Shown piece after piece: positions 1-64,000 of a stretch of 64,000 bases of DNA. This DNA comes from Sinimarinibacterium arenosum (GTDB taxonomy: Bacteria; Pseudomonadota; Gammaproteobacteria; Nevskiales; Nevskiaceae), in assembly GCF_005047655.1 (NCBI RefSeq), contig NZ_SUKF01000003.1, positions 434,001-498,000 of the forward strand. Reading direction: 5' to 3'. Each line of letters begins with the position of its first letter. Position 1 is the stretch's first letter. The translations under genes were made by a program, and so were the position numbers. Below the pieces are notes generated by a model. It was not told where the DNA came from. It ran no database searches and was given only the letters and a program-made list of their open reading frames with translations.

Positions 1-15
1 GCATCTCTCTAAGTC

Positions 16-1116
16 ATGTCCGGCAACACTTACGGCAAGCTATTCTGCGTCACCAGTTTCGGCGAATCGCACGGCGCGGCGATCGGCTGCGTTGTCGATG
101 GCTGCCCGCCGGGTCTGGACCTGTGCGAGGCCGACATTCAGGGGGATCTTGACCGTCGCAAGCCCGGCACCTCCAAATATGTCACCCAGCGCAAGGAACC
201 GGATCAGGTTGAAATCCTGTCAGGTGTATTCGAGGGCAAGACCACCGGCACGCCGATCGCGCTGCTGATCCGTAACACCGACCAGCGCTCGTACGACTAC
301 GAGAAGATCAAGCAGGTGTTCAGGCCGAATCACGCCGATTACGCGTATGTGCAGAAGTACGGCATCCGCGACCATCGTGGCGGCGGCCGTTCCAGCGCCC
401 GGGAAACTGCGGTGCGTGTTGCTGCCGGCGCGATCGCCAAGAAGTTTTTGCAGCAGCGCGTCGGTATCGAGATTCGTGGCTGTCTGGAACAGATGGGGCC
501 GATCAGCGTGGATCGCGTCGACTGGTCCGCGGTCAACAGCAATCCGTTTTTCTGCCCTGATCCCACTCGCGTGCCGGAGCTAGAGGCGCTGATCGATCAG
601 TTGCGCAGCGACGGCGACTCCATTGGCGCACGTCTGTATGTCGAGGCGCGCAATGTGCCGCCGGGCCTCGGTGAACCCGTGTTCGATCGCCTTGACGCCG
701 ATATTGCGGCGGCGCTGATGTCGATCAACGCGGTCAAGGGTGTCGAGATCGGCGACGGCATGGCGGTTGCCGCAATGAAAGGTACCGAGCACCGCGACGA
801 GCTGAGCCCGCAGGGATTCCTGGCGAACCATTCGGGGGGGGTTGCCGGCGGCATCAGCACCGGTCAGACCGTGGTCGCACGCTACGCGATCAAGCCGACG
901 TCGAGCATCACCACACCGGGGCAGAGCATCGATGAGACCGGTGCGGCGACGCCAATGCGCACCACGGGTCGCCACGATCCCTGCGTGGGCCTGCGTGCAA
1001 CGCCGATCGGTGAGGCGATGCTGGCGCTGGTGCTGATGGATCACTATCTGCGCCAGCGCGCACAGAATGCCGACGTCGTCGTCGACACGCCGCGTATTCC
1101 GGGCGGGACCGACTGA
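16..1116 (+). CDS. aroC: Chorismate synthase
   Basis: Catalyses the last shikimate-pathway step, 5-enolpyruvylshikimate-3-phosphate to chorismate, using reduced FMN; acts as a cytoplasmic tetramer. The 366-residue length is normal. All family signatures are visible: GESHG at residues 16-20, the [18 protein letters not shown] block at about 122-139, and an RTTGRHDP motif at about 315. The ATG lies only 15 bases from the window edge, so the upstream context is cut off. The MFS gene follows with its ATG directly after the stop codon, so the two are probably co-transcribed. The chorismate made here feeds the tryptophan genes further along the window. Confidence 0.98.
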
Positions 1117-1117
1117 C

Positions 1118-2272
1118 ATGCGCTTGCTCTCTGTAGGCGCGACGCGCCTGCAGACGCGTCTGGCCGGGTTCTATTTCTTCTACTACGCCACGGTTGGCGC
1201 GTTCCTGCCGTACTGGGCGCCCTATCTCGCTGCGCGAGGATTTTCCGCCGAGCAGATGGGCATCGCCTTTGCGCTGATGGGAGTGATGCGGTCGATCGTG
1301 CCGATCGCCTGGGGCACTTGGTCCGACCGCAGCGGCCACCGCATCGTGCTGATTCGTGGTGCAGCTCTGGCGGCGCTGGCGATGTTTCTGGCGATTCCGT
1401 TCGTCGACGGCGTGCTGCGCATTGGGCTGCTGATGGTCGGGTACACCGTGTTCTGGCACGCACTGCTGCCGCAGTTCGAAGTCGTGGCGCTGAACCATCT
1501 GCGGGTCAAGGGCGGGGACTACAGCCGCGTGCGCTTGTGGGGTTCCGTCGGCTTTGTGATCGCGGTACTGGGGCTGGGTTTTGCCCTGGATCTCACTGGC
1601 ATCCTGTGGCTGCCGTGGCTGGTCGGCATTTTCTGGCTGGGCATGGCGGCATCAGCGTGGAGCGTGCCGGAACCGCCGTCCACGCTGACGCCCGGCGCGG
1701 TCCGCAACTCGATCTGGAGCACGCTGCGTCAGCCGCAAGTGCTGGTGTTTTTGGGTATTTGTTTCGCGTCGCAGCTGAGTTTCGCGCCGTACTACAACTT
1801 TTTCACGCTGTTTCTTGAACGCCATGCGTACAGTCGCAGCGCCGCCGGCCTGCTGTGGTCGCTGGGTGTCGTTGCCGAAATCGGCTTGTTCATGGTGGCC
1901 GGTCGCCTGATCGGGCAGTTCGGCGCACGGCGGTTGCTGGTCATTGTGCTTTTCTGCACGGCTATCCGCTGGGGTGTTACCGCTGCGGCGGTCGACAGCT
2001 GGGTCCTACTGCTGTTCGCGCAGCTGTCGCACGCGATCACCTTCGGCGCCTATCACGCGATTGCAGTGCACTACGTGCAGCAGTTGTTTCCGGCCGATCT
2101 GCAGGGCCGTGGGCAGGCGGTGTACAACGCCGTCGCGTACGGAGTGGGCGGCTCGGTCGGCAGTCTGCTTGCAGGCTATGCATGGGAAGGCATATCGCCG
2201 GAATCAGTGTTCTATGGCGCGGCACTGGTGGCCCTGGCCGGCTGGCTACTGGCGTGGCGCCACCTGCGCTGA
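1118..2272 (+). CDS. MFS transporter, HcaT/MFS_1-like
   Basis: Predicted inner-membrane transporter of the major facilitator superfamily, 384 residues and very hydrophobic, with about 12 membrane spans. The N-terminal part (FYFFYYATVGAFLPYWAPYL) and the conserved loop between helices 2 and 3 resemble the MFS_1-like group that contains the phenylpropionate permease HcaT and nucleoside/sugar permeases. The ATG at 1118 is preferred over an upstream in-frame ATG at 1067 because the latter lies inside aroC and adds 17 polar residues. The start directly follows the aroC stop. The substrate cannot be read from the sequence. Confidence 0.85.
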   Translation: MRLLSVGATRLQTRLAGFYFFYYATVGAFLPYWAPYLAARGFSAEQMGIAFALMGVMRSIVPIAWGTWSDRSGHRIVLIRGAALAALAMFLAIPFVDGVLRIGLLMVGYTVFWHALLPQFEVVALNHLRVKGGDYSRVRLWGSVGFVIAVLGLGFALDLTGILWLPWLVGIFWLGMAASAWSVPEPPSTLTPGAVRNSIWSTLRQPQVLVFLGICFASQLSFAPYYNFFTLFLERHAYSRSAAGLLWSLGVVAEIGLFMVAGRLIGQFGARRLLVIVLFCTAIRWGVTAAAVDSWVLLLFAQLSHAITFGAYHAIAVHYVQQLFPADLQGRGQAVYNAVAYGVGGSVGSLLAGYAWEGISPESVFYGAALVALAGWLLAWRHLR

Positions 2273-2302
2273 ACATCGGGTGCCAAGTCGTCAGAGCGCG
2301 TC

Positions 2303-3262
2303 TCAGCTCACAGTGTCGTAGGAGAGCAGCAGGTCGGCAATCTCTGCGCGGCTGCCGTCACTGCGGGTATAGCTGCCGCTTTGTGCGACGCTGTCGCCGT
2401 TCTCGAACGTGCTGGCGGTATTCGCGTAATCCAGTCCGATCGAATCGACGCCGGCACTGGCGAGATCCTGCAGTTGCTGTGTGCCGTCGCTGTTCCAGCT
2501 CAGCAGGCGCAGGCGCGAGTAGACCGCGTCGCTGTTGTTGATAACGCCATCGCCGTTATCGTCATAGCGACGCAGCGCCTCGAAGCCATTGGCATCGCCA
2601 TTCTGGTCGCCGAACAGTTCACGTCCATCGTCGATCTGACCGTTGCCGTTGCGGTCCAGTGCCAGCAGAGCATCGCCGCCGGTGGCAACGCTGGCGCGGT
2701 CCTGTATGCCGTCGGCATTCAGATCGAAGCTCACACCGTTGGCGACGCCGGTCGTTTCCAGGCCGTTGCCGTTCAGGTCCAGCATCATCGGATCGGATTT
2801 CTGCGGTGCCGGCTTTGGCGTCTGCCGCAGGACCAGATGCTCGTAGGTGAGGTCGGCCTCGACGATCTGAACGCCGTTATCGCTGACCTGGACGTCGCGG
2901 ATATGAACCTGGACCCCGAGATACTCCATTTCGGTGGTCTGCTGCGTGCGCCCCGGCGTTGACGGCGTCAGGGCCGGGGCGGTGTCGGTCACGGCGGCAT
3001 CCGGTGCGGAGCTGGTTTGGGAATCGGCAGAGGCTGCAGTTTCGCTCGATACGGGAGTGTCGCCGGAATCACTTGAATGCAGCACGCAGCGGTCGAGAAT
3101 CTGCCACGCGACCGATGAGTTACGTTGGTCGCGGATTTCGCGGCTCAGGTGATCCGTTTCGGGCGCGGATGCGGAGCTTTCGCCGGACGGGTTGCGCGAA
3201 CCTGAAGCTGCGCGGTCAGGGCGCAAGGGAGCGTGGCTGCCGGAAAATGCGGAGATATACAT
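2303..3262 (-). CDS. EF-hand/dockerin-like calcium-binding protein
   Basis: 319 residues with two parts. Residues 1-110 are rich in Ser, Ala, Thr and Asp and look disordered. Residues about 160-245 carry a series of Asp/Asn-rich calcium-binding loops: DLNGNG at 162, DLNADG at 180, a canonical EF loop DRNGNGQIDDGRE at 203-215, and DDNGDGVINNSD at 234-245. No signal peptide is seen, which is common for the Ca-binding C-terminal modules of surface or secreted proteobacterial proteins. A strong ribosome site (AAAAGGAG) precedes the ATG. It lies 20 bases downstream of the small gene 3283-3663 on the same strand and is probably co-transcribed. Function is unknown beyond likely calcium binding. Confidence 0.75.
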   Translation of the reverse strand: MYISAFSGSHAPLRPDRAASGSRNPSGESSASAPETDHLSREIRDQRNSSVAWQILDRCVLHSSDSGDTPVSSETAASADSQTSSAPDAAVTDTAPALTPSTPGRTQQTTEMEYLGVQVHIRDVQVSDNGVQIVEADLTYEHLVLRQTPKPAPQKSDPMMLDLNGNGLETTGVANGVSFDLNADGIQDRASVATGGDALLALDRNGNGQIDDGRELFGDQNGDANGFEALRRYDDNGDGVINNSDAVYSRLRLLSWNSDGTQQLQDLASAGVDSIGLDYANTASTFENGDSVAQSGSYTRSDGSRAEIADLLLSYDTVS

Positions 3263-3282
3263 GACGACTCTCCTTTTACGCC

Positions 3283-3663
3283 TCAGCTGGAAAATTGGGG
3301 GAAGTCGGTGCGTCGTCGGGCCGCACGTCCGCTGGGTGCCGTCGAACCGGCGCTACGTCGCGTGCGCAGACGCGTGAGCAGTAGGCGATCGCGCAAACGA
3401 ACCCAGAACGTCTCGCGCCGCACCCGCAATTCGATGCAGCCTCGCGGGCTCAACTGATACCAGCGTTCGCCGTCAATTTCGCAGCGGTCAATCAGATCCT
3501 GCGCATAAAGTCGTTCCAGCAGCCGATGCATGTCGTCGCTGCGCAGGCCGACCTGGGCCCATTCGTCGAGCAGATCGGATTCGGCCATCGGCAGCCGCGT
3601 GTCGATGCGATCGCCCAGCATCTGCGCAAACGCGTTCAACAGCGTGCTGCTCGTGATTTTCAT
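3283..3663 (-). CDS. Small hypothetical protein, possible winged-helix fold
   Basis: Product of 126 residues starting MKITSSTLLNAFAQ; a longer in-frame start at 3726 exists but has no ribosome site. The N-terminal 85 residues look helical and end in RWYQLSPRGCIELR, which resembles the wing of a winged-helix domain; the C-terminal 40 residues are Arg-rich and low in complexity. It is followed after 20 bases by the EF-hand gene, suggesting a two-gene operon. I do not recognise a family, so any DNA-binding role is inference from the predicted fold and charge. Confidence 0.55.
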   Translation of the reverse strand: MKITSSTLLNAFAQMLGDRIDTRLPMAESDLLDEWAQVGLRSDDMHRLLERLYAQDLIDRCEIDGERWYQLSPRGCIELRVRRETFWVRLRDRLLLTRLRTRRSAGSTAPSGRAARRRTDFPQFSS

Positions 3664-3747
3664 GGCGGCCTCCGGGATACCTGGGGATGTATCGGCCGGA
3701 GGCGGAAAATCTTGAGTAGCACCCAAGGGCGTGAAATTCCTCGGGAA

Positions 3748-4644
3748 CTACAGGTCGATCTGCTCCACGGGCGGTAGCGAGATCGAGCCTTGTTCATGCC
3801 AATGGCGGTGGTTGAAGACCTGGCCGTCATTGCGCACCCGCATCACGGCGTCCAGATCGATATCGGCATGAATCCAGCCCGGTTCATCGCGTCGCCCTTC
3901 GACCACAACTCCATTGTCAGGAAAGCCGTAGTCGGGTGGGCCGAATACTGCCGCGCGTCCGGTATTGATATCGATCGCAGGTGACCAGGGGGCCAGGCCA
4001 ACCAGGGGGGACTGTGCGACGTAGCACTGGTTTTCCAGTGCGCGTGCCTGGCAGCCGACACGCACGCGGTGATAGCCGGCTTGCGTGTCGGTACAGCTGG
4101 GAACGACCAGCAGCTCGGCGCCGGCTTCGCATTGCGCGCGTGCCAGCAGCGGAAATTCGCTGTCGTAGCAGAGATTGATCGCGATCATGCCGAGCGCGGT
4201 GCGGAATACTTTGAGGCCGCTGTCCGCTGAAGCCGAAATGTCCCAGCTTTCGCGCTCGAAGCGCGTCACGATCTGCTTGTCCTGGAATCCGACGCCGCCG
4301 TCCGGGGCGCACAACCAGGCGCGGTTGACGGTGCATGATTCGGACAGCGTCCAGGGCAGGCTGCCGGCGACGATGTAAACCCCCAGTTCAGTCGCCAGCC
4401 GCCGGTGCAGCGCAAGATAGTCGTGCCTCAAACCCTGTAGTGCCTGGACCTGGCGCCCCAGATCGGCGCGCGTGTCCGCATCGAACAGTGCAGCAAGGCT
4501 CATCGCTGCGTACTCTGGATACACCAGCAGTTGCGCACCGTCGTCGGTCGCCATTTGGCACCAGTGTCGCAGCTGTGCCTCAACCTCGTTCCACGTGCGC
4601 GGTTCGGAAACCGGGTACTGCGAGACGGCCAGTTTGATAGTCAT
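3748..4644 (-). CDS. Carbon-nitrogen hydrolase (nitrilase superfamily)
   Basis: Predicted cytoplasmic amidase/nitrilase-superfamily enzyme of 298 residues. The full catalytic triad is visible: Glu44 in VYPEY, Lys123 in FQDKQ, and the nucleophile Cys159 in INLCYDSEFP. The CYDSEFP context is typical of amidase or omega-amidase-like branches rather than true nitrilases. ATG start with a GAGGG ribosome site. It follows a GNAT acetyltransferase gene (27-base gap), which in turn overlaps an NTF2-like gene, so the three read as one operon. The substrate is unknown; pairing with an acetyltransferase suggests an amine or amide substrate, but this is inference. Confidence 0.88.
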   Translation of the reverse strand: MTIKLAVSQYPVSEPRTWNEVEAQLRHWCQMATDDGAQLLVYPEYAAMSLAALFDADTRADLGRQVQALQGLRHDYLALHRRLATELGVYIVAGSLPWTLSESCTVNRAWLCAPDGGVGFQDKQIVTRFERESWDISASADSGLKVFRTALGMIAINLCYDSEFPLLARAQCEAGAELLVVPSCTDTQAGYHRVRVGCQARALENQCYVAQSPLVGLAPWSPAIDINTGRAAVFGPPDYGFPDNGVVVEGRRDEPGWIHADIDLDAVMRVRNDGQVFNHRHWHEQGSISLPPVEQIDL

Positions 4645-4671
4645 CGGACCCTCGCGTTTGTCATGACTGCA

Positions 4672-5265
4672 TCAGGCTTCGAGTGAACGCATCCAGAACG
4701 TCATGGGTTTTTCAGTGGATTCGGATTGCCCGATATCCGGCCACGACAGCGTCGTGCGCAGATGCGGCGCCCTGCGGTAGCCACGATGCTGCCAGAAGCT
4801 GTCGTTGGGAATGTAGCCAATGGGTTTGCGCGGATCGTCCACGTCACGCTCAACGGCACAGAACGCGCAGACCGACAAACCGTGCTGGCGCGCGTGCGCC
4901 TCGCGCAATTCGAAAAATTTCACGCCCAGGCCCCGACCGCGGTATGCGGGCAACAGCACCGATTCGCCGAAGTAATCGATGCTCCCCAGCGCAACGCCGG
5001 CGTCGAGGAATGGCTGCTGCATGTCCACCGGAGCATCGGTTAGTGGCAATACGGTGGATGCGCCAACACAGCGATCGCCGTCCCAGACCAGAATCGCCAG
5101 ACTTCGCGGGCAGCTGACATACATTTGCAGATAGCGGCTTTCGTAGGCGAGGCTGCCTTCATACAGATACGGCCAGTCGCGAAACACGACGATCCGCAGC
5201 TGTGCCAGCGCGTCGAGCTGCGTGGCGATCTGGCCACCGCAAAGCGATTCGATGCGCAGGCTCAC
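4672..5265 (-). CDS. GNAT family N-acetyltransferase
   Basis: 197 residues with the acetyl-CoA-binding motif A of GCN5-related acetyltransferases, LLPAYRGRGLGVKFFELREA (R/Q-x-x-G-x-G/A). The GTG start overlaps the stop of the upstream NTF2-like gene in a GTGA arrangement, indicating translational coupling. The nitrilase-family gene follows. The acceptor substrate cannot be told from sequence. The protein is somewhat longer than the shortest GNATs, with about 90 residues before motif A. Confidence 0.85.
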   Translation of the reverse strand: MSLRIESLCGGQIATQLDALAQLRIVVFRDWPYLYEGSLAYESRYLQMYVSCPRSLAILVWDGDRCVGASTVLPLTDAPVDMQQPFLDAGVALGSIDYFGESVLLPAYRGRGLGVKFFELREAHARQHGLSVCAFCAVERDVDDPRKPIGYIPNDSFWQHRGYRRAPHLRTTLSWPDIGQSESTEKPMTFWMRSLEA

Positions 5266-5666
5266 GCGCCGACCTGATGCAGCCAGTTCTGCAGGTTGTA
5301 GTAGTTGGTTACGCGCGAGACCTTGCCGTCACGGATATCGAAAAAGGCGCCGCCCGGCAGCCGGTAGGTCTGGCCGCGGGCGGGCGGCAGCCCTTCATCG
5401 GTGTTCAGGTAGGTGCCCAGCACGGTGTACTCGGCGGCCGCGCGCGTCCCGTCGGCGTTGCACAGAATCTGGATATCGACGATCTGTTCGCGGTAACAGG
5501 CATTCATTTGATCAATGAACCGCCGGAAAGCGGGCTTGCCGCTCTCGCGGCCGCCCTGGTTGATGTCGTGGCTGACGTCGTCGGTCAGCAGCGCGAAGAA
5601 GTCTTCCCAGTGCCCGGCATTGAAAGCGGCGTAGTAACGGTCGATGAGCTGTACGGTCGTGAGCAT
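5262..5666 (-). CDS. NTF2-like/ketosteroid isomerase-related protein
   Basis: 134-residue single-domain protein of the SnoaL/NTF2-like superfamily. It opens with the typical helix RYYAAFNAGHWEDFFALLTD and continues with an alternating strand pattern to the end. It resembles the group called ketosteroid isomerase-related protein, which need not act on steroids. The ATG at 5666 is preferred over an in-frame TTG at 5678. Its stop overlaps the GTG of the GNAT gene. Role unknown; the operon partner genes suggest small-molecule metabolism. Confidence 0.75.
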   Translation of the reverse strand: MLTTVQLIDRYYAAFNAGHWEDFFALLTDDVSHDINQGGRESGKPAFRRFIDQMNACYREQIVDIQILCNADGTRAAAEYTVLGTYLNTDEGLPPARGQTYRLPGGAFFDIRDGKVSRVTNYYNLQNWLHQVGA

Positions 5667-5760
5667 TGCGGCGTCCAAAGAGCAGGAAATCGGCAGGGTA
5701 TGCAGGCGGGAGGATGTCGCGTCAGTTTACGAAACACCTGGTTGATGCGGCCAGCACGCA

Positions 5761-6630
5761 TCAAGCCGGCACTGAAAGTTGCTCGATCAGCGCGCTGGCA
5801 GCACCGGACAGGGTGCGACGCTGATGCCAGACCAGACCCAGCTCGCGATACAGATTCAGCCCGCGAACCGACAGCCGACACAAACTGTCGTCGACCATCG
5901 AGTCCGGCAACACGCTCCAGCCCAGTCCGATGCCGGCGAGCATCTTCAGTGTTTCGAGATAGTTGGTCGCCAGGCGTACCCGTGGTGCCACACCTTGACG
6001 CTGCAATTCGGCAGTGACGATGCGGTGGGTGTAGGTGGCCGCATCCGGCAGGACCGCGGGGTGCTCCGCCAGATCGCGCAGTCGCAGATTGTTGCGACCG
6101 GCGAGCGGATGTTGAGGTGCGACCACTACGCTCATCGGGTCGGGCCAGATCAGCCGCTGCTCCAGCTGCGGCAACGGCTGCGTGGGCAGGGTGACGATGC
6201 CGAGTTCCAGCTTGCCGTTCAGTACAGATTCGCAGGCCACCTCGGAATCCATGAAATGGATGTCCAGATCGACGTTGGGAAACTGCATCGTATAGCTACG
6301 CAGCACCGGAGGCAGACGATGCAGGCCGATATGATGGCTGGTGCCAATGGACAGGCGTCCGCCAACGTCCTCATTCAGGCTCGACAAGGCGCGGCGCGCG
6401 TCCTCGATGTCCTGCAGCGCCTTCTTTGCATACGGCAGCAGTGTGCGTCCGGCATCGGTCAGGCTGACTCTTCGACCCACCCGGTCGAAGAGTGGGTGGC
6501 CAATCTGCTGTTCCAGTGCGGTGATGCGCTTGCTGACGGCCGGCTGCGACAAGTGCAGCTCCTCGGCGGCCTGAGTGAATGACGCACCTTCCGCGACCTC
6601 GACGAATGCCACCAGCAGCTGTGTGTCCAT
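5761..6630 (-). CDS. LysR-family transcriptional regulator, divergent from leuC
   Basis: 289 residues, the usual LysR length. N-terminal winged helix-turn-helix at about 1-60 (FVEVAEGASFTQAAEELHLS) followed by the LysR substrate-binding domain. It is transcribed away from the leuC operon with a 115-bp shared intergenic region that holds a perfect 7+7 palindrome just upstream of this ATG. LysR proteins in this position commonly regulate the divergent neighbour, so control of leuCDB is likely, with leucine or an isopropylmalate as possible effector (inference). Autoregulation is also likely from the operator position. Confidence 0.9.
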   Translation of the reverse strand: MDTQLLVAFVEVAEGASFTQAAEELHLSQPAVSKRITALEQQIGHPLFDRVGRRVSLTDAGRTLLPYAKKALQDIEDARRALSSLNEDVGGRLSIGTSHHIGLHRLPPVLRSYTMQFPNVDLDIHFMDSEVACESVLNGKLELGIVTLPTQPLPQLEQRLIWPDPMSVVVAPQHPLAGRNNLRLRDLAEHPAVLPDAATYTHRIVTAELQRQGVAPRVRLATNYLETLKMLAGIGLGWSVLPDSMVDDSLCRLSVRGLNLYRELGLVWHQRRTLSGAASALIEQLSVPA

Positions 6631-6644
6631 GGGCGTCTATTCGG

Positions 6645-6659
6645 ATTCCATTATGGAAT
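6645..6659. promoter_or_regulatory. Palindromic operator between lysR and leuC
   Basis: Sequence ATTCCAT-T-ATGGAAT, a perfect 7-bp inverted repeat around one central base, 15 bases upstream of the LysR ATG. AT-rich sequence (TATATAA) follows immediately on the leuC side. It contains a T-N11-A spacing compatible with LysR-type binding. No other protein candidate is apparent. Confidence 0.6.
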
Positions 6660-6745
6660 GCAGTATATAAGAACGATTCATTGGAGTTATTGAAAAATCA
6701 GGCTTACTCTGTGCGCCGTTCTCACTGCACGACACGCCGACTGCC

Positions 6746-8149
6746 ATGGCCAAGACGCTCTACGACAAGATCTGGGATGCCCACACCGTCATCGATCAAG
6801 GCGATGGTTCGGCTTTGATCTACATCGATCGCCACCTGGTTCATGAAGTCACCAGCCCACAGGCGTTCGACGGTCTGCGCCTGAACGGCCGCAAGCCGTG
6901 GCGGCTCGCTGCGAATCTGGCGGTACCGGATCACAACGTGCCGACAGTGAACCGCCGCTTGGGCATCAGCGATCCGATCTCGCGTGCGCAGCTCGATGCC
7001 CTGGACGCCAACTGCCGCGACTTCGGCATTACCAAATTTGACCTGATGGATGTCCGTCAGGGCATCGTGCATGTCATCGGCCCGGAACAGGGCGCGACGC
7101 TGCCGGGCATGACTGTGGTCTGCGGTGATTCGCACACCTCGACCCATGGCGCGTTTGGCGCGCTGGCCTTCGGAATCGGCACCTCCGAAGTCGAGCATGC
7201 CCTGGCGACCCAGACCCTGGTCCTGAAGAAAGCCAAGACCATGCAGATTCGGGTCAATGGCCATGTCGGACCGGGTGTGACGGCCAAGGACATCACTCTG
7301 GCGATCATCGGCGAGATCGGAACTGCCGGTGGCACCGGCTATGTCATCGAATACGCCGGCGAAGCGATCGAGGACCTGTCGATGGAAGGCCGCATGACCC
7401 TGTGCAACATGGCGATCGAAGGCGGCGCGCGTGCGGGCCTGGTTGCCGTGGACGACAAGACCATCGATTACGTCAAAGGCCGGCCGTTCGCGCCCAAGCC
7501 GGAGCAATGGGAAGCCGCAGTCGCCGAGTGGAAAACACTGCACAGCGATCCCGAGGCGCGGTTCGACCGCGTCGTCGAGATCCATGCCGCATCCATTGAG
7601 CCGCAGGTCACCTGGGGCACCTCGCCGGAGATGGTCGGCCCGGTCTCGGCGCGGGTGCCTGATCCGGCGCAGATCGAAGACCCTGTGAAGCGCAATGGCA
7701 TGCAAAAGGCGCTGGCCTACATGGGTTTGACGGCGAACACGCCGATCACGCAGATCGCAATCGACAAAGTCTTCATCGGGTCATGCACCAATTCCCGGAT
7801 CGAGGACCTGCGCGCTGCCGCAGCGGTGGTCCGAGGCAAGCGCAAGGCAGACAGCGTCAAGCTGGCGATGGTCGTTCCCGGCTCCGGTCTGGTGAAGCAA
7901 CAGGCCGAGGCTGAGGGTCTGGATAAGGTCTTTCTGGATGCCGGCTTCGAGTGGCGCGAGCCAGGCTGCTCGATGTGTCTGGCAATGAACGCCGACCGCC
8001 TGGAGCCGGGCGAGCGCTGTGCCTCGACCTCGAATCGCAATTTCGAAGGTCGCCAGGGGCAGGGAGGGCGGACGCATCTGGTGTCGCCGGCGATGGCTGC
8101 CGCCGCCGGAATCGCGGGTCACTTCACCGATATCAGGAGCTGGACGTGA
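6746..8149 (+). CDS. leuC: 3-isopropylmalate dehydratase large subunit
   Basis: Large subunit of isopropylmalate isomerase, which interconverts 2- and 3-isopropylmalate in leucine synthesis. 467 residues, full length. The three [4Fe-4S] cluster cysteines are present: Cys347 (GSCTNSR), Cys408 and Cys411 (GCSMC). The protein works as a heterodimer with LeuD, encoded at 8424. Its stop codon overlaps the GTG of a small VOC-like gene that separates leuC from leuD. It heads a plus-strand run divergent from a LysR gene. Confidence 0.98.
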
Positions 8150-8424
8150 AGCCGCTGGTTGAAGGACAGACGCCGCATCTGTCGCTGTGCGTTGCAGATG
8201 TTGATGCGTCGCTGGAGGAATTCAGCCGGCAGCTGGGTTGTGCGCCCTGCTTTTTTGTCAGCGGAGAGTTCGCGCTGTGGCAGACACAGGACTTCAATGT
8301 GTCGATTCGCCGCGGTGGGCTTTCGACCTCGGCTGTCGATCAGGCTTGGGCGCGGTTCACCACACAACCGCAAATGCATGACAGCCTGGGTCTGCGGCCC
8401 GGGCATCGCAAGGAGATTCACTGA
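8146..8424 (+). CDS. Small VOC/glyoxalase-like protein between leuC and leuD
   Basis: Product of 92 residues that starts at GTG 8146, overlapping the leuC TGA, with an AGGAG ribosome site 7 bases before. Its stop overlaps the ATG of leuD by one base. The N-terminal 55 residues ([20 protein letters not shown], then a strand-rich stretch) match the first beta-alpha-beta-beta-beta unit of the vicinal oxygen chelate superfamily. The second unit is absent, so it is about half a usual VOC protein and may function as a dimer. The tight coupling on both sides argues for real translation with the isomerase subunits. Function unknown. Confidence 0.65.
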
Positions 8425-9062
8425 TGCGCGCCTTTACCGTATTGACCTCCAAGGTCATGCCGCTGGACCGGCCCAACGTTGATACCGACGCGATCATTCC
8501 GAAGCAGTATCTGAAATCGATCCGCCGTACCGGCTTCGGCCCGTTTCTTTTCGATGACTGGCGCTATCTCGATCCCGGCACGTTGGAGGTTGATCCGGCG
8601 ACGCGGCGGCCCAATCCGGACTTCGTACTGAACGATCCGAAGCATGCTGGAGCGCAGATTCTGATTGCGCGCGAAAACTTCGGCTGCGGCTCCTCGCGTG
8701 AGCACGCGGTCTGGGCCTTGGACGACTACGGCTTTCGTGCGGTGATCGCCCCGAGCTTCGCAGACATCTTCTTCTCCAACTGTTTCAAGAATGGCTTGTT
8801 GCCGGTGGTTCTGAAGGCAGACGAAGTGCAGGCGATTTTCGAAGGGGTCGCTTCTGATCCGGGCAAGCAGTTCACGATTGACCTGCCGGCGCAGGAACTG
8901 CGCTTGCCCTGCGGCAAGGCATTCAAGTTCGAGATCAACCCGCATCACAAGCACAACATGGTCAACGGTCTGGATGAGATTGGGCTGACGCTGCAGCAGG
9001 CGGACGTGATTCGTGCCTATGAGGCACGTCGAGCGCAGCAGGCACCCTGGCTGTTCAACTGA
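8424..9062 (+). CDS. leuD: 3-isopropylmalate dehydratase small subunit
   Basis: Small (swivel-domain) subunit of isopropylmalate isomerase, 212 residues, partner of LeuC. Typical features include [20 protein letters not shown] near the N-terminus and [15 protein letters not shown] in the middle, which supplies substrate-binding residues. The ATG overlaps the stop of the small VOC-like gene and has an AAGGAG ribosome site inside that gene. leuB follows after 29 bases. Confidence 0.97.
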
Positions 9063-9091
9063 CCCCCACTGAATTTGCATCGGCGAACATC

Positions 9092-10168
9092 ATGAGCAAA
9101 AACATTCTGATTCTGCCCGGCGACGGCATTGGGCCGGAAATCGTGGCCGAAGCGGTCAAGGTGTTGCAGGTTCTGAAGGATCAGGGCGAAGACATAGCCT
9201 GGAGCTTCGGACATCTGGGCGGAGCGGCTTACGATGCCGAGGGTCATCCGTATCCCGAATCGACGCAGAAGGCAGCACGTGCCGCCGACGCGATCCTGAT
9301 GGGTTCGGTCGGCGGTCCAAAATACGACGCATTGCCGCGCGAGCTGCGTCCCGAGCGCGGCATTCTTGGCATTCGCAAGGACCTGGGCCTGTTTGCGAAT
9401 CTGCGCCCGGCGCTGGCCTATGAGGAGCTGGCTGCCGCATCGTCATTCAAGCCGGAAGTGATCGCCGGACTCGATCTGCTGATCCTGCGCGAGCTGACGG
9501 GCGACATCTACTTTGGGCAGCCTCGCGGACGTCGCGAGACCGCCGACGGGCACGCCGAGGGATACGACACGATGCATTACAGCGTGCCGGAGATCGAGCG
9601 TATTGCGCGCGTCGGATTCGAAGCGGCCCGCAAGCGTGGCAAGCGCCTGTGCTCGGTGGACAAGGAAAATGTGCTGGAGACGTCGCGGCTGTGGCGCGAA
9701 GTGGTGACGCGGGTAGCCACCGAATATCCGGATGTCGAGTTGAGTCACATGTATGTCGACAACGCAGCGATGCAGCTGGTCAAGAACCCGAAGCAGTTCG
9801 ATGTGATGGTGACCGGCAATCTGTTCGGCGACATTCTGTCCGATGAGGCTTCAATGCTGGCCGGTTCGATCGGGATGCTGCCGTCTGCGTCGTTGGACGT
9901 GAACAATAAAGGCCTCTACGAACCGATTCACGGCAGTGCACCGGACATCATGAGACAGAACAAGGCCAATCCGCTGGCGACGATCCTGTCGGTCGGCATG
10001 ATGTTCAAGTACAGCTTCGATCGCGGCGACGTCGCCGATCGCATTGATGCCGCGGTGCGCGCGGTGCTGCGCGCCGGCAAGCGTACCGGTGATATCGCCA
10101 TGCCGGGCGAAACGGTGATCGGCACGCGCGAGATGGGTGACGCAGTTGTGGCTGCATTGCTGCGCTGA
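9092..10168 (+). CDS. leuB: 3-isopropylmalate dehydrogenase
   Basis: NAD-dependent oxidative decarboxylation of 3-isopropylmalate to 2-oxoisocaproate, third leucine step. 358 residues, full length. The nucleotide and substrate motifs of the isocitrate/isopropylmalate dehydrogenase family are clear: [10 protein letters not shown] at the N-terminus, the [16 protein letters not shown] region, and the PIHGSAPDI loop. It is the last leu gene in the run; asd begins 19 bases downstream. leuA is not in the window. Confidence 0.98.
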
Positions 10169-10187
10169 GCTTTCAGGAATTCAAGAC

Positions 10188-11303
10188 ATGAAAAAAGTAG
10201 GACTGGTGGGTTGGCGTGGCATGGTCGGCTCGGTGCTGATGCAGCGCATGCAGGCTGAGGGCGATTTTGCGTTGATCGCACCGTATTTCTTCAGCACGTC
10301 CAATGCTGGTGGCGCCGGTCCGCAGATCGACGGTCGCGCAACGCCGGCATTGCAGGATGCCAACAGCGTCGAAGCACTGGCACAGATGGATGTGATCATC
10401 AGCTGCCAGGGCGGCGATTACACCAACGCAATCTTTCCGCAGCTGCGTAAATTCGGCTGGTCGGGTTACTGGATCGACGCGGCCAGTGCGCTGCGCATGC
10501 AGGACGACGCGGTCATCATTCTGGATCCGGTGAATCGCAAGGTCATCGATGAGGCGCTTGCGCGCGGGGTCAGGAATTTCGTCGGCGGCAACTGCACCGT
10601 CAGCCTGATGCTGATGGCCGTTGGCGCCCTGTACGAGGCCGATCTGGTCGAGTGGATGTCCGCAATGACCTATCAGGCCGCCAGCGGCGCAGGCGCGCAG
10701 AACATGCGTGAGCTGATTGCGCAGATGGGTGTGATCGAGCGAAGCGTGGCCGATACGTTGGCCGATCCCGCCAGTGCCATTCTCGAAATCGACCGCAAGG
10801 TCGCGGAATGCCAGCGCAGCGCCGAGTTCCCGGTGACCAACTTCGGCGTGCCACTGGCGGGCTCGCTGATTCCCTACATCGACAAACAGCTCGATGGCGG
10901 TCAGAGCAAAGAGGAGTGGAAAGGACAGGCCGAGACCAACAAGATTCTCGGCCGCAGTGATCAGCCGATACCGATCGACGGCATCTGTGTCCGTATCGGC
11001 GCAATGCGGTGCCACTCGCAGGCGCTGACGATCAAGCTCAAGCGCGATGTGCCGCTGGCCGAGATCGAAGCCATGATCGCTGCGCACAATCCGTGGGCGC
11101 ATGTCGTTCCGAACACGCGCGAGGCTTCGATGCGTGATCTGACACCCGTGGCCGTGACCGGAACCTTGAACGTTGCCGTCGGTCGGCTGCGCAAGCTCAA
11201 CATGGGGCCGGAGTATCTCGGAGCGTTCACGGTGGGTGACCAGTTGCTGTGGGGTGCGGCCGAACCGTTGCGGCGCATGCTAAGAATCCTGCTCGGAGAG
11301 TAA
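10188..11303 (+). CDS. asd: Aspartate-semialdehyde dehydrogenase
   Basis: NADP-dependent reduction of aspartyl phosphate to aspartate semialdehyde, a branch point for lysine, diaminopimelate, threonine and methionine. 371 residues from ATG 10188 ([15 protein letters not shown]); an upstream in-frame ATG lies inside leuB. The catalytic cysteine is Cys136 in [10 protein letters not shown], and the later GAMRCHSQA motif provides the catalytic histidine. The longer, E. coli-type form of the enzyme. The degenerate paralogue usg follows. Confidence 0.97.
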
Positions 11304-11333
11304 ACTGCTCGCCCATTGAAGCAGGCGGCAGGC

Positions 11334-12359
11334 ATGACTCAGCGGTTCGACGTAGCGGTGATCGGTGCGGACAGCGCGATTGGTGCGGCGATTCTCGATC
11401 TGATTTCGGAACGAAAGTTTCCTGCGGGTGAGATTGCTGCGCTGGTGCTGGATCCGCGAGAAGACGCCGGGGTGTCATTTGCTGGCGCCGAACTCGATCT
11501 CGAAGACGCCCAGCTATTCGACTTCGGCCAGGTGCAGCTGGCATTTCTTGCCAGCACGGACGAGCGGCTGATGGGCGTGGCCGAGCGTGCGGCGGATCAG
11601 GGCTGTGTTGTGGTCGACGCCTGTGGCGCGCCCTGGGCTGATCCTGCCATTCCGGTGGTCGTCGCGGACTTCAATGATCAGTCGCTGGACCGCTTCAACG
11701 ATCGTGGCATCGTCGCCGGGCCGGATCCGCTGCTGGTTCCGCTGGTGCTGACACTGGCGCCGCTGCATGCAATGGCCGGACTGCGTGGCGTCAGTGTCAC
11801 TGCAATGTTGCCGGTTTCTGACACGGGCCGTACCGGGCTCGAAGATCTGGCGCGGCAGACGACCGCGCTGCTCAACGCACGCTTCTACGAAAGCACGGCG
11901 TTTCCGCAACAGATCGCATTCAATCTGCTGGGGCAGGTGGGCGATGCGGACGCCGCGGGCCAGACCGTGCGCGAACGCCGCGTTGCGGAGCAGCTGCGTG
12001 ACCTGCTGACGCCCGCAAGCGAGCTGAATGCCGATTTCAGTCTGGTGCAGGCACCGGTGTTCTACGGCTATGCCATCAATGTCGAGGCCAGCTTTGATCG
12101 CGCGATAGACTTGGCGCAGGCTGCCGAAGTGTTGCGCGAAGCGCCGGGTATTGAGCTGATCACTTCGGCTGAAGCCGCTGAATGTCCGTCGCCGGTCACG
12201 AAAGCGACGGGGGTGGACGCAGTCAGTGTCGCCCGTCTGCGGCTACGCACCGTCCAGCCGAACACCGTATGCTTCTGGGCAACCACCGATAATATTCGTC
12301 GTGCATCGGCGCTGAACGCACTGATGAGCGCGGAACGCTTGGTGCGAAACTACCTATAA
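11334..12359 (+). CDS. usg: USG-1 family, Asd-like protein without catalytic Cys
   Basis: 341 residues from ATG 11334 (an in-frame TTG at 11316 is less likely). It keeps the Rossmann start VAVIGADSAIGAAILDLI and the general Asd fold. In place of the catalytic GGNCTVSL loop it reads AGPDPLLVPL, so the active-site cysteine is missing. This is the known state of USG-1 proteins, which sit next to asd or before truA in gammaproteobacteria and have no assigned activity. A structural or regulatory role is likely. The fimV promoter starts at its stop codon. Confidence 0.88.
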   Translation: MTQRFDVAVIGADSAIGAAILDLISERKFPAGEIAALVLDPREDAGVSFAGAELDLEDAQLFDFGQVQLAFLASTDERLMGVAERAADQGCVVVDACGAPWADPAIPVVVADFNDQSLDRFNDRGIVAGPDPLLVPLVLTLAPLHAMAGLRGVSVTAMLPVSDTGRTGLEDLARQTTALLNARFYESTAFPQQIAFNLLGQVGDADAAGQTVRERRVAEQLRDLLTPASELNADFSLVQAPVFYGYAINVEASFDRAIDLAQAAEVLREAPGIELITSAEAAECPSPVTKATGVDAVSVARLRLRTVQPNTVCFWATTDNIRRASALNALMSAERLVRNYL

Positions 12360-12388
12360 TTGTCCGCGCAGAAAAGTTCCGGTATAAA
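12360..12388 (+). promoter_or_regulatory. Predicted sigma-70 promoter for fimV
   Basis: TTGTCC (12360-12365) and TATAAA (12383-12388) are separated by 17 bases. The -10 region is also part of an inverted repeat GTATAA/TTATAC (12382-12400) with a 7-base loop. The fimV ATG lies 85 bases downstream of the -10 element. Matches to consensus are 4/6 and 5/6. Confidence 0.5.
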
Positions 12389-12472
12389 AGGGGCTTATAC
12401 GCGCAAATTAACCTGCCGTCTGAACTGCCGTCGGGGGATGAAGCGGTTCTAGTCGGGGTTGCTGGAGAGGTT

Positions 12473-15187
12473 ATGAGGCATTTGCTCCCATCTGCGGCTG
12501 CGCTGTTTTTAGCGTTCTGGACCCTTTCGGCCGCGGCCCTGGGGCTGGGCGAGATGTCCGTCGAATCCGGACTGAATCAGCGATTCGTTGCACGCATTCC
12601 ATTGAGTCTCACTGCGGCGGACGATCCAAGCGCGGTTCGCATTGCGCTGGCTTCGAATGCGGAGTTCGAGCGCGCCGGCCTCGAACGTTCGGCCTTTTTG
12701 TCGGATCTGCGTTTTGAAGTCGTCGCCGACGGCGCCGCGCCTCACGTCCGGGTCACCAGCGATCAGATTGCGCGCGAGCCGATCGTGATGTTGCTGGTCG
12801 AGGCGCGCGATACCAGCAGCCGGGTGCTGCGTGAATACACTGTCTTTCTCGATCCGCCGTACTTCGGACCCGGCACCCCGGCCGAAGTGGGGACGCCGGT
12901 TCCGGTTGCAGCAACGCCACTGGCGACGCCGCCACCGACCCCGGTGCCCGCGCCGGCGAGCGTTAAGGCACCCGCTGCCACGGCGGTTCCTCAGGTGGCC
13001 GTTCCGGCTACAACGACGCCAGCTCCGGCGACACAGCAGACATCACCGCAGTTCTATGAAACGGTGGAAGAGTCGGCTCAGCCGTCGGCGTCCGTTCCGG
13101 CGCCTGTGCCGACGCGGGCCGCGTCAGTGGTGCCTGATTCAGCGCCAAGCCGTTCAGAGTTCGGCCCGGTTGCCGCAGGGCAAACGCTGTGGAGCATTGC
13201 GGGAGCTGTCTTGCCAGACAGCTCGGTCACGATGGATCAAATGCTGCTGGCGCTGTATCGCAGCAACCCGGATGCGTTTGACGGTGGCATCAATGGACTG
13301 CAGAAGGGCGCTGTCCTGCGTGTACCGTCGCGGGACGAAATCACAGCGGTCAGCCCTGATGCGGCGCGCCTCGAAGTGCGGCGCCTGCGGGGGCTGGAGC
13401 GTCCTGCTCCGACCCGGAGCCCAAAGCCGACGCCAGCGCCGAGTGTGATGCCCACGGCGCTTCCGACGCCGGAGCCGACGCTTGACGAGGCGTCCAAGCC
13501 GACGACTTCCGGGCCAATCAGCTTGCCGGCCAAGCCAGCCGCGACCCCGGCACCACAACCGACTTCGGCAGCTGAACTGTCTCCGGACCTGCCCATCGTG
13601 GAGCCGTCTGACGCAGTGTCTGCGCAGATCCCGGCAGAAACAGAAACGTCACAGGCTGCCGCTTCCGTAGAGGGTGAAAGCGCCGCCCCGAACGAAGCGC
13701 CTGCCACGGCCGAACCGTCAGCAACGCCCGCTCCTGCCGTTGCCGTTGAACAGGATGAAATTGTCAGCGGCCCGCTTCCCAAGCGCGAAGCCGGGTTGCT
13801 GGAGACCCTGCTGATTCCGCTGATCCTGGGTCTGCTGGTCCTAGGCGGAATCGGCTATCTGATCTCGCGGATTCTGGCGCGGCGCAAGGCCGGAGCCGAT
13901 TCCGCAGCGGCCGCACCTGGCAGCATTCCCAAACCGCCGTCGACGCCGCGGCCGGTTGCGCCAGTCGCTGATGCAGCACCAGAACCGAAAGCGGAACCCG
14001 AACCGCCTCCGGCGTCGACGCAGCAGTTCGAGTTGCCGCAAACCCGGATACCCGGAGCTGCCGCCGGCTTGGCGATGGATGCGACCCAGGCGTTCAATGT
14101 GCCGCCCCCGGCGGAGCCTGAGCCAGTCGACTTCGATCTGACCGGACAGTTTGAGTCGCAGACGATGCAGATCGATCTGGACACCAACGATCCGGTGTCC
14201 GAGGCGGATTTCCATCTGGCCTACGGTCTCTACGACGAAGCGGCTTTATTGCTGAAGCAGGCTGCCGAACGCGAGCCCGGGCGCAGTGAAATTCGCACCA
14301 AACTCGCCGAAACCTATTTCGCCGCAGGCAAACCGGCCGAATTTCTTGCCGCTGCGGAGGATGCACATCCGCTGGTATCCGCTGCGGACTGGCAGAAGAT
14401 ATCCATCATGGGACAGCAGCTGTGTCCTGATGTCGAGCTCTTCCACGAAGGCTCGGCAGTCGCTGATGTCGGCGGCGCTACCGACTTCGATCTCGGGGCG
14501 CTGGACGAGGCTCCGGCTGAAGCTGTGGAGCCGGTCGCCGAGTCGCCGAGCGACTTGGCCGAGACTAGGACTGATTCAAGCAGCCTGGATTTCAAGCTGG
14601 ATGATTTCAATCTCCCGGCAGTTGAGCCCGCCGCGAGCGAAACCACGGCATCCGCACATGACAATGCGCTGGAGTTCGACCTCTCGCAGTTCGATCTGTC
14701 GCAGCCGGGTGAAGCGGAGAGTGCTGCGGTTGCCGATACAGCGCGGGGCGGCGGTGCGGCCGACAATGCGGTTGATTTCGAGCTCGACCTGTCGTCGTTC
14801 GACACCGCTGCGGAAAACGCTCCATCTGAGCCTGCACTTGAAACAGCTGCTGAAGCCGAATTGCCGACGCTGGATATTCAAGCCGACGCGCCCAAGCCGA
14901 CCGGTGCCTTGAACGAAATCGACTTCAGTCTTGGCGATATCGAAGTCTCAGAGCCCGCTCCCAGCAACAACGTGCCTGAAATTCGCCTCGACGATATCGA
15001 TCTGGGCGAAATGCCCACGGAATCTGCCGCTGCCGGAGACGAGGTGGGGACCAAGCTCGATCTGGCACGAGCCTATGTCGATATGGGTGACAGCGAGATG
15101 GCGCGGTCGCTGCTGGATGAGGTTGTTGCGCAGGGCAGTGATCAGCAGAAGCAGGACGCGCAGAACCTGCTGTCGCGGCTCGGCTGA
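12473..15187 (+). CDS. fimV: FimV/HubP-family polar protein
   Basis: 904-residue inner-membrane protein of the FimV/HubP/TspA family, which anchors polar complexes and supports type IV pilus function. Visible parts: signal peptide (about 1-23), FimV N-terminal domain (about 23-135), a long Pro/Ala/Thr-rich periplasmic stretch, a LysM-type domain (about 229-300, GQTLWSIAGAVLPDS), a transmembrane helix (about 443-465), an acidic cytoplasmic region with repeated DFxL/FDL units, and the conserved C-terminal TPR-like end (LDLARAYVDMGDSEMARSLL). Position between usg and truA matches Pseudomonas. A GAGAGG ribosome site precedes the ATG. Confidence 0.95.
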   Translation: MRHLLPSAAALFLAFWTLSAAALGLGEMSVESGLNQRFVARIPLSLTAADDPSAVRIALASNAEFERAGLERSAFLSDLRFEVVADGAAPHVRVTSDQIAREPIVMLLVEARDTSSRVLREYTVFLDPPYFGPGTPAEVGTPVPVAATPLATPPPTPVPAPASVKAPAATAVPQVAVPATTTPAPATQQTSPQFYETVEESAQPSASVPAPVPTRAASVVPDSAPSRSEFGPVAAGQTLWSIAGAVLPDSSVTMDQMLLALYRSNPDAFDGGINGLQKGAVLRVPSRDEITAVSPDAARLEVRRLRGLERPAPTRSPKPTPAPSVMPTALPTPEPTLDEASKPTTSGPISLPAKPAATPAPQPTSAAELSPDLPIVEPSDAVSAQIPAETETSQAAASVEGESAAPNEAPATAEPSATPAPAVAVEQDEIVSGPLPKREAGLLETLLIPLILGLLVLGGIGYLISRILARRKAGADSAAAAPGSIPKPPSTPRPVAPVADAAPEPKAEPEPPPASTQQFELPQTRIPGAAAGLAMDATQAFNVPPPAEPEPVDFDLTGQFESQTMQIDLDTNDPVSEADFHLAYGLYDEAALLLKQAAEREPGRSEIRTKLAETYFAAGKPAEFLAAAEDAHPLVSAADWQKISIMGQQLCPDVELFHEGSAVADVGGATDFDLGALDEAPAEAVEPVAESPSDLAETRTDSSSLDFKLDDFNLPAVEPAASETTASAHDNALEFDLSQFDLSQPGEAESAAVADTARGGGAADNAVDFELDLSSFDTAAENAPSEPALETAAEAELPTLDIQADAPKPTGALNEIDFSLGDIEVSEPAPSNNVPEIRLDDIDLGEMPTESAAAGDEVGTKLDLARAYVDMGDSEMARSLLDEVVAQGSDQQKQDAQNLLSRLG

Positions 15188-15204
15188 CTCCCCAGGCGGC
15201 GGCT

Positions 15205-15870
15205 TTGAGGGTCTCGATCCACCCGGCAGTCCGGGTTCTGATCGTTCTGGTGCTGGCCGCCTTCTCGTCGCAGGCGAGTCTGGCGGCATTGGGCGTCTGG
15301 GCACTGCTGTTGCTGAGCAGCTATTTTCTCGCCGTCGGGCATGACACCGCAGCGGTTGCGCGGTTGCGAAATGGCGTCTCACGCCTGCGCTGGCTGCTGC
15401 TGGCAATTTTCGTGCTTTACGCCGGCTTTACGCCGGGCACGCCAATCGTGACCACCCTGCCGGGAATCAGTCGCGAAGGCCTGCTTGAAGGCCTGCGTCG
15501 CGCGCTGGTGCTGATCGATCTGCTGATGATGGTGTACCTGTTGCTGGCGCTGACGCCGGTGAATGAACTGGTCGCCGCAATCCACACGCTCGTGCGACCG
15601 CTGCGCCCTCTGGGTGTTGATCCGCAGCGGCTGGGTTTGCGTCTGGCACTTGCGCTGGACCAGGTCAATCACATGCATACCCGTCTGCGGGGAGAGGCAC
15701 GGGCTCCCGGAAACTGGGCACAGCGTGCCGCAGATCTGATCAGCGAGATCGAACACGACGCCCAGCATTCACAGCGGCAGTGGACGCTGACGCCGGTGGC
15801 CGAGGCACGCTGGTGGGAGTGGCTGCTGCCGCTCGCGATTCTCGCCCTGCTGATGCGCTGGACCCCATGA
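15205..15870 (+). CDS. Hydrophobic membrane protein, CbiQ/EcfT-like
   Basis: 221 residues with at least five hydrophobic segments: an N-terminal pair (about 8-45), a third at about 52-70, a fourth at about 105-125, and one at the extreme C-terminus (WWEWLLPLAILALLMRW). The overall layout and the central PLRPLGVDPQRLGLRLALAL stretch recall the CbiQ/EcfT transporter family, but the ATP-binding partner and substrate subunit of an ECF system are absent nearby, so the call is tentative. Start is TTG (no better codon fits). Its stop overlaps the truA ATG by 4 bases. Confidence 0.6.
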   Translation: MRVSIHPAVRVLIVLVLAAFSSQASLAALGVWALLLLSSYFLAVGHDTAAVARLRNGVSRLRWLLLAIFVLYAGFTPGTPIVTTLPGISREGLLEGLRRALVLIDLLMMVYLLLALTPVNELVAAIHTLVRPLRPLGVDPQRLGLRLALALDQVNHMHTRLRGEARAPGNWAQRAADLISEIEHDAQHSQRQWTLTPVAEARWWEWLLPLAILALLMRWTP

Positions 15871-16649
15871 CCCGATTCGCGGTGGGCGTCGAATATATCG
15901 GCACCGGATTTTCCGGCTGGCAGGCGCTGGCCGGACGCCGGACCGTGCAAGGAGAGGTTGAGGCGGCGCTGTCTGCTGTCGCGGATCATCCGGTCAGCGT
16001 GGTCACAGCCGGGCGCACCGACGCCGGTGTGCATGCGCAACAACAGGTCGTGCATTTTGATTCGGATTCCCGACGCAGCGCCTATGCCTGGCTGATGGGC
16101 AGCAACACCCGGCTGCCGCAGGAGGTCAATCTGCGCTGGATCCAGCCGGTGGATGCACGCTTTCACGCGCGTTATGCGGCCGTGCGGCGCAGCTATCGCT
16201 ACGTGATTCACAATCACTCTGCGCGCAGCGCGCTGGCCTATCAGCGCAGCGGCTGGTGGCCGCAGACGCTGGATGTGAATGCCATGCACTCTGCTGCGCA
16301 GATCCTGGTTGGCGAACACGATTTCTCGGCGTTTCGCGATTCGCAGTGTCAGTCGCGCACGACAGTCCGCCGGATGTACGCCATCAACGTACAGCGCCGG
16401 CGTGATTTCATCGTCATTGATGTCTGCGGCAATGCCTTTTTGCACCACATGGTGCGCAACATTGTCGGCACCCTGGCGCAGGTGGGCTTGGGCAAACAGC
16501 CGGTACAATGGGTTGCGCAAGTGCTTGCCGGTGGCGATCGCAGACAGGCCGGGATGACGGCCCCCGCTGCCGGTCTCTATTTCGTGGGTCCCGAATATCC
16601 GGCAGAATTCGCGCTCCCGCCGCTGCCGCGGCCCTGGTTTCCCGCCTGA
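15867..16649 (+). CDS. truA: tRNA pseudouridine(38-40) synthase
   Basis: Converts uridines 38-40 in the anticodon arm of many tRNAs to pseudouridine. 260 residues from ATG 15867, overlapping the preceding stop codon (ATGA); a longer reading start at 15780 is inside the upstream gene. The catalytic aspartate is Asp52 in TAGRTDAGVHA. Also visible are FHARYAAVRRSYRY and HHMVRNIVGTL, both family signatures. trpF begins 20 bases after the stop. Confidence 0.97.
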   Translation: MTRFAVGVEYIGTGFSGWQALAGRRTVQGEVEAALSAVADHPVSVVTAGRTDAGVHAQQQVVHFDSDSRRSAYAWLMGSNTRLPQEVNLRWIQPVDARFHARYAAVRRSYRYVIHNHSARSALAYQRSGWWPQTLDVNAMHSAAQILVGEHDFSAFRDSQCQSRTTVRRMYAINVQRRRDFIVIDVCGNAFLHHMVRNIVGTLAQVGLGKQPVQWVAQVLAGGDRRQAGMTAPAAGLYFVGPEYPAEFALPPLPRPWFPA

Positions 16650-16669
16650 ATCCTCTTTTTTCACCCGCA

Positions 16670-17317
16670 GTGTCACGAACCCGGATCAAATTCTGCGGCT
16701 TGCGCCGCAAGCAGGACCTCGAATGCGCCGTGGCGCTGGGGGTCGATGCCGTGGGGTTCGTGATGGTGCCGGCCAGCAAGCGCTGTCTGAGCCTGAATCA
16801 GGCGGCGAAACTGCGGGAACGTGTGCCTGCATTCGTCAACGTCGTCACCTTGCTGATGGACGCGCCGGCCCGGGATGTTCGTGCCGTGATCAAGGCCGTG
16901 CAGCCCGATCTGCTACAGTTTCACGGCAACGAAACGGCGGAGTTCTGTGCCAGCTTCGGCTTGCCGTACATCAAGGCCGTGGCGATGTCGGGTCCGGTTG
17001 ATCTGGCGCGCTTCGCACGTCGCTATCGCGGAAGTCGCGGCTTGCTGCTGGACAGTCATGCGCCAGGGCAGATGGGCGGTAGCGGCACTGCATTTGACTG
17101 GACGGTAGCCACGCCGACGTCGATGCCTCTGATTCTGGCCGGTGGCTTGAACGCACAGAACGTCGGCAAGGGCATTGCGCAGGTACGGCCGTACGCCGTT
17201 GACGTCTCCAGCGGTATCGAACTGCAACCCGGCGTCAAGGACGTCCAGCGCATGCGCGCCTTTGTCGATGCGGTTGCCCGCGCCGACCGTGCATGGCAAC
17301 GCAAGAATGATGGATAA
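16670..17317 (+). CDS. trpF: Phosphoribosylanthranilate isomerase
   Basis: Third tryptophan step, N-(5-phosphoribosyl)-anthranilate to CdRP. 215 residues from GTG 16670, the codon that begins the conserved TRIKFCGLRRKQDLE region; the in-frame extension upstream overlaps truA. The catalytic Cys in KFCGL and the later Asp in the TIM barrel (LLDSHAPGQMGGSG) are present. The C-terminal SSGIE phosphate-binding motif is intact. trpB starts 6 bases downstream. Confidence 0.96.
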   Translation: MSRTRIKFCGLRRKQDLECAVALGVDAVGFVMVPASKRCLSLNQAAKLRERVPAFVNVVTLLMDAPARDVRAVIKAVQPDLLQFHGNETAEFCASFGLPYIKAVAMSGPVDLARFARRYRGSRGLLLDSHAPGQMGGSGTAFDWTVATPTSMPLILAGGLNAQNVGKGIAQVRPYAVDVSSGIELQPGVKDVQRMRAFVDAVARADRAWQRKNDG

Positions 17318-17323
17318 CACTGC

Positions 17324-18523
17324 ATGAGCTACGACCTTCCCGATACGCACGGACACTTTGGCCGCTATGGTGGCCAGTTCGTCGCCGAAACCCTGATGGA
17401 GCCACTGCGTCAGCTGACAGAGGCTTACGAATCGCTGAAAAATGCTCCGGCTTTTCTCGCTGAACTTGATCGCGATCTGCGCGACTACGTCGGTCGGCCG
17501 TCGCCACTGTATTTCGCCGAACGCCTGACGCGGAGTTGGGGCGGGGCGCAGATCTGGCTCAAGCGCGAAGATCTGAATCACACTGGTGCCCACAAGATCA
17601 ACAACACGGTCGGGCAGGCACTGCTCGCCAAGCACCTGGGCAAGACCCGCATCATTGCTGAAACCGGTGCCGGACAGCACGGTGTGGCGTCCGCAACGAT
17701 CGCGGCGCGGCTCGGACTCAAGTGCGTGGTTTACATGGGTGTCGAGGATGTGCAGCGGCAGTCACCCAACGTCTACCGGATGAAACTGCTCGGCGCGGAA
17801 GTCGTGCCGGTGCACTCCGGCACCAAGACGCTGAAGGATGCGCTCAACGAGGCCCTGCGCGACTGGGTCAGCAACGTAGACGACACCTTCTACGTGATCG
17901 GCACCGTGGCCGGTCCGCATCCGTACCCGATGCTGGTACGCGATTTCAATGCGGTGGTCGGCCGCGAGGTGCTGGCGCAGAGCCGCGAGCGTTTCGGACA
18001 GTTACCGAACGCGCTGGTCGCCTGCGTCGGCGGAGGCTCCAATGCCATCGGACTGTTCCATCCGTTCATCGAGCACACCGAGGTGGCGATGTACGGCGTC
18101 GAGGCCGGTGGGCACGGCGTTGCCACGCACGAACATGCCGCGCCACTGACGGCGGGGCGTCCAGGTGTTCTGCACGGCAACCGAACCTACGTGATGGCGG
18201 ACGACAACGGCCAGATCCTGCCGACGCATTCCATCTCCGCGGGTCTGGACTATCCCGGCGTTGGTCCCGAGCATGCGTATCTGAAGGACATCGGCCGGGT
18301 CAACTACACCACGGTCACCGACGACGAGGCTCTGGCCGCGTTTCACGAGCTGACGCGCAGCGAGGGCATTATCCCGGCACTGGAGTCGTCCCACGCGGTC
18401 GCCTATGCCAAGAAGCTGGCCCGCGAGTACGGACCGGAACAACGCATCGTCGTGAACCTGTCAGGTCGTGGTGACAAGGACATCTTCACCATCGCCAAGC
18501 TTGAAGGCATCGAACTCCTGTGA
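17324..18523 (+). CDS. trpB: Tryptophan synthase beta chain
   Basis: Condenses indole and serine to tryptophan with PLP. 399 residues, full length. The PLP lysine is Lys91 in HTGAHKINN, and the phosphate-binding [10 protein letters not shown] loop is present at about 232. N-terminal [13 protein letters not shown] and [10 protein letters not shown] motifs are typical. It lies between trpF and trpA in the Xanthomonas-like order trpF-trpB-trpA-accD; Pseudomonas carries trpBA elsewhere. The stop is adjacent to, and possibly overlaps, the trpA start. Confidence 0.98.
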
Positions 18524-18525
18524 CC

Positions 18526-19341
18526 ATGGCCTCCCGAATCCAGCGCGTTTTCTCCGAACTCAAGCAGCAGGGCCGCAAGGGTCTGGTGCCGTACATCACT
18601 GCAGGCGATCCGTCTCCGGCAGCCACTGTGGGGCTGATGCATGCACTGGTGCGCGGCGGTGCCGATGTGATTGAGCTCGGTGTTCCGTTTTCCGATCCGA
18701 TGGCGGACGGTCCGACCATCCAGCTGGCCTGCGAACGCGCGCTGGCGCACGGAACCGGCCTGTGGGACGTCATTGACATGGTGGCGGAGTTCCGCCGTGA
18801 CGATCAGCAGACGCCGGTCGTGTTGATGGGCTATCTGAATCCGATTGAGACCCGCGGCATTGATGCTTTTGCCGAGCGCGCCCAGGCCGCAGGGGTTGAT
18901 GGCGTGCTGATCGTTGATTTGGCGGTGGAGGAGGCGGACGAGTATCTGCCGCCGCTGCGCGCTCGTGGCCTGGATTGCATCTTCCTGCTGGCGCCGACCA
19001 GTTCGGACGCGCGCATTGAAACCATTGCGCGTCACGCCAGTGGCTATCTGTACTACGTCTCGCTCAAGGGCGTTACCGGCGCGGCCAGTCTGGACATCGT
19101 CAGCGTGACCGAGAAGCTGGAGCAGATCCGGCGCCACAGCACACTGCCGCTCGCGGTCGGCTTCGGGATTCGCGACGCCGCCAGTGCGCGTGCGGTCGGC
19201 GCCGTGGCTGACGCCGTGGTTGTCGGCAGTGCCCTCGTATCGGAAATCGAACGTCTGCAGCACAATGCCGAACAGCTGCCACAGGTCCTGCAGGATCGTC
19301 TGACGGAGCTGCGTGCAGCGCTGGATCAACCGGTAGTCTGA
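18526..19341 (+). CDS. trpA: Tryptophan synthase alpha chain
   Basis: Cleaves indole-3-glycerol phosphate to indole, which is channelled to TrpB. 271 residues from ATG 18526; a GTG at 18520 that overlaps the trpB stop would add two residues and is an alternative. The catalytic pair Glu50 and Asp61 is visible in [16 protein letters not shown]. The C-terminal phosphate-binding region ([11 protein letters not shown] and VVGSALV) is intact. Confidence 0.97.
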
Positions 19342-19389
19342 ATCCGCGGCCGCAAAACCGCTAACATTCGCCACTCGCCTGGTGGGTTT

Positions 19390-20274
19390 ATGTCTGATTC
19401 CATGAGTTGGCTCGATAAGATTGTTGGTTCCAAGCTGCTTCCGAGCGGCACCAAGAAGCACAACGTCCCGGAAGGTCTGTGGACCAAGTGCGAGACCTGC
19501 CAGTCGGTGCTGTATCGCGCGGAGCTGGAGCGCACGCTGGAGGTCTGCCCCAAGTGCGGCACCCACCGCGTGATCGGTGCGCGTCAGCGTCTGGATACTT
19601 TTCTCGATCCGGAGCCGCGCATTGAGATCGGGAACGAGGTCAGTCCAAAGGATCCTCTGAAGTTCAAGGATAGCCGCAAGTACGTTGACCGCCTGAAAGA
19701 GGCGCAGTCCGACACCAACGAGAAGGACGCCCTGATCGTCATGCGCGGCCAGCTGATGGGCATGCCGCTGGTCGTCAGCGCCTTCGAGTTCAGCTTCATG
19801 GGCGGTTCGATGGGCAGTGTCGTCGGTGAGAAATTCGTCCGCGGCGTCAATGCGGCACTGGAATTCGGCACCCCGTATGTGTGCTTTACCGCTTCCGGCG
19901 GCGCACGCATGCAGGAATCCCTGTTTTCGCTGATGCAGATGGCCAAGACCTCCGCAGCCTTGGCCAAGCTGGCCGAGCGAGGTTTGCCGTTTGTTTCGGT
20001 GCTGACGCATCCGACCATGGGGGGTGTTTCCGCCAGTCTGGCGATGCTGGGCGATCTCAACATTGCCGAGCCCAAGGCACTGATCGGATTTGCCGGACCG
20101 CGTGTAATCGAGCAGACGGTGCGTCAGAAACTGCCGGAAGGATTCCAGCGCGCGGAGTTCCTGCTGGAGAAGGGTGCGATTGACGCCATCATCGATCGCC
20201 GTGAAATGCGTGATCGCCTGTATCGCATGCTGTCGATGATGACCCACTTCTCGCCGAGCGTCAGTGCCGCATAG
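19390..20274 (+). CDS. accD: Acetyl-CoA carboxylase carboxyltransferase beta subunit
   Basis: Beta subunit of the carboxyltransferase that makes malonyl-CoA, the first committed step of fatty acid synthesis. 294 residues. The N-terminal zinc ribbon has Cys34, Cys37, Cys53 and Cys56 (CETC and CPKC). The crotonase-like carboxyltransferase core follows, including [13 protein letters not shown]. accA is not in the window. The folC reading frame begins inside its last codons, a common accD-folC arrangement. Confidence 0.97.
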
Positions 20275-21562
20275 TCCAGCGTCTCCCGGGGGCGCGTCGC
20301 TGGGCGCCGGCAGCAGCCTCGAAGACTGGCTGCGCTGGCAGGAGACCCTGCATCCTCGCAGTATCGAACTGGGACTCGGCCGCATCGCACGGGTGGCTGC
20401 CGCCTTGCGTCTGCCGGCACACGACGCACTGACGATCACCATCGCCGGTACTAATGGCAAGGGCTCCAGTGCGCATCTGGCTGAGCTGATCTATCGCAAG
20501 GCCGGGTATCACGTCGGTCTCTACACCTCACCGCACCTGCTGCATTACAACGAACGTATCCGCATCGACGGCGAGCCGTGCCGCGATGCCGACCTGTGCC
20601 GCGCATTCACCGCGATCGAGGCCGCACGCGGCAATGTCGCGCTGACCTACTTTGAATTCGGCACCCTGGCCGCGCTGTGGTTGTTCCGTGAAGCGGGTGT
20701 GCAGCTGCAGATTCTTGAAGTCGGGTTGGGCGGCCGTCTCGACGCCACCAATCTGGTCGATGCCGACGCCGCGCTGGTCACAACCATCGGACTCGATCAT
20801 CAGGACTGGCTGGGCGACACCCGCGAGCAGATTGCCGTCGAAAAGGCCGGCGTCTTTCGACATGGACGCGTCGCGATCGCAGCCGAGCCGGCGCCGCCAG
20901 CAACACTGATTGCCGAGGCCACGCGCATCGGTGCGCTGTTGCAGCGGCGAGGGCAGGACTTCGACGTCGGTCGTGGCGAAAACGGTTTCGACTGGATTGG
21001 CACCGATCGCGAGTACGCCGGCCTGCCGTTGCCGGGCATTGCCGGCGACGCGCAGATCGACAATGCGGCGGGCGTCATTGCACTGGTCGAAGCGCTGCAG
21101 GCACGGCTGCCAGTGCCGGAGTCTGCCCTGCGCAGTGCCTTGCCGCAGCTGCGGGTGCCGGGCCGCCTGACCCAGCGCGGCGATCTGCTGCTGGACGTCG
21201 CACATAACGCCGAGGCTGCACAGGTGCTGGCGCAGGCGATCGAACGACTGTACGACGAGACGGGTGTCGTACTCGTGCTGGGGATGCTCGACGACAAGCC
21301 GCATGCTGCATTTGTTGCGGCTCTAGCCACTCGACTCAATGCCGTGGTGTTCGTGGACCTGCCGCCGCCGCGTGGGTTGAAGGCCGAGGACCTGCAGGCG
21401 CGCGTCCAAGCCAGCCTGACGGCGGACATGCCGCAGCGATGCTGCGACAATATGCGCGATGCCTTGAACCAGGCCCGGAGTTTCGCTGGCGGGGCGGGGC
21501 ACATCGTTGTCACCGGATCATTTCTGACCGTGGCTGAAGCCTTGAGCACTGTGGATGGATGA
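20264..21562 (+). CDS. folC: Dihydrofolate/folylpolyglutamate synthase
   Basis: Bifunctional Mur-ligase-type enzyme that adds glutamate to dihydropteroate and to folates. 432 residues. The ATP-binding P-loop is [12 protein letters not shown] near residue 60, and the conserved [15 protein letters not shown] stretch follows. The GTG at 20264 overlaps the end of accD by 11 bases. Its stop overlaps the next gene, so accD-folC-SPOR gene-cvpA-purF form a run as in other gammaproteobacteria. Confidence 0.95.
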
Positions 21563-22232
21563 AACCCTGCGGCGGCGCCTGGTTGGCGCTGCGTTCCTGC
21601 TGATCGTGGCATTCGTGTTGGCGTCACTGCTGCCGCGCCGCCCGGAAGGGCCCGCTGCCGTGGATGCCGATGTGGTCACGATCAATCTGCGCGAACCCGA
21701 GGTTATTTACGATCAGGCGACCGTGATTGGCACGCCAGCGGAAGACACTGCTGCGCCGACGACCGACGAGACCGAATCCGATGACGCTGCGCCCGAGTTG
21801 GCCGATCCAAGCACCGTAGCGGTCGCGCCCGGCCCATCCGCACCACAGCCCACCGCGCGACCGACGCCCAAGCCGAGTCCGAAGCCGACCGCGTTGCCGA
21901 CGCCTGCGCCCAAACCAACGCCCAAGCCAACTCCCAAGCCGGTACCCAGTCCGGTGCCCTCGGCGCCTCCGATGCAAACGCCGTCTGCGGCGGCAACGCC
22001 ACAGCAGTGGTGGGTGCAGCTCGGCTCATTCTCGGATATCGAGAACGCGCGCCAGGTGGAGACGAAGCTCAAAACCCTGGGGCAGGCGGTTGTGATTGCC
22101 CCGATCGCGACCACTAAAGGCACGCTGTACCGTGTGCGCAGCGGCCCGTTTTCCAGCTCTGGCGCTGCCGAGACGGCCCATCGCGCGGTTGTCACGGCAG
22201 GCTACAAGGACGCTCGTATCATCACGCCCTGA
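21555..22232 (+). CDS. dedD: SPOR-domain protein, DedD-like
   Basis: 225-residue membrane-anchored protein. A single N-terminal membrane helix (about 9-28, AAFLLIVAFVLASLLP), a long linker rich in Pro, Thr and Lys with PTPKP-type repeats (about 95-150), and a C-terminal SPOR domain (about 152-225, WWVQLGSFSDIENARQ) that binds denuded septal peptidoglycan. Position between folC and cvpA matches dedD of E. coli and Pseudomonas, hence the symbol. The ATG overlaps the folC stop. Confidence 0.88.
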   Translation: MDETLRRRLVGAAFLLIVAFVLASLLPRRPEGPAAVDADVVTINLREPEVIYDQATVIGTPAEDTAAPTTDETESDDAAPELADPSTVAVAPGPSAPQPTARPTPKPSPKPTALPTPAPKPTPKPTPKPVPSPVPSAPPMQTPSAAATPQQWWVQLGSFSDIENARQVETKLKTLGQAVVIAPIATTKGTLYRVRSGPFSSSGAAETAHRAVVTAGYKDARIITP

Positions 22233-22370
22233 GGGGTGTGCGCGTATCGAACATCACAGCGTGATGGAACAGATCGCAACAACCTATGCGGCGCGTTGTC
22301 ATGCAGTGGTAAAATGCCGCCGCTCGCCGCGGACGATTTCACCCATGCACAGGCTCTCCGGATTTGCCCC

Positions 22371-22883
22371 ATGACCTGGGTTGATTACAGCATTGCGCTG
22401 GCCTTTGTTGTCTCGGTGCTGGTCGGCATCTGGCGCGGCTTCACGCGAGAAATTCTCAGTCTGGCGACGTGGATTGTCGCTGTCGGCGTGACCTGGCTGT
22501 TCGGACAGTCCGTCGCCGAGTACCTGAAACCCTGGCTCGCCGATGGGGCGCTGCGTGATGCCGCAGGCGCTGCACTGACCTTTATCGCGACCTTGTTTGT
22601 CGGCGCCATCCTGACCCATTTCATTGTCATTGCCGTGCGCGACAGCCGCTTTTCACCGGCGGATCGCACCATGGGTGGTGGTCTCGGCATTGTGCGCGGG
22701 GTCATCCTGGTTTCGCTGTTTGTCGTTGTGTCCGGACGCATGGGCGCGTCGCAGGACCCATGGTGGCAGCAGTCGATGCTGATTCAGCAGTTCACGCCGC
22801 TCGCCCGCGGATTCGAAACCATCATCCCGCCGCGTTGGCTGGAGTGGATCGAACCCGGCGCAACACCGACCAACCCCACTTAA
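22371..22883 (+). CDS. cvpA: CvpA family membrane protein
   Basis: 170 residues from ATG 22371 (MTWVDYSIALAFVVSVLVGI); the frame is open further upstream but without a good start. Four predicted membrane helices, as in CvpA, first known from colicin V production and later tied to envelope stress tolerance. It precedes purF by 15 bases, the usual cvpA-purF pair. The 138 bases upstream (22233-22370) hold no gene and probably a promoter, although no convincing -35/-10 pair was found. Confidence 0.93.
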   Translation: MTWVDYSIALAFVVSVLVGIWRGFTREILSLATWIVAVGVTWLFGQSVAEYLKPWLADGALRDAAGAALTFIATLFVGAILTHFIVIAVRDSRFSPADRTMGGGLGIVRGVILVSLFVVVSGRMGASQDPWWQQSMLIQQFTPLARGFETIIPPRWLEWIEPGATPTNPT

Positions 22884-22898
22884 CTCCAGGCCAAGCTC

Positions 22899-24413
22899 AT
22901 GTGCGGAATCGCCGGCATCGTCTCCCAGAGCACAGTCGTCAACTCGGACCTGTTCGACGCGCTTACCATGCTGCAGCACCGCGGCCAGGACGCGGCGGGC
23001 ATCATTACCAATGAAGGCCACCATCTCTACCTGCGCAAGGAGAATGGACTGGTCCGCGACGTGTTCAACTCCGATGACCACATGGTCAAGCTGCGCGGCA
23101 ACATGGGTGTGGCGCACGTGCGCTATCCGACCGCCGGCTGCTCGACTTCGGCGGAGGCGCAGCCGTTCTACACCAATACGCCGTTCGGCATCTCGCTGTC
23201 TCACAACGGCAACCTGACCAATTCTGAGGAGCTCAAGCAGGAGCTGTTCCTGCAGGACCGTCGGCATCTGAATACCGAGTCCGATTCCGAAGTGCTGCTG
23301 AACGTGTTCGCGCATGAGCTTCTGCAGCGCGGCGTACTGCGGCTGACGCCGGAGGACATCTTTTCGGCAGTGTCCGGCGTGCATCTGCGCTGCCGCGGCG
23401 CCTATGCCTGCGTTGCAATGATCACCGGGTACGGCATCGTCGGTTTCCGCGATCCCTATGGCATCCGTCCCGCGGTCTATGGCGTGCGTGAAACGGCCAA
23501 CGGCCTCGATCACATGATCGCGTCTGAATCCGTTGCACTGGACGCACTGGGATTCGAACTGCTGGGCGACATCGCGCCGGGCGAGGCCGTGCTGATTACG
23601 CTTGACGGCAAGCTGCACAAGCGCCAGTGCGCGGCCAATCCGATCTACTCGCCGTGCATCTTCGAGCACGTCTACCTGGCGCGTCCCGACTCGGTGATCG
23701 ACGACATCTACGTGTACAAGGCACGCCTGCGCATGGGCGTGAAGCTTGCCGAAAAGATCCTGCGTGAATGGCCGGATCACGACATCGATGTCGTCATTCC
23801 GATTCCCGACACTTCGCGCGTTGCGGGTGCCGAGCTCGCCGCGCGTCTGAACGTGCATTACCGCGAAGGCTTCATCAAGAACCGCTATATCGGTCGCACC
23901 TTCATCATGCCGGGACAGGCACAGCGCAAGAAATCCGTGCGCCAGAAGCTCAACCCGGTCGGCGTCGAATTCCGCGGGAAGAACGTGTTGCTGGTGGACG
24001 ATTCCATTGTCCGTGGCACGACGTCGCAGGAGATTGTCGAGATGGCTCGCGAAGCCGGCGCGCGCAAGGTCTACTTTGCCTCGGCGGCACCGCCGGTGCG
24101 CTTCCCCAATGTTTACGGCATCGACATGCCCACCAGCACCGAACTGGTCGCGCATGGCCGTACGGTCGAGCAACTGGAAAAGCTGCTGGGTGCCGATCGC
24201 CTGATCTACCAGGATCTCGGCGATCTGATCGACGCGGTGCGCCAGGGCAATCCGGCGATCACCCGGTTTGATTGCTCGGTGTTCACCGGTGAATACATCA
24301 CCCAGGACATCACACCGGAGTATCTGAATCAGCTCGAACTGTTCCGGTCTGACTCGGCAAAGGCGGCGCGCAGCCGCTCGCGTACGATGATCGAGCTGCC
24401 CAACGCCTCCTGA
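22899..24413 (+). CDS. purF: Amidophosphoribosyltransferase
   Basis: First committed step of purine synthesis: PRPP plus glutamine to phosphoribosylamine. 504 residues. The N-terminal nucleophile Cys2 follows the start methionine directly (MCGIAGIV), so little or no propeptide is removed. The glutaminase domain occupies about 2-240 ([11 protein letters not shown]). The phosphoribosyltransferase PRPP loop [15 protein letters not shown] is at about 363-377. Position after cvpA is the standard gammaproteobacterial order. Confidence 0.98.
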
Positions 24414-24478
24414 TCGGTCGCGTTGCGCCCGGGCGCGGCAGGCTTGAGCGCAGTGCGGTTTCGACGTATCGTTGCACG

Positions 24479-24530
24479 GCGCCGATTTGAACCAGCTTGC
24501 GGGCGCGTAATAAATGCAGCTAAACGGTGT
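24479..24530 (+). ncRNA. SAM-II (SAM-alpha) riboswitch aptamer
   Basis: The leader of metZ matches the compact SAM-II pseudoknot closely. P1 is GCGCC (24479-24483) with GGCGC (24502-24506); the first loop carries the hallmark GATTTGAACC (24484-24493); the 3' part reads AATAAATGCAGCTAAA (24509-24524), against AUAAAUGUAGCUAAA in the well-studied metX aptamer. TGC at 24498-24500 and GCA at 24516-24518 can form the pseudoknot helix. S-adenosylmethionine binding would turn the methionine gene down. The call is from remembered family sequence, not a covariance search. Confidence 0.85.
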
Positions 24531-24531
24531 G

Positions 24532-24567
24532 AAAGCCCGTTGAGCATGCACATGCTGGCGGGCTTTT
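24532..24567 (+). terminator. Hairpin after the SAM-II aptamer
   Basis: Stem AAAGCCCG (24532-24539) with CGGGCTTT (24559-24566), plus an inner AGCATG/CATGCT stem, followed by a short T run. It begins two bases after the aptamer, so it could be the expression platform of the riboswitch (transcription termination). SAM-II aptamers often act by masking the ribosome site instead; here the ribosome site GGCGGGAG (24577-24584) lies beyond this hairpin. Confidence 0.65.
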
Positions 24568-24590
24568 GACGTTATAGGCGGGAGTTTCAC

Positions 24591-25775
24591 GTGAACGAGT
24601 TGTTCGACCCGGACTGGGGCTTTTCCACACTGGGCATCCGCGCGGCCGAGCCGCGCACCGAAAATGGCGAGCATTCGGCCAGCGTCTCGCTGACATCCAG
24701 CTACGTCTTCGGTAGCGCCGCCGAGGCTGCCGCGGTATTCCAGGGCAAGGCCCCCGGATACATCTATTCGCGTTTCACCAATCCGACGGTCGAGGCCTTC
24801 GAACGCCGGCTGGCCGCGATGGAGGGCGGTGAATCCTGCGTCGCCACCGCCAGCGGCATGGCGGCGATCCTGACGCTGTGCCTGTCGGTCCTGAACATGG
24901 GCGATCACATCGTCGCCTCGCGCGGACTGTTCGGTTCAACGATCAATCTGTTCAACAACATTCTTGAGCGCTTTGGCCTCAGCGTCAGCTACGTCGACAT
25001 GACCGATGTCGCCGCCTGGGACGCTGCGATGCAGGACAACACGCGTCTGCTGTTTGTCGAAACGCCGTCGAATCCGCTGGTCGAGCTGGCGGACATCGCC
25101 GCGATCGCCGAAGTGGCGCATCGGCGCGGCGCGCTGCTATGCGTCGACAACTGCTTCCTGACTCCGGTGCTGCAGCAGCCGCTGAAGCTTGGCGCGGACT
25201 TCGTGATCCATTCGGCAACCAAGTATCTGGACGGACAGGGACGCTGCGTCGGCGGCGCCATCGTCGGCGACGCCCAGCGTGTCGGCAAGGATGTGTTTGG
25301 TTTCATGCGCACTGCCGGACCCTGCATGAGTCCGTTCAATGCCTGGGTGTTCCTCAAAGGGCTGGAAACCTTGTCGGTGCGGATGAAAGCGCATTGCGAA
25401 AATTCCCGCGCACTGGCTGAGTGGCTGGAGGAACAGCCGGCTATCACGCGCGTTTTCTATCCGGGACTCAGCAGCCATCCGCAGCACGTGCTGGCACAGC
25501 GACAGCAGAGCGGCTATGGCGCCATCGTCAGTTTTGAACTGGACGGCGGTCGCGATGCGGCCTGGAAGCTGATCGACAGCACGCGGATGATCTCGATCAC
25601 CGCGAACCTCGGCGATACGCGTACAACCATCACGCACCCGGCAACAACCACGCACGGCCGCATCACCGCGGAGGCACGCGCTGCCGCGGGCATTACCGAA
25701 GGGCTGGTCCGGATTGCTGTTGGCCTGGAGGACATCGCCGACATCCAGGCCGATCTCGCACGCGGTCTGGTCTAG
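24591..25775 (+). CDS. metZ: O-succinylhomoserine sulfhydrylase
   Basis: PLP enzyme of the Cys/Met metabolism family that makes homocysteine from O-succinylhomoserine and sulfide. 394 residues from a GTG start with ribosome site GGCGGGAG. The PLP lysine is Lys211 in HSATKYLDGQGR. Other family parts: YIYSRFTNPTVEAFERRLA and the N-terminal STLGIRA. Gene order purF-metZ is that of Pseudomonas. Expression is probably controlled by the SAM-II riboswitch immediately upstream. Distinguishing it from MetB/MetC by sequence alone is not absolute; context and riboswitch favour MetZ. Confidence 0.92.
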   Translation: MNELFDPDWGFSTLGIRAAEPRTENGEHSASVSLTSSYVFGSAAEAAAVFQGKAPGYIYSRFTNPTVEAFERRLAAMEGGESCVATASGMAAILTLCLSVLNMGDHIVASRGLFGSTINLFNNILERFGLSVSYVDMTDVAAWDAAMQDNTRLLFVETPSNPLVELADIAAIAEVAHRRGALLCVDNCFLTPVLQQPLKLGADFVIHSATKYLDGQGRCVGGAIVGDAQRVGKDVFGFMRTAGPCMSPFNAWVFLKGLETLSVRMKAHCENSRALAEWLEEQPAITRVFYPGLSSHPQHVLAQRQQSGYGAIVSFELDGGRDAAWKLIDSTRMISITANLGDTRTTITHPATTTHGRITAEARAAAGITEGLVRIAVGLEDIADIQADLARGLV

Positions 25776-25784
25776 GCGACTTGC

Positions 25785-26546
25785 GTGAGTGACTGGCGCG
25801 CTGCGGCTTTTGCCGCGCTGATCGAGCCTGATCCCGCGCGCAAGTGCCAGCGGGTTGCCGACCTCACGGTTGATGCCGGGCCCGCGCCATCGCTCGCATT
25901 TGAATGGACACGGGTGCCGGGTCGACCCGAGCAGCCGCTGCTGGTGAGTCCGCGTGATGTGCCGACCCGGGGCCTCGGCAGCGTCGCGGGCCGCGCCGCA
26001 CTGGCGCATGCGGTGGCACATATCGAATTCAACGCAATCAATCTGGCGCTGGACGCCGCCTGCCGTTTCGACGGCCTGCCGCTGCCGTTCTACCGTGACT
26101 GGATCAGCGTCGCACAGGACGAGGCGCGGCACTTCCAGATGGTGCAACAGCGGCTCGATGCGCTGGGCAGCCATTACGGCGCGTTGACCGCGCACAACGG
26201 ATTGTGGGAAGCGGCAGAGAAGACGGCACATGACGTCTTGGTACGCATGGCGCTGGTGCCGCGCGTGCTAGAGGCGCGCGGACTCGATGTCACTCCGGGC
26301 ATGATCGGCCGACTGCGTGAGGTCGGCGATCTGGATACTGTCGCCGTGCTCGATGTCATCCTCGCGGAAGAACTGCGCCATGTGGCGATAGGCACGCACT
26401 GGTTCCGCTATCTGTGCGAACAGCGCGGCTTGTCCTCGACGGAGACGTTCAAGGGGCTGCTTGCCGAACACAACATCCACCTGCGCCCGCCGTTGAATCT
26501 GCCTGCGCGTTACGCCGCGGGTTTCGTCGAAGGTGAACTCGGGTAG
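25785..26546 (+). CDS. DUF455 ferritin-like protein
   Basis: 253-residue helical protein of the DUF455 family, with a ferritin-like di-iron pattern: HIEFNAINLALD, DEARHF and a later EELRHVAIG. These supply the usual Glu/His ligands. GTG start 9 bases after metZ, so it is likely co-transcribed. Members are widespread in proteobacteria without a clearly assigned role. The gene ends the long plus-strand run and faces the transglutaminase-like gene convergently. Confidence 0.88.
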   Translation: MSDWRAAAFAALIEPDPARKCQRVADLTVDAGPAPSLAFEWTRVPGRPEQPLLVSPRDVPTRGLGSVAGRAALAHAVAHIEFNAINLALDAACRFDGLPLPFYRDWISVAQDEARHFQMVQQRLDALGSHYGALTAHNGLWEAAEKTAHDVLVRMALVPRVLEARGLDVTPGMIGRLREVGDLDTVAVLDVILAEELRHVAIGTHWFRYLCEQRGLSSTETFKGLLAEHNIHLRPPLNLPARYAAGFVEGELG

Positions 26547-26600
26547 TGCGCCCGCGGCGTCAGGTGCGTGTTTGTCGTATTCGGGGTTAGCCGATGACGA

Positions 26601-27575
26601 TCAGAACATCGGATCGATGCGCATGCCCTCACGTTTGTGCAGCGCCACTTCGGTTGCGCGGGCCACTTCGCCAGGACGGCGCATGGCCGGGCCAGCGGCT
26701 TCGACCAGCACGTACTGCCGGCCCTGGTAGTGCATGAAGGTCTGCCCTGGCGCTGGCTCCATGGCAACGCCCAGCAGGTAGTGCCCGGGAATATGCACCC
26801 CGATGATGGGCGCATCGGTCAGGTTCTGCAGGATCGCTGCCAATAGCGCGGACTTGGTATCGCAATCGCCGTAGCCTTGCTCCAGCGCCCGCGGCGGTGG
26901 GTAAAAGCCGAGAATCTTGCGACCATCTTCCTGCGACGAGGGTTGCTGGTAGCGCAATCCGGTCTGAACCAGCGCAACGGCAGCCTCGAGCGTCCATTGT
27001 GTGTCCTGTCCGCGCTCCCGTGCCAGTTGGCGCAACGCTGCGGCAACCGGTTGCACCCGCGTGCGGTTGCGTTGCACGACCTTGGGCACGTCGACGTACA
27101 GATGCATCGAGCGCTTCTCGTCAAAGCGCATGCGCAGCGCGTGCTCGCTGTAATAACGATCGATCTGGTCTGACAGCTGCGCCTGAGCACACTGCGCGTC
27201 GGACTTGCAGCGCTGGGCCAGCGCATCGATTTCCGCGCGTGAGATACCGAATTCGCGAACCGATTTGCGCCCGGCATCGGCATCGAGCGAGAAGTCGATG
27301 CTGAGGGCTTCGCCGCCGAAACTGTTGAACTGCGCCGTGACCCGCGGTGAGGCGGCGGCAAATGTCGATGCACTCTCGTGCTGTACGGCATAGTGCGCAG
27401 TCCGCGTCGCCGGCATCATTGCGTTGTCTTCATCGACGCCGCCGGATGCAGTGACCAGCGGTGTGCGCGCCAGCAGGAACAACATGAAAGCGAAGCGGGC
27501 TGCTATGCGACAGCGGCTGCCGGTCCGGAGAGGCCGGGGTGTGGTGTCAGTGCGAGTGGTCGAAGTCGTGTTCAT
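26601..27575 (-). CDS. Transglutaminase-like exported protein
   Basis: 324 residues from ATG 27575 (a longer in-frame start exists at 27614). An N-terminal hydrophobic segment (about 25-43) marks export or membrane anchoring. The C-terminal half holds a transglutaminase-like cysteine protease core with Cys238 in GYGDCDTKSALLAA, His265 in IPGHYLLG and a possible third residue Glu292 in VLVEAAGP. The middle region (about 80-170) has two cysteines (KSDAQCAQAQ context) and no recognised fold. It stands alone on the minus strand. Probably an envelope peptidase or peptide-modifying enzyme; the substrate is unknown. Confidence 0.75.
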   Translation of the reverse strand: MNTTSTTRTDTTPRPLRTGSRCRIAARFAFMLFLLARTPLVTASGGVDEDNAMMPATRTAHYAVQHESASTFAAASPRVTAQFNSFGGEALSIDFSLDADAGRKSVREFGISRAEIDALAQRCKSDAQCAQAQLSDQIDRYYSEHALRMRFDEKRSMHLYVDVPKVVQRNRTRVQPVAAALRQLARERGQDTQWTLEAAVALVQTGLRYQQPSSQEDGRKILGFYPPPRALEQGYGDCDTKSALLAAILQNLTDAPIIGVHIPGHYLLGVAMEPAPGQTFMHYQGRQYVLVEAAGPAMRRPGEVARATEVALHKREGMRIDPMF

Positions 27576-28036
27576 GGCGGTCTGCCCGGAACAGAGGCAA
27601 TCCGCGTACGACATGGCTGACGCAATGTAAGGGTTTGTCCGTCAGCAGGCTGACCGACGACCCGATCGGCCGGCTCTGAAATCTACGCTCCTGAGGGCTC
27701 AAACCCGACGGCCGCCAGTACGACTTATCCACAGACGCTGAGATAAAAATACCCCGCAACATCCGTGACTTCAGGCCACCTGTTGCGAACCAGGGTGATG
27801 GGTGGGCGGCGGCCGGGGTCCTGTCGCCGGCTGGGCTCGGGCTTGCACCGTATCCGTCAGTCCCTGCGCAACGAATTCGCTACAAACGGTCGGGGCAAAC
27901 GGATCAACGGTTTTTCAGGTTGACGACACCCTGCATGCACGGCGCGAAGATCGGCGCCAATGCGCGTCACAATCCGTCAAAAAGTGACGTAACTTGGCAA
28001 GACGACGGATCACTGGCGGACGCCTTTCTGGCGACC
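27576..28036. other. Non-coding gap with inverted-repeat element
   Basis: No credible gene in this 461-bp stretch. It must hold the promoter of the transglutaminase-like gene and the end of the ABC exporter operon. A structured element is visible: GGGTTTG (27631-27637) pairs with CAAACCC (27700-27706), enclosing a small hairpin GTCAGC/GCTGAC (27641-27654). ATCCGTC (27972-27978) and GACGGAT (28004-28010) form a second inverted repeat. I recognise no known RNA family in either. Confidence 0.4.
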
Positions 28037-29242
28037 TCACTCGTGGCGCAGGGCGTCAATCGGATTCAGGCTGGCCGCCTTGCGTGCGGGAAAGTAGCCG
28101 AACACGATGCCCACGATCGCGGCGAACAGAAATGCGACCAGGACGATGCCAAGGTTGAGGACAAACGGCACACCCAGCAACGCGGCCAATGCCACGGAGG
28201 CCGCGAGGGCGATGACGATCCCGAGGATGCCTCCAAGCGATGACAGCACGACCGCCTCGACCAGAAACTGCAGCAATACATCGCGCTCCAGTGCGCCGAT
28301 AGCCAGACGGATGCCGATCTCACGCGTGCGCTCCGTCACTGACACCAGCATGATGTTCATGATGCCGATGCCGCCCACCAGAAGGCTGACTGCGGCAACG
28401 GCCCCGAGCAGTCCGGTCAATACGCGCGTGGTGCCGGAGAGCATGTCGGCGATTTCCTTCATGTCCATCACGCTGAAGTCGTCTTCCTCGCCGGACGACA
28501 GGTGCCGGCGTTCGCGCATCAGCCGGCGCACGTCCTGCTGGATGCGTGCGCTCGCGCTGCCGTCGCGCATGCCGATCTGAATGATCGCGACATTGTCGTT
28601 GCCGGAAATGCGGCGCTGGAACGTGCGCAGCGGCAGTACCACGAGATCGTCCTGATCCGTGCCCATGCTCGACTGGCCTTTGGATTCGAGCACGCCGATG
28701 ACTTCGCATGACAGCGTTGCAACCCGGAGGCGTTGTCCGATCGGGCTCGCGCTGCCGAACAACTTGCTGCGCACGGTTTGCCCGATGACGCAGACGGTCA
28801 CTCCGGAGCGAGCCTCACCGGCACTGAACAGGCGCCCCTCGGCGGTCGACCACTGGCGCAGCGGAAAGTACTGCTCGGTGCTGCCGGTCACCATGCTGGT
28901 CCAGTTCTCATTGCCGGCAACGACCTTCGCTGCAGTGGTCGCCGTTGGTGCAACGCCGGCAATGCCGCTGATGTCACGCGCAATTGCGTCGGCATCGTCG
29001 ACCTTGAACGCTGCCGCGCCGGACAGCTGTCCCGGACCAATGCGCTTGCCAGGCGTGACCATCAACAGGTTGCTGCCGAGACTGGAGATCTGCAGGGTGA
29101 CCTTCGCCGTCGCACCGTTGCCCAGCGTCACCATGATAATGACCGCGGCGACACCGATGACGATGCCCAGCACTGTCAGGAACGAGCGCAGCACATTGCG
29201 ACGGATTGCACGTGCCGCCAGCGAGAACGCATTCCACAGCAT
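28037..29242 (-). CDS. MacB-type ABC transporter permease
   Basis: 401-residue permease with the FtsX/MacB layout: one N-terminal helix (about 17-40, FLTVLGIVIGVAAVIIMVTL), a large periplasmic MacB-PCD domain (about 45-240), then three C-terminal helices (about 280-390). Unlike E. coli MacB, ATPase and permease are separate proteins here. The start overlaps the stop of the ATPase gene. With the adaptor it forms a tripartite exporter; no TolC-type outer-membrane gene is adjacent. Substrate unknown (lipoprotein, peptide and macrolide are known for the family). Confidence 0.92.
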   Translation of the reverse strand: MLWNAFSLAARAIRRNVLRSFLTVLGIVIGVAAVIIMVTLGNGATAKVTLQISSLGSNLLMVTPGKRIGPGQLSGAAAFKVDDADAIARDISGIAGVAPTATTAAKVVAGNENWTSMVTGSTEQYFPLRQWSTAEGRLFSAGEARSGVTVCVIGQTVRSKLFGSASPIGQRLRVATLSCEVIGVLESKGQSSMGTDQDDLVVLPLRTFQRRISGNDNVAIIQIGMRDGSASARIQQDVRRLMRERRHLSSGEEDDFSVMDMKEIADMLSGTTRVLTGLLGAVAAVSLLVGGIGIMNIMLVSVTERTREIGIRLAIGALERDVLLQFLVEAVVLSSLGGILGIVIALAASVALAALLGVPFVLNLGIVLVAFLFAAIVGIVFGYFPARKAASLNPIDALRHE

Positions 29243-29958
29243 CAGGTCGTGACTCCGCTGGGGCGATCCGACGCGACATGACCGTCGACGAAGCGCACGG
29301 TGCGCTGCGCATAGTCGGCGATGTCGTTTTCGTGAGTCACCATGACAATGGTGATGCCCTGGTCGCGATTGAATCCGGTCAACAGATCCATGATTTCCTG
29401 GCTGCGGGCGCTATCCAGATTGCCGGTGGGTTCATCGGCCAGCAGCACGGACGGCTGGGTCACGATTGCACGCGCAATCGCCACGCGTTGCTGCTGGCCG
29501 CCGGACAACTCGCCCGGTGTGTGGTGTTCCCAGCCTTTCAGGCCAACGCTGTGCAGCGCACGGCGCGCCAGCGCACGGCGCTCCTCCGCGGGCGTGCCCC
29601 GATAGATCAGAGGCAGTTCGACGTTTTCCTGCGCCGAGGTGCGTGCCAGCAGATTGAAACCCTGGAACACGAAGCCCAGATAATTGCGTCGCAGCAACGC
29701 GCGCTGGCGCCGGCTCAGGTCGCCGACGTCGACCCCACGGAACAGATACTGCCCGGCACTGGGGGTGTCGAGACAGCCGAGTATGTTCATGCAGGTGCTC
29801 TTGCCGGACCCGCTCGGTCCCATCACTGCGACGAACTCGCCGGTGTCGATGCTCAGATCGACCCGGTCCAGTGCGCGCACTTCGGCGCTGCCGCTGCCGT
29901 AGGTCTTGCAGACCTGGTGCAGCCGGATCAAGGCAGGCGATGTGACGTCCGTAGTCAC
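29242..29958 (-). CDS. ABC transporter ATP-binding protein (MacB/LolD type)
   Basis: 238 residues. Walker [10 protein letters not shown] at 47-55, signature [14 protein letters not shown] at about 147, Walker [13 protein letters not shown] at about 168. The sequence belongs to the MacB/LolD/FtsE class. GTG start overlapping the stop of the adaptor gene (GTGA), and its own stop overlaps the permease ATG, so adaptor-ATPase-permease are tightly coupled. Confidence 0.95.
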
Positions 29959-31241
29959 GGTGTCGCCGCAGTTTCGGTGATGACTTCGGCGTCAGCAGGC
30001 AAGGCGTCATTGAGCAGAACCGAGTCGACGCCATCCGAGGCGCCAATCTGTACCGACACTGCTGCGGGAACGCCATCGCGCAGCACCCAGACCCGACGCG
30101 GCCCGCTGTCGTCCGGCGTCGTCGGTGTTGTGCTGGCCTGCGGTGGCCGAGGAATGAGACCTCCAACCAGACCGCGCGAGCTGCCGGCAGTGGCCTGTGC
30201 TGCCGGAGCAAAGCGCAGCGCCGCGTTCGGCACCAGCAGCGCGTCGCTGACCTGCTGCGTGACCACCGTAACCGTCGCGGTCATGCCTGGGCGCAGTGCC
30301 AGATCGGAATTGTCGACATCGAGAATCGCCTTGTAGGTCACCACGCCTTCGACCGTTTCCGAGCCATAACGCAGCTGCGTAATCCGCGCTGGAAAGCTAC
30401 GGTCGGGATACGCATCCACGGTGAACGTGGCCTGCTGGCCCTCGCGCACCTGACCGACATCGGCTTCGTCGATATCGGCCTCCATTTGCATCTGCGTCAG
30501 ATCTTCCGCCAGGACGAACAGCACCGGTGACTGGAATGACGCCGCAACGGTCTGTCCGGGGTCGACCGCGCGCTGCAGCACGACGCCGTCGATCGGCGAG
30601 CGTATGACGGCCTTCGCCAGTTCGGTGCGGATTGCATTCAGCGCGGCGTCGGTCTGCTGCACTGTCGCAGCGGCGCTCGCCAGATTCGCCTGCGCCCGAT
30701 CCGAAGCGGCCTGCGCCGCATCAACGGCCTGCTGCGATACGTAGGCGTCGCCAGCGGCCTCTCTCAAGGCATGTAACCGCCGCAAGTCGGTGTCGGCCTC
30801 GCGCTGGCTGGCGCGCGCCTGCAGTACGTTGGCCTTTGCCGCAGTCAGTCCGGCCTCGGACTGCCGGACTTGCGCCTCCAGCTTGCTCGGATCCAGTCGC
30901 GCGAGAATCTGCCCGACCTTGACGTGATCGTTGTAGTCGACCTCGACCGTGGCAACCGTCCCTGAGACCTCGATGCCGACGTCAACCGTATGCGTCGGTG
31001 CCAGCGTGCCTGTGGCGGCGACGGTCACCGTCAGATCACCGCGCCGGATCTTGGCCATGGTGTAGGGCGACACCTCGGGTGAACGCAGCGTCGACCATGC
31101 GATCGCGCCAATCGCCAACAGTACGCCGACCAGCAACAGCCATAGCAACCAGCGCCGCCATCGGCGGTCGTGGGGTGCAGTCTTGCCGATGCCGAGCGTT
31201 GCCGCGATATCTTCCGGGCGCGCTCTACCATCCATCGTCAT
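29955..31241 (-). CDS. MacA-type periplasmic adaptor (HlyD/RND family)
   Basis: 428-residue membrane fusion protein. N-terminal cytoplasmic tail, one membrane helix (about 29-50, WLLWLLLVGVLLAIGAIAWS), a barrel-sandwich/lipoyl half with VEVDYNDHVKVGQILARLD, an alpha-helical hairpin (about 115-190), then beta-barrel segments. A Pro/Thr-rich insertion lies near the C-terminus (about 350-380). First gene of the exporter operon; ribosome site AGAGGA before the ATG. The 240 bases upstream to lpxH contain no gene. Confidence 0.92.
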   Translation of the reverse strand: MTMDGRARPEDIAATLGIGKTAPHDRRWRRWLLWLLLVGVLLAIGAIAWSTLRSPEVSPYTMAKIRRGDLTVTVAATGTLAPTHTVDVGIEVSGTVATVEVDYNDHVKVGQILARLDPSKLEAQVRQSEAGLTAAKANVLQARASQREADTDLRRLHALREAAGDAYVSQQAVDAAQAASDRAQANLASAAATVQQTDAALNAIRTELAKAVIRSPIDGVVLQRAVDPGQTVAASFQSPVLFVLAEDLTQMQMEADIDEADVGQVREGQQATFTVDAYPDRSFPARITQLRYGSETVEGVVTYKAILDVDNSDLALRPGMTATVTVVTQQVSDALLVPNAALRFAPAAQATAGSSRGLVGGLIPRPPQASTTPTTPDDSGPRRVWVLRDGVPAAVSVQIGASDGVDSVLLNDALPADAEVITETAATP

Positions 31242-31481
31242 GCGGAATCCTCTATATGGCTTTCAATCTCTGACGCGGTATTCGTGTCGGCAGTTCAGCG
31301 CGATGCAACACACTGAGGATGATCGCCGGAATCGGAGCGAACTCGACAGATGAGTGTGTAACGCTGTGTGAAACCGGGACGTGAGGCGCGTCAGCTCGGA
31401 GTTCAGACTAAGGCCTGAGCATTGCGGGAGCATTGATCGCGATCAAGCACCGGTGGATGTGCTGCGCAGCAGCGGCGGCGT

Positions 31482-32207
31482 TCATACGTGCATGCGACGC
31501 AGATGGCCATGCTCGGCGACCAGATACTCCATGAGGTCGGCATGCCAGTCCGCCAGTACGATGCGCTCCACTTCGCGCCCATCCACCGAGAGCCGGTGAT
31601 CCGCCGGGCGATGGGTGTGCCCATGAATGATCCGGCTCACCCCGTAGTGGCGGAACGCAGCTTCGACGGCGAGCGGATTGACGTCCATGATCTCGACCGA
31701 TTTGGTCTGCTTGGCGTCGGCGCTCTGGCCGCGCAAGCCACCGGCGATACGCAGACGGCGCGACTGCGGCAGCTTCAGAAACACCCATTGCGCAAATCGA
31801 TTGCGTGAAAAGCGACGCCAGCGCTGGTAGGCGTGGTCGTCTGTGCACCATAGATCACCGTGCGACAGCAGCGTCGGGACACCGTCGACATCGACGACGG
31901 TCGGGTCTGTCAGCAACTGCACACCGCTAGCGCGCTCGAAGGCTCGGCCATACAAGAAGTCGCGATTGCCGTGCATGGCGTAGATCGCGACACCTGCGCT
32001 GTTCAATGCGCGCAGGGCGTCGATCACCGGGGCGTGATCGCGCAGACCGACATCGTCGCCGATCCAGTATTCGAAGATATCGCCCAGCAGGTAAACCGCG
32101 TGGGTTGCGCGCGCCGGGCCGTCGAGTAAACGAATCAGGCCGTCGCGTAGCGGCGACGGCCCGTTCGGAAGATGCAGATCGGAGACGAACAGCGTGCGCT
32201 GCGTCAT
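31482..32207 (-). CDS. lpxH: UDP-2,3-diacylglucosamine diphosphatase
   Basis: Lipid A pathway hydrolase that makes lipid X from UDP-2,3-diacylglucosamine at the inner membrane surface. 241 residues. All metallophosphatase motifs are present: FVSDLHL (residues 7-13), GDIFEYWIGDD, GNRDFLYG, LLSHGDLWCTDD and HGHTHRP. It is 18 bases from the class V aminotransferase gene on the same strand and likely belongs to the ppi-aminotransferase-lpxH run; in many gammaproteobacteria lpxH follows a ppiB-type gene. Confidence 0.95.
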   Translation of the reverse strand: MTQRTLFVSDLHLPNGPSPLRDGLIRLLDGPARATHAVYLLGDIFEYWIGDDVGLRDHAPVIDALRALNSAGVAIYAMHGNRDFLYGRAFERASGVQLLTDPTVVDVDGVPTLLSHGDLWCTDDHAYQRWRRFSRNRFAQWVFLKLPQSRRLRIAGGLRGQSADAKQTKSVEIMDVNPLAVEAAFRHYGVSRIIHGHTHRPADHRLSVDGREVERIVLADWHADLMEYLVAEHGHLRRMHV

Positions 32208-32225
32208 GTTCGTCTCCGCAAGGCC

Positions 32226-33389
32226 TTAGCGCTTGAGCACAACCTTGAGTGCATCCAGGCACAGCTGCACGTGCCGCTCGGTGCAGCTCTGGCCCATCAG
32301 TCCGATACGCCAGACTTTGCCGGCGAATTCACCGAGGCCTGCGCCGATCTCCAACCCGAACTCGTTGAGCAGACGACTGCGCAGGGCGGCCTCGTCATCG
32401 ACGCCTTCGGGAATCATCACGGCGTTGAGTTCCGGGATGCGCTCGTCAGCCGGTACCAGCATCTTCAGCCCCATCGCTTCGAGTCCGGCGACCAGCTGCA
32501 GATGTACGCGGCGGTGCCGCGCCCACACATTTTCAAGGCCTTCTTCCTCGATCATGCGCAGCGCTTCGTGCAGGCCATACAGCGCATTTACCGGCGCGGT
32601 GTGGTGATAGGCACGCTTGGTGCCGCCGCTCCAGTAGCCGGTGATCAGGTTCACATCCATGAACCAGCTTTGCACCGGCGTCTTGCGCTGCTTGGCGACG
32701 TCGAGCGCGCGCGCCGAAAACGTCACCGGCGACAGGCCGGGCGGGGCGGACAGACACTTCTGTGTACCGCTATAGACTGCGTCGAGCTGCCAGCCGTCGA
32801 CTTCCAGCGGCACGCCGGCCAGCGAAGTCACGGCATCAACGATAGTCATCACCCCGTGCTCGCGCGCGATTCGCGCCAGCGTCTCGGCATCCGAGAGCGC
32901 ACCGGTAGAGGTTTCCGCGTGCACGAAGGCCAGGGCCTTGGCTTCGGGATGAGCCTCCAGCGCCGCCTTGACCTTGGCCGGATCAACGGCACGACCCCAG
33001 GGGTCGTTCACAACGACAACCTTGGCGCCATAGCGCTGCGCAACCTGCTTCATGCGTCCGCCGAACACGCCGTTCTCGCAGACGATCACGGTATCGCCGG
33101 GTTCCAGCAGATTGACGAAACACACTTCCATGCCGACCGAGCCCGGTCCGGACACTGGCATCGTCAGCTCATTCTGCGTGCGGAACACGCGACGCAGCTG
33201 CTGCTTGATCGTATCCATCAGCGCGACGAAGACCGGATCCAGATGGCCGATCGTCGGCTGTGCCATTGCGGCCAGCACGCGCGGATGCACGTCTGACGGG
33301 CCCGGGCCCATCAGCACGCGCTTCGGCATCGTGAAGGTCGCCGCAGCGTCGACCGCTGCAGCAGCCATGAATTGGTTCTGCTGCGTCAC
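32226..33389 (-). CDS. Class V aminotransferase (serine/alanine-glyoxylate type)
   Basis: 387-residue PLP enzyme of the alanine-glyoxylate/serine-glyoxylate aminotransferase family. The PLP lysine is Lys211 in [14 protein letters not shown]-terminal [15 protein letters not shown] and TIGHLDP motifs are characteristic. The GTG start overlaps the stop of the cyclophilin gene (GTGA); an in-frame ATG seven codons later is possible. Probably transaminates glyoxylate with alanine or serine; the precise substrate is uncertain. Confidence 0.9.
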
Positions 33390-33964
33390 TGCGCGGTCTC
33401 CACCAGCGTCGCCTTTTCGATCACCACCTGGGTCACCGGCACGTCCTGACCAAACGGAGGAATCGGGCCGGTCGGGGTTTCAGCGATCTTGTCGACCACA
33501 TCCATGCCTTCGACGACCTTGCCGAACACGGCGTAACCCATGCCACGCTGAGGTGCGTAGTTCAGGAAATCGTTGTCGGCGTGGTTGATGAAGAACTGCG
33601 AGGTCGCCGAATGCGGATCGTTGGTGCGCGCCATGGCAATGGTGCCGCGCTCGTTCTTCAGACCGTTCTTGGCTTCGTTTTCGATCGGCGCACGCGTCTT
33701 GCGCTGGGCATAGGTCATGTCATAGCCGCCGCCCTGGATCATGAAGCCGCGGATCACGCGATGGAACACCAGACCGTCGTAATGGCCATCCTTGACGTAC
33801 TGAACGAAATTGGCGGTCGACTTCGGTGCCTTCTCGGCATCGAGTTCCAGCGTGATATCGCCCATCGAGGTCTTCATCAGCACGCGCACAGGCGCAGCGG
33901 CATTGGCAGTGGTCATCATCAGTCCTAGCAGGAGGGTGGAAAACAGTTTCTTGTACATGGTCAT
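33386..33964 (-). CDS. ppiA: Periplasmic cyclophilin-type peptidyl-prolyl isomerase
   Basis: 192 residues. Signal peptide at about 1-22 ([24 protein letters not shown]), then a compact bacterial cyclophilin domain with [13 protein letters not shown] and [14 protein letters not shown]. The signal peptide points to a periplasmic PpiA rather than cytoplasmic PpiB. ATG 33964 and 33958 are both possible starts. It lies about 50 bases downstream of dusA and overlaps the aminotransferase gene. Confidence 0.9.
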
Positions 33965-34013
33965 TGCGGGGTCTTTGCGACAGTCTTGGCGGCGGTAATC
34001 GAGAGAACTCAGA

Positions 34014-35048
34014 TCAGGCGGCGAGGGCGGCGTGGTCCTGTGCATCGTCGACGTCGGCCAGCGCATCTTCGAGCAACTCCATGGTGCCGGCGCCGTAATG
34101 CACGCCCTCGGACAAGGTCCGTCGGAATGCACGACCGCCGGGCTGGCCACGGAACAAGCCGAGAATGTGCCGGGTGATGTGATGCATCAGCGCGCCGGCC
34201 GCGAGCTCTCGCTCGACGTAGGGCATCAGACGCCGCACGACCTCGTGGCGGCTCGGCACCGGCGTGGCGTCGCCAAACAGCTGTAGATCGACCTCAGCCA
34301 GCAGATAAGGGTTGTCGTAGACCTCGCGTCCGATCATCACGCCGTCGACATGCTTCAGATGTTCGGCGCTTTGCTCCAGCGTCTTGATGCCGCCGTTGAT
34401 GACGATGGTCAATGCCGGGAAGTCCTGCTTCAGTCGGTAGACCAGATCGTACTGCAGTGGTGGAATCTCGCGGTTTTCCTTCGGCGACAGTCCCTTCAGC
34501 CAGGCTTTGCGCGCATGCACGATGAACACTTCGCAGCCGGCCGCGGCAACGGTTTCAACGAAGTGATGCATGAATTTGTAGTCTTCGGAATCGTCGACGC
34601 CGATGCGATGCTTGACCGTCACCGGCAGCTTTGTCGCCGACTTCATCGCGCGTACCGAAGCCGCCACGTGATCCGGCTCGCGCATCAGGCAGGCACCGAA
34701 GCGACCTTCCTGGACGCGGTCCGACGGACAGCCGCAGTTCAGATTGATCTCGTCGTAACCCCACTGCTCGCCGAGCTCGGTGCTGGTGATCAGCTCGTCG
34801 ATATCGGAGCCGCCCAGCTGCAACGCCACCGGGTGCTCGATCGGATTGAAGCGCAACAGACGCTTGCGCGATCCGTGCACCAGCGCCGGCGTCGTGATCA
34901 TTTCCGTGTACAGCCGCGTGTGGCGCGAGATCTGGCGCAGGAAAAACCGGCAATGCAGGTCAGTCCACTCCATCATCGGAGCCACGCTGAATCGCCACGG
35001 CGAGACGGCAGTTTCGAGGGGCGTTTCTGGAATTTGAATGGCACTCAT
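34014..35048 (-). CDS. dusA: tRNA-dihydrouridine(20/20a) synthase
   Basis: FMN-dependent reduction of uridine 20/20a in the D-loop of tRNA. 344 residues. Starts with the family pattern [20 protein letters not shown]; catalytic Cys in [17 protein letters not shown]-binding [10 protein letters not shown]. The [20 protein letters not shown] stretch is diagnostic for DusA rather than DusB/C. ATG start; first gene of a minus-strand run with ppiA, the aminotransferase and lpxH. Confidence 0.96.
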
Positions 35049-35211
35049 CCTTCAATTTTGACATAGGCACGCCCGGAAGCGACGACCGACGCTCCGGTGC
35101 CCGCGGCCGCTTGGGCCAATTCGCGGCCTCGAAAAGCCCACCTGGCTCCGTGACCGGCAGCCATTTCCTCCGAATCAAAGGTGCAGACAGGGTACACCAG
35201 GGGGCATGCAA

Positions 35212-36375
35212 TTAGCCGACGATGCGTTGTATATACCAGTACACCCCCAGCAGCAGGATGGGCAGCGCCAGCGCCGGACCGCGCAATCTCGGCACCTGAG
35301 CCAGCAGCCACCAGAGTGGCAACACGAACAGCAGCTGCCCGATTTCGACCCCCAGATTGAAACCGAACAGCGGTAGCGCTGGCACCGGTTCGCCACGGCT
35401 GAGCTGGGCCAGCACGCCGGCGAAACCGAATCCGTGGAACAGACCGAACAAAGTGGTCTGCAGACTCTCCGGTCTGGATTTTGGCGCGGCGGCGACGCCA
35501 GCGGTCAGCAGCACCGTCGCAGGCACCAGCGCGAACGGCAAGGTGCCGGCGAGCCAGCCCGCAGCTGCGAGTAGCAGCGCGATCGCGCCGGCATGGAGTG
35601 CCGCGCGTGGATGGCCGCTGACCAGACGTTCGACCGCGGTGCAGACAATGGTCAGTGCAATGAAGGCCTCGACCATGGCCGACGACGGCTGCACCCAGCC
35701 CAGCGTTGCCAGACCCAGCGTCAGGCTGTGCCCCAGCGTGAAGCCGGTGATGCGCCAGGCCAGCTGGCGTAGCGTTGCCGCCCCCAGCAGCACGACCACC
35801 AGATACGCCAGATGATCCCAGCCGGACAGAATGTGCTGACCGCCGAGCACGACATAGCCGGAAACCGACGGGGGACCCACATCGGGATCGGCCGACCACT
35901 GCGCCCGCGGTTGTGCAGCGCTCAATGCGTAGGGGCCAAGCACGTGTGCGCCCGCATGCAGCTGCATCAGGTGCAAGTGTCCGGGAATGCGATCGAGTAG
36001 AAACTGCGAGTCCAGCGTGTCCGCGCGGGTGTCGCACTGCCATGCCAGCGACACGTGCACGGCATCGCCACCGATGCGGGCTGACTGTGACGTCAGCGCG
36101 CAAGGGCGGCCGGCCGCGCCGGGGGCGAGTCCGTCCCGCGCCGCTGACGCAATGGCGTCGGCCGTGGCGGGATCGTGCGGATCCAGGCCCAGCGGATTGA
36201 GCTCGCGCAGCGGCAGACGCAGTTCGGCCTGCAGGACGGTGTCCTGCACCGTCCAGTCCGAATAGGAGACCGAGCGGTTATGCGCCGCCGCCAGCGCCGG
36301 CAGCGCACACAACAGCAGCGCGACCCCGCCGCGCCCGAGGCTCCGCCGGGGCCACGTCTCAGTCCCGCTGCGCAT
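35212..36375 (-). CDS. HupE/UreJ-family membrane protein, module 1
   Basis: 387 residues from ATG 36375, overlapping the end of the parvulin gene by 17 bases. N-terminal signal peptide (about 10-30, GGVALLLCALPALAAA), an exported domain of about 160 residues, then about seven hydrophobic segments. The membrane part has the family's histidine motifs: GGQHILSGWDHLAYL, GHSLTL and LFHGFGFAG. HupE/UreJ relatives transport or handle nickel; the metal for this branch is not known. A close functional counterpart is encoded at 43904, again beside a parvulin and a DUF3604 gene. Confidence 0.85.
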   Translation of the reverse strand: MRSGTETWPRRSLGRGGVALLLCALPALAAAHNRSVSYSDWTVQDTVLQAELRLPLRELNPLGLDPHDPATADAIASAARDGLAPGAAGRPCALTSQSARIGGDAVHVSLAWQCDTRADTLDSQFLLDRIPGHLHLMQLHAGAHVLGPYALSAAQPRAQWSADPDVGPPSVSGYVVLGGQHILSGWDHLAYLVVVLLGAATLRQLAWRITGFTLGHSLTLGLATLGWVQPSSAMVEAFIALTIVCTAVERLVSGHPRAALHAGAIALLLAAAGWLAGTLPFALVPATVLLTAGVAAAPKSRPESLQTTLFGLFHGFGFAGVLAQLSRGEPVPALPLFGFNLGVEIGQLLFVLPLWWLLAQVPRLRGPALALPILLLGVYWYIQRIVG

Positions 36376-37195
36376 CGGCGGCCATGCGGATCGGAATCTC
36401 CGTACGCAGGCTCTGCAGCAGGCGCGCCAGAGCCTGATCGGCCTCGCGACGCGACAGCGCGCCGCGTACCGCTTCGGCGACGTCCTCGTAGCGGGGTCGG
36501 TCAATGCGGCGCTCAAGCACCATCGCGTAACAGGTCGCACCTGCAGCGTTGACGGGGCCAATCAGCTGATCGACGGACGCGGTGGTCAGCGCCTGCGCCA
36601 GGCTGCCGCCGACCCGCTGCGCCAGTTGCGGCGGCGCCAACGGGGCTGCCGGCAGATCTAGTCTCCGCATCGACGGCGGCGACACGCCGCTGCGCAACGC
36701 GGCGCTGATGTCATCCTGGGACGGCGGCGCCTGTCCCGGCTTGAGCTGCAACACCACCACACGCAGTCGCGCCGCACCGGCAAAGTCCTCCGGGTGCTGT
36801 TCGAACAACGCGCGTGCCTCGGCTTCATCCGGCGGCCGGCCCTGGGTGCCGGCTTCAACCAGGGCTGCGATCACAGTCTTTCGCAGGCCGGGGTCGTTGC
36901 GCACGAAGTCGCTGTCCAGCGCGTGCTGCAACAGCAGTTCCTCGTCGATCAAATGCTCGAGCACGCGCTCGCGATCGTCCGGCTCCAGCACGCGCCCGCG
37001 ATCGGACTCCACCGCTGCGACGGCGCGCAGCCAGTCCGCGCGTGCGATCGGGCGTTCGCCAACCAGCGCGACGGCATCCACCGGCAATCCACCGGGGCGC
37101 CAACCGTCGTGCAGCAGAACTGCTGCGGCGATACCGCCGCCGACAAGGACCGCGAGCCAGGCCTGGGGGACTGAGTCGTGCATGACACGGGTCAT
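36359..37195 (-). CDS. Parvulin-like (PPIC) peptidyl-prolyl isomerase, module 1
   Basis: 278 residues from ATG 37195 (an in-frame TTG at 37216 is the alternative). One N-terminal membrane helix (about 10-28), a SurA-like helical N-domain (about 45-130, RGRVLEPDDRERVLEHLIDE), and a divergent parvulin-type C-terminal domain. Faces the periplasm if anchored as predicted. The catalytic parvulin motifs are weak, so the role may be as a holdase. It is followed by the HupE-like gene with overlap and is divergent from the DUF3604 gene at 37309; the shared operator lies 24 bases upstream of its ATG. Confidence 0.75.
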   Translation of the reverse strand: MTRVMHDSVPQAWLAVLVGGGIAAAVLLHDGWRPGGLPVDAVALVGERPIARADWLRAVAAVESDRGRVLEPDDRERVLEHLIDEELLLQHALDSDFVRNDPGLRKTVIAALVEAGTQGRPPDEAEARALFEQHPEDFAGAARLRVVVLQLKPGQAPPSQDDISAALRSGVSPPSMRRLDLPAAPLAPPQLAQRVGGSLAQALTTASVDQLIGPVNAAGATCYAMVLERRIDRPRYEDVAEAVRGALSRREADQALARLLQSLRTEIPIRMAADAQRD

Positions 37196-37218
37196 GAATT
37201 CGGCTCTCGATGACAAAG

Positions 37219-37234
37219 TTGATAGAGTGTAAAC
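37219..37234. promoter_or_regulatory. Shared operator, site A
   Basis: TTGATA-GAG-TGTAAA followed by C, an imperfect 6-3-6 inverted repeat. It matches site B at 14 of 16 bases. It starts 24 bases upstream of the parvulin ATG (37195), exactly the spacing of site B to its minus-strand gene, and 76 bases upstream of the DUF3604 ATG. A second inverted repeat, AGTGAC/GTCACT (37236-37254), lies directly beside it. Confidence 0.6.
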
Positions 37235-37308
37235 CAGTGACTTTGGCAGTCACTTGGGGCGAGAGTCGGAACACAGAATCGTGCGGTTTGACGCGCGGCG
37301 GAGGAGCG

Positions 37309-39576
37309 ATGAACAGAGTTTTGCGGTGGGGCGTGGGGACCGTTGTGATTGCTTCGGGACTGGTGGCCCTAGCGCTCTGGGATCGCCAGGTTGCGCCGGA
37401 AACACCCGGCATCGTGGCGACCGCACGCGTCGCGACCGACAGTCTGGACGCACGGAACCGCCAGAACGGCGGCATCGAAAATGGCGGCGACGACGACCAG
37501 ATCCTGTTCGGCGACCTGCATGTGCATACGACTTTCTCGATGGATGCGTTTGTCTGGGCGCTGCCGCTGATGCAGGGCCCCGGCGCGCGGCCGCCGGCCG
37601 ATGCCTGCGACTACGCGCGCTACTGCGCGTCGCTGGATTTCTATGCGCATACCGATCACGCCGAGAGCCTGACGCCACGCCACTGGTCCATGATCAAGGA
37701 CACCGTCCGCGCCTGTAACGAAGCGGCCGGTCCGGCCGACAATCCGGACGTCGTCGCGTTCCTGGGCTGGGAATGGACGCAGATGGGCAACACGCCGGAG
37801 ACGCACTACGGCCACAAGAACGTGATCCTGCGCGATACCGCCGAAGACGCCGTGCCGACGCGCCCGATCGTTGCGGGCGGGGTACCGTTTCGGGCCATGC
37901 GCCATGATCCGCAGCCACCGATCGAGCGCGCGCTGGGACCGTATGTGGCGGACTTCGCCAACCGCAAACGCCAGTTCCTGCAGCAGGACAAGCGCAAGGA
38001 ACTGGTCGAAGTGCCCGTATGCCCGGAAGGCGTGAACACCCGCGATCTGCCGACCCAGTGCATCGAGGTGGCCAACGAACCCAAGGATCTGTTCCGCAAG
38101 CTCGACGAATGGGGCTATCCGGCGCTGGTGATTCCGCACGGCACCGCCTGGGGCTACTACACGCCGCCCGGCTCCAACTGGACCAAACAGCTGACACGAG
38201 AGCAGCACGATCCCAAGCGGCAGACCCTGATCGAGGTGTATTCCGGGCACGGTAACTCGGAGTCCTACCGCGACTGGCGCGCGATCGCCTATGACGCCGA
38301 AGGCGGCATGGTCTGCCCCGACGCGACGGACGACTATCTGCCGTGCTGCAAGCGCGCCGGACAGATCATCCGCTCGCGCTGCGATGACCCGGCGTCCGCG
38401 GACTGCGCCGCCAAGGTCACCGAGGTCGAGCAGGCCTATCTGAAAGCGGGACGCGGCGGGCAGTTGACCGTCGCCGACGTCAAGCCCGAAGACTGGCTCA
38501 ACTGCGGTCAATGCACCGACTGCTTCCTGCCGCCGCTGAATCACCGCCCGGGCAATTCGGTGCAGGCAATCATGGCGCTGAACAATCCGGCGGAACGGGA
38601 TGACGATGGCCGCGATCTGCGCTTCCGCTTCGGCTTCATCGGCTCCAGCGACAATCACGCCGCCGAGCCGGGTACCGGCTTCAAGCAGGCTGGCCGTCAC
38701 AGCAGCACCGAGTCGCGCGGCGCGGCGAACCAGATCGTGCAGCAGCGTTTTGTCGATCGCGCCAAGCCCACCGGCAATCCACAACAACCGCGACATTTCG
38801 AGCTCGGCGATCCGAACTCGCCCTTCAACTTCCTGCAGGTCAACGAGACCGAGCGACTGTCCTCGTTCCTGTACACCGGCGGACTCGCTGCAGTGCATAC
38901 CCATGGGCGCAGCCGCGAGCAGATCTGGGATGCGCTGCAGCGCAAGGAGGTCTACGGCACTTCGGGACCGCGCATGCTGCTGTGGTTCGATCTGATCGAC
39001 AACGCCGGCCAGCGCCATCCGATGGGCTCGGAACTCGAAGGCAGCGACGTACCGCATTTCCGTGTGCGCGCACTCGGCGCGTTCGAGCAGAAGCCGGGAT
39101 GTCCCGCCTGGACCGAGGCGGCGATCGGTGTGGAGCGGGTCGAACAGCTGTGCGGCGGCGAATGCTTCAATCCGGGCGACACGCGCACCCCGATCGAGCG
39201 CATCGAAGTCGTGCGCATCCGGCGCCAGACCGATCTGCATGACGATCCCGGCCCGCTGATCGAGGATCCCTGGAAAGTCATGCGTTGCAGCGACGAGGGG
39301 AATGGCTGCAGTGTCGAATTCGACGATCCGGACTATCCCGGCACCGACATTTCGGGGCAAAAACCCAGAGAAACCTTGTACTACGTCCGTGCAATCCATC
39401 GTGCCGAGCCCACCATCAACGGCGCGCAGCTGCGCTGCGACTACGACGAGCAGGGTCGTTGCGTCGCGGTGAAGCCCTGTTACGGCGACGCGCGCACGCC
39501 GCTGGACGACCAGTGTCTGGCCGAAGTCGAACACCGTGCCTGGTCCAGCCCGATTTTCCTGATGCCGCCTGGCTGA
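37309..39576 (+). CDS. DUF3604 predicted PHP-like metalloprotein, module 1
   Basis: 755 residues from ATG 37309 with ribosome site GGAGGAG. N-terminal hydrophobic segment (about 7-24) for export or anchoring. The DUF3604 region has PHP-like metal motifs: FGDLHVHT (67-74), AHTDHAE (113-119), and later GSSDNHAAEPG. Such clusters in PHP proteins bind two or three metals and hydrolyse phosphoesters, so a secreted metal-dependent hydrolase is likely but unproven. About 12 cysteines suggest disulfides in an oxidising compartment. The C-terminal end EHRAWSSPIF is shared with the paralogue at 44950. Divergent from the parvulin-HupE pair. Confidence 0.85.
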   Translation: MNRVLRWGVGTVVIASGLVALALWDRQVAPETPGIVATARVATDSLDARNRQNGGIENGGDDDQILFGDLHVHTTFSMDAFVWALPLMQGPGARPPADACDYARYCASLDFYAHTDHAESLTPRHWSMIKDTVRACNEAAGPADNPDVVAFLGWEWTQMGNTPETHYGHKNVILRDTAEDAVPTRPIVAGGVPFRAMRHDPQPPIERALGPYVADFANRKRQFLQQDKRKELVEVPVCPEGVNTRDLPTQCIEVANEPKDLFRKLDEWGYPALVIPHGTAWGYYTPPGSNWTKQLTREQHDPKRQTLIEVYSGHGNSESYRDWRAIAYDAEGGMVCPDATDDYLPCCKRAGQIIRSRCDDPASADCAAKVTEVEQAYLKAGRGGQLTVADVKPEDWLNCGQCTDCFLPPLNHRPGNSVQAIMALNNPAERDDDGRDLRFRFGFIGSSDNHAAEPGTGFKQAGRHSSTESRGAANQIVQQRFVDRAKPTGNPQQPRHFELGDPNSPFNFLQVNETERLSSFLYTGGLAAVHTHGRSREQIWDALQRKEVYGTSGPRMLLWFDLIDNAGQRHPMGSELEGSDVPHFRVRALGAFEQKPGCPAWTEAAIGVERVEQLCGGECFNPGDTRTPIERIEVVRIRRQTDLHDDPGPLIEDPWKVMRCSDEGNGCSVEFDDPDYPGTDISGQKPRETLYYVRAIHRAEPTINGAQLRCDYDEQGRCVAVKPCYGDARTPLDDQCLAEVEHRAWSSPIFLMPPG

Positions 39577-39585
39577 GTGTCCGTC

Positions 39586-39647
39586 GAGTCTGTGGCCCGG
39601 TATCCTTGCTGACTCACATTCAGCTTGGCCACCGGGACCACAGACTC
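39586..39647 (+). repeat. Long inverted repeat abutting a start codon
   Basis: Arm 39586-39601 (GAGTCTGTGGCCCGGT) pairs with 39631-39647 as a 10 + 6 bp stem with one bulged base and a 29-base loop. The 3' arm ends at the base before the ATG of the gene at 39648 and includes its only ribosome-site-like stretch (GGGA). It could terminate the DUF3604 transcript or occlude translation of the next gene. Confidence 0.65.
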
Positions 39648-40880
39648 ATGACTGATACGCCGCTGCAGATTGTTGTTTTTGGCGCCACCAGTTTCGTCGG
39701 CCAGATCCTGAGCCGCTATCTGTTCAACCGCTACGGCAACAACGGTGAGCTGCGCTGGGCCATTGCCGGTCGTTCGCACGCCAAGCTGGCGCAATTGCGC
39801 TCTTCGCTGGGTGCCGGAGCGGAATCGCTGCCGATCATCGTCGCCGACGCCGCCGACGAATCTGCGCTGGAAGCGATGTGCGCCAGCACGCGCGTGGTTG
39901 TTTCCACGGTTGGCCCCTATGCGCTGTACGGCTCGCCACTGGTCGGCGTCTGCGCGCACAGCGGCACCGACTATTGCGATCTGACCGGCGAGGTGCAATG
40001 GATCCGGCGCATGATCGATGCCCATGAAGCCACCGCCCGCGCCAGCGGCGCGCGCATCGTGCATTGCTGCGGCTTCGACTCGGTGCCCTCCGACATGGGC
40101 GTGCATTTTCTGCAACGCGAATCGATGCGAGTGCATGGCCAGCCGTGCACACGGGTGAAACTTCGGATCAAGGCGATGCGTGGCGGCGCCTCCGGTGGCA
40201 CCGTCGCCAGTCTGATGAACGTGGTCCGCGAGATTTCCGCCGACCCGGAAGTCCGCAAGCTGATGGTCGATCCTTTCGCGGTCTGTCCGGACCGGGGCAA
40301 GGGACGCCCGAAGCAGCCTGAGGTCCGTTTCTCCGAATTCGATCCAGATTGCGGCAGCTGGCTCGGTCCATTTGTGATGGCGGGGATCAACACCCGCATC
40401 GTCCACCGCAGCAACGCGCTGTCCGGTGACGCCTATGGCCATGACTTTGTCTACGACGAGGCGATGATGACCGGCCCGGGCTCCAAGGGACGCATGGCGG
40501 CGGCCGGTATCGCGCTGGGTTTGGGCGGATTCGTCGCAGCTGCCATGTTGCCGCCGGCACGCTGGGTGCTGGAACGTTATGTCGTGCCGAAGCCTGGTGA
40601 GGGCCCGAGTCCCGAGGCGCAGGCCAATGGGTTCTACGATTTCCGTTTCTACGGTCACACCGCCGATGGCCAGACCGTCAAGGTCAAGGTCACCGGCGAC
40701 CGCGATCCGGGCTATGGCTCGACCGCCAAGATCCTCGGCGAAGCGGCGGCATGCCTGGCTCGGGACATCTCCAAGCAGGACTGTGTGGGCGGAATCTGGA
40801 CCCCGGCGACAGCCATGGGTGATCGTCTGATTGAGCGTTTGCGCGCGCATGCAGGGCTCACCTTCACGGTGCTCGACTGA
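39648..40880 (+). CDS. Saccharopine dehydrogenase-like/trans-enoyl reductase family
   Basis: 410 residues from ATG 39648. N-terminal Rossmann fold with VVFGATSFVGQILSRYL and the following RLxxL-type helix; then CDLTGEVQWIRRMI and HCCGFDSVPSDMG motifs typical of the saccharopine-dehydrogenase-like group that includes mycobacterial trans-acting enoyl reductase (Rv2449c-like). A hydrophobic segment lies at about 285-305. In mycobacteria this group acts in lipid synthesis, which would fit the lipid-type genes nearby, but substrate assignment is inference. Preceded by a long inverted repeat ending at the start codon. Confidence 0.85.
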   Translation: MTDTPLQIVVFGATSFVGQILSRYLFNRYGNNGELRWAIAGRSHAKLAQLRSSLGAGAESLPIIVADAADESALEAMCASTRVVVSTVGPYALYGSPLVGVCAHSGTDYCDLTGEVQWIRRMIDAHEATARASGARIVHCCGFDSVPSDMGVHFLQRESMRVHGQPCTRVKLRIKAMRGGASGGTVASLMNVVREISADPEVRKLMVDPFAVCPDRGKGRPKQPEVRFSEFDPDCGSWLGPFVMAGINTRIVHRSNALSGDAYGHDFVYDEAMMTGPGSKGRMAAAGIALGLGGFVAAAMLPPARWVLERYVVPKPGEGPSPEAQANGFYDFRFYGHTADGQTVKVKVTGDRDPGYGSTAKILGEAAACLARDISKQDCVGGIWTPATAMGDRLIERLRAHAGLTFTVLD

Positions 40881-40923
40881 GTCCACAGCAACGCCGCACG
40901 AAACCTAAAACGGGAAGCATTGA

Positions 40924-41877
40924 ATGGCCGCAGGCACACTGCTGACGCTGCTGGACGACATCGCGACCTTGCTCGACGATGTCAGTGTGATGACCAAGGT
41001 CGCGGCCAAGAAAACCGCGGGGGTTCTGGGCGACGATCTGGCGCTGAACGCGCAACAGGTTGCCGGGGTCAAGGCCGATCGCGAACTGCCGGTGGTCTGG
41101 GCGGTAGCCAAGGGATCACTGCGCAACAAGTTGATCCTCGTGCCCAGTGCGCTGCTGATCAGTGCCGTCGCACCGTGGGCGATCACGCCGTTGCTGATGC
41201 TGGGTGGCGCATTCCTGTGTTTCGAGGGCTTCGAGAAAATCGCGCATCGCTGGCTGCATCCGCAGGATGAGGCTCAAAACGAGCACAACGAACATCTGCG
41301 GGCCCTGGCCGATCCGCAGATCGATCTGGTTGCCTACGAACGCGACAAGATCCGCGGGGCAGTGCGCACAGATTTCATTCTCTCGGCGGAGATCGTCGTC
41401 ATCACGCTGGGCACCGTTGCGGACGCCGCGTTTGGCTCACGTGTGGCGGTGCTGTCGGGGGTCGCGGTCATCATGACGATTGGCGTCTACGGACTGGTCG
41501 CCGGCATCGTCAAGCTCGACGACGCCGGGCTGTATCTGAGCCAGCGTGCGGGCCAGCTGACGCAACGTATCGGTCGCGCGCTGCTGGGGCTGGCGCCGAG
41601 ACTGATGCAGGCACTGTCGGTGGCCGGAACGGCCGCGATGTTCCTGGTGGGCGGCGGCATCCTCGCGCATGGCGTGCCGCTGCTGCATCACGCCGTGGAG
41701 GCGCTCACGCACAGCTTGCACGGCATCCCGACCGTCGGTGGCATGCTCGCCGCGGTGGCGCCGACCTTGTTGAATGCACTGCTGGGCGTCGCCGCCGGGG
41801 CGCTGGTGACACTGCTGGTGCTGGGTGGGGAACGCCTGCGCGCTGCCCGCCGCACTTCGGCCTCGGCGGACACGTAG
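40924..41877 (+). CDS. DUF808/YedI family membrane protein
   Basis: 317 residues. Begins with the highly conserved [20 protein letters not shown] and [15 protein letters not shown] stretches of DUF808 (E. coli YedI), followed by about six membrane helices. Function unknown in the family. It lies 43 bases after the saccharopine-dehydrogenase-like gene and ends at a strong hairpin shared with the convergent MBL-fold gene. Confidence 0.92.
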
Positions 41878-41882
41878 ATTCT

Positions 41883-41917
41883 CTCCAGCCCGCCGTCAGC
41901 TGGTGGGCGGGCTGGAG
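41883..41917. terminator. Bidirectional hairpin between convergent genes
   Basis: CTCCAGCCCGCC (41883-41894) pairs perfectly with GGCGGGCTGGAG (41906-41917), a 12-bp GC-rich stem with an 11-base loop. It sits between the stops of the YedI-type gene and the convergent MBL-fold gene. There is no clear T run, so termination strength is uncertain. Confidence 0.7.
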
Positions 41918-41948
41918 ATGATCAGACCTGCGAGAGCGTGCGCAGCAC

Positions 41949-43031
41949 TCAGGGCTTCAACACGCTAACTTGCGCGGGTGTGCCATCCAGCGGCAGTTCG
42001 ATCAGGGTGCCGTCCTGCGCCAGCACCACGCCCTTGCTGCGGATCTCGGCCACGCCTCGCAGAAACGCCATTTCGGCAATCCGGTTCGGTGGCGGCGGGG
42101 TCAGGTGATACATCAGCAACAGCGGCACGCCGGCTTCGTTGGCGACTTCTGCGGCTTCAACCGGGCTGGTGTGATAGCTCGGAATGTCCGCCATGACCTT
42201 GGCATAGCGGGTGCGGCCCAGATCGGCGGCGGCCGCCTGAATCTGTCCCACCATCTGCTGGTTCTGCGCTTCATGTGCCAGCAGGTCGGCGCCCTTGGCG
42301 GCGCGGATCAGGTTGGCGTCCTTGATGGTGTCACCGCTGATCACCAGTGAGCGACCTTTGTAGTCGAAGCGATAGCCGACCGCCGGAGAGATCGGCGTGT
42401 GCGTGACCGGAAACACGCTGACCTTGAGGTCGCCGTCGACGAATGCCTCGGTCATGCTGCCGTCCGCAGACAGGCTCAAGGTATGCGCCTGCATCAAGCC
42501 ATCGTCCGGCGACAGCATCTCGGCGCCGTGGTGTGCCACGCGATAGCCGCGATCCAGTGCGTAGGCCTGCTGGAATCCGTCAACCACCTGCTCGACGCCG
42601 GTCGGTCCGTAGACCTGCAGCGGCGCGCCACGGCCGGCAACCCAGGTCTGCAGGTTGAATTCGCCCAGTTCGCCGATGTGATCGGAATGAAAGTGGGTCA
42701 GGAACACGCCGCCGATACGATCGCCCGGAATACGCAGCAGCGCCAGCCGGTTCCAGGAGCCGGGGCCGGTATCGACGACATAGAACTTGCCGCCGGCGAT
42801 CACCGTTAGACACGGGCGGGCGCGATCCGGATCCGGAAACGGCGATGAACTGCCGCAGACCAGCAGGCGCAAGGCGTCGTCAGCGAACAGCGGCTGCCGG
42901 TCTGTGGTCGACAGACGCGAACGGATGACCTTGTCGATCAGAACGTCCTGCACTGGCGGGATCTGCAACACGCCGATGCTGAGCACAATCAGCAACGCCA
43001 ATGCGAAAAACGCCTTGATACCCGTCTGCAT
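41949..43031 (-). CDS. MBL-fold metallo-hydrolase, membrane-anchored or exported
   Basis: 360 residues from ATG 43031. N-terminal hydrophobic segment (about 6-25) followed by a metallo-beta-lactamase fold close to the RNase Z/arylsulfatase side of the superfamily: CGSSSPFPDPDRARPCL, the metal motif LTHFHSDHIGE, YGPTGVEQVV, and VISGDT. Export argues against an RNA substrate and for an esterase or sulfatase-like activity. It is divergent from the second parvulin-HupE-DUF3604 module, and operator site B lies 24 bases upstream of its ATG. Confidence 0.85.
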   Translation of the reverse strand: MQTGIKAFFALALLIVLSIGVLQIPPVQDVLIDKVIRSRLSTTDRQPLFADDALRLLVCGSSSPFPDPDRARPCLTVIAGGKFYVVDTGPGSWNRLALLRIPGDRIGGVFLTHFHSDHIGELGEFNLQTWVAGRGAPLQVYGPTGVEQVVDGFQQAYALDRGYRVAHHGAEMLSPDDGLMQAHTLSLSADGSMTEAFVDGDLKVSVFPVTHTPISPAVGYRFDYKGRSLVISGDTIKDANLIRAAKGADLLAHEAQNQQMVGQIQAAAADLGRTRYAKVMADIPSYHTSPVEAAEVANEAGVPLLLMYHLTPPPPNRIAEMAFLRGVAEIRSKGVVLAQDGTLIELPLDGTPAQVSVLKP

Positions 43032-43054
43032 AACATTCTCTCGGATTCTTGATA

Positions 43055-43084
43055 TTGACACAGTGTAAACAATAGTCATCTAAT
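43055..43084. promoter_or_regulatory. Shared operator, site B, overlapping a promoter
   Basis: TTGACA-CAG-TGTAAA followed by C (43055-43070), a 6-3-6 inverted repeat with one mismatch. The left half is also a perfect -35 hexamer: 18 bases on lies TCTAAT (43079-43084), a 5/6 -10 match reading toward the parvulin gene at 43116. Binding here would block that promoter and probably the divergent one to the MBL-fold gene. Confidence 0.65.
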
Positions 43085-43115
43085 GGCGTCAAGCACGAAG
43101 TGGGGGAACTTCGAC

Positions 43116-43907
43116 ATGCGCCTACAAAAATTCATCGACGCGCTGAGCCGCCTGCAGCACCGTCACGCGCCATTATTGTTTCTTGCGCTCGGCGCTGCGC
43201 TGTTTGCCGCAGATATCCTGCACCGCTCGACACCGCCGCTGGTCGCGCCGGATGCCGCCGCAGGGCAGGGTGCAACGCGCTGGCTTGAGGATGAAGTGCT
43301 GTACCGGGAAGCCCTTGCGCGTGGACTCGATGACGGCGACCTGATTGTACGGCGACGCCTGGCGCAGAAGATGCGCCTGCTGCTGGAGACTGGGGTCGAT
43401 GTCGCCGAGCCGGATGCGAACACACTCCAACACTGGATCGACACGCACGCCGAGCGCTATGGCGGCGTTACGCAGCTGTCGATGGACCATGTTTTCCTGT
43501 CCCGCGCACGACATGACACTGAGCTCGAGCAGGACGCAGAGCGTGTTGCTGCACGCCTGCGTGCAGACAACGACGTGGGTGACTTTGCCGCGCTCAGCGA
43601 TCCGCACCCGGCGTCGACCCGTATCGACAACGCCAGCAGTCACGATACCGAGCGTCTGTTCGGCAAGGCGCTGGCGCAGCAGCTTGCGCAGCTGCCGGAG
43701 GGTGGCTGGCAAGGACCGCTGTCGTCGCCGTTGGGCCTGCATCTCGTCCGTATCCGCTCACGCCAGCTGCAGACGCCGGACTACGCTGCGGTTCAGGCGC
43801 GCGCGCAGCGCGACTATCTGATCGAACAACGTCGTTTGCACACGCAGGACGCGCTGAAAGCCCTGATGACGCGGTATGGCGTCGCTGACGCCGGTGCGTC
43901 GTCATGA
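43116..43907 (+). CDS. Parvulin-like (PPIC) peptidyl-prolyl isomerase, module 2
   Basis: 263 residues from ATG 43116, which has a GGGGGA ribosome site; an ATG at 43083 lacks one and falls in the promoter. N-terminal membrane helix (about 16-36, PLLFLALGAALFAADIL), SurA-like helical region, then a parvulin-type domain at about 125-230 (TQLSMDHVFLSRARHD and GPLSSPLGLHLVRIRSR), better preserved than in module 1. Overlaps the HupE-like gene (ATGA). Likely helps fold an exported partner, plausibly the DUF3604 protein. Confidence 0.8.
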   Translation: MRLQKFIDALSRLQHRHAPLLFLALGAALFAADILHRSTPPLVAPDAAAGQGATRWLEDEVLYREALARGLDDGDLIVRRRLAQKMRLLLETGVDVAEPDANTLQHWIDTHAERYGGVTQLSMDHVFLSRARHDTELEQDAERVAARLRADNDVGDFAALSDPHPASTRIDNASSHDTERLFGKALAQQLAQLPEGGWQGPLSSPLGLHLVRIRSRQLQTPDYAAVQARAQRDYLIEQRRLHTQDALKALMTRYGVADAGASS

Positions 43908-44929
43908 TCGAGTCGTCACGGCGCCGAAAATTCCCTCATGGCTTCGTTGCGGCCGGACTGTTGCTGACTCTGCTCAGCACTGCGGCTGCGGGCCATGCGA
44001 TGAACAGCGCCCAGTGGCGTCTGGTTCAACGCGACACGCAGACCTGGGACAGCCGCTTGCGCCTGCCGGAGGACTTCGAAGGACGCCTGCTGTCGCTGCA
44101 TCCGCAGTGGCCGGCGGACTGCGAGCGCCGCGGTGAACCACATCTGCAGCCTGCCGATGAAGGTACGCTGATGTCATGGACGCTGGACTGCCCGCAAGGA
44201 CTGCAGGGTGCCCTGGGCCTGAGCGGCTTCAGCGTGCAGCTGCCGGACGCGATCCTGCTGGTCGAACCCTTGCATGGCGCGCCGCGCTACGCAGTGCTGT
44301 CGGCGACGCGCCCACAGTGGCGCATGGACACACCGCCCGAAGCACCGCCGGTGCCGCACTATCTGGGGCTCGGCGTCGAGCACATCCTGCTCGGCCCCGA
44401 TCATCTGCTGTTCGTGCTGGGGCTTTGGGCGCTGTGGCGCCGCGGCGGGCGCAGTGTGCGTGCGCTGGTCGGCACCCTGACCGCGTTTACCGCGGCGCAC
44501 TCGATCACGCTGGCCGGAGCTGCCCTCGGTCATTGGTCGCTGCCGTCGGGGGCCGTCGAAGCCAGCATCGCAGCGTCGATCCTGCTGCTGGCAATTGATC
44601 TGGCGTTCCACCCGCCGACCGCAGGCGCAGCTGCACCCAGCGGCGTGTCACGCCATCTGTCCGTGTTTGCGTTCGGCTTCGGCTTGCTGCACGGCTTCGG
44701 CTTCGCCGGCGCGCTGGCGCAGATCGGTCTGCCCGAGCATGCGCAGGTCTGGGCGCTGGCCGCATTCAATCTCGGCGTCGAGGCGGGCCAGCTGCTGTTC
44801 GTGCTGGCGTTGATGCTGCTGGCGCACGCGCTGCGCCCGTTGCAGCGCTGGGCGCCGGTGGCGCTGTGTCTCTACGGCAGCGTCGCCGCGTACTGGTTGA
44901 TCCAGCGCAGTGCGACGGTTTTTACATAA
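43904..44929 (+). CDS. HupE/UreJ-family membrane protein, module 2
   Basis: 341 residues, signal peptide at about 12-32, an exported domain to about 145, then about six or seven hydrophobic segments. Shares with the module 1 protein the motifs EHILLGPDHLLFVLG, AHSITLAGAALG and LLHGFGFAGALAQ, which carry the conserved histidines. ATG overlaps the parvulin stop. DUF3604 follows after 20 bases. Metal handling is likely from the family; which metal is unknown. Confidence 0.87.
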   Translation: MIESSRRRKFPHGFVAAGLLLTLLSTAAAGHAMNSAQWRLVQRDTQTWDSRLRLPEDFEGRLLSLHPQWPADCERRGEPHLQPADEGTLMSWTLDCPQGLQGALGLSGFSVQLPDAILLVEPLHGAPRYAVLSATRPQWRMDTPPEAPPVPHYLGLGVEHILLGPDHLLFVLGLWALWRRGGRSVRALVGTLTAFTAAHSITLAGAALGHWSLPSGAVEASIAASILLLAIDLAFHPPTAGAAAPSGVSRHLSVFAFGFGLLHGFGFAGALAQIGLPEHAQVWALAAFNLGVEAGQLLFVLALMLLAHALRPLQRWAPVALCLYGSVAAYWLIQRSATVFT

Positions 44930-44949
44930 GAACGATTCGGGGGAGCGGT

Positions 44950-47211
44950 ATGAGTGTTCGTATACAGATTGCCACACCGCTGGCTGCACTGATGCTGGCA
45001 GCCTGCGGTGCGTCGACGACGCCGGAGAATCTGCCCACAGCGCCGGGGCAGCCGGGAAGCGTTGCCGGGGATTGCGGACCCCTGGTCGCCGGGCAGAAGC
45101 AGGCGCTGTTCGGCGATCTGCACGTGCATACCAGCGATTCCTTCGATACCTACTTCTTCAACTCCATCAACGGTCCACGCGACGCGATCCGCTTCGCCAA
45201 GGGCGAGCCTGCGGGCTATCCGGCAGGCGATGACGATCCGAATACGCCCGACCACTACGAGCAGCTCGACCGCCCGCTGGACTTCGTCGCCATCACCGAC
45301 CACGCCGAATTTCTCGGCGCGTTCAAGACTCTGTGCGAACTGAACGGTACCGTGCCGGCCGGCACCAATCCCGCCTGCGAGATCATCGGCAATAGCATCC
45401 GCGGTGACATTCGCGCCTTTGTCGAAGGCCGCACGACGCCGTTCCAGATCGCGCTGCAGGCACTGCTGGCGGAGAGCCCGACCGATCGCCCGGCCTGGGC
45501 CGAGCAGCAGCGCATCACCGACGAGGAATACCAGCCGTGCACCTTCAGCACCCTGCATGGTTACGAGTACAGCTCCAACAAGCGCGGCCAGATGCTGCAC
45601 CGGAATGTGATCTTCCGTGGTGACGCCGATCAGGTGCCGGACGTCGTCTACGGATCGGCTACCGCGCTGACCGGCATTGACGACCGCAATGCCAATGACG
45701 AGTGGATGCTGTTCGATCATCTGCAGGACAACTGCGGCGGCATGCCGGACTGTCGCGTGCTGACGATTCCGCACAGCGCCAATCTGTCGGACGGTCGCTT
45801 CTTCATGCCACGCGATTTCGCTACCGGGCTGCCGCCGGGCCGCGATGGCGTCGCACTGACGCAGGCCGACGCAGAACTGCGTCGAGGCTATGACCGCGTG
45901 CTGGAGATCTATCAGCACAAGGGCGCGTCCGAATGCGCCGCCGGTCTTGAAGGCAACTACCTTGAAGGCGAGGAGACGCACTGCGACTTCGAGCTGACCA
46001 AGAACGTCTGCGCAGGGCAGCCCGACGATCCGCCCGGCTGCGCGCGTTATTGCACCGGAGACCCGGCACACGACCCGAGCTTCTGCTCACTGCGGCAGGC
46101 GCCGACCTACCTGACGCGGATCTGCGAAACCGTCGGTCCGGACGGCGCCTCAGGCCCCGCCGACAACTGCACTGCACCGCTGGACTATTTCCGCAACGCC
46201 ATGGCGGAGGGGTTCACGCTGCGCGCGCTCCTCGGCGTCAATCCGTATCGGCAAGGCATCATCGCCTCGACCGACACCCATAACGGCACGCCCGGCATGG
46301 TGCGCGAACGTCGCTATCCGGGACACGGTGGCGTGCTCGAGGACGAGCCCAAGGATCACCTCGGTCAGTGGGACTGCGACAACAGCAACCGCGCGATCAA
46401 TCCGGAAGACCCGGCCGATCCCGACAACTGCACCAACCGCGTGTTTCTCGATCGCGCACGCGGCTTCGGCTCCGGCGGACTGGCCGGAGTCTGGACCGCG
46501 GAAAACACGCGCGAGCAGATCTGGGATGCGGTCTATCGCGGCGAAACATTCGGCACATCCGGACCGCGCATCCGCATCCGCATGCAATCGAGCTGGACGC
46601 CGCCGCCGGACGACATCTGCGCACGGCTGGCCCAGGGTGGCGACAGCGTCACCTCCACCGATGGCGCCATCATGGGCGGCGATCTGCCGCAGCCTCCGGC
46701 AGGGGCCACCGCACCGTACCTCACCGTGTGGGCGATACAAGATCCCGGTGGCGACCAACCCGGACTACCGCTTCAGGGCCTGGACGTCATCAAGGGCACG
46801 CTCAACGCCAGTGGCGAACCCAAGGTGCACGTCTACGAAAACGTGGCAAAGACGCCGCATCCGGTCGAGCAACCGGCCGCTGACTGTTCGGTGGCACCGG
46901 GCAATCATCCTGAGCAGTTCTGCGTGACCTGGCAGGATCCGGATTTCCACGCTGACCGCGACGCTTACTGGTATGCCCGCGTGCGCGAGATTCCGAGTTG
47001 CCGCTGGAGCACTTATCTCTGCGTCAGCTCCGGGGTCGACTGTGCCGCTCTGAGCCCGGCCAACGGCATCTTTCCGGACGACACCGGCTGGCATGGCTAT
47101 GAAGGCTGCTGCCGCATTGAGGGCGAGCCGGGCTCGTTCCACGGCAGCAACATCTTCTCCACGCTCGAAGAACGTGCATGGGCGTCGCCGGTGTGGTTCG
47201 AACATCCCTGA
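44950..47211 (+). CDS. DUF3604 predicted PHP-like lipoprotein, module 2
   Basis: 753 residues from ATG 44950 with ribosome site GGGGGAGCGG. A lipobox LAAC (16-19) predicts a lipid-anchored Cys19, unlike the module 1 paralogue. PHP-like motifs: FGDLHVHT (54-61), ITDHAE (115-120) and STDTHNGTPG in the middle; the conserved C-terminal segment LEERAWASPVW closes the protein. Many cysteines (for example CARYCTGDPAHDPSFC) imply disulfides. Length is almost equal to the paralogue. A periplasmic or surface metal-dependent hydrolase is the best guess. The SDR gene follows after 59 bases. Confidence 0.87.
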   Translation: MSVRIQIATPLAALMLAACGASTTPENLPTAPGQPGSVAGDCGPLVAGQKQALFGDLHVHTSDSFDTYFFNSINGPRDAIRFAKGEPAGYPAGDDDPNTPDHYEQLDRPLDFVAITDHAEFLGAFKTLCELNGTVPAGTNPACEIIGNSIRGDIRAFVEGRTTPFQIALQALLAESPTDRPAWAEQQRITDEEYQPCTFSTLHGYEYSSNKRGQMLHRNVIFRGDADQVPDVVYGSATALTGIDDRNANDEWMLFDHLQDNCGGMPDCRVLTIPHSANLSDGRFFMPRDFATGLPPGRDGVALTQADAELRRGYDRVLEIYQHKGASECAAGLEGNYLEGEETHCDFELTKNVCAGQPDDPPGCARYCTGDPAHDPSFCSLRQAPTYLTRICETVGPDGASGPADNCTAPLDYFRNAMAEGFTLRALLGVNPYRQGIIASTDTHNGTPGMVRERRYPGHGGVLEDEPKDHLGQWDCDNSNRAINPEDPADPDNCTNRVFLDRARGFGSGGLAGVWTAENTREQIWDAVYRGETFGTSGPRIRIRMQSSWTPPPDDICARLAQGGDSVTSTDGAIMGGDLPQPPAGATAPYLTVWAIQDPGGDQPGLPLQGLDVIKGTLNASGEPKVHVYENVAKTPHPVEQPAADCSVAPGNHPEQFCVTWQDPDFHADRDAYWYARVREIPSCRWSTYLCVSSGVDCAALSPANGIFPDDTGWHGYEGCCRIEGEPGSFHGSNIFSTLEERAWASPVWFEHP

Positions 47212-47270
47212 GCTGCGTTTCCGCGCGGCGCACACCACAAACCTTTTCATTCATTTTTATCGAGCGATTC

Positions 47271-48131
47271 ATGATCAATAATTTCACCGACAAGCTGTGC
47301 GTGATCACCGGCGGCTCCAGCGGCATCGGCCTGGCCATCGCCGAGGCCCTGGCCGGTGAGCGCGCGCGCCTGCTGTTGGTTGCGCGCGACAGCGCCGCAC
47401 TGCAGACCGCGGCCGAACATCTGCGCAAGCTTGGCGCTGCCGAAGTGCAGACGCTCAGTGCCGATGTCAGCCGCGACGACGACATGGCGCGGCTGGGTCC
47501 GGCGATTGCTCAGATGGGCGAGGCTGCCGATCTGCTGGTGCAGAGTGCTGGCATCGTCAGCGGTGGACTGGTGCATGAGGTGCCGCTGGACGAATGGCGC
47601 CGCCTGCACGACATCAATGTGCTGGGCGTGGTGCGCGGGATCGATGCGGTGCTGCCCGCCATGCTCGCGCGTGCGCAGCGCAGCGGCGAGGGCGGACACA
47701 TCGTCAACATCGCTTCGGCCGCCGGTCTGCTGGGTTTCCCGGGGCTGGCCGCCTACGGCGCCACAAAGGCTGCGGTGGTCGGTCTGACCGAAAGCCTGCG
47801 CGGCGAAATCGCCAGCAGCGGAATCGGCGTCACCGCTGTGTGCCCCGGTTTCGTCCGCACGCCGATTGCCAGCAAGCTGCAACTGTTCGGCCGCATGAAC
47901 AATCCACGCACGCAGCGCGGCGTGCAGCAGTGGTTCGAACGCAACAAGCTCGATGCCAATGTGGTCGCGCGGCGTACGCTCAACGCGATTCGCAAAAACC
48001 GCCGGCTGGTTGTTGTCGGTCGCGACGCCGAATCCGGCTACTGGACCAAGCGCGTCGCACCCGGCGTGCTCGAGCGCTTTCTGTCAAAAATGACGGCGTC
48101 GATGGGCCGGCGTGCGGCATCACCAAACTGA
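47271..48131 (+). CDS. Short-chain dehydrogenase/reductase
   Basis: 286 residues from ATG 47271. Cofactor motif TGGSSGIG at 13-20, catalytic YGATKAA in the middle, and a substrate-binding C-terminal extension of about 60 residues, as in SDRs annotated for lipid or steroid substrates. Follows the DUF3604 gene on the same strand and probably ends its transcript; a hairpin separates it from the convergent DsbA-like gene. Confidence 0.92.
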   Translation: MINNFTDKLCVITGGSSGIGLAIAEALAGERARLLLVARDSAALQTAAEHLRKLGAAEVQTLSADVSRDDDMARLGPAIAQMGEAADLLVQSAGIVSGGLVHEVPLDEWRRLHDINVLGVVRGIDAVLPAMLARAQRSGEGGHIVNIASAAGLLGFPGLAAYGATKAAVVGLTESLRGEIASSGIGVTAVCPGFVRTPIASKLQLFGRMNNPRTQRGVQQWFERNKLDANVVARRTLNAIRKNRRLVVVGRDAESGYWTKRVAPGVLERFLSKMTASMGRRAASPN

Positions 48132-48143
48132 CGCGTGCTGGAG

Positions 48144-48172
48144 CTTGGGGTAAGCCCGCGGCAAACCCCAAG
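48144..48172. terminator. Hairpin between convergent genes
   Basis: CTTGGGGT (48144-48151) pairs with ACCCCAAG (48165-48172) around a 13-base loop, between the SDR gene and the convergent DsbA-like gene. No T run on either side. Confidence 0.5.
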
Positions 48173-48185
48173 ACCCCGCATCCGC

Positions 48186-49460
48186 TCAAACGGATTGCGT
48201 CAGCCGGTCCACCATCCACAAACGATCCTGACCCCAGGTCGTGAAGTCACCGAGACGGAAGCTGGGCACGCCCCAGAGGCCGGCCGCGAACAGGGCCTCG
48301 CGATTCGCTTCGGCGCGCGTGGTGTCGATGCCCTGCGCCAGCGTCTGCTGCGCGGCCGTCCAATCGAGTCCGCTGCGTTCGATCACGCTGCGCAACACGT
48401 CGTCGCGGCGGGCATCCAGACCTTCGGCCCAGACGCTCTGGCCGGCAATGGCGCAGTAGCGCAGCTGGGTGTCGGCATCGGCGGTGTAGGGGAAGACCGT
48501 CAGCAGACGCAGCACGCCGTCGCCGACCGGATCGTGGATGCGGCCGAACGGAATCTGCTGGACATCGGCGCAGCGCTTGACGTCACGCACGATGTACAGA
48601 CGCTTGTTGCGCGGCACCGGCAGTCCGCGCATGACCATCGGCAGCACCGGACGCACCTGCAGCGTTTGCAGCTGACCACGCGCGCGTCGGCGCAACAATT
48701 CAACGGCCGCCAGATACGAGTAGGGGCTGCGGAAGCTGAACCAGAATTCCAGTGGGGTGCCGATCGGCGCCGGCGGCTCGGGCAGTTGCTGCGGATCGAG
48801 CGGCGACAGTGGCGCGGCATTGCGCAATGCACCTGCAGCGATCAGGCGTGTATAGAGAATGTCGAGCCGGTCCAGCGCCCAGAACCACTCGCCGTGGTAC
48901 TGCCACATCGCCGGAAGATAGTGTCCCAGCTTGCGTCGACGCTCTGCGTTGGCTTTGAGCAGCGCGGCCAGCGAATCACGATGCAGTGCGGGGCCTGTCA
49001 AACCTGCGTTCGACGCGATCGCAGTCATCGCATCGAGTTCGGCTTGGAGAAATGCCTCGGCGTTGCTGCCTGCAGCCGCCAGATGCGCCGCGACCGCATC
49101 GTGCCGTGTCGGTGGCACCGCAACCGGCGCCGGTAGCCCATGACACGGCGCGATGCGGCGGGCGTCCAGCGACGCGAACGCACGCTGCTTGTCCTGTTCA
49201 GGATAGGCACTGACATCCGGGGCGGGCACCAGCCGGATCTGCAAAGGAACCTGCAGGCGCGGCAGCAGCGTGCGCGCCATCGACGCACACAGCTGCGAAT
49301 GCGCGTCACCAACCTCGTAGTACAGCTCCAGCGTCTTGCCGGCCCGCAGGCGCGCGATCGGGTCACGCGAGCTGGCAATACGCTCTGCGACTCGGGACTG
49401 CAGGCTCGGCCGTAGGCCGGCACGGGGCAGGGTCTTCATTTCCGGCATGGGGTCGGGCAT
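48186..49460 (-). CDS. Double DsbA/GST-kappa-like thioredoxin-fold protein
   Basis: 424 residues, about twice the usual length of a 2-hydroxychromene-2-carboxylate isomerase/GST-kappa protein. Residues about 40-215 form a divergent DsbA-like half (LELYYEVGDAHSQLC); residues about 230-424 are a clearer copy (LEFWFSFRSPYSYLAAVELL, and AAGLWGVPSFRLGDFTTWG near the end). The FRSPYSYL serine and WGVPSF cis-proline match glutathione-dependent isomerases. ATG with an AGGACA ribosome site. Divergent from the long GST-like genes, with operator site C in between. Confidence 0.82.
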   Translation of the reverse strand: MPDPMPEMKTLPRAGLRPSLQSRVAERIASSRDPIARLRAGKTLELYYEVGDAHSQLCASMARTLLPRLQVPLQIRLVPAPDVSAYPEQDKQRAFASLDARRIAPCHGLPAPVAVPPTRHDAVAAHLAAAGSNAEAFLQAELDAMTAIASNAGLTGPALHRDSLAALLKANAERRRKLGHYLPAMWQYHGEWFWALDRLDILYTRLIAAGALRNAAPLSPLDPQQLPEPPAPIGTPLEFWFSFRSPYSYLAAVELLRRRARGQLQTLQVRPVLPMVMRGLPVPRNKRLYIVRDVKRCADVQQIPFGRIHDPVGDGVLRLLTVFPYTADADTQLRYCAIAGQSVWAEGLDARRDDVLRSVIERSGLDWTAAQQTLAQGIDTTRAEANREALFAAGLWGVPSFRLGDFTTWGQDRLWMVDRLTQSV

Positions 49461-49534
49461 CGCGGGTGTCCTGCGGCAGTCATGGTCGGTCTGGAGCTTA
49501 AGACGTGCGGGGATTGAGATTCACCGCGACGCAG

Positions 49535-49562
49535 TATAATTTACAGCATGTAAACTTTAAAC
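49535..49562 (+). promoter_or_regulatory. Shared operator, site C, beside a -10 element
   Basis: TTTACA-GCA-TGTAAA (49540-49554), a perfect 6-3-6 inverted repeat, followed by a further TTTA-AAC half. A perfect TATAAT (49535-49540) overlaps its left end and would place the transcription start inside the operator for the GST-like genes. The -35 is weak (TTGAGA, 15-base spacing). The 23-base segment matches site D at 19 positions. Confidence 0.65.
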
Positions 49563-49631
49563 GGGCGTGCGACAGCGTCTGCATAACCATATCGGCACTG
49601 CGTGGCCGATCGCGTGCATCACGGAGCCTGC

Positions 49632-50744
49632 ATGAGCAAACCTTACATCCTCTACGGCTGGCACCTGTCGTTCTTCAGTGGCAAGACGCGCGCCTATCTG
49701 CGCTACAAGAACGTGCCGTTCGAAGATCGCGAAGTCGATGCGCTGACCCTGATGCGCAGAATTCCGCAGAAGACCGGCGCCACGGTGATGCCGGTCGTGG
49801 TCACGCCCGAAGGCGAGTGGCTGCAGGACACCAAGCACATCTGCGACGTGCTGGAGCAACGTTTTCGCGACCATCCGGTCCTGCCGCCGACGCCGCGTCA
49901 GGCATTCGCCGCGCAGCTGCTGGAGCTGTGGGCGGACGAATGGTGGATTCCGCCGGCCATGCATTACCGCTGGGTCTATCCGGAAAACTATGCGCTGTTC
50001 GAGCGCGATGCCGGACGCGCATTACTGCCGGGCTTTCCCGGCTTCCTGCAGAAACGCCTTGCTGCCTATGTCGCCGGCACCCTGCGCGGCTATCTGCCGT
50101 CGGTCGGGGTGGTGCCGGATCAGTACGCCGTGATGGAGCGCTGGACTGAGAACATGCTCGACGTGCTCGAGGCACACTTCGCGCGCCTGCCGTATCTGTT
50201 CGGTGCGCGTCCGTCGATCGCCGATTTTGCGCTGCTGGGGCCGATGTACGGACACCTGAACCGGGACCCGATGCCGAAGCGCACCCTGATCGATCCGCGA
50301 CCGCAGCTGCAGGCCTGGGTCGAGCGCATGAATGCGCCGCCGCCCGAACCTGCGGGCGACTTTCTTGCAGATGACGCGATCCCCGACACCCTGCAGCAGG
50401 TGTTCGATGCGGTGTTCAGCGAGTTCTATCCGATGCTCGAAGGCATCCGGGACGAAGTACGGAAGTTCGCGCCGAAGCTGTCGCCGCAACGGTCACGGCT
50501 GCCGCGCACGCTGGGGCCGATCACGTTTCCGATGGGTGAGGGACGGTTTCAGCGCCGGGCGATGCCGTATACCTTGTGGATGAAGCAGCGCATCCTCGAC
50601 GATTATCGCAGCCGCGCGCCAGAGCATCGCACGGCTATCGAAAGCTGGCTGCAGCAACAGGGCGCGGCCTCGGTGACGGGCTTCGATCCCGGTCCCCGGC
50701 TGCGTCGCAAGGGTCTGCACGTCTGCCTGGATACACACGGATAA
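49632..50744 (+). CDS. Long GST-like protein, first of tandem pair
   Basis: 370 residues from ATG 49632; normal GSTs have about 200-220. The N-terminal thioredoxin-like domain reads YILYGWHLSFFSGKTRAYLR and has VMPVVVTPEGEWLQDTKHIC; the C-terminal helical domain includes LFGARPSIADFALLGPMYG. About 130 extra residues follow at the C-terminus with no recognised fold. The gene after it is a paralogue with the same layout, 5 bases downstream. A glutathione-dependent transferase, isomerase or ether cleavage enzyme is possible. Confidence 0.82.
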   Translation: MSKPYILYGWHLSFFSGKTRAYLRYKNVPFEDREVDALTLMRRIPQKTGATVMPVVVTPEGEWLQDTKHICDVLEQRFRDHPVLPPTPRQAFAAQLLELWADEWWIPPAMHYRWVYPENYALFERDAGRALLPGFPGFLQKRLAAYVAGTLRGYLPSVGVVPDQYAVMERWTENMLDVLEAHFARLPYLFGARPSIADFALLGPMYGHLNRDPMPKRTLIDPRPQLQAWVERMNAPPPEPAGDFLADDAIPDTLQQVFDAVFSEFYPMLEGIRDEVRKFAPKLSPQRSRLPRTLGPITFPMGEGRFQRRAMPYTLWMKQRILDDYRSRAPEHRTAIESWLQQQGAASVTGFDPGPRLRRKGLHVCLDTHG

Positions 50745-50749
50745 GACCC

Positions 50750-51895
50750 ATGTCCCAGACCACGCCGCCGTATCGGATGTACCTGTCGGACGTGTCGTAC
50801 TTCAGCGGCAAGCTGGAGGGCGCGCTGCGTGCCAAGCGCATCGACTACGCGCGTGTCTGCATCACGCCGGACATCCTGTTGCGCGAGGTGCTGCCGAACA
50901 CCGGCTGGATGAAAGTACCGGCGCTGCGGCGCGACGATGGCCTGTGGCTCAACGACACCACGCCGCTGCTGCGTTGGCTCGACGAAGCGCACCCGCAACG
51001 ACGGTTGATTCCGGAAGATCCGTATCGCGCATTTCTGTCCACGCTGATCGAGGACTACTGCGACGAATGGCAATGGCGGCCGGCAATGTTCTGGCGCTGG
51101 GCGTGGCCGGACAATGCGCGCTATCTGGGCTCGCGCCTGGGCGCCGAATTGTCGAAGGGGACACCGCACCCGGCCTGGGCCATGGGGCTGTACTTCCGCA
51201 AGCGCCAGCAACGTATTTTCCTGCGCGGAGACGGTGTTCGCCGCAGCAACTTCGATGCGATCGCCGCGCTGTACCCGCAGGCGCTGGGCTGGCTGGAATC
51301 ACTGCTGGCGAATCGCCGCTACTTGCTCGGCGACCGACCGAGCCTGGTCGATATCGCGTGGTTCGGCCCGATGTTCCGCCATTATGCGCAGGACCCCAGA
51401 CCGGCAGTATTGATGGCCGAACACGCGCCCAATGTCTGGGCCTGGGTCACGCGTCTGTGGCGCAGCGGCGCGGAAGACTGGTCAGCGTCCGAGCTGGAGG
51501 ATTTCTCGGATCGCGCCTGGAATCCGATGCTGGCCGATCTGGGCGCCGCCTACCTGCCGTACCTGCATGACAACGCAGCCGCAGTGGCCGGTGCTCGCGA
51601 CCGGTTCTCCGGCCGCTACGGCGGCATCGACTATCCCGATTTGCCTGCGGTGCAGTATCGCGCGCGCTGTCTGAAAACCTTGCAGCATGCCTATGCCGCA
51701 CTGCCTGATGAAGTGCGTGCGCGCGTCGACACGCGCCTGCAGGGCACAGGCATCAGCAAGGCCTTGCAGCCGCCAAGTGCGGCACAGAACCTCGCATTGA
51801 TCGACTCTGCCGTGGCCAGCGCTTCAGCGCCGATCAGCCTGACGCAGCGCCTGCGCTATTACGCCGCCGGCACACCGTGGGACCGCGCGCCGTAG
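50750..51895 (+). CDS. Long GST-like protein, second of tandem pair
   Basis: 381 residues from ATG 50750, paralogous to the preceding gene: MYLSDVSYFSGKLEGALRAK aligns with its N-terminus and LLGDRPSLVDIAWFGPMFRH with its helical domain. The same C-terminal extension is present. Both share the aromatic-rich stretch YCDEWQWRPAMFWRWAWP / WADEWWIPPAMHYRWVYP, unusual for GSTs and perhaps lining a hydrophobic site. It ends 10 bases from the convergent DUF1302 gene. Confidence 0.82.
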   Translation: MSQTTPPYRMYLSDVSYFSGKLEGALRAKRIDYARVCITPDILLREVLPNTGWMKVPALRRDDGLWLNDTTPLLRWLDEAHPQRRLIPEDPYRAFLSTLIEDYCDEWQWRPAMFWRWAWPDNARYLGSRLGAELSKGTPHPAWAMGLYFRKRQQRIFLRGDGVRRSNFDAIAALYPQALGWLESLLANRRYLLGDRPSLVDIAWFGPMFRHYAQDPRPAVLMAEHAPNVWAWVTRLWRSGAEDWSASELEDFSDRAWNPMLADLGAAYLPYLHDNAAAVAGARDRFSGRYGGIDYPDLPAVQYRARCLKTLQHAYAALPDEVRARVDTRLQGTGISKALQPPSAAQNLALIDSAVASASAPISLTQRLRYYAAGTPWDRAP

Positions 51896-51905
51896 CATCG
51901 GGTGA

Positions 51906-54050
51906 TCAGAACACGTAGGCGACGAAGGCCGATACGTTGTCGCGGTCACTCAGGCGATGTCGAGTACCGCCGCCGGCGAACATCTGATAGGTCAGCCCCA
52001 CAGTCCAGTCGGACTCGAACTCGGCGGTCAGATTGGCGATCAGCACACGGCGACCGTCGATGAAGTTGTAGACCGGAGCCGGCGAGGTGCCGCCGATGTC
52101 GTGCAGCCAGATGAACGTGGGATAGAGCGTGACGCCAGGGACATCAAGATAGGTCATGCGCACCAGGCTGCGGTAGCCGTACGACAGGTCGTCTGCGAAG
52201 CCCCGCGTCATCTGCGTCGGGTTGATGTGTCGAGTGTCCGGCTGGCCATCGGCACTGCCGGAGCCGTCTGCGCCTGCCGACGGATGGGTGCGATCCCCGG
52301 CGCCTTCGAAATACAGCTTGCCGCGCGCCGGCATGTCATGAACCTTGAGTCCAGCAACCTCGAACACAAACAGGATCTGATCGGCGCCGACCGGGTTGTC
52401 GGCAAAGGTGCGCAATGCGGTCATCGTCACCTGCGACACCTGCTGCCGTTCGTAACCGGGAACATAGTCGCCGGCCGCGACGCTGACGCCGCGGTACTGC
52501 GACAGGTAATCCGGCACTGCGTTGTTCTCGCCCGGCAGGATGAAGGTGGCGCCGCTTGGAAGCTGCGCCTGCAGCGCGGTCTGCAGACTCTGCAGCGGTT
52601 GCGCCAGGTTTGCCGGCAATTGCGACAGCAGCGCCGGATCACTGACGGTACCCAGGCCGATCGGAATGTCCTCGGCCGGAAACGCCGGACCCAGCAGCGT
52701 GAACAATACATCGGACTGCAGCACCTGCAGCGGCTGGTTCGGCCGGTACGCCCATTCGCCGGACAGCGCCCAATCGCCCACGTTGGTATTGAAGCTCACA
52801 CCGTAGAGGTCGATGTCTTCCGGATATTCGAGGAACAACTGCAGCGTATCGACGGGCAGGGGCTCCAGGCCGACCGGATTGAATGCAGCGTTAAAACCCT
52901 GGCAGGCTGCGAATGCGCCGGCGAAACCGGGCACCGTGGCATTCCGCGTACAGCTGGCATTGGCCGCGTAGCCGCTAAGCAGCGGATAGCGGCTGTGATA
53001 GCGCAGTGCGTGAAACGCCAGCTCGGTACCGTGATTGAGCCAGTCCGCCAGATAGTTCAGGCGAAAGCCGTACTGGCCGCTGTCTCGCGGTGCGCCAACT
53101 TCGTCGTCAGAGATATAGACCGTACGCGTGGCCTGCGACACCAACGACGCCAGCCCGGCCGGCCGAAACTGACGGTCCGGATCTTCGTTGAAATTGCCGA
53201 AACCAAGGATCGCGTATTCACCGCCGCCGGCGATGTCACTGAACGACAGCAGGCTGCCACTGGCGGGGAGCCGCGCACCGCGCCACTGCAGCTGGTACAG
53301 CGCTTCCAGCGCGAGCGAATCGGTCAGGGTGAGGCTTGCCACCGCCAGCGGTACCGCGAGCTGCAGCTGACTCGGCTCGGAGCCCGGCATGCCCAGCACC
53401 GGCGCATCGATCGGGCTGATTTCGGACAAGGTATTGAACTGCACCAGATTCGCTTCACCCCAGTTGAGCACCTGATTGCCCAGCTTCAGCAGCAGTTCGC
53501 GCTCACCCAGCTGAATGCTGCCGGAAACAAATATGTTGCCGAGCCGATAGCCCGACGCGAACAGCGCTTCAGGCTCGCCGCCGCGCGGCGTGCGCGCGGG
53601 CTGGAAGCGCTGGTCGTCGTGCGTTTCGTCAAAGTTGGCATTGACCAGATCGTGGAATAGCAGCGCCGATGCCTGGAATTGCCAACTGTCCCAGACCAGT
53701 TCGAGCTTGGGGCGAACCTGCAGGATGCCGGCGGTCGGATCCCAGCGATCGTAGTTGAGATTGCCGTTGTCCTCGTTGACACCGGAGAACGCACCGACGG
53801 CATCGACCAGCCGCTGATTGGGCGCCGGGTCGCCGGCCTGCGACTGGCAGTCATCAGGTGCGCACAGATCCTGTTGTCCGGGCACTGCCAGCTTCGCAAT
53901 CACGCGATTGTCGCGGCCTTCGACGCGCACCGCGGCGCCTGCAGAAATACGCGTGTTCAGTGCTCCGGCGACCGGGCCGACGTCGAACTCAATTGCCAAT
54001 GCCGGCGCACTCAACAGGCTGCACAGGACTACGAAACACCATCTCCCCAT
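51906..54050 (-). CDS. DUF1302 outer-membrane protein
   Basis: 714 residues from ATG 54050 (ribosome site GGAGAG; in-frame ATG 54065 lacks one). Signal peptide about 1-21 (MGRWCFVVLCSLLSAPALA), then a beta-strand-rich barrel-like protein ending in phenylalanine (AFVAYVF), as expected of outer-membrane barrels. DUF1302 proteins occur beside DUF1329 proteins in proteobacteria that grow on hydrophobic compounds; a role in uptake of such compounds has been suggested for the pair but not shown here. Divergent from DUF1329 with operator site D between. Confidence 0.9.
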   Translation of the reverse strand: MGRWCFVVLCSLLSAPALAIEFDVGPVAGALNTRISAGAAVRVEGRDNRVIAKLAVPGQQDLCAPDDCQSQAGDPAPNQRLVDAVGAFSGVNEDNGNLNYDRWDPTAGILQVRPKLELVWDSWQFQASALLFHDLVNANFDETHDDQRFQPARTPRGGEPEALFASGYRLGNIFVSGSIQLGERELLLKLGNQVLNWGEANLVQFNTLSEISPIDAPVLGMPGSEPSQLQLAVPLAVASLTLTDSLALEALYQLQWRGARLPASGSLLSFSDIAGGGEYAILGFGNFNEDPDRQFRPAGLASLVSQATRTVYISDDEVGAPRDSGQYGFRLNYLADWLNHGTELAFHALRYHSRYPLLSGYAANASCTRNATVPGFAGAFAACQGFNAAFNPVGLEPLPVDTLQLFLEYPEDIDLYGVSFNTNVGDWALSGEWAYRPNQPLQVLQSDVLFTLLGPAFPAEDIPIGLGTVSDPALLSQLPANLAQPLQSLQTALQAQLPSGATFILPGENNAVPDYLSQYRGVSVAAGDYVPGYERQQVSQVTMTALRTFADNPVGADQILFVFEVAGLKVHDMPARGKLYFEGAGDRTHPSAGADGSGSADGQPDTRHINPTQMTRGFADDLSYGYRSLVRMTYLDVPGVTLYPTFIWLHDIGGTSPAPVYNFIDGRRVLIANLTAEFESDWTVGLTYQMFAGGGTRHRLSDRDNVSAFVAYVF

Positions 54051-54140
54051 CGCGCTCTCCACCATCGTGCGCCGGTCTGTTGGCCGGTTGTTGTGATCTT
54101 TGTTATCACCGTCAAGACGGATGTCTGCCTTGACGAGAGT

Positions 54141-54163
54141 TTTACAGTGTGTAAAGTTTACAC
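54141..54163. promoter_or_regulatory. Shared operator, site D
   Basis: TTTACA-GTG-TGTAAA (54141-54155) is a perfect 6-3-6 inverted repeat. One base on follows another TTTACAC (54157-54163), so three half-sites lie in a row and TGTAAA-G-TTTACA forms a second overlapping palindrome. It lies 91 bases upstream of the DUF1302 ATG and 46 bases upstream of the DUF1329 ATG. Confidence 0.65.
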
Positions 54164-54208
54164 AACGAACAAAACGGCGCAAGGCACTCGGCGCACGTGG
54201 AGGAGACC

Positions 54209-55609
54209 ATGAAATACCAGGCAACGGCGCTGGCAGGCTTGCTGGCGTTGGGCTTGGCGGTTGCTCACGCAGCTGTCAGCCCCGAAGAAGCGTCAAAGCT
54301 GGGGAACGAACTGACCCCGGTCGGTGCGCAGGCCAGCGGAAATTCCGACGGCAGCATTCCGGCGTGGGAAGGCAGCCGCCGTTTTCGTCCGGAGCAGTTG
54401 CGACTGACCTACACCGAGCTGCAATCGCTGCGTGAGCGCAAACCACAGTCGATGGTTTCCGTCATCTCGCCGAACGGCGCAGATGTAAAACCCAGTTTCG
54501 TCATCACCCGCGACAATCTGACGCAGTACGCCGACCATCTCAGCGCAGGACACAAGGCGCTGTTCGAGCGTTACCCGGACTATCAGATGCGCGTTTATCC
54601 GGGCATCCGCGCCGCATTCCTGCCGGATGCGGTCAACGCCGCAACCTTGAAAAATGCGACCGCCGCCTCGCTGCAGGGTACCGACAAGGTCGTAGGCGCG
54701 CGCCTGGGCGTGCCGTTTCCGATTCCCAAGAGTGGTGCGGAAGTTATCTGGAACCACAAGCTCAAGTATCGCGGTTCCGCGGTACGGCGCTTCAACAATG
54801 AAGTGATCGTGGCGCAGGACGGCAGCTTCACGCTCGCGCGCATCGTTGAAGACGTGAAGATGAAGTACGGCGATCCCAAATCGCCGAGTCCGATCGAGGA
54901 AGGCTTGATCCTGTACTACCTGCAGGAGGTGCTGTCGCCCAAGCGCATTGCTGGCCAGCTGTTGCTGGTACACGAAACCACCGATCAGACTGAAGGCGGC
55001 CGCAACGCCTGGTTGTTCAACCCGGGGCTCGGCCGTACGCGGCGTGCGCCCAATGTCGGCTATGACAACCCCAAGGCCTCGGCCGACGGTCTGATGTTCA
55101 ATGACCAGACCGACATGTTCAACGGCGCACTGGACCGCTACAACTGGAAGCTGGTTGGCAAGCGCGAGATGTACATTCCGTACAACTCGGCCCGCATCAT
55201 CTCGCCGGAAGCGACTTACGAACGTCTCGTGCGCAAGGGGCACATCAATCCGGAACTGGCGCGCTTCGAACTGCATCGTGTCTGGGTGGTCGAGGCCACA
55301 CTGAAGGACGGCCTGCGCCACAGCTTCCGCAAGCGCGTGTTCTATGTCGATGAAGACAGCTGGAGCACAGCAATGGTCGACTGCTACGACGACCGCAACC
55401 AGCTCTGGCGCTTTCAGGAAGCGCACCTGACGACGTTCCCGTTCGTGCCGGCGACGACCGGCAGTCCGGAGGTTCACTACGACCTGCAGAGCGGACGCTA
55501 CTTCGTGACGGCGAGCTTCGCCGGTGATGACTATCCGGATTTCAGTCTGGATTTCGAAGACAGCTATTTCAGGCCGCAGACCCTGGCCAGCCGCAAGCTG
55601 CGCAAATAA
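54209..55609 (+). CDS. DUF1329 exported protein
   Basis: 466 residues from ATG 54209 with ribosome site GGAGGAG. Signal peptide about 1-22, ending AHA. The mature protein has the DUF1329 pattern, including GNSDGSIPAWEG near the N-terminus, FPIPKSGAEVIWNHKLKYRG in the middle and MYIPYNSARI later. The fold is thought to resemble LolA/LolB-type lipid carriers. Pairing with DUF1302 is the usual arrangement and suggests a periplasmic partner to the barrel. Confidence 0.92.
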   Translation: MKYQATALAGLLALGLAVAHAAVSPEEASKLGNELTPVGAQASGNSDGSIPAWEGSRRFRPEQLRLTYTELQSLRERKPQSMVSVISPNGADVKPSFVITRDNLTQYADHLSAGHKALFERYPDYQMRVYPGIRAAFLPDAVNAATLKNATAASLQGTDKVVGARLGVPFPIPKSGAEVIWNHKLKYRGSAVRRFNNEVIVAQDGSFTLARIVEDVKMKYGDPKSPSPIEEGLILYYLQEVLSPKRIAGQLLLVHETTDQTEGGRNAWLFNPGLGRTRRAPNVGYDNPKASADGLMFNDQTDMFNGALDRYNWKLVGKREMYIPYNSARIISPEATYERLVRKGHINPELARFELHRVWVVEATLKDGLRHSFRKRVFYVDEDSWSTAMVDCYDDRNQLWRFQEAHLTTFPFVPATTGSPEVHYDLQSGRYFVTASFAGDDYPDFSLDFEDSYFRPQTLASRKLRK

Positions 55610-55706
55610 CTGGAAGCCCGTCGGAGTGCGCTGGCGGTGCACCCCTTCGACAACATCGGGCACGCCGTCTGGCGAGCCCGTGCGGACTCGGAGCGCCGAT
55701 GAGGCG

Positions 55707-56252
55707 CTAGCGCGGCTCAAACAAGGCGCGCAGCTGATCCGGCGTCAACGCGCGGATGCGGCGGATATTGGCAACTGGAATGCTCTCGGGATCGGGATGA
55801 CTGTCAACGGCGGCTTCGACGCTGTCCTCGCGCAACAGATGCAGCAGCGGCACCGGTGAGCGGTTGGTGAAGTTCTCCGCGTCGTCAGGCTCGGTGCCGG
55901 CGAACTGGTACTGAGGATGGAAGCTGGCAACCTGATAGTCGCCACTCCACTCGAACTGCTCCAGCAGTGCGTCGACCTTGTCGAGAAAGTCGTTGTAGTC
56001 GAGAAAGTCCTCCAGCATCCGAGGAATCGCGATGAGGGTGGTTTCCAGTTCGGTAACCGGCGTCTCGTCCAGGCGCGCCAGCTCCAGCTGCAACTCGGTC
56101 AGAAGTTCCAGCTCGTCAGTGCACTCGCTGACATGGATCCGCACCTGTCCGGCACGAAATGGGCGTGCCGCAAACGGGCACAGATTGAGTCCGATCACGA
56201 CCGTTTCGAGCCAGCGACGGACAGCGGTTTCGACGGAAGTGGTGTCGTTCAA
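55707..56252 (-). CDS. DUF1415 family protein
   Basis: 181 residues, full length for DUF1415. Conserved N-terminal RRWLETVVIGLNLCPFAARP and the central FLDYNDFLDKVDALLEQ and VASFHPQYQF stretches are recognisable. Function unknown; common in gammaproteobacteria. It stands alone between the DUF1329 gene and the epimerase gene. Confidence 0.92.
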   Translation of the reverse strand: MNDTTSVETAVRRWLETVVIGLNLCPFAARPFRAGQVRIHVSECTDELELLTELQLELARLDETPVTELETTLIAIPRMLEDFLDYNDFLDKVDALLEQFEWSGDYQVASFHPQYQFAGTEPDDAENFTNRSPVPLLHLLREDSVEAAVDSHPDPESIPVANIRRIRALTPDQLRALFEPR

Positions 56253-56395
56253 TGGATGCGCACGGAGTGGAGCAGGGGGCCGAAATGCTTCGCGGAAGAA
56301 CCGGGGGCAGCCTTGATCGGATCAGGCTCTAAGATAACGCAATCCGCGCCGTTCACCGGCATCGACATCGCGCCGGGCTGGCTTCGCGACTGCCG

Positions 56396-57430
56396 CTAGG
56401 CCTTCACGGACGACAGCACCCCGGTCTCCTTCAGCCACAGCTCCGAACGGCGAAAACCCTCGTCCAGTTTGACCTTGGGGGCAAATCCGAGCAGGCGCCG
56501 CGCTTTGTTGCCGTTGAAACCACCCTTGCGTGAAAACATCAGCATCGCATCCGGCGTCGCCTCGTTGGCGCGGCCGAGCCGCCGGTTCAGATGCCATAGG
56601 GCCCGTGTCAGTTGCAGCGCAATCGGCAACGGCAAGCTTGGCGGATAACCCTTGCGTCCCGCCCAATGCCAGTGGCGCGCGAAGAACTCACGGCAGCTGA
56701 TCTTCTCGCCGCCCCAGAGGATGAAGATCTGTCCCGCGCCTTCGGTCAGGCCTGCCGCGAGCATGGTGCCATCGAGCAGATCGTCGATGTAGACCGGCGT
56801 GAAGAGGCCTTGACCGCCATTGGGCAGGATCAGCTGTCCAGCCTGTGCCATCTTCAACGGTTCGCTGATCCAGGCCCGCGAACCTGGGCCATACACATCA
56901 CCAGGGCGGATGATGGTGCAACTGATCTCGCCCGCAGCGTGTGCCGCCAGCACCACATGTTCACTGGCGCCTTTGGCAACGCCGTATCGGTATTCATCCC
57001 CGATGACAACCGGCGTCTTCTCGTCAGCGCCATCCGGATAATCCCAGCCCAGTGCCGCAATCGACGAGTACTGGACGAACCGATGTGCACCACCGGCAAT
57101 TGCTGCATCCAGCGCATTGCGCACACCCTGAACCGAAACGTCCCGATACGTGGGCCAGTCCGCCGCCAGTGAAACCACTGCGGCGGTATTGATGAACAGC
57201 TCACAGCCGCCGGCATGTCCGGACCAGGTGGCCGGTGCGGTCAGATCACCGGCCACCACATTCCATTCGCGATCGGCCCGCAAATCCATGCCGCGTACCT
57301 CGCAGCCAAGCGCGCGGTAGCGCGTCATCAGTGCGCGGCCGATGAAGCCGTTGGCACCGGTGACGAAAACAGACTTGGGAATCCGCGGTGTCTGTCCGTC
57401 CGCGCCAATGGGATTCAGTGCGGAGTTCAT
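56396..57430 (-). CDS. NAD-dependent epimerase/3beta-HSD-like dehydrogenase
   Basis: 344-residue extended SDR. Cofactor motif VTGANGFIGRAL at about 23-34, catalytic pair in YGVAKGASEH (YxxxK), and IRPGDVYGPGSRAWI, typical of the 3-beta-hydroxysteroid dehydrogenase/isomerase-like group. The C-terminal part includes KARRLLGFAPKVKLDEGFRR. Substrate uncertain; the family link to sterols is consistent with, but does not prove, steroid metabolism. The cupin gene lies 34 bases upstream on the same strand. Confidence 0.88.
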   Translation of the reverse strand: MNSALNPIGADGQTPRIPKSVFVTGANGFIGRALMTRYRALGCEVRGMDLRADREWNVVAGDLTAPATWSGHAGGCELFINTAAVVSLAADWPTYRDVSVQGVRNALDAAIAGGAHRFVQYSSIAALGWDYPDGADEKTPVVIGDEYRYGVAKGASEHVVLAAHAAGEISCTIIRPGDVYGPGSRAWISEPLKMAQAGQLILPNGGQGLFTPVYIDDLLDGTMLAAGLTEGAGQIFILWGGEKISCREFFARHWHWAGRKGYPPSLPLPIALQLTRALWHLNRRLGRANEATPDAMLMFSRKGGFNGNKARRLLGFAPKVKLDEGFRRSELWLKETGVLSSVKA

Positions 57431-57464
57431 AGGGTCTCGGTTACTGCAACGAGGTGATTGGGCC

Positions 57465-57968
57465 TCATGCAGTGTAGTCGGGCAGGTGCGGGCGAATGTA
57501 TCGCGCCGGCTCCAGACCGCGTTCCTTGATCAGCTGATCGATCAGTAGCGTGATGCCATTGGCGTCGAGCATGCCGACGTAGTTGCCCTCGGCATCAAAG
57601 TTCACATTGCTGCCTTCGACGTACATCAGTGTGTCGGTCGGTTCCGTATTGTCCTTGGGCGTGACAAACGTATGCACCGAGCTGCCGGGCTCATACAAAT
57701 AGCAACCGGCAGTTTGTGGCTGATCAGGATATTCAAGGTAGTGCCAGCTGCCCGACAGCGTCCACAAATGCACCGAGCCGGTGTGATAGTGCGTCGGCAA
57801 CACCACGCCCGGATGGAATACGACGCGCAATACCCAGATACCGCGATGCGTATCCAGCATCAGCGGTTGCACATCAACGCCGGGCAGGGCGTTTTCGTAG
57901 ATGGGCAGCTCGCGGGTATTCAGCGTGAGCAGTTCGCGGTGATCGGTCACCAGCATTGGCAGCGGCAT
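57465..57968 (-). CDS. Cupin protein, dihydroxyacetophenone-dioxygenase-like
   Basis: 167-residue single cupin with metal motif THYHTGSVHLWTLSGSWHYLE context and a later histidine in PGSSVHTF. It resembles 2,4'-dihydroxyacetophenone dioxygenase family and ChrR-like cupins. Divergent from the AraC-family gene at 58136, with a 22-bp-periodic direct repeat in the shared region, so it is a likely target of that regulator. First gene ahead of the epimerase. Confidence 0.78.
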   Translation of the reverse strand: MPLPMLVTDHRELLTLNTRELPIYENALPGVDVQPLMLDTHRGIWVLRVVFHPGVVLPTHYHTGSVHLWTLSGSWHYLEYPDQPQTAGCYLYEPGSSVHTFVTPKDNTEPTDTLMYVEGSNVNFDAEGNYVGMLDANGITLLIDQLIKERGLEPARYIRPHLPDYTA

Positions 57969-58078
57969 CAGCAGTCTCCTTCAGTTCTTGCGGGCAGTCA
58001 GGCCCTGTACTTGTCGTACGGAGCGCTTGGGTATGCGCCTCCGATGTTTGCAGGATAGAGGCGAACGACCAAACGCAC

Positions 58079-58113
58079 TTGACATATCGCGAATATAAAA
58101 TTGATATATCACG
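58079..58113 (+). promoter_or_regulatory. Direct-repeat AraC-type binding site
   Basis: TTGACATATCGCG (58079-58091) and TTGATATATCACG (58101-58113) match at 11 of 13 positions and start 22 bases apart, two helical turns, as expected for the two half-sites of an AraC-family protein. The second copy ends 22 bases before the AraC-family ATG. Confidence 0.65.
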
Positions 58114-58135
58114 CAACACTCCAGGCCGGCCCTGC

Positions 58136-59143
58136 ATGAAATATCTCTGCCGTAGCGGCGCGCTGCTCGGATTTTCCGATCTGGCAGACAGCTTCGGGCA
58201 GTCTCCGCTCGCGCTGCTGGAACACGTGGGCCTTCCGCCGGCGACACTGCGTGATCCCGAACTGTATATCCCGTATACGACGCTGGCTGACCTGCTCACG
58301 CTGGCCGCACAGCGATGCAATGCGCCGGATTTCGGCATCCTGCTCGGCAGTCAACAAGGACTCGAAGCGGTCGGCGCGCTCGGTACCTGGCTGTGTCTGC
58401 AGGTTCGAGTCGGCGACGCGCTCACACTGATCAACCGTCATCTGAGCTTTCATGCGCGCGGCGTCACCATTGATGTCGACACCCAGGCCCCGCACGTTGC
58501 ATTGGAGATGCGCCTCGACATCGTGAACCAGACCGACTGCGATCAGCTGCTCGGGCTCAGCATGGCGTTATTGGTGCGCAGTATTGCGCAGCTGCATGGC
58601 ACCGAACTCAAACCTGCTGATGTCGCACTGGCCCTGCCGGCACCGCGCCGAACCGCGAACTGGCGGCGCATCTTCGGCCACGTCCCGACGTTCGGCGCGC
58701 CGGTCAGTCGGGTTGTCTATCCGCGACGGCTGCTCGATCTGCCGGTGCGCATCGATTCGGCGCAGCGCGAACGCCTCAATGCACAATGGCGCGGCAACTT
58801 CGAGCAACGCATGCCATCGCTCGACCTGCGTTTACAGGTCGAGCGGGCAATTACCGCCTTGCTCCCGACCGGCGACTGCAGCCTTGAGCGCGTTTCGCAA
58901 TTGGTTGACCTGCAACCGCGCACGCTGCAGCTGCGTCTTCAGCAAGCATCAACGAGTTTCGGGCAACTGCTGAAGGCGCAGCGCGAAAAGCTGGCGCGCG
59001 AGCACCTCTCGCGCAGCGATATCGACTTGACCACGCTCGCGATGAATCTGGGCTATGGCGAGCTGGCCGTGTTCAGCCGTGCGTTCAAGCTGTGGACTGG
59101 CCAGTCACCCCGCGCGTGGCGCAAGGCGGGAGACAGCGGCTGA
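58136..59143 (+). CDS. AraC-family regulator with arabinose-binding-like domain
   Basis: 335 residues from ATG 58136. N-terminal ligand-binding domain of the Arabinose_bd type (about 15-200, DLADSFGQSPLALLEHVGLP), C-terminal AraC DNA-binding domain (about 230-330) with two helix-turn-helix units, the second ending LAMNLGYGELAVFSRAFKLW. Members of this group (ArgR/OruR/VirF/GadX-like) control catabolic operons. Divergent from the cupin-epimerase pair; the direct repeat upstream suggests autoregulation and control of the cupin gene. Confidence 0.93.
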   Translation: MKYLCRSGALLGFSDLADSFGQSPLALLEHVGLPPATLRDPELYIPYTTLADLLTLAAQRCNAPDFGILLGSQQGLEAVGALGTWLCLQVRVGDALTLINRHLSFHARGVTIDVDTQAPHVALEMRLDIVNQTDCDQLLGLSMALLVRSIAQLHGTELKPADVALALPAPRRTANWRRIFGHVPTFGAPVSRVVYPRRLLDLPVRIDSAQRERLNAQWRGNFEQRMPSLDLRLQVERAITALLPTGDCSLERVSQLVDLQPRTLQLRLQQASTSFGQLLKAQREKLAREHLSRSDIDLTTLAMNLGYGELAVFSRAFKLWTGQSPRAWRKAGDSG

Positions 59144-59186
59144 GTCTGCGTTGATTGCGCCTGCGTTGACACAGTCAACTCCGAAT

Positions 59187-59645
59187 TCAATCCGACGCCT
59201 CAAGTTTCGCTTTGAGATTGCTGAGTGCCAACAGCGACATCTTGCGCATGCGCGGCCGTAGCAACGGCGCCATGAGGCGATTGAATCCGCGGGTTTCATA
59301 GGTCAGCGTTCGCGTGAAGGACACACCACATTCTGACGGTTTGAATACGTAATCGATCTGCAGCCAACCGCCGCTCATTTTGCCCTCGACCCGCCAATGG
59401 CGGGGAGGATCCGCCGCGATGACCCGATAACGGGTCTGGCGCTTGAGCGTGAAGGGGAGCGGCGACAGCGGCTGCAGCTCGATGACCTCGTCGAAGGTAT
59501 CACCGGTCGCCAGTGTGCTGCTGGAGGACTTTGCGGATTTCGAATTCGGATGCCACTCGTGCCAGAGCCACGGCTGCGTCACGTAGGCATAGATCCGCTC
59601 CGGTGCGCAGGCTATTTCAATGGTATTGCGGATTTGGTCTTTCAT
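59187..59645 (-). CDS. SRPBCC/START-like lipid-binding protein
   Basis: 152 residues. Opens with IRNTIEIACAPERIYAYVTQ, the typical first strand and helix of the polyketide cyclase/dehydrase SRPBCC fold, and ends with a long helix. It forms a hydrophobic pocket in this family; ligand unknown. It lies downstream of the sulfotransferase gene (57-base gap), and the AraC gene converges on it from the other side. Confidence 0.85.
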   Translation of the reverse strand: MKDQIRNTIEIACAPERIYAYVTQPWLWHEWHPNSKSAKSSSSTLATGDTFDEVIELQPLSPLPFTLKRQTRYRVIAADPPRHWRVEGKMSGGWLQIDYVFKPSECGVSFTRTLTYETRGFNRLMAPLLRPRMRKMSLLALSNLKAKLEASD

Positions 59646-59701
59646 TGGGCTATGCCTTGAGTCTCGGTACGTATCCGCAGCACGGGTTTGCGCTTCTGCG
59701 G

Positions 59702-60442
59702 TTACGACAACACGCGCAGCAGCCCATACGCCATACCCGCCAGCGCAACCGCAGCGACACCGACGATGACGTAGGCCCCGCGCGTGATTCCGGCAATGGT
59801 CTGCTTGATCTGCGCCCGATCATTCACGTTCGGAAATTCGGTGGAAGGCACCGGCACACCGAGAAAATCGCACAGCGGCGCCCAACCCTGATCAACCGAA
59901 AAGATCAGCAGCTTGTCTGCGGGAACGGCAGCTTTCACCTCGGCGATGTGCTGGTGATACCGCTCGATTGCTCTGTTGCGGTCACGCATCGTGCCCTGGT
60001 GCGATCGCTGCCAGATCAGCTTCCGACTCATGTCGCCGAACTTGCGACCGAACGGCGTGGTCAGCTCGAGCACCTTGAACTGCCACATGCTCTCGGTGAA
60101 GTAGATGGTGTCCATGGTGCTTTCATACCAGGCGTCCGCTCCACGAGGATGCACTGTCAGAACGACCTTGGCGTCCGGATAGGCAGCCACCAGCTCCCGC
60201 CATACACAACACGCCGGATTGTCGACCGTGGCGGTGTACTTGGAGAACACCTCATTCCATTCGTACTGCGTGCCCGGCTTGCCGTTTGCGACCTTGCGCC
60301 AGAAATCCAGATGCGTCTTGTTGTCCTTGTTCCCGATCACCTCGAACATGTGATAGCAGGGGAAACCCAGCTGGTTCAGGGCCGTACACAGGGACAATGT
60401 TCCGGTACGTCCATAGCCGGCGCCGACGACTTTGAGACTCAT
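59702..60442 (-). CDS. Sulfotransferase family protein
   Basis: 246 residues. N-terminal 5'-phosphosulfate-binding loop GAGYGRTGTLS (7-17), then VVLTVHPRGADAWYES for the 3'-phosphate-binding strand, and a C-terminal membrane helix (about 222-243). The layout matches the Sulfotransfer_4 group, which uses PAPS. Several catalytic details (the general base) cannot be confirmed by eye. ATG with a GAGGAGAAATC ribosome region. Confidence 0.88.
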   Translation of the reverse strand: MSLKVVGAGYGRTGTLSLCTALNQLGFPCYHMFEVIGNKDNKTHLDFWRKVANGKPGTQYEWNEVFSKYTATVDNPACCVWRELVAAYPDAKVVLTVHPRGADAWYESTMDTIYFTESMWQFKVLELTTPFGRKFGDMSRKLIWQRSHQGTMRDRNRAIERYHQHIAEVKAAVPADKLLIFSVDQGWAPLCDFLGVPVPSTEFPNVNDRAQIKQTIAGITRGAYVIVGVAAVALAGMAYGLLRVLS

Positions 60443-60526
60443 GATTTCTCCTCTGTTCGTTCAAAGAATCGATAGTGCAGCTCGGATTTTCTGGTTCAAA
60501 TCGATCTGCCGACCAGTCAAACCCCG

Positions 60527-61162
60527 TCAGATAAATCGCCGTAGTTGGTTGTACGTGCAATTGCACAGCCAGACCTGTTGAAATGGTCCACTCTTGAATC
60601 CGCCAGATGAGTCGATTAGCTCACGAACCTTGGCCCAAGACCAATCCCCGTAAATGCGAATGTCTGCAAATGCGATCAGCAGGTACATGCCATCGCAATA
60701 GCGTGTCCTTTTCTTTTCATACCTTTCCACGGCGCCTGCTGCTACTCGACGCATCGGCGCGTCCATGTCTTCAACTTCCGGAGTGGCCATGATCTCGCCG
60801 TTCTTGAGCCTGCTAATCGGTCCTGAACCGAAGGTCACGCCATAACGCTGAAGTGCCTCGTCCCGGAGTGATTCGTTGTGGCTATACATGTATGCAATCT
60901 GGACTCGAATGATCTTTTCCACAAAGCCCGTGAGGTAAATGATCCCGTCTTCCTCCGCACCCGGAACGGTAGTCTCGATACCCACGTTTAATCCAGGTAC
61001 TTTCAAACTCAACGCAAACCGCGAAAGCGGGAGGTACTCCTCAATCAATTTCTTGCCTCTGTGTGTCAATGAGGGCTTCTGATCCTGCTCGGCTGACAAT
61101 GCTTCTATGTCTTGGTCTATACGCGCAGCAAAATCGTAGGCGGGTTCACGCATGTCACTCAC
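60527..61162 (-). CDS. Hypothetical protein of atypical base composition
   Basis: 211 residues; no family recognised. No signal peptide or membrane segment. Residues 90-115 (GFVEKIIRVQIAYMYSHNES) look helical and the C-terminal half has many aromatic residues (RYCDGMYLLIAFADIRIYGD). The gene is visibly lower in GC than the genes around it and uses codons such as ATA and AAT more freely, which suggests recent acquisition. It stands alone, divergent from a LysR gene across about 200 bases without other features. Confidence 0.6.
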   Translation of the reverse strand: MSDMREPAYDFAARIDQDIEALSAEQDQKPSLTHRGKKLIEEYLPLSRFALSLKVPGLNVGIETTVPGAEEDGIIYLTGFVEKIIRVQIAYMYSHNESLRDEALQRYGVTFGSGPISRLKNGEIMATPEVEDMDAPMRRVAAGAVERYEKKRTRYCDGMYLLIAFADIRIYGDWSWAKVRELIDSSGGFKSGPFQQVWLCNCTYNQLRRFI

Positions 61163-61366
61163 ACCTCACTTGCCGAGTTTCCGATCATCAATCGATTGAA
61201 GCCCAAGGTAGACATCCGCATGCTGCCGGATTGCTTGGTGGGTTTCAGTACCTCTGTTAGCGTGCTTAATGCTCCGGGAGCAGAGTGGCACGCGGCGCTG
61301 CATTCTTGCTCATCAGATCCATAATTGGCAGATAATCCGCTCAATCATTCCGCAGCAGAGAACAAT

Positions 61367-62284
61367 GTGGATCAGCTCAATCTCATCCGGATTTTCGTGG
61401 CGGTTGCGGATTCAGGTGGTTTTTCCAGCGCCGCACGCAAGCTGAACATTTCACCGCCAGCGGTCACGCGTGCGATCAATGAACTGGAATCCCAGCTGGG
61501 CGTGCAGTTGCTGGCGCGGACCACGCGGTTCGTGCGTGTGACGGAAGCCGGCAGCCGGTATGCCGAGGACTGCAGACGCATCCTCGGTGAGCTGGCAGAG
61601 GCCAATGAATCCGTTGCCGGATTGCACAGCGCTCCGCGAGGACATCTGGCGCTGACGGCGCCGGTGCTGTTTGGCGCCAAGTTCGTCACGCCCATCGTGA
61701 CCGAATATCTGCGCCGCTATCCTCAGGTCACCGCGTCGTGCTGGTTTCTCGATCGAGTGGTCAACGTGATGGAGGAGGGGCTGGATCTCGCGGTGCGCAT
61801 CGGCCATCTGCCGGACTCCAGCATGCGCGCGATCCAGGTCGGCGAGGTGCGCAGGGTCATCTGCGCGTCTCCGGACTATCTGAGGTCGCAAGGCACGCCT
61901 ACGACGATGGATGACTTGTCGGCACATACCATCATCTCGGCGACGGGGGTCACGCCAAATCCGGAGTGGCGCTTGTTCAACAACGGAACAATGGAGGCCG
62001 TGCGCCTGCAGCCACGATTGACCACGACGACGAATGACGCTGCGATGGCGGCTGCCGTTGATGGTTTTGGCCTGACCCGCTTGCTGTCCTATCAGGTCGC
62101 CGAGCGTCTGCGGGATGGCAGTCTAGTTGTGGTGTTGGCAGACCGCGAGCCGCCCGCGTTGCCGGTGCAGCTGGTCCATCACGAAGGCCGTCACGCCTCA
62201 CGCAAGGCACGCGCATTTCTGGACCTCGCGGTCGAACGGCTGCGCTCGAACCCGGCGTTGAACGGGACGGACGTCCAGCGCTGA
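61367..62284 (+). CDS. LysR-family transcriptional regulator
   Basis: 305 residues from GTG 61367, giving the usual LysR opening (DQLNLIRIFVAVADSGGFSS); an in-frame TTG at 61325 adds 14 residues without a ribosome site. N-terminal winged helix (SAARKLNISPPAVTRAINEL) and the effector domain with LDLAVRIGHLPDSSM, typical of the DsdC/AaeR-like CrgA group. The three genes that follow on the same strand (AhpD-like, PNPOx-like, GST) are plausible targets; the 114-bp gap after it contains TTCCGGAA (62291-62298). Confidence 0.9.
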   Translation: MDQLNLIRIFVAVADSGGFSSAARKLNISPPAVTRAINELESQLGVQLLARTTRFVRVTEAGSRYAEDCRRILGELAEANESVAGLHSAPRGHLALTAPVLFGAKFVTPIVTEYLRRYPQVTASCWFLDRVVNVMEEGLDLAVRIGHLPDSSMRAIQVGEVRRVICASPDYLRSQGTPTTMDDLSAHTIISATGVTPNPEWRLFNNGTMEAVRLQPRLTTTTNDAAMAAAVDGFGLTRLLSYQVAERLRDGSLVVVLADREPPALPVQLVHHEGRHASRKARAFLDLAVERLRSNPALNGTDVQR

Positions 62285-62398
62285 GAATTGTTCCGGAATA
62301 TGGAATAGAGAAGTTCAGCCGGAGTGAATTCTCCAGATAGCGCCTGGCCGCGATGATGACGTCACCGCCAATCAGGGCGTCACTATCAGGAGCATTTC

Positions 62399-62953
62399 AT
62401 GTCCCGTATTCCCGCCGTCGATCCCGCGAGCGCCACTGGCGAAGCCAGGCAGCTGCTTGATGCCGTACAGGCGCAGCTCGGCGTCACTCCCAACTTCATC
62501 CGCGTTCTGGCCAATTCTCCGTCTGCGTTGAAGGCGTTCCTGGGGATCTATCAGATCGCAGGCGAGGGTCGCCTCGAGGCGCAGACTCGCGAACGCATCG
62601 CATTGGCAGTCGCCCAGGAAAACGCCTGCGAATATTGCGTGTCTGCACACACCGCAATCGGTCGCAAGCATGGGCTGAGTAACGAGGAGATGCTCGCCAA
62701 TCGCGGTGGCGGCTCAACGGATGAGCGTGCGGCAGCGGCAGTGTCTTTTGCCAAGAGCCTGATGGAGAACCGGGGTGATGTCTCAGGGGCGGAAGTCCAG
62801 GCGATCCGCAATGCCGGCTACGGCGACGCGGAACTGGTGGAGATCATCGTGCACGTTGCACTCAATGCCCTGACCAACATCCTGGGCAAGGCTGCACAAG
62901 TCGATATCGATTTCCCGCACGTTTCCTTGAGCGAGCTGCCGCAGGCAGCGTAA
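62399..62953 (+). CDS. Carboxymuconolactone decarboxylase/AhpD-like protein
   Basis: 184 residues. The AhpD-type redox centre is present: Cys77 and Cys80 with His84 in ENACEYCVSAH. The family includes alkylhydroperoxidases and carboxymuconolactone decarboxylases; this CxxC-xxxH form is of the peroxidase-related kind. ATG with AGGAG ribosome site 8 bases before. First of three genes probably controlled by the upstream LysR protein. Confidence 0.9.
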   Translation: MSRIPAVDPASATGEARQLLDAVQAQLGVTPNFIRVLANSPSALKAFLGIYQIAGEGRLEAQTRERIALAVAQENACEYCVSAHTAIGRKHGLSNEEMLANRGGGSTDERAAAAVSFAKSLMENRGDVSGAEVQAIRNAGYGDAELVEIIVHVALNALTNILGKAAQVDIDFPHVSLSELPQAA

Positions 62954-62959
62954 GCACTC

Positions 62960-62990
62960 GCGCCCGGCGACGACTGCCGTTGCCGGGCGC
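62960..62990 (+). terminator. Hairpin between AhpD-like and PNPOx-like genes
   Basis: GCGCCCGGC (62960-62968) pairs perfectly with GCCGGGCGC (62982-62990) around a 13-base loop, 6 bases after the AhpD-like stop. No T run follows, so it may be an attenuating or mRNA-stabilising hairpin rather than a terminator. Confidence 0.55.
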
Positions 62991-63017
62991 ACGAGCCGAG
63001 TGAACCTGGAGAGCGCC

Positions 63018-63656
63018 ATGGGCCGACGATTTGCCGAGATCAGCTTTACCGACAGCGTAAAGGCAGCACAAATCCGTTATGGCACTCGAAAGGCCAACGA
63101 GGGGTTCGAGTCTGCGCCGGACCGTCGCGATGCCCTCACCGAGCGGGAGATTCACTTCATTGCCGAGCGCGACAGTTTCTACATGGCCTCCCACGGAATC
63201 GGCGCTGATGGTCTTGCGGGCTGGCCCTACGTGCAGCATCGCGGGGGCTACGCGGGCTTTCTCAGAGTCCTCCACGCCAGGCGTCTGGCCTTTGCCGATT
63301 ATCGCGGCAACAGGCAGTACATCAGCACGGGCAACGTCATGGGCGATGACCGCGTCTCGTTGTTCCTAATGGACTACCCGAAACGCCAGCGGCTGAAAAT
63401 CTGGGCGCGAGCGACCGTCGTCAATTTTGCAGACGACCCGGATCTATTGGCATCGCTGGAAAACCCCGACTACAAGGCGCGTATCGAGCGTGCTTTTGTG
63501 CTCGACGTGGAAGCCGTGGACTGGAATTGCCCACAACACATTACGCCGCGCTTTTCCGAATTCGAGGTGCGCGCCATGATTGCGCCACTACACGCCGAAA
63601 TCGAGCAGCTGAAGGCGCAGCTGACGATGCAACAAGCCGACTCATCAGGAGCATAA
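63018..63656 (+). CDS. Pyridoxamine 5'-phosphate oxidase-family flavoprotein
   Basis: 212 residues from ATG 63018 (ribosome site GGAGAG; a GTG at 63000 is less likely). Split-barrel FMN-binding fold signatures: ERDSFYMASHGIGADGLAGW and a central ALEDYRGN-like stretch (FADYRGNRQYISTGN). The C-terminal 25 residues form a heptad-like helix (IAPLHAEIEQLKAQLTMQQA), a possible coiled coil for oligomerisation. Such proteins are usually FMN- or F420-dependent oxidoreductases, not true PdxH. Followed directly by the GST gene. Confidence 0.85.
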   Translation: MGRRFAEISFTDSVKAAQIRYGTRKANEGFESAPDRRDALTEREIHFIAERDSFYMASHGIGADGLAGWPYVQHRGGYAGFLRVLHARRLAFADYRGNRQYISTGNVMGDDRVSLFLMDYPKRQRLKIWARATVVNFADDPDLLASLENPDYKARIERAFVLDVEAVDWNCPQHITPRFSEFEVRAMIAPLHAEIEQLKAQLTMQQADSSGA

Positions 63657-63657
63657 G

Positions 63658-64000
63658 GTGATTCAACTTTTCGAATTTGCCGCATCCGGCAACTGCCATA
63701 AGGTTCGACTGTTACTGAGCCTGCTGGGGCAGCCGTACCAGTCCGTCGTCGTCAATGGCGCGGACGGCGAGCAGAAGTCCGCCGCCTTCCGAAAAATCAA
63801 TCCGATGGGGCAGGTGCCGGCGCTGCGCGACGATGACAGTGTCATCCGCGACAGCCAAGCCATTCTGTTCTATCTCGCACGTCGTTACGGCGGGGGCGAC
63901 TGGCTTCCGTCTGATCCGGTGCTAGAAGCAGACGTTGTGGCGTGGCTCTCGACAGCCGCCAACGAAGTGGCGCGGGGCCCCGCTGATCTGCGCATGCACT
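63658..64000 (+). CDS. Glutathione S-transferase, cut by window end
   Basis: The first 114 codons of a GST-family gene, starting at GTG 63658, two bases after the PNPOx-like stop codon, with an AGGAG ribosome site. The N-terminal thioredoxin-like domain is complete: LFEFAASGNCHKVRLLLSLL, the glutathione-contact KINPMGQVPALRDDD, and SQAILFYLARRYG. Unlike the tandem long GST-like genes it looks like a standard GST. The C-terminal helical domain continues past the window. Confidence 0.88.
   Translation, partial: MIQLFEFAASGNCHKVRLLLSLLGQPYQSVVVNGADGEQKSAAFRKINPMGQVPALRDDDSVIRDSQAILFYLARRYGGGDWLPSDPVLEADVVAWLSTAANEVARGPADLRMH

Follow-up and report, generated by a model that had tools for sequence, protein, structure and literature searches.

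A Conserved Inverted Repeat in Four Divergent Promoters of Sinimarinibacterium arenosum Suggests a Local Regulon with a TetR-family Candidate Regulator

Results

The window analyzed here is a stretch of 64,000 nucleotides of S. arenosum DNA, in which a single 17-kb cluster contains four gaps between divergent genes, each holding one copy (A–D) of a 6-3-6 inverted repeat (Table 1; the start codons bounding the gaps are our own choice). A first-pass annotation of the window had claimed four such repeats, all set between divergent genes and with no further copy; all four 15-mers are present at the positions in Table 1, the divergent setting is true of every gap, and A–D are the only window matches to TTKAYA-N3-TGTAAA at 0 or 1 mismatch, with dinucleotide shuffles of the window giving a mean of 0.06 matches versus the 4 observed. 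Site A is the weakest copy of the four, and D is followed 16 bases onward, from 54157, by a decayed second copy that is complete in one related genome (G048) and carries one mismatch in another (G047). A and B both start 24 bases from a minus-strand ATG (37195 and 43031, respectively), as had been claimed, an equality that hinges on the choice of start codon. For DUF3604, one of the protein types encoded in the cluster, H58/H60 (HxH), H118, H275, and D442/H444 (DxH) are invariant in 17 sequences; its structural model is poor (pLDDT 61) and, among solved folds, comes closest to a PHP domain, though only at E 0.045.

Table 1. Coordinates of the putative operators, the gaps that hold them, and the flanking genes (window numbering)
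Feature	Position	Strand	Remark
Operator A	37219..37233	.	TTGATA-GAG-TGTAAA
Operator B	43055..43069	.	TTGACA-CAG-TGTAAA
Operator C	49540..49554	.	TTTACA-GCA-TGTAAA
Operator D	54141..54155	.	TTTACA-GTG-TGTAAA
Weak operator E	65473-65487		window-frame; beyond window end
Divergent gap A	36359-37195(-)/37309(+)		chosen starts
Divergent gap B	41949-43031(-)/43116(+)		chosen starts
Divergent gap C	48186-49460(-)/49632(+)		chosen starts
Divergent gap D	51906-54065(-)/54209(+)		chosen starts
HupE/UreJ_2 membrane protein	35212..36375	-	after SurA-like gene; start codon uncertain
SurA/PPIC-like protein	36359..37195	-	first gene left of A; SurA_N_3 below cut-off
DUF3604 protein a	37309..39576	+	first gene right of A
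Saccharopine-dehydrogenase-like protein	39648..40880	+	in run right of A
DUF808 protein	40924..41877	+	last gene, run right of A
MBL-fold hydrolase	41949..43031	-	left of B
PPIC-type (Rotamase_2) protein	43116..43907	+	first gene right of B
HupE/UreJ_2 membrane protein	43904..44929	+	in run right of B
DUF3604 protein b	44950..47211	+	lipobox-like LAAC near N terminus; PHP-like invariant His/Asp
Short-chain dehydrogenase (SDR)	47271..48131	+	
DsbA-like protein	48186..49460	-	left of C
Long GST-like protein 1	49632..50744	+	right of C
Long GST-like protein 2	50750..51895	+	
DUF1302 protein	51906..54065	-	left of D
DUF1329 (LolA-like) protein	54209..55609	+	right of D
TetR-family gene, 213 aa	64820-65461	-	window-frame; ~820 bases past window end

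The genome scan that had been proposed as a check finds the motif confined to the cluster rather than randomly placed, the four exact matches to TTKAYA-N3-TGTAAA in the 4.54-Mb genome being A–D. With TTTACA-N3-TGTAAA at up to 2 mismatches there are 16 places in the genome (B, C, and D at 0–1 mismatch and 13, including A, at 2), against 22 for a reversed control pattern, so that 2-mismatch matches alone are background. The relaxed pattern TTKWYNNNNTGTAAA, which was designed after the promoter of the TetR-family gene had been seen, occurs at 6 places, namely A, B, C, D, that promoter, and one intragenic (coding) position. It is vanishingly improbable that the four sites resemble one another by chance or as a side effect of promoter hexamers: TTGACA and TTTACA do look like −35 elements, and an exact palindrome between a 23S rRNA and a tRNA gene in G047 (L026:3250, with a near-identical twin in G050, L033:10528), which we take as chance, means that the regulon is not the only place where exact copies arise, but the shuffle expectation for the window is far below the count, the genome holds no other exact match, and the sites are palindromic and reappear in related genomes at the corresponding gaps. 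The window scan and the exact and mismatch scans of the genome lead us to reject chance resemblance; the four sites are real.

The first-pass annotation noted that the regulator was not obviously encoded in the window, guessed a TetR type, and proposed looking for a regulator gene carrying the site. A candidate TetR-family gene indeed lies just past the window end, with a weaker copy, TTGTC-N4-TGTAAA, at its own promoter, 11 bases before its ATG and with 3 mismatches to the palindrome. The gene is ∼10.7 kb from site D here and adjoins the DUF1329 gene in several relatives; a second TetR gene is directly upstream of it in its own genome. Its product has a TetR_N domain (38.5 bits, cut-off 24), which is also found in the G053 and G054 orthologues, and its predicted model is all-helical, with nine helices and pLDDT 85, in agreement with the TetR-family architecture and its C-terminal ligand/dimer domain. 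A fold search with this model matched 190 solved chains at E ≤ 0.001, and the titles of the 50 listed chains are all TetR-type or other transcription regulators.

Examination of related genomes, a check also named by the annotation, shows sites again in the corresponding gaps. A counterpart of A precedes the DUF3604a homologue in L035 (TTTACACTCTGTCAA), and another, in L074, has 2 mismatches; the 15-mer of B is identical in the divergent gap of G044 (L128) between the MBL and PPIC-DUF3604 genes. Footprints of C and D were compiled from 10 genomes each, and TTGAC stands at a constant distance before D in 10 of 10. These genomes were chosen for having a site in the gap concerned (neither set includes G001, G002, G039, G053, or G054), and the conservation of the arms is therefore partly built in, but that of the fixed TTGAC is not. 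It should be noted that the gene tables of the relatives consist of our own ORF picks, some of them over-extended or missed, and that the site column counts come from a hand-picked list and are illustrative only.

Orthologues of the TetR protein (E < 1e-39) are present in 14 of 58 family genomes. The exact palindrome occurs in 11 of these 14 versus 1 of the other 44 (one-sided Fisher 1.8e-8, uncorrected for relatedness), and TTKACA-N3-TGTAAA in all 14 versus 5 of 44. A site is present but no TetR was found in G009, a genome 79% complete (which also has a one-mismatch place at C28:30961); G002, G014, G036, and G040 have a TTGACA-form site and no TetR at E < 1e-39. When 28 TetR neighborhoods were fetched by protein alone, 24 had a site at ≤1 mismatch, and the 28 together hold 37 sites versus 0.45 in shuffles and 4 for a reversed-half control. 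The protein bait patterns included the recognition-helix stretch (the helix assignment is our reading), and the loci are non-independent, comprising 10 from Nevskiaceae, 14 of Limnobacter type, 1 from Zhongshania, and 3 labeled as Actinomycetes or Acidobacteria; L105 and L106 probably represent a single gene, their contig ends being identical over 149 bases within the TetR gene, which leaves at most 27 loci. Among the four loci lacking a site at this threshold, L096 and L097 carry one at 2 mismatches ahead of the TetR gene, the sequence of L105 starts within the TetR gene, and in L084 the gene is at a contig end, with the sites of the same genome (G055) on another contig.

In the Limnobacter-type loci (Betaproteobacteria), the TetR gene is immediately preceded by a site in 14 of 14 (at ≤1 mismatch in 12 and with 2 mismatches in two); in 13 of them, the site faces the gene run GST-SDR-PPIC-HupE-DUF3604-MBL. 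TetR and operator are still together in L104 and L106, from Actinomycetes- and Acidobacteria-labeled metagenome-assembled genomes (MAGs), in which tblastn with 12 window proteins gave no match; the divergent gene that starts just across the site is assigned by Pfam to the MMPL transporters in L106 and looks MMPL-like by eye in L104. In a sample of the class, TetR was found, besides the source genome itself, in 1 of 273 genomes (E ≤ 1e-25), and in that genome an MBL gene is preceded by a site with one mismatch. With the TetR of the Actinomycetes-labeled MAG as query, 0 of 197 other genomes of its order matched at E ≤ 1e-15. No plasmid-borne TetR copies were found at E ≤ 1e-20, and a GST1 bait, used to seek named genomes, matched 7 stretches, none of which was confirmed. 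We give little weight to Zhongshania, where the genome-wide count of the motif is close to background (15 places at ≤1 mismatch versus 7 for the control).

A scan of the 17 kb for sigma-70-like promoters gave 3 sites, and each of B, C, and D is overlapped by one of them; as shuffled sequence yields 2.5 promoter-like sites on average, it is their positions, and not their count, that are telling. Site B sits between TTGATA (43049) and AATAGT of the promoter-like match, C between TTTAAA and TATACT on the minus strand, and D starts 5 bases after TTGACG (54130–54135) and runs into TAAAGT (54152–54157). Two overlaps described earlier can be located exactly, the TTGACA at B being the opening hexamer of that site and the TATAAT at C occupying 49535–49540, its last base overlapping C. 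The TTGACA of B is itself also readable as a −35 element.

Discussion

The computed uniqueness and conservation of the sites, their co-occurrence with TetR, and their overlap with promoters suggest that A–D are very probably operators of one local regulon under the TetR-family protein encoded at 64820–65461, which would repress it until released by a ligand; we infer the binding, repression as opposed to activation, the ligand, and the operon boundaries. A dimer of this protein would bind TTTACA-N3-TGTAAA and accept TTGACA in one of the arms. When bound at B, C, and D, it would cover promoter elements and exclude RNA polymerase from the divergent promoters; it would also bind the weaker copy at its own promoter and thereby keep its own level in check. 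A small hydrophobic ligand, probably a substrate or intermediate of the pathway, would release the protein and so co-induce the genes for SurA-like/HupE, DUF3604a/saccharopine-DH-like/DUF808, MBL, PPIC/HupE/DUF3604b/SDR, DsbA-like, GST1/GST2, DUF1302, and DUF1329 proteins. The single regulon proposed in the first-pass annotation, uniting both DUF3604 modules with the MBL, DsbA-like, GST, and DUF1302/DUF1329 genes, gains support as a prediction from sites that are cluster-confined and conserved.

Co-occurrence alone could be hitch-hiking, because TetR and the sites are linked in one cluster. Genes for an AraC-type (57956) and a LysR-type (61325) regulator and the tandem second TetR gene are also nearby, linkage alone singles out none of them, and A–D might be real operators of one of these or of an unlinked factor. 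This is improbable, since the chosen TetR keeps the operator alongside in Nevskiaceae, in Limnobacter, and in L104/L106, being the sole regulator found with the sites across lineages, whereas among the best 2 matches per gene in the regions of relatives, those of the AraC-type protein are weak (30% in L101) and those of LysR-type proteins, including the product of the window gene at 5761, are at 28–34% in L076, L077, and L127. The AraC- and LysR-type neighbors, with such weak and scattered relatives, were set aside as the regulator. A search at E ≤ 1e-8 of the window and of the own-genome and family loci compared found no relative of the second TetR of the Limnobacter loci, which was also considered. 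The candidate TetR is most likely the owner of A–D, its association with the operators being a statistical one.

Because B, C, and D overlap promoter elements, the predicted mode of control is most likely repression by blocking of RNA polymerase. The nearest solved fold is that of FasR, described as an activator (PMC7382501), and the TetR protein might likewise be an activator or dual regulator of the same regulon; this is decidedly improbable, as B and C lie within promoter hexamer pairs and D extends from the spacer into the second hexamer, which fits blocking, and the TTGAC before D is kept at a fixed distance in every footprint genome.

The block of uncharacterized genes perhaps handles a greasy compound. 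A tentative reading, possible but rather doubtful, is that the regulon serves an undescribed, envelope-centered catabolism of a compound that is hydrophobic and perhaps isoprenoid or sulfated. This would involve outer-membrane passage by DUF1302/DUF1329; periplasmic hydrolysis by DUF3604, MBL, and, in some lineages, a sulfatase together with the enzyme that activates it; and breakdown linked to glutathione by two or three GSTs, the DsbA-like protein, and SDR, under one TetR sensor common to Nevskiaceae and Limnobacter. As a separate lead only, RoxA-like rubber-oxygenase paralogues (E < 1e-15) occur in 12 of 14 TetR genomes versus 10 of 44 others (Fisher 4e-5), in a comparison posed after one such gene had been seen, with matches counted by hand and relatedness uncorrected. 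Genes of unknown function (two DUF3604 modules, DUF1302, DUF1329, DUF808, HupE/UreJ_2, and long GSTs) would be brought together as a single unit open to testing, with defined sites and a named regulator. Whichever compound frees TetR from site D is probably the one handled by the cluster, making the protein a handle for finding the substrate, and the regulator-operator pair could serve as a pathway marker in other genomes.

Among the matches listed from the open-licence literature and abstract openings, none describes the regulon; DUF3604 is mentioned by name in 1 such paper. The candidate has the TetR fold in common with FasR, BkaR, and KstR, mycobacterial lipid-related regulators, and FasR entries rank first by both profile and fold, but the two proteins share about 20% identity, come from different bacteria, and have different targets; the score against the NCBIfam FasR model (NF053731) is 38.6 bits, below its cut-off of 330. 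The pairing of DUF1302 and DUF1329 is shared with AmeA/AmeB of the AmeABCD monoterpene exporter of Castellaniella defragrans and with PP_0765/PP_0766 of Pseudomonas putida, as given in passages of PMC6394551 and PMC10866462 that name no TetR operator for these systems. Neither an AmeC-like periplasmic protein nor an RND pump had a Pfam match among the 34 window proteins scanned. The type of regulator is itself ordinary, belonging to the TetR family. The Pseudomonas repressors TtgR and PmeR are likewise TetR-type. The operator oligonucleotides for TtgR/PmeR in the relevant passage of PMC4538802 have half-sites TTTACA ... TGTAA, similar to those described here but, by our count, 12 bases apart as opposed to 3.

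Predicted Shared Operators in the Window and Genome

The first-pass annotation described four 15-mers as a shared operator, and these are present at 37219 (A), 43055 (B), 49540 (C), and 54141 (D), the sole matches in the window to TTKAYANNNTGTAAA at ≤1 mismatch (shuffle mean 0.06). In the genome-wide scan that it proposed (G000, 4,544,824 bases in 24 contigs, the window being C18:434001-498000), the exact pattern gave no further match, and the start codons chosen here place all four sites between divergent genes, as had been stated. When ≤2 mismatches to TTTACA-N3-TGTAAA are allowed, there are 16 matches, and only B, C, and D among them have 0–1 mismatch. A reversed control pattern gives 22, and 2-mismatch places are therefore background. 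Site A, with 2 mismatches, is indistinct from this background by mismatch count alone; its assignment as a predicted operator draws support from its position and from a corresponding site ahead of the DUF3604a homologue in a relative (locus L035). The window also holds a decayed second copy of D, a site that is doubled in the relatives G047 and G048.

By Pfam scan, the cluster contains two related modules of SurA/PPIC-like, HupE/UreJ_2, and DUF3604 genes, the first divided by site A and the second extending rightward from site B, together with saccharopine dehydrogenase-like, DUF808, MBL-fold hydrolase, SDR, and DsbA-like genes and those for two long GST-like proteins, DUF1302, and DUF1329.

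Conservation in Related Genomes

A pattern search found TTTACA-N3-TGTAAA in 12 of 58 family genomes, with ≥2 copies in 10 of the 12; same-contig neighbors are 2.7 to 10 kb apart, except for the 16-base pair at site D in G048. Conservation in orthologous gaps had been named as a test, and related genomes do have sites in matching gaps: the counterpart of D lies between DUF1302 and DUF1329, that of C separates the DsbA-like gene from the GST genes, and that of B precedes PPIC-HupE-DUF3604b, with a 15-mer identical to B in the same MBL//PPIC-DUF3604 gap of G044 (L128). The arms are 98–99% conserved and the flanks 51–67% (10 genomes per gap), a figure that is partly built in because the genomes were selected for having a site. 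The sequence TTGAC ends 6 bases before site D in 10/10 genomes compared. One of the two 15-mers of the doubled D in G047 has one mismatch. G047 has an extra exact palindrome, with a near-identical copy in G050; in G047 it is situated between 23S rRNA and a tRNA gene and is probably due to chance. A single palindrome is therefore insufficient as proof of regulon membership.

A Probable TetR-family Regulator

The annotation interpreted the sites as one regulon and guessed at a TetR-type dimer. Both views gain support, the likely regulator being encoded outside the window. In two family genomes, G053 and G054, a TetR-family gene lies within the site-bearing cluster, and a search of the 58 genomes with its protein gave 14 clear orthologues (E<1e-39), one of them from S. 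arenosum itself (see table). This protein has a TetR_N domain and a predicted all-helical TetR fold (pLDDT 85). Its gene is immediately preceded, in the same orientation, by a second TetR-family gene.

The exact palindrome is present in 11/14 genomes with this TetR versus 1/44 without (one-sided Fisher 1.8e-8, genomes counted as independent and kinship ignored), and TTKACA-N3-TGTAAA in 14/14 versus 5/44. The five are G002, with a clear cluster, including a DUF1302 protein, on a short contig (L125); G036, with DUF1302/DUF1329-like genes near the site; G009 (79% complete), where the site adjoins a GST1 gene; and G014 and G040, both ambiguous cases.

A weak candidate operator, E, precedes the regulator gene. 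In 9/14 orthologues, that of S. arenosum included, TTGTC-N4-YGTAAM starts 25–31 bases before the script-chosen start codon; a tenth has the looser TTGTCACCATGTCAT starting 34 bases before it, and the remaining four have other sites or none clear upstream. A relaxed pattern covering E, built after the TetR promoter had been seen, has six matches genome-wide: sites A to D, the TetR promoter, and the interior of a sensor kinase-like gene.

Coordinates of regulator genes, operators, and neighboring features (window-frame numbers above 64,000 continue past the window end)
Feature	Location	Strand	Remark
Own TetR, match	C18:498835-499407	-	Protein search with relatives' TetR
Own TetR, full gene	L071:1820-2461 = window-frame 64820-65461	-	~820 bases past window end
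Second TetR-family gene	L071:2566-3249 = window-frame 65566-66249	-	Past window end; TetR_N 44.7 bits
Operator E (predicted)	window-frame 65473-65487		TTGTCGATCTGTAAA, 11 bases before own TetR ATG
Doubled site D	L024:11072-11102 (G047), L027:15339-15369 (G048)		Two 15-mers 16 bases apart
rRNA-spacer palindrome	L026:3250 (G047)		TTTACAGGATGTAAA
Near-identical copy	L033:10528 (G050)		
TetR, operator, divergent MMPL-type gene	L106:7782-10185, L105:1-546, L104:1-956		MAGs labeled Actinomycetes or Acidobacteria
Second TetR-like gene, Limnobacter-type	L088:10635-11378		TetR_N just below cut-off
RoxA-like cytochrome	L027:1131-3557 (G048)		Rubber oxygenase type

Distribution beyond the Family

Scanning named genomes with the TetR alignment gave 28 loci: 10 from Nevskiaceae (to which Solimonas and Sinimarinibacterium belong), 14 of Limnobacter type, 1 from Zhongshania, and 3 labeled Actinomycetes or Acidobacteria. 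Two of these last three probably represent, judging from their sequences, ends of a single gene. Limnobacter belongs to the Betaproteobacteria, and some Limnobacter-type loci are MAGs titled Burkholderiales or Gammaproteobacteria. A site at ≤1 mismatch lies within the fetched DNA in 24/28 loci, and the total is 37 sites, where shuffles yield 0.45 and a reversed-half control yields 4. In all 14 Limnobacter-type loci a site is directly upstream of TetR (12 at ≤1 mismatch, two at 2), and 13 have the divergent run GST1-SDR-PPIC-HupE-DUF3604-MBL, the exception being L097; in each of the 13, one or both of two methods detected the SDR. In 12/14 of the Limnobacter-type loci the first TetR gene adjoins a second TetR-like gene unrelated to it, and the second TetR of S. 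arenosum does not match this second gene at E≤1e-8.

Loci L104 and L106 gave no match to any of 12 window proteins tested, but in both the operator is kept, with TetR on one side and a divergent gene on the other (Pfam identifies that of L106 as an MMPL transporter), which argues against mere hitch-hiking. L105 and L106 have a 149-base contig end in common, and the proteins of L104 and L105 resemble each other; one MAG label may therefore be a binning error. The Zhongshania sites are weakly supported, with 15 one-mismatch places genome-wide versus 7 for the control.

Possible Function of the Cluster

DUF1302/DUF1329 proteins belong to an exporter of monoterpenes from Castellaniella (PMC6394551), and P. 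putida is reported to need such proteins for the use of Tween 20 (PMC10866462); DUF1302 and PF07044 genes occur in aromatic-compound regulons of aromatic-degrading Betaproteobacteria (PMC6449761). DUF3604 has PHP-like invariant residues, and its fold weakly matches a PHP domain; Limnobacter locus L088 encodes a sulfatase and an amidohydrolase nearby; G053 has its own site at a sulfatase and a sulfatase-modifying-factor-like gene; and GST1 weakly matches, far below cut-off, an isoprene-epoxide GST model. Together these point to a cluster that may handle a hydrophobic compound at the envelope and by glutathione chemistry. The RoxA-like cytochrome gene of G048 is ~6 kb from the DsbA/GST site; strong RoxA-like matches occur in 12/14 TetR genomes versus 10/44 others, genomes counted as independent.

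Probable Mechanism of Control and Relationship to Known Regulators

A promoter scan of 37150-54250 gave three σ70-like promoters, which overlap B, C, and D, respectively; shuffles give 2.5, so only their positions are telling. B lies between TTGATA and AATAGT of a promoter-like match; C lies between minus-strand TTTAAA and TATACT and abuts TATAAT on the plus strand; and D begins 5 bases after TTGACG and extends into TAAAGT. This placement most likely reflects repression, in which a TetR dimer would shut the divergent promoters by blocking polymerase and would release the operator on binding ligand. The nearest solved structure to the TetR model is that of FasR, a sensor of long acyl-CoAs that is reported to act as an activator (PMC7382501). 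By analogy, a hydrophobic ligand is plausible; activation of the regulon by TetR remains a rival on the strength of the same likeness, whereas the operator positions at B, C, and D fit promoter blocking. As a type, the predicted system is an ordinary local TetR regulon that ties its uncharacterized genes together in Gamma- and Betaproteobacteria, and both the regulon and this link seem new as far as the literature searched shows.
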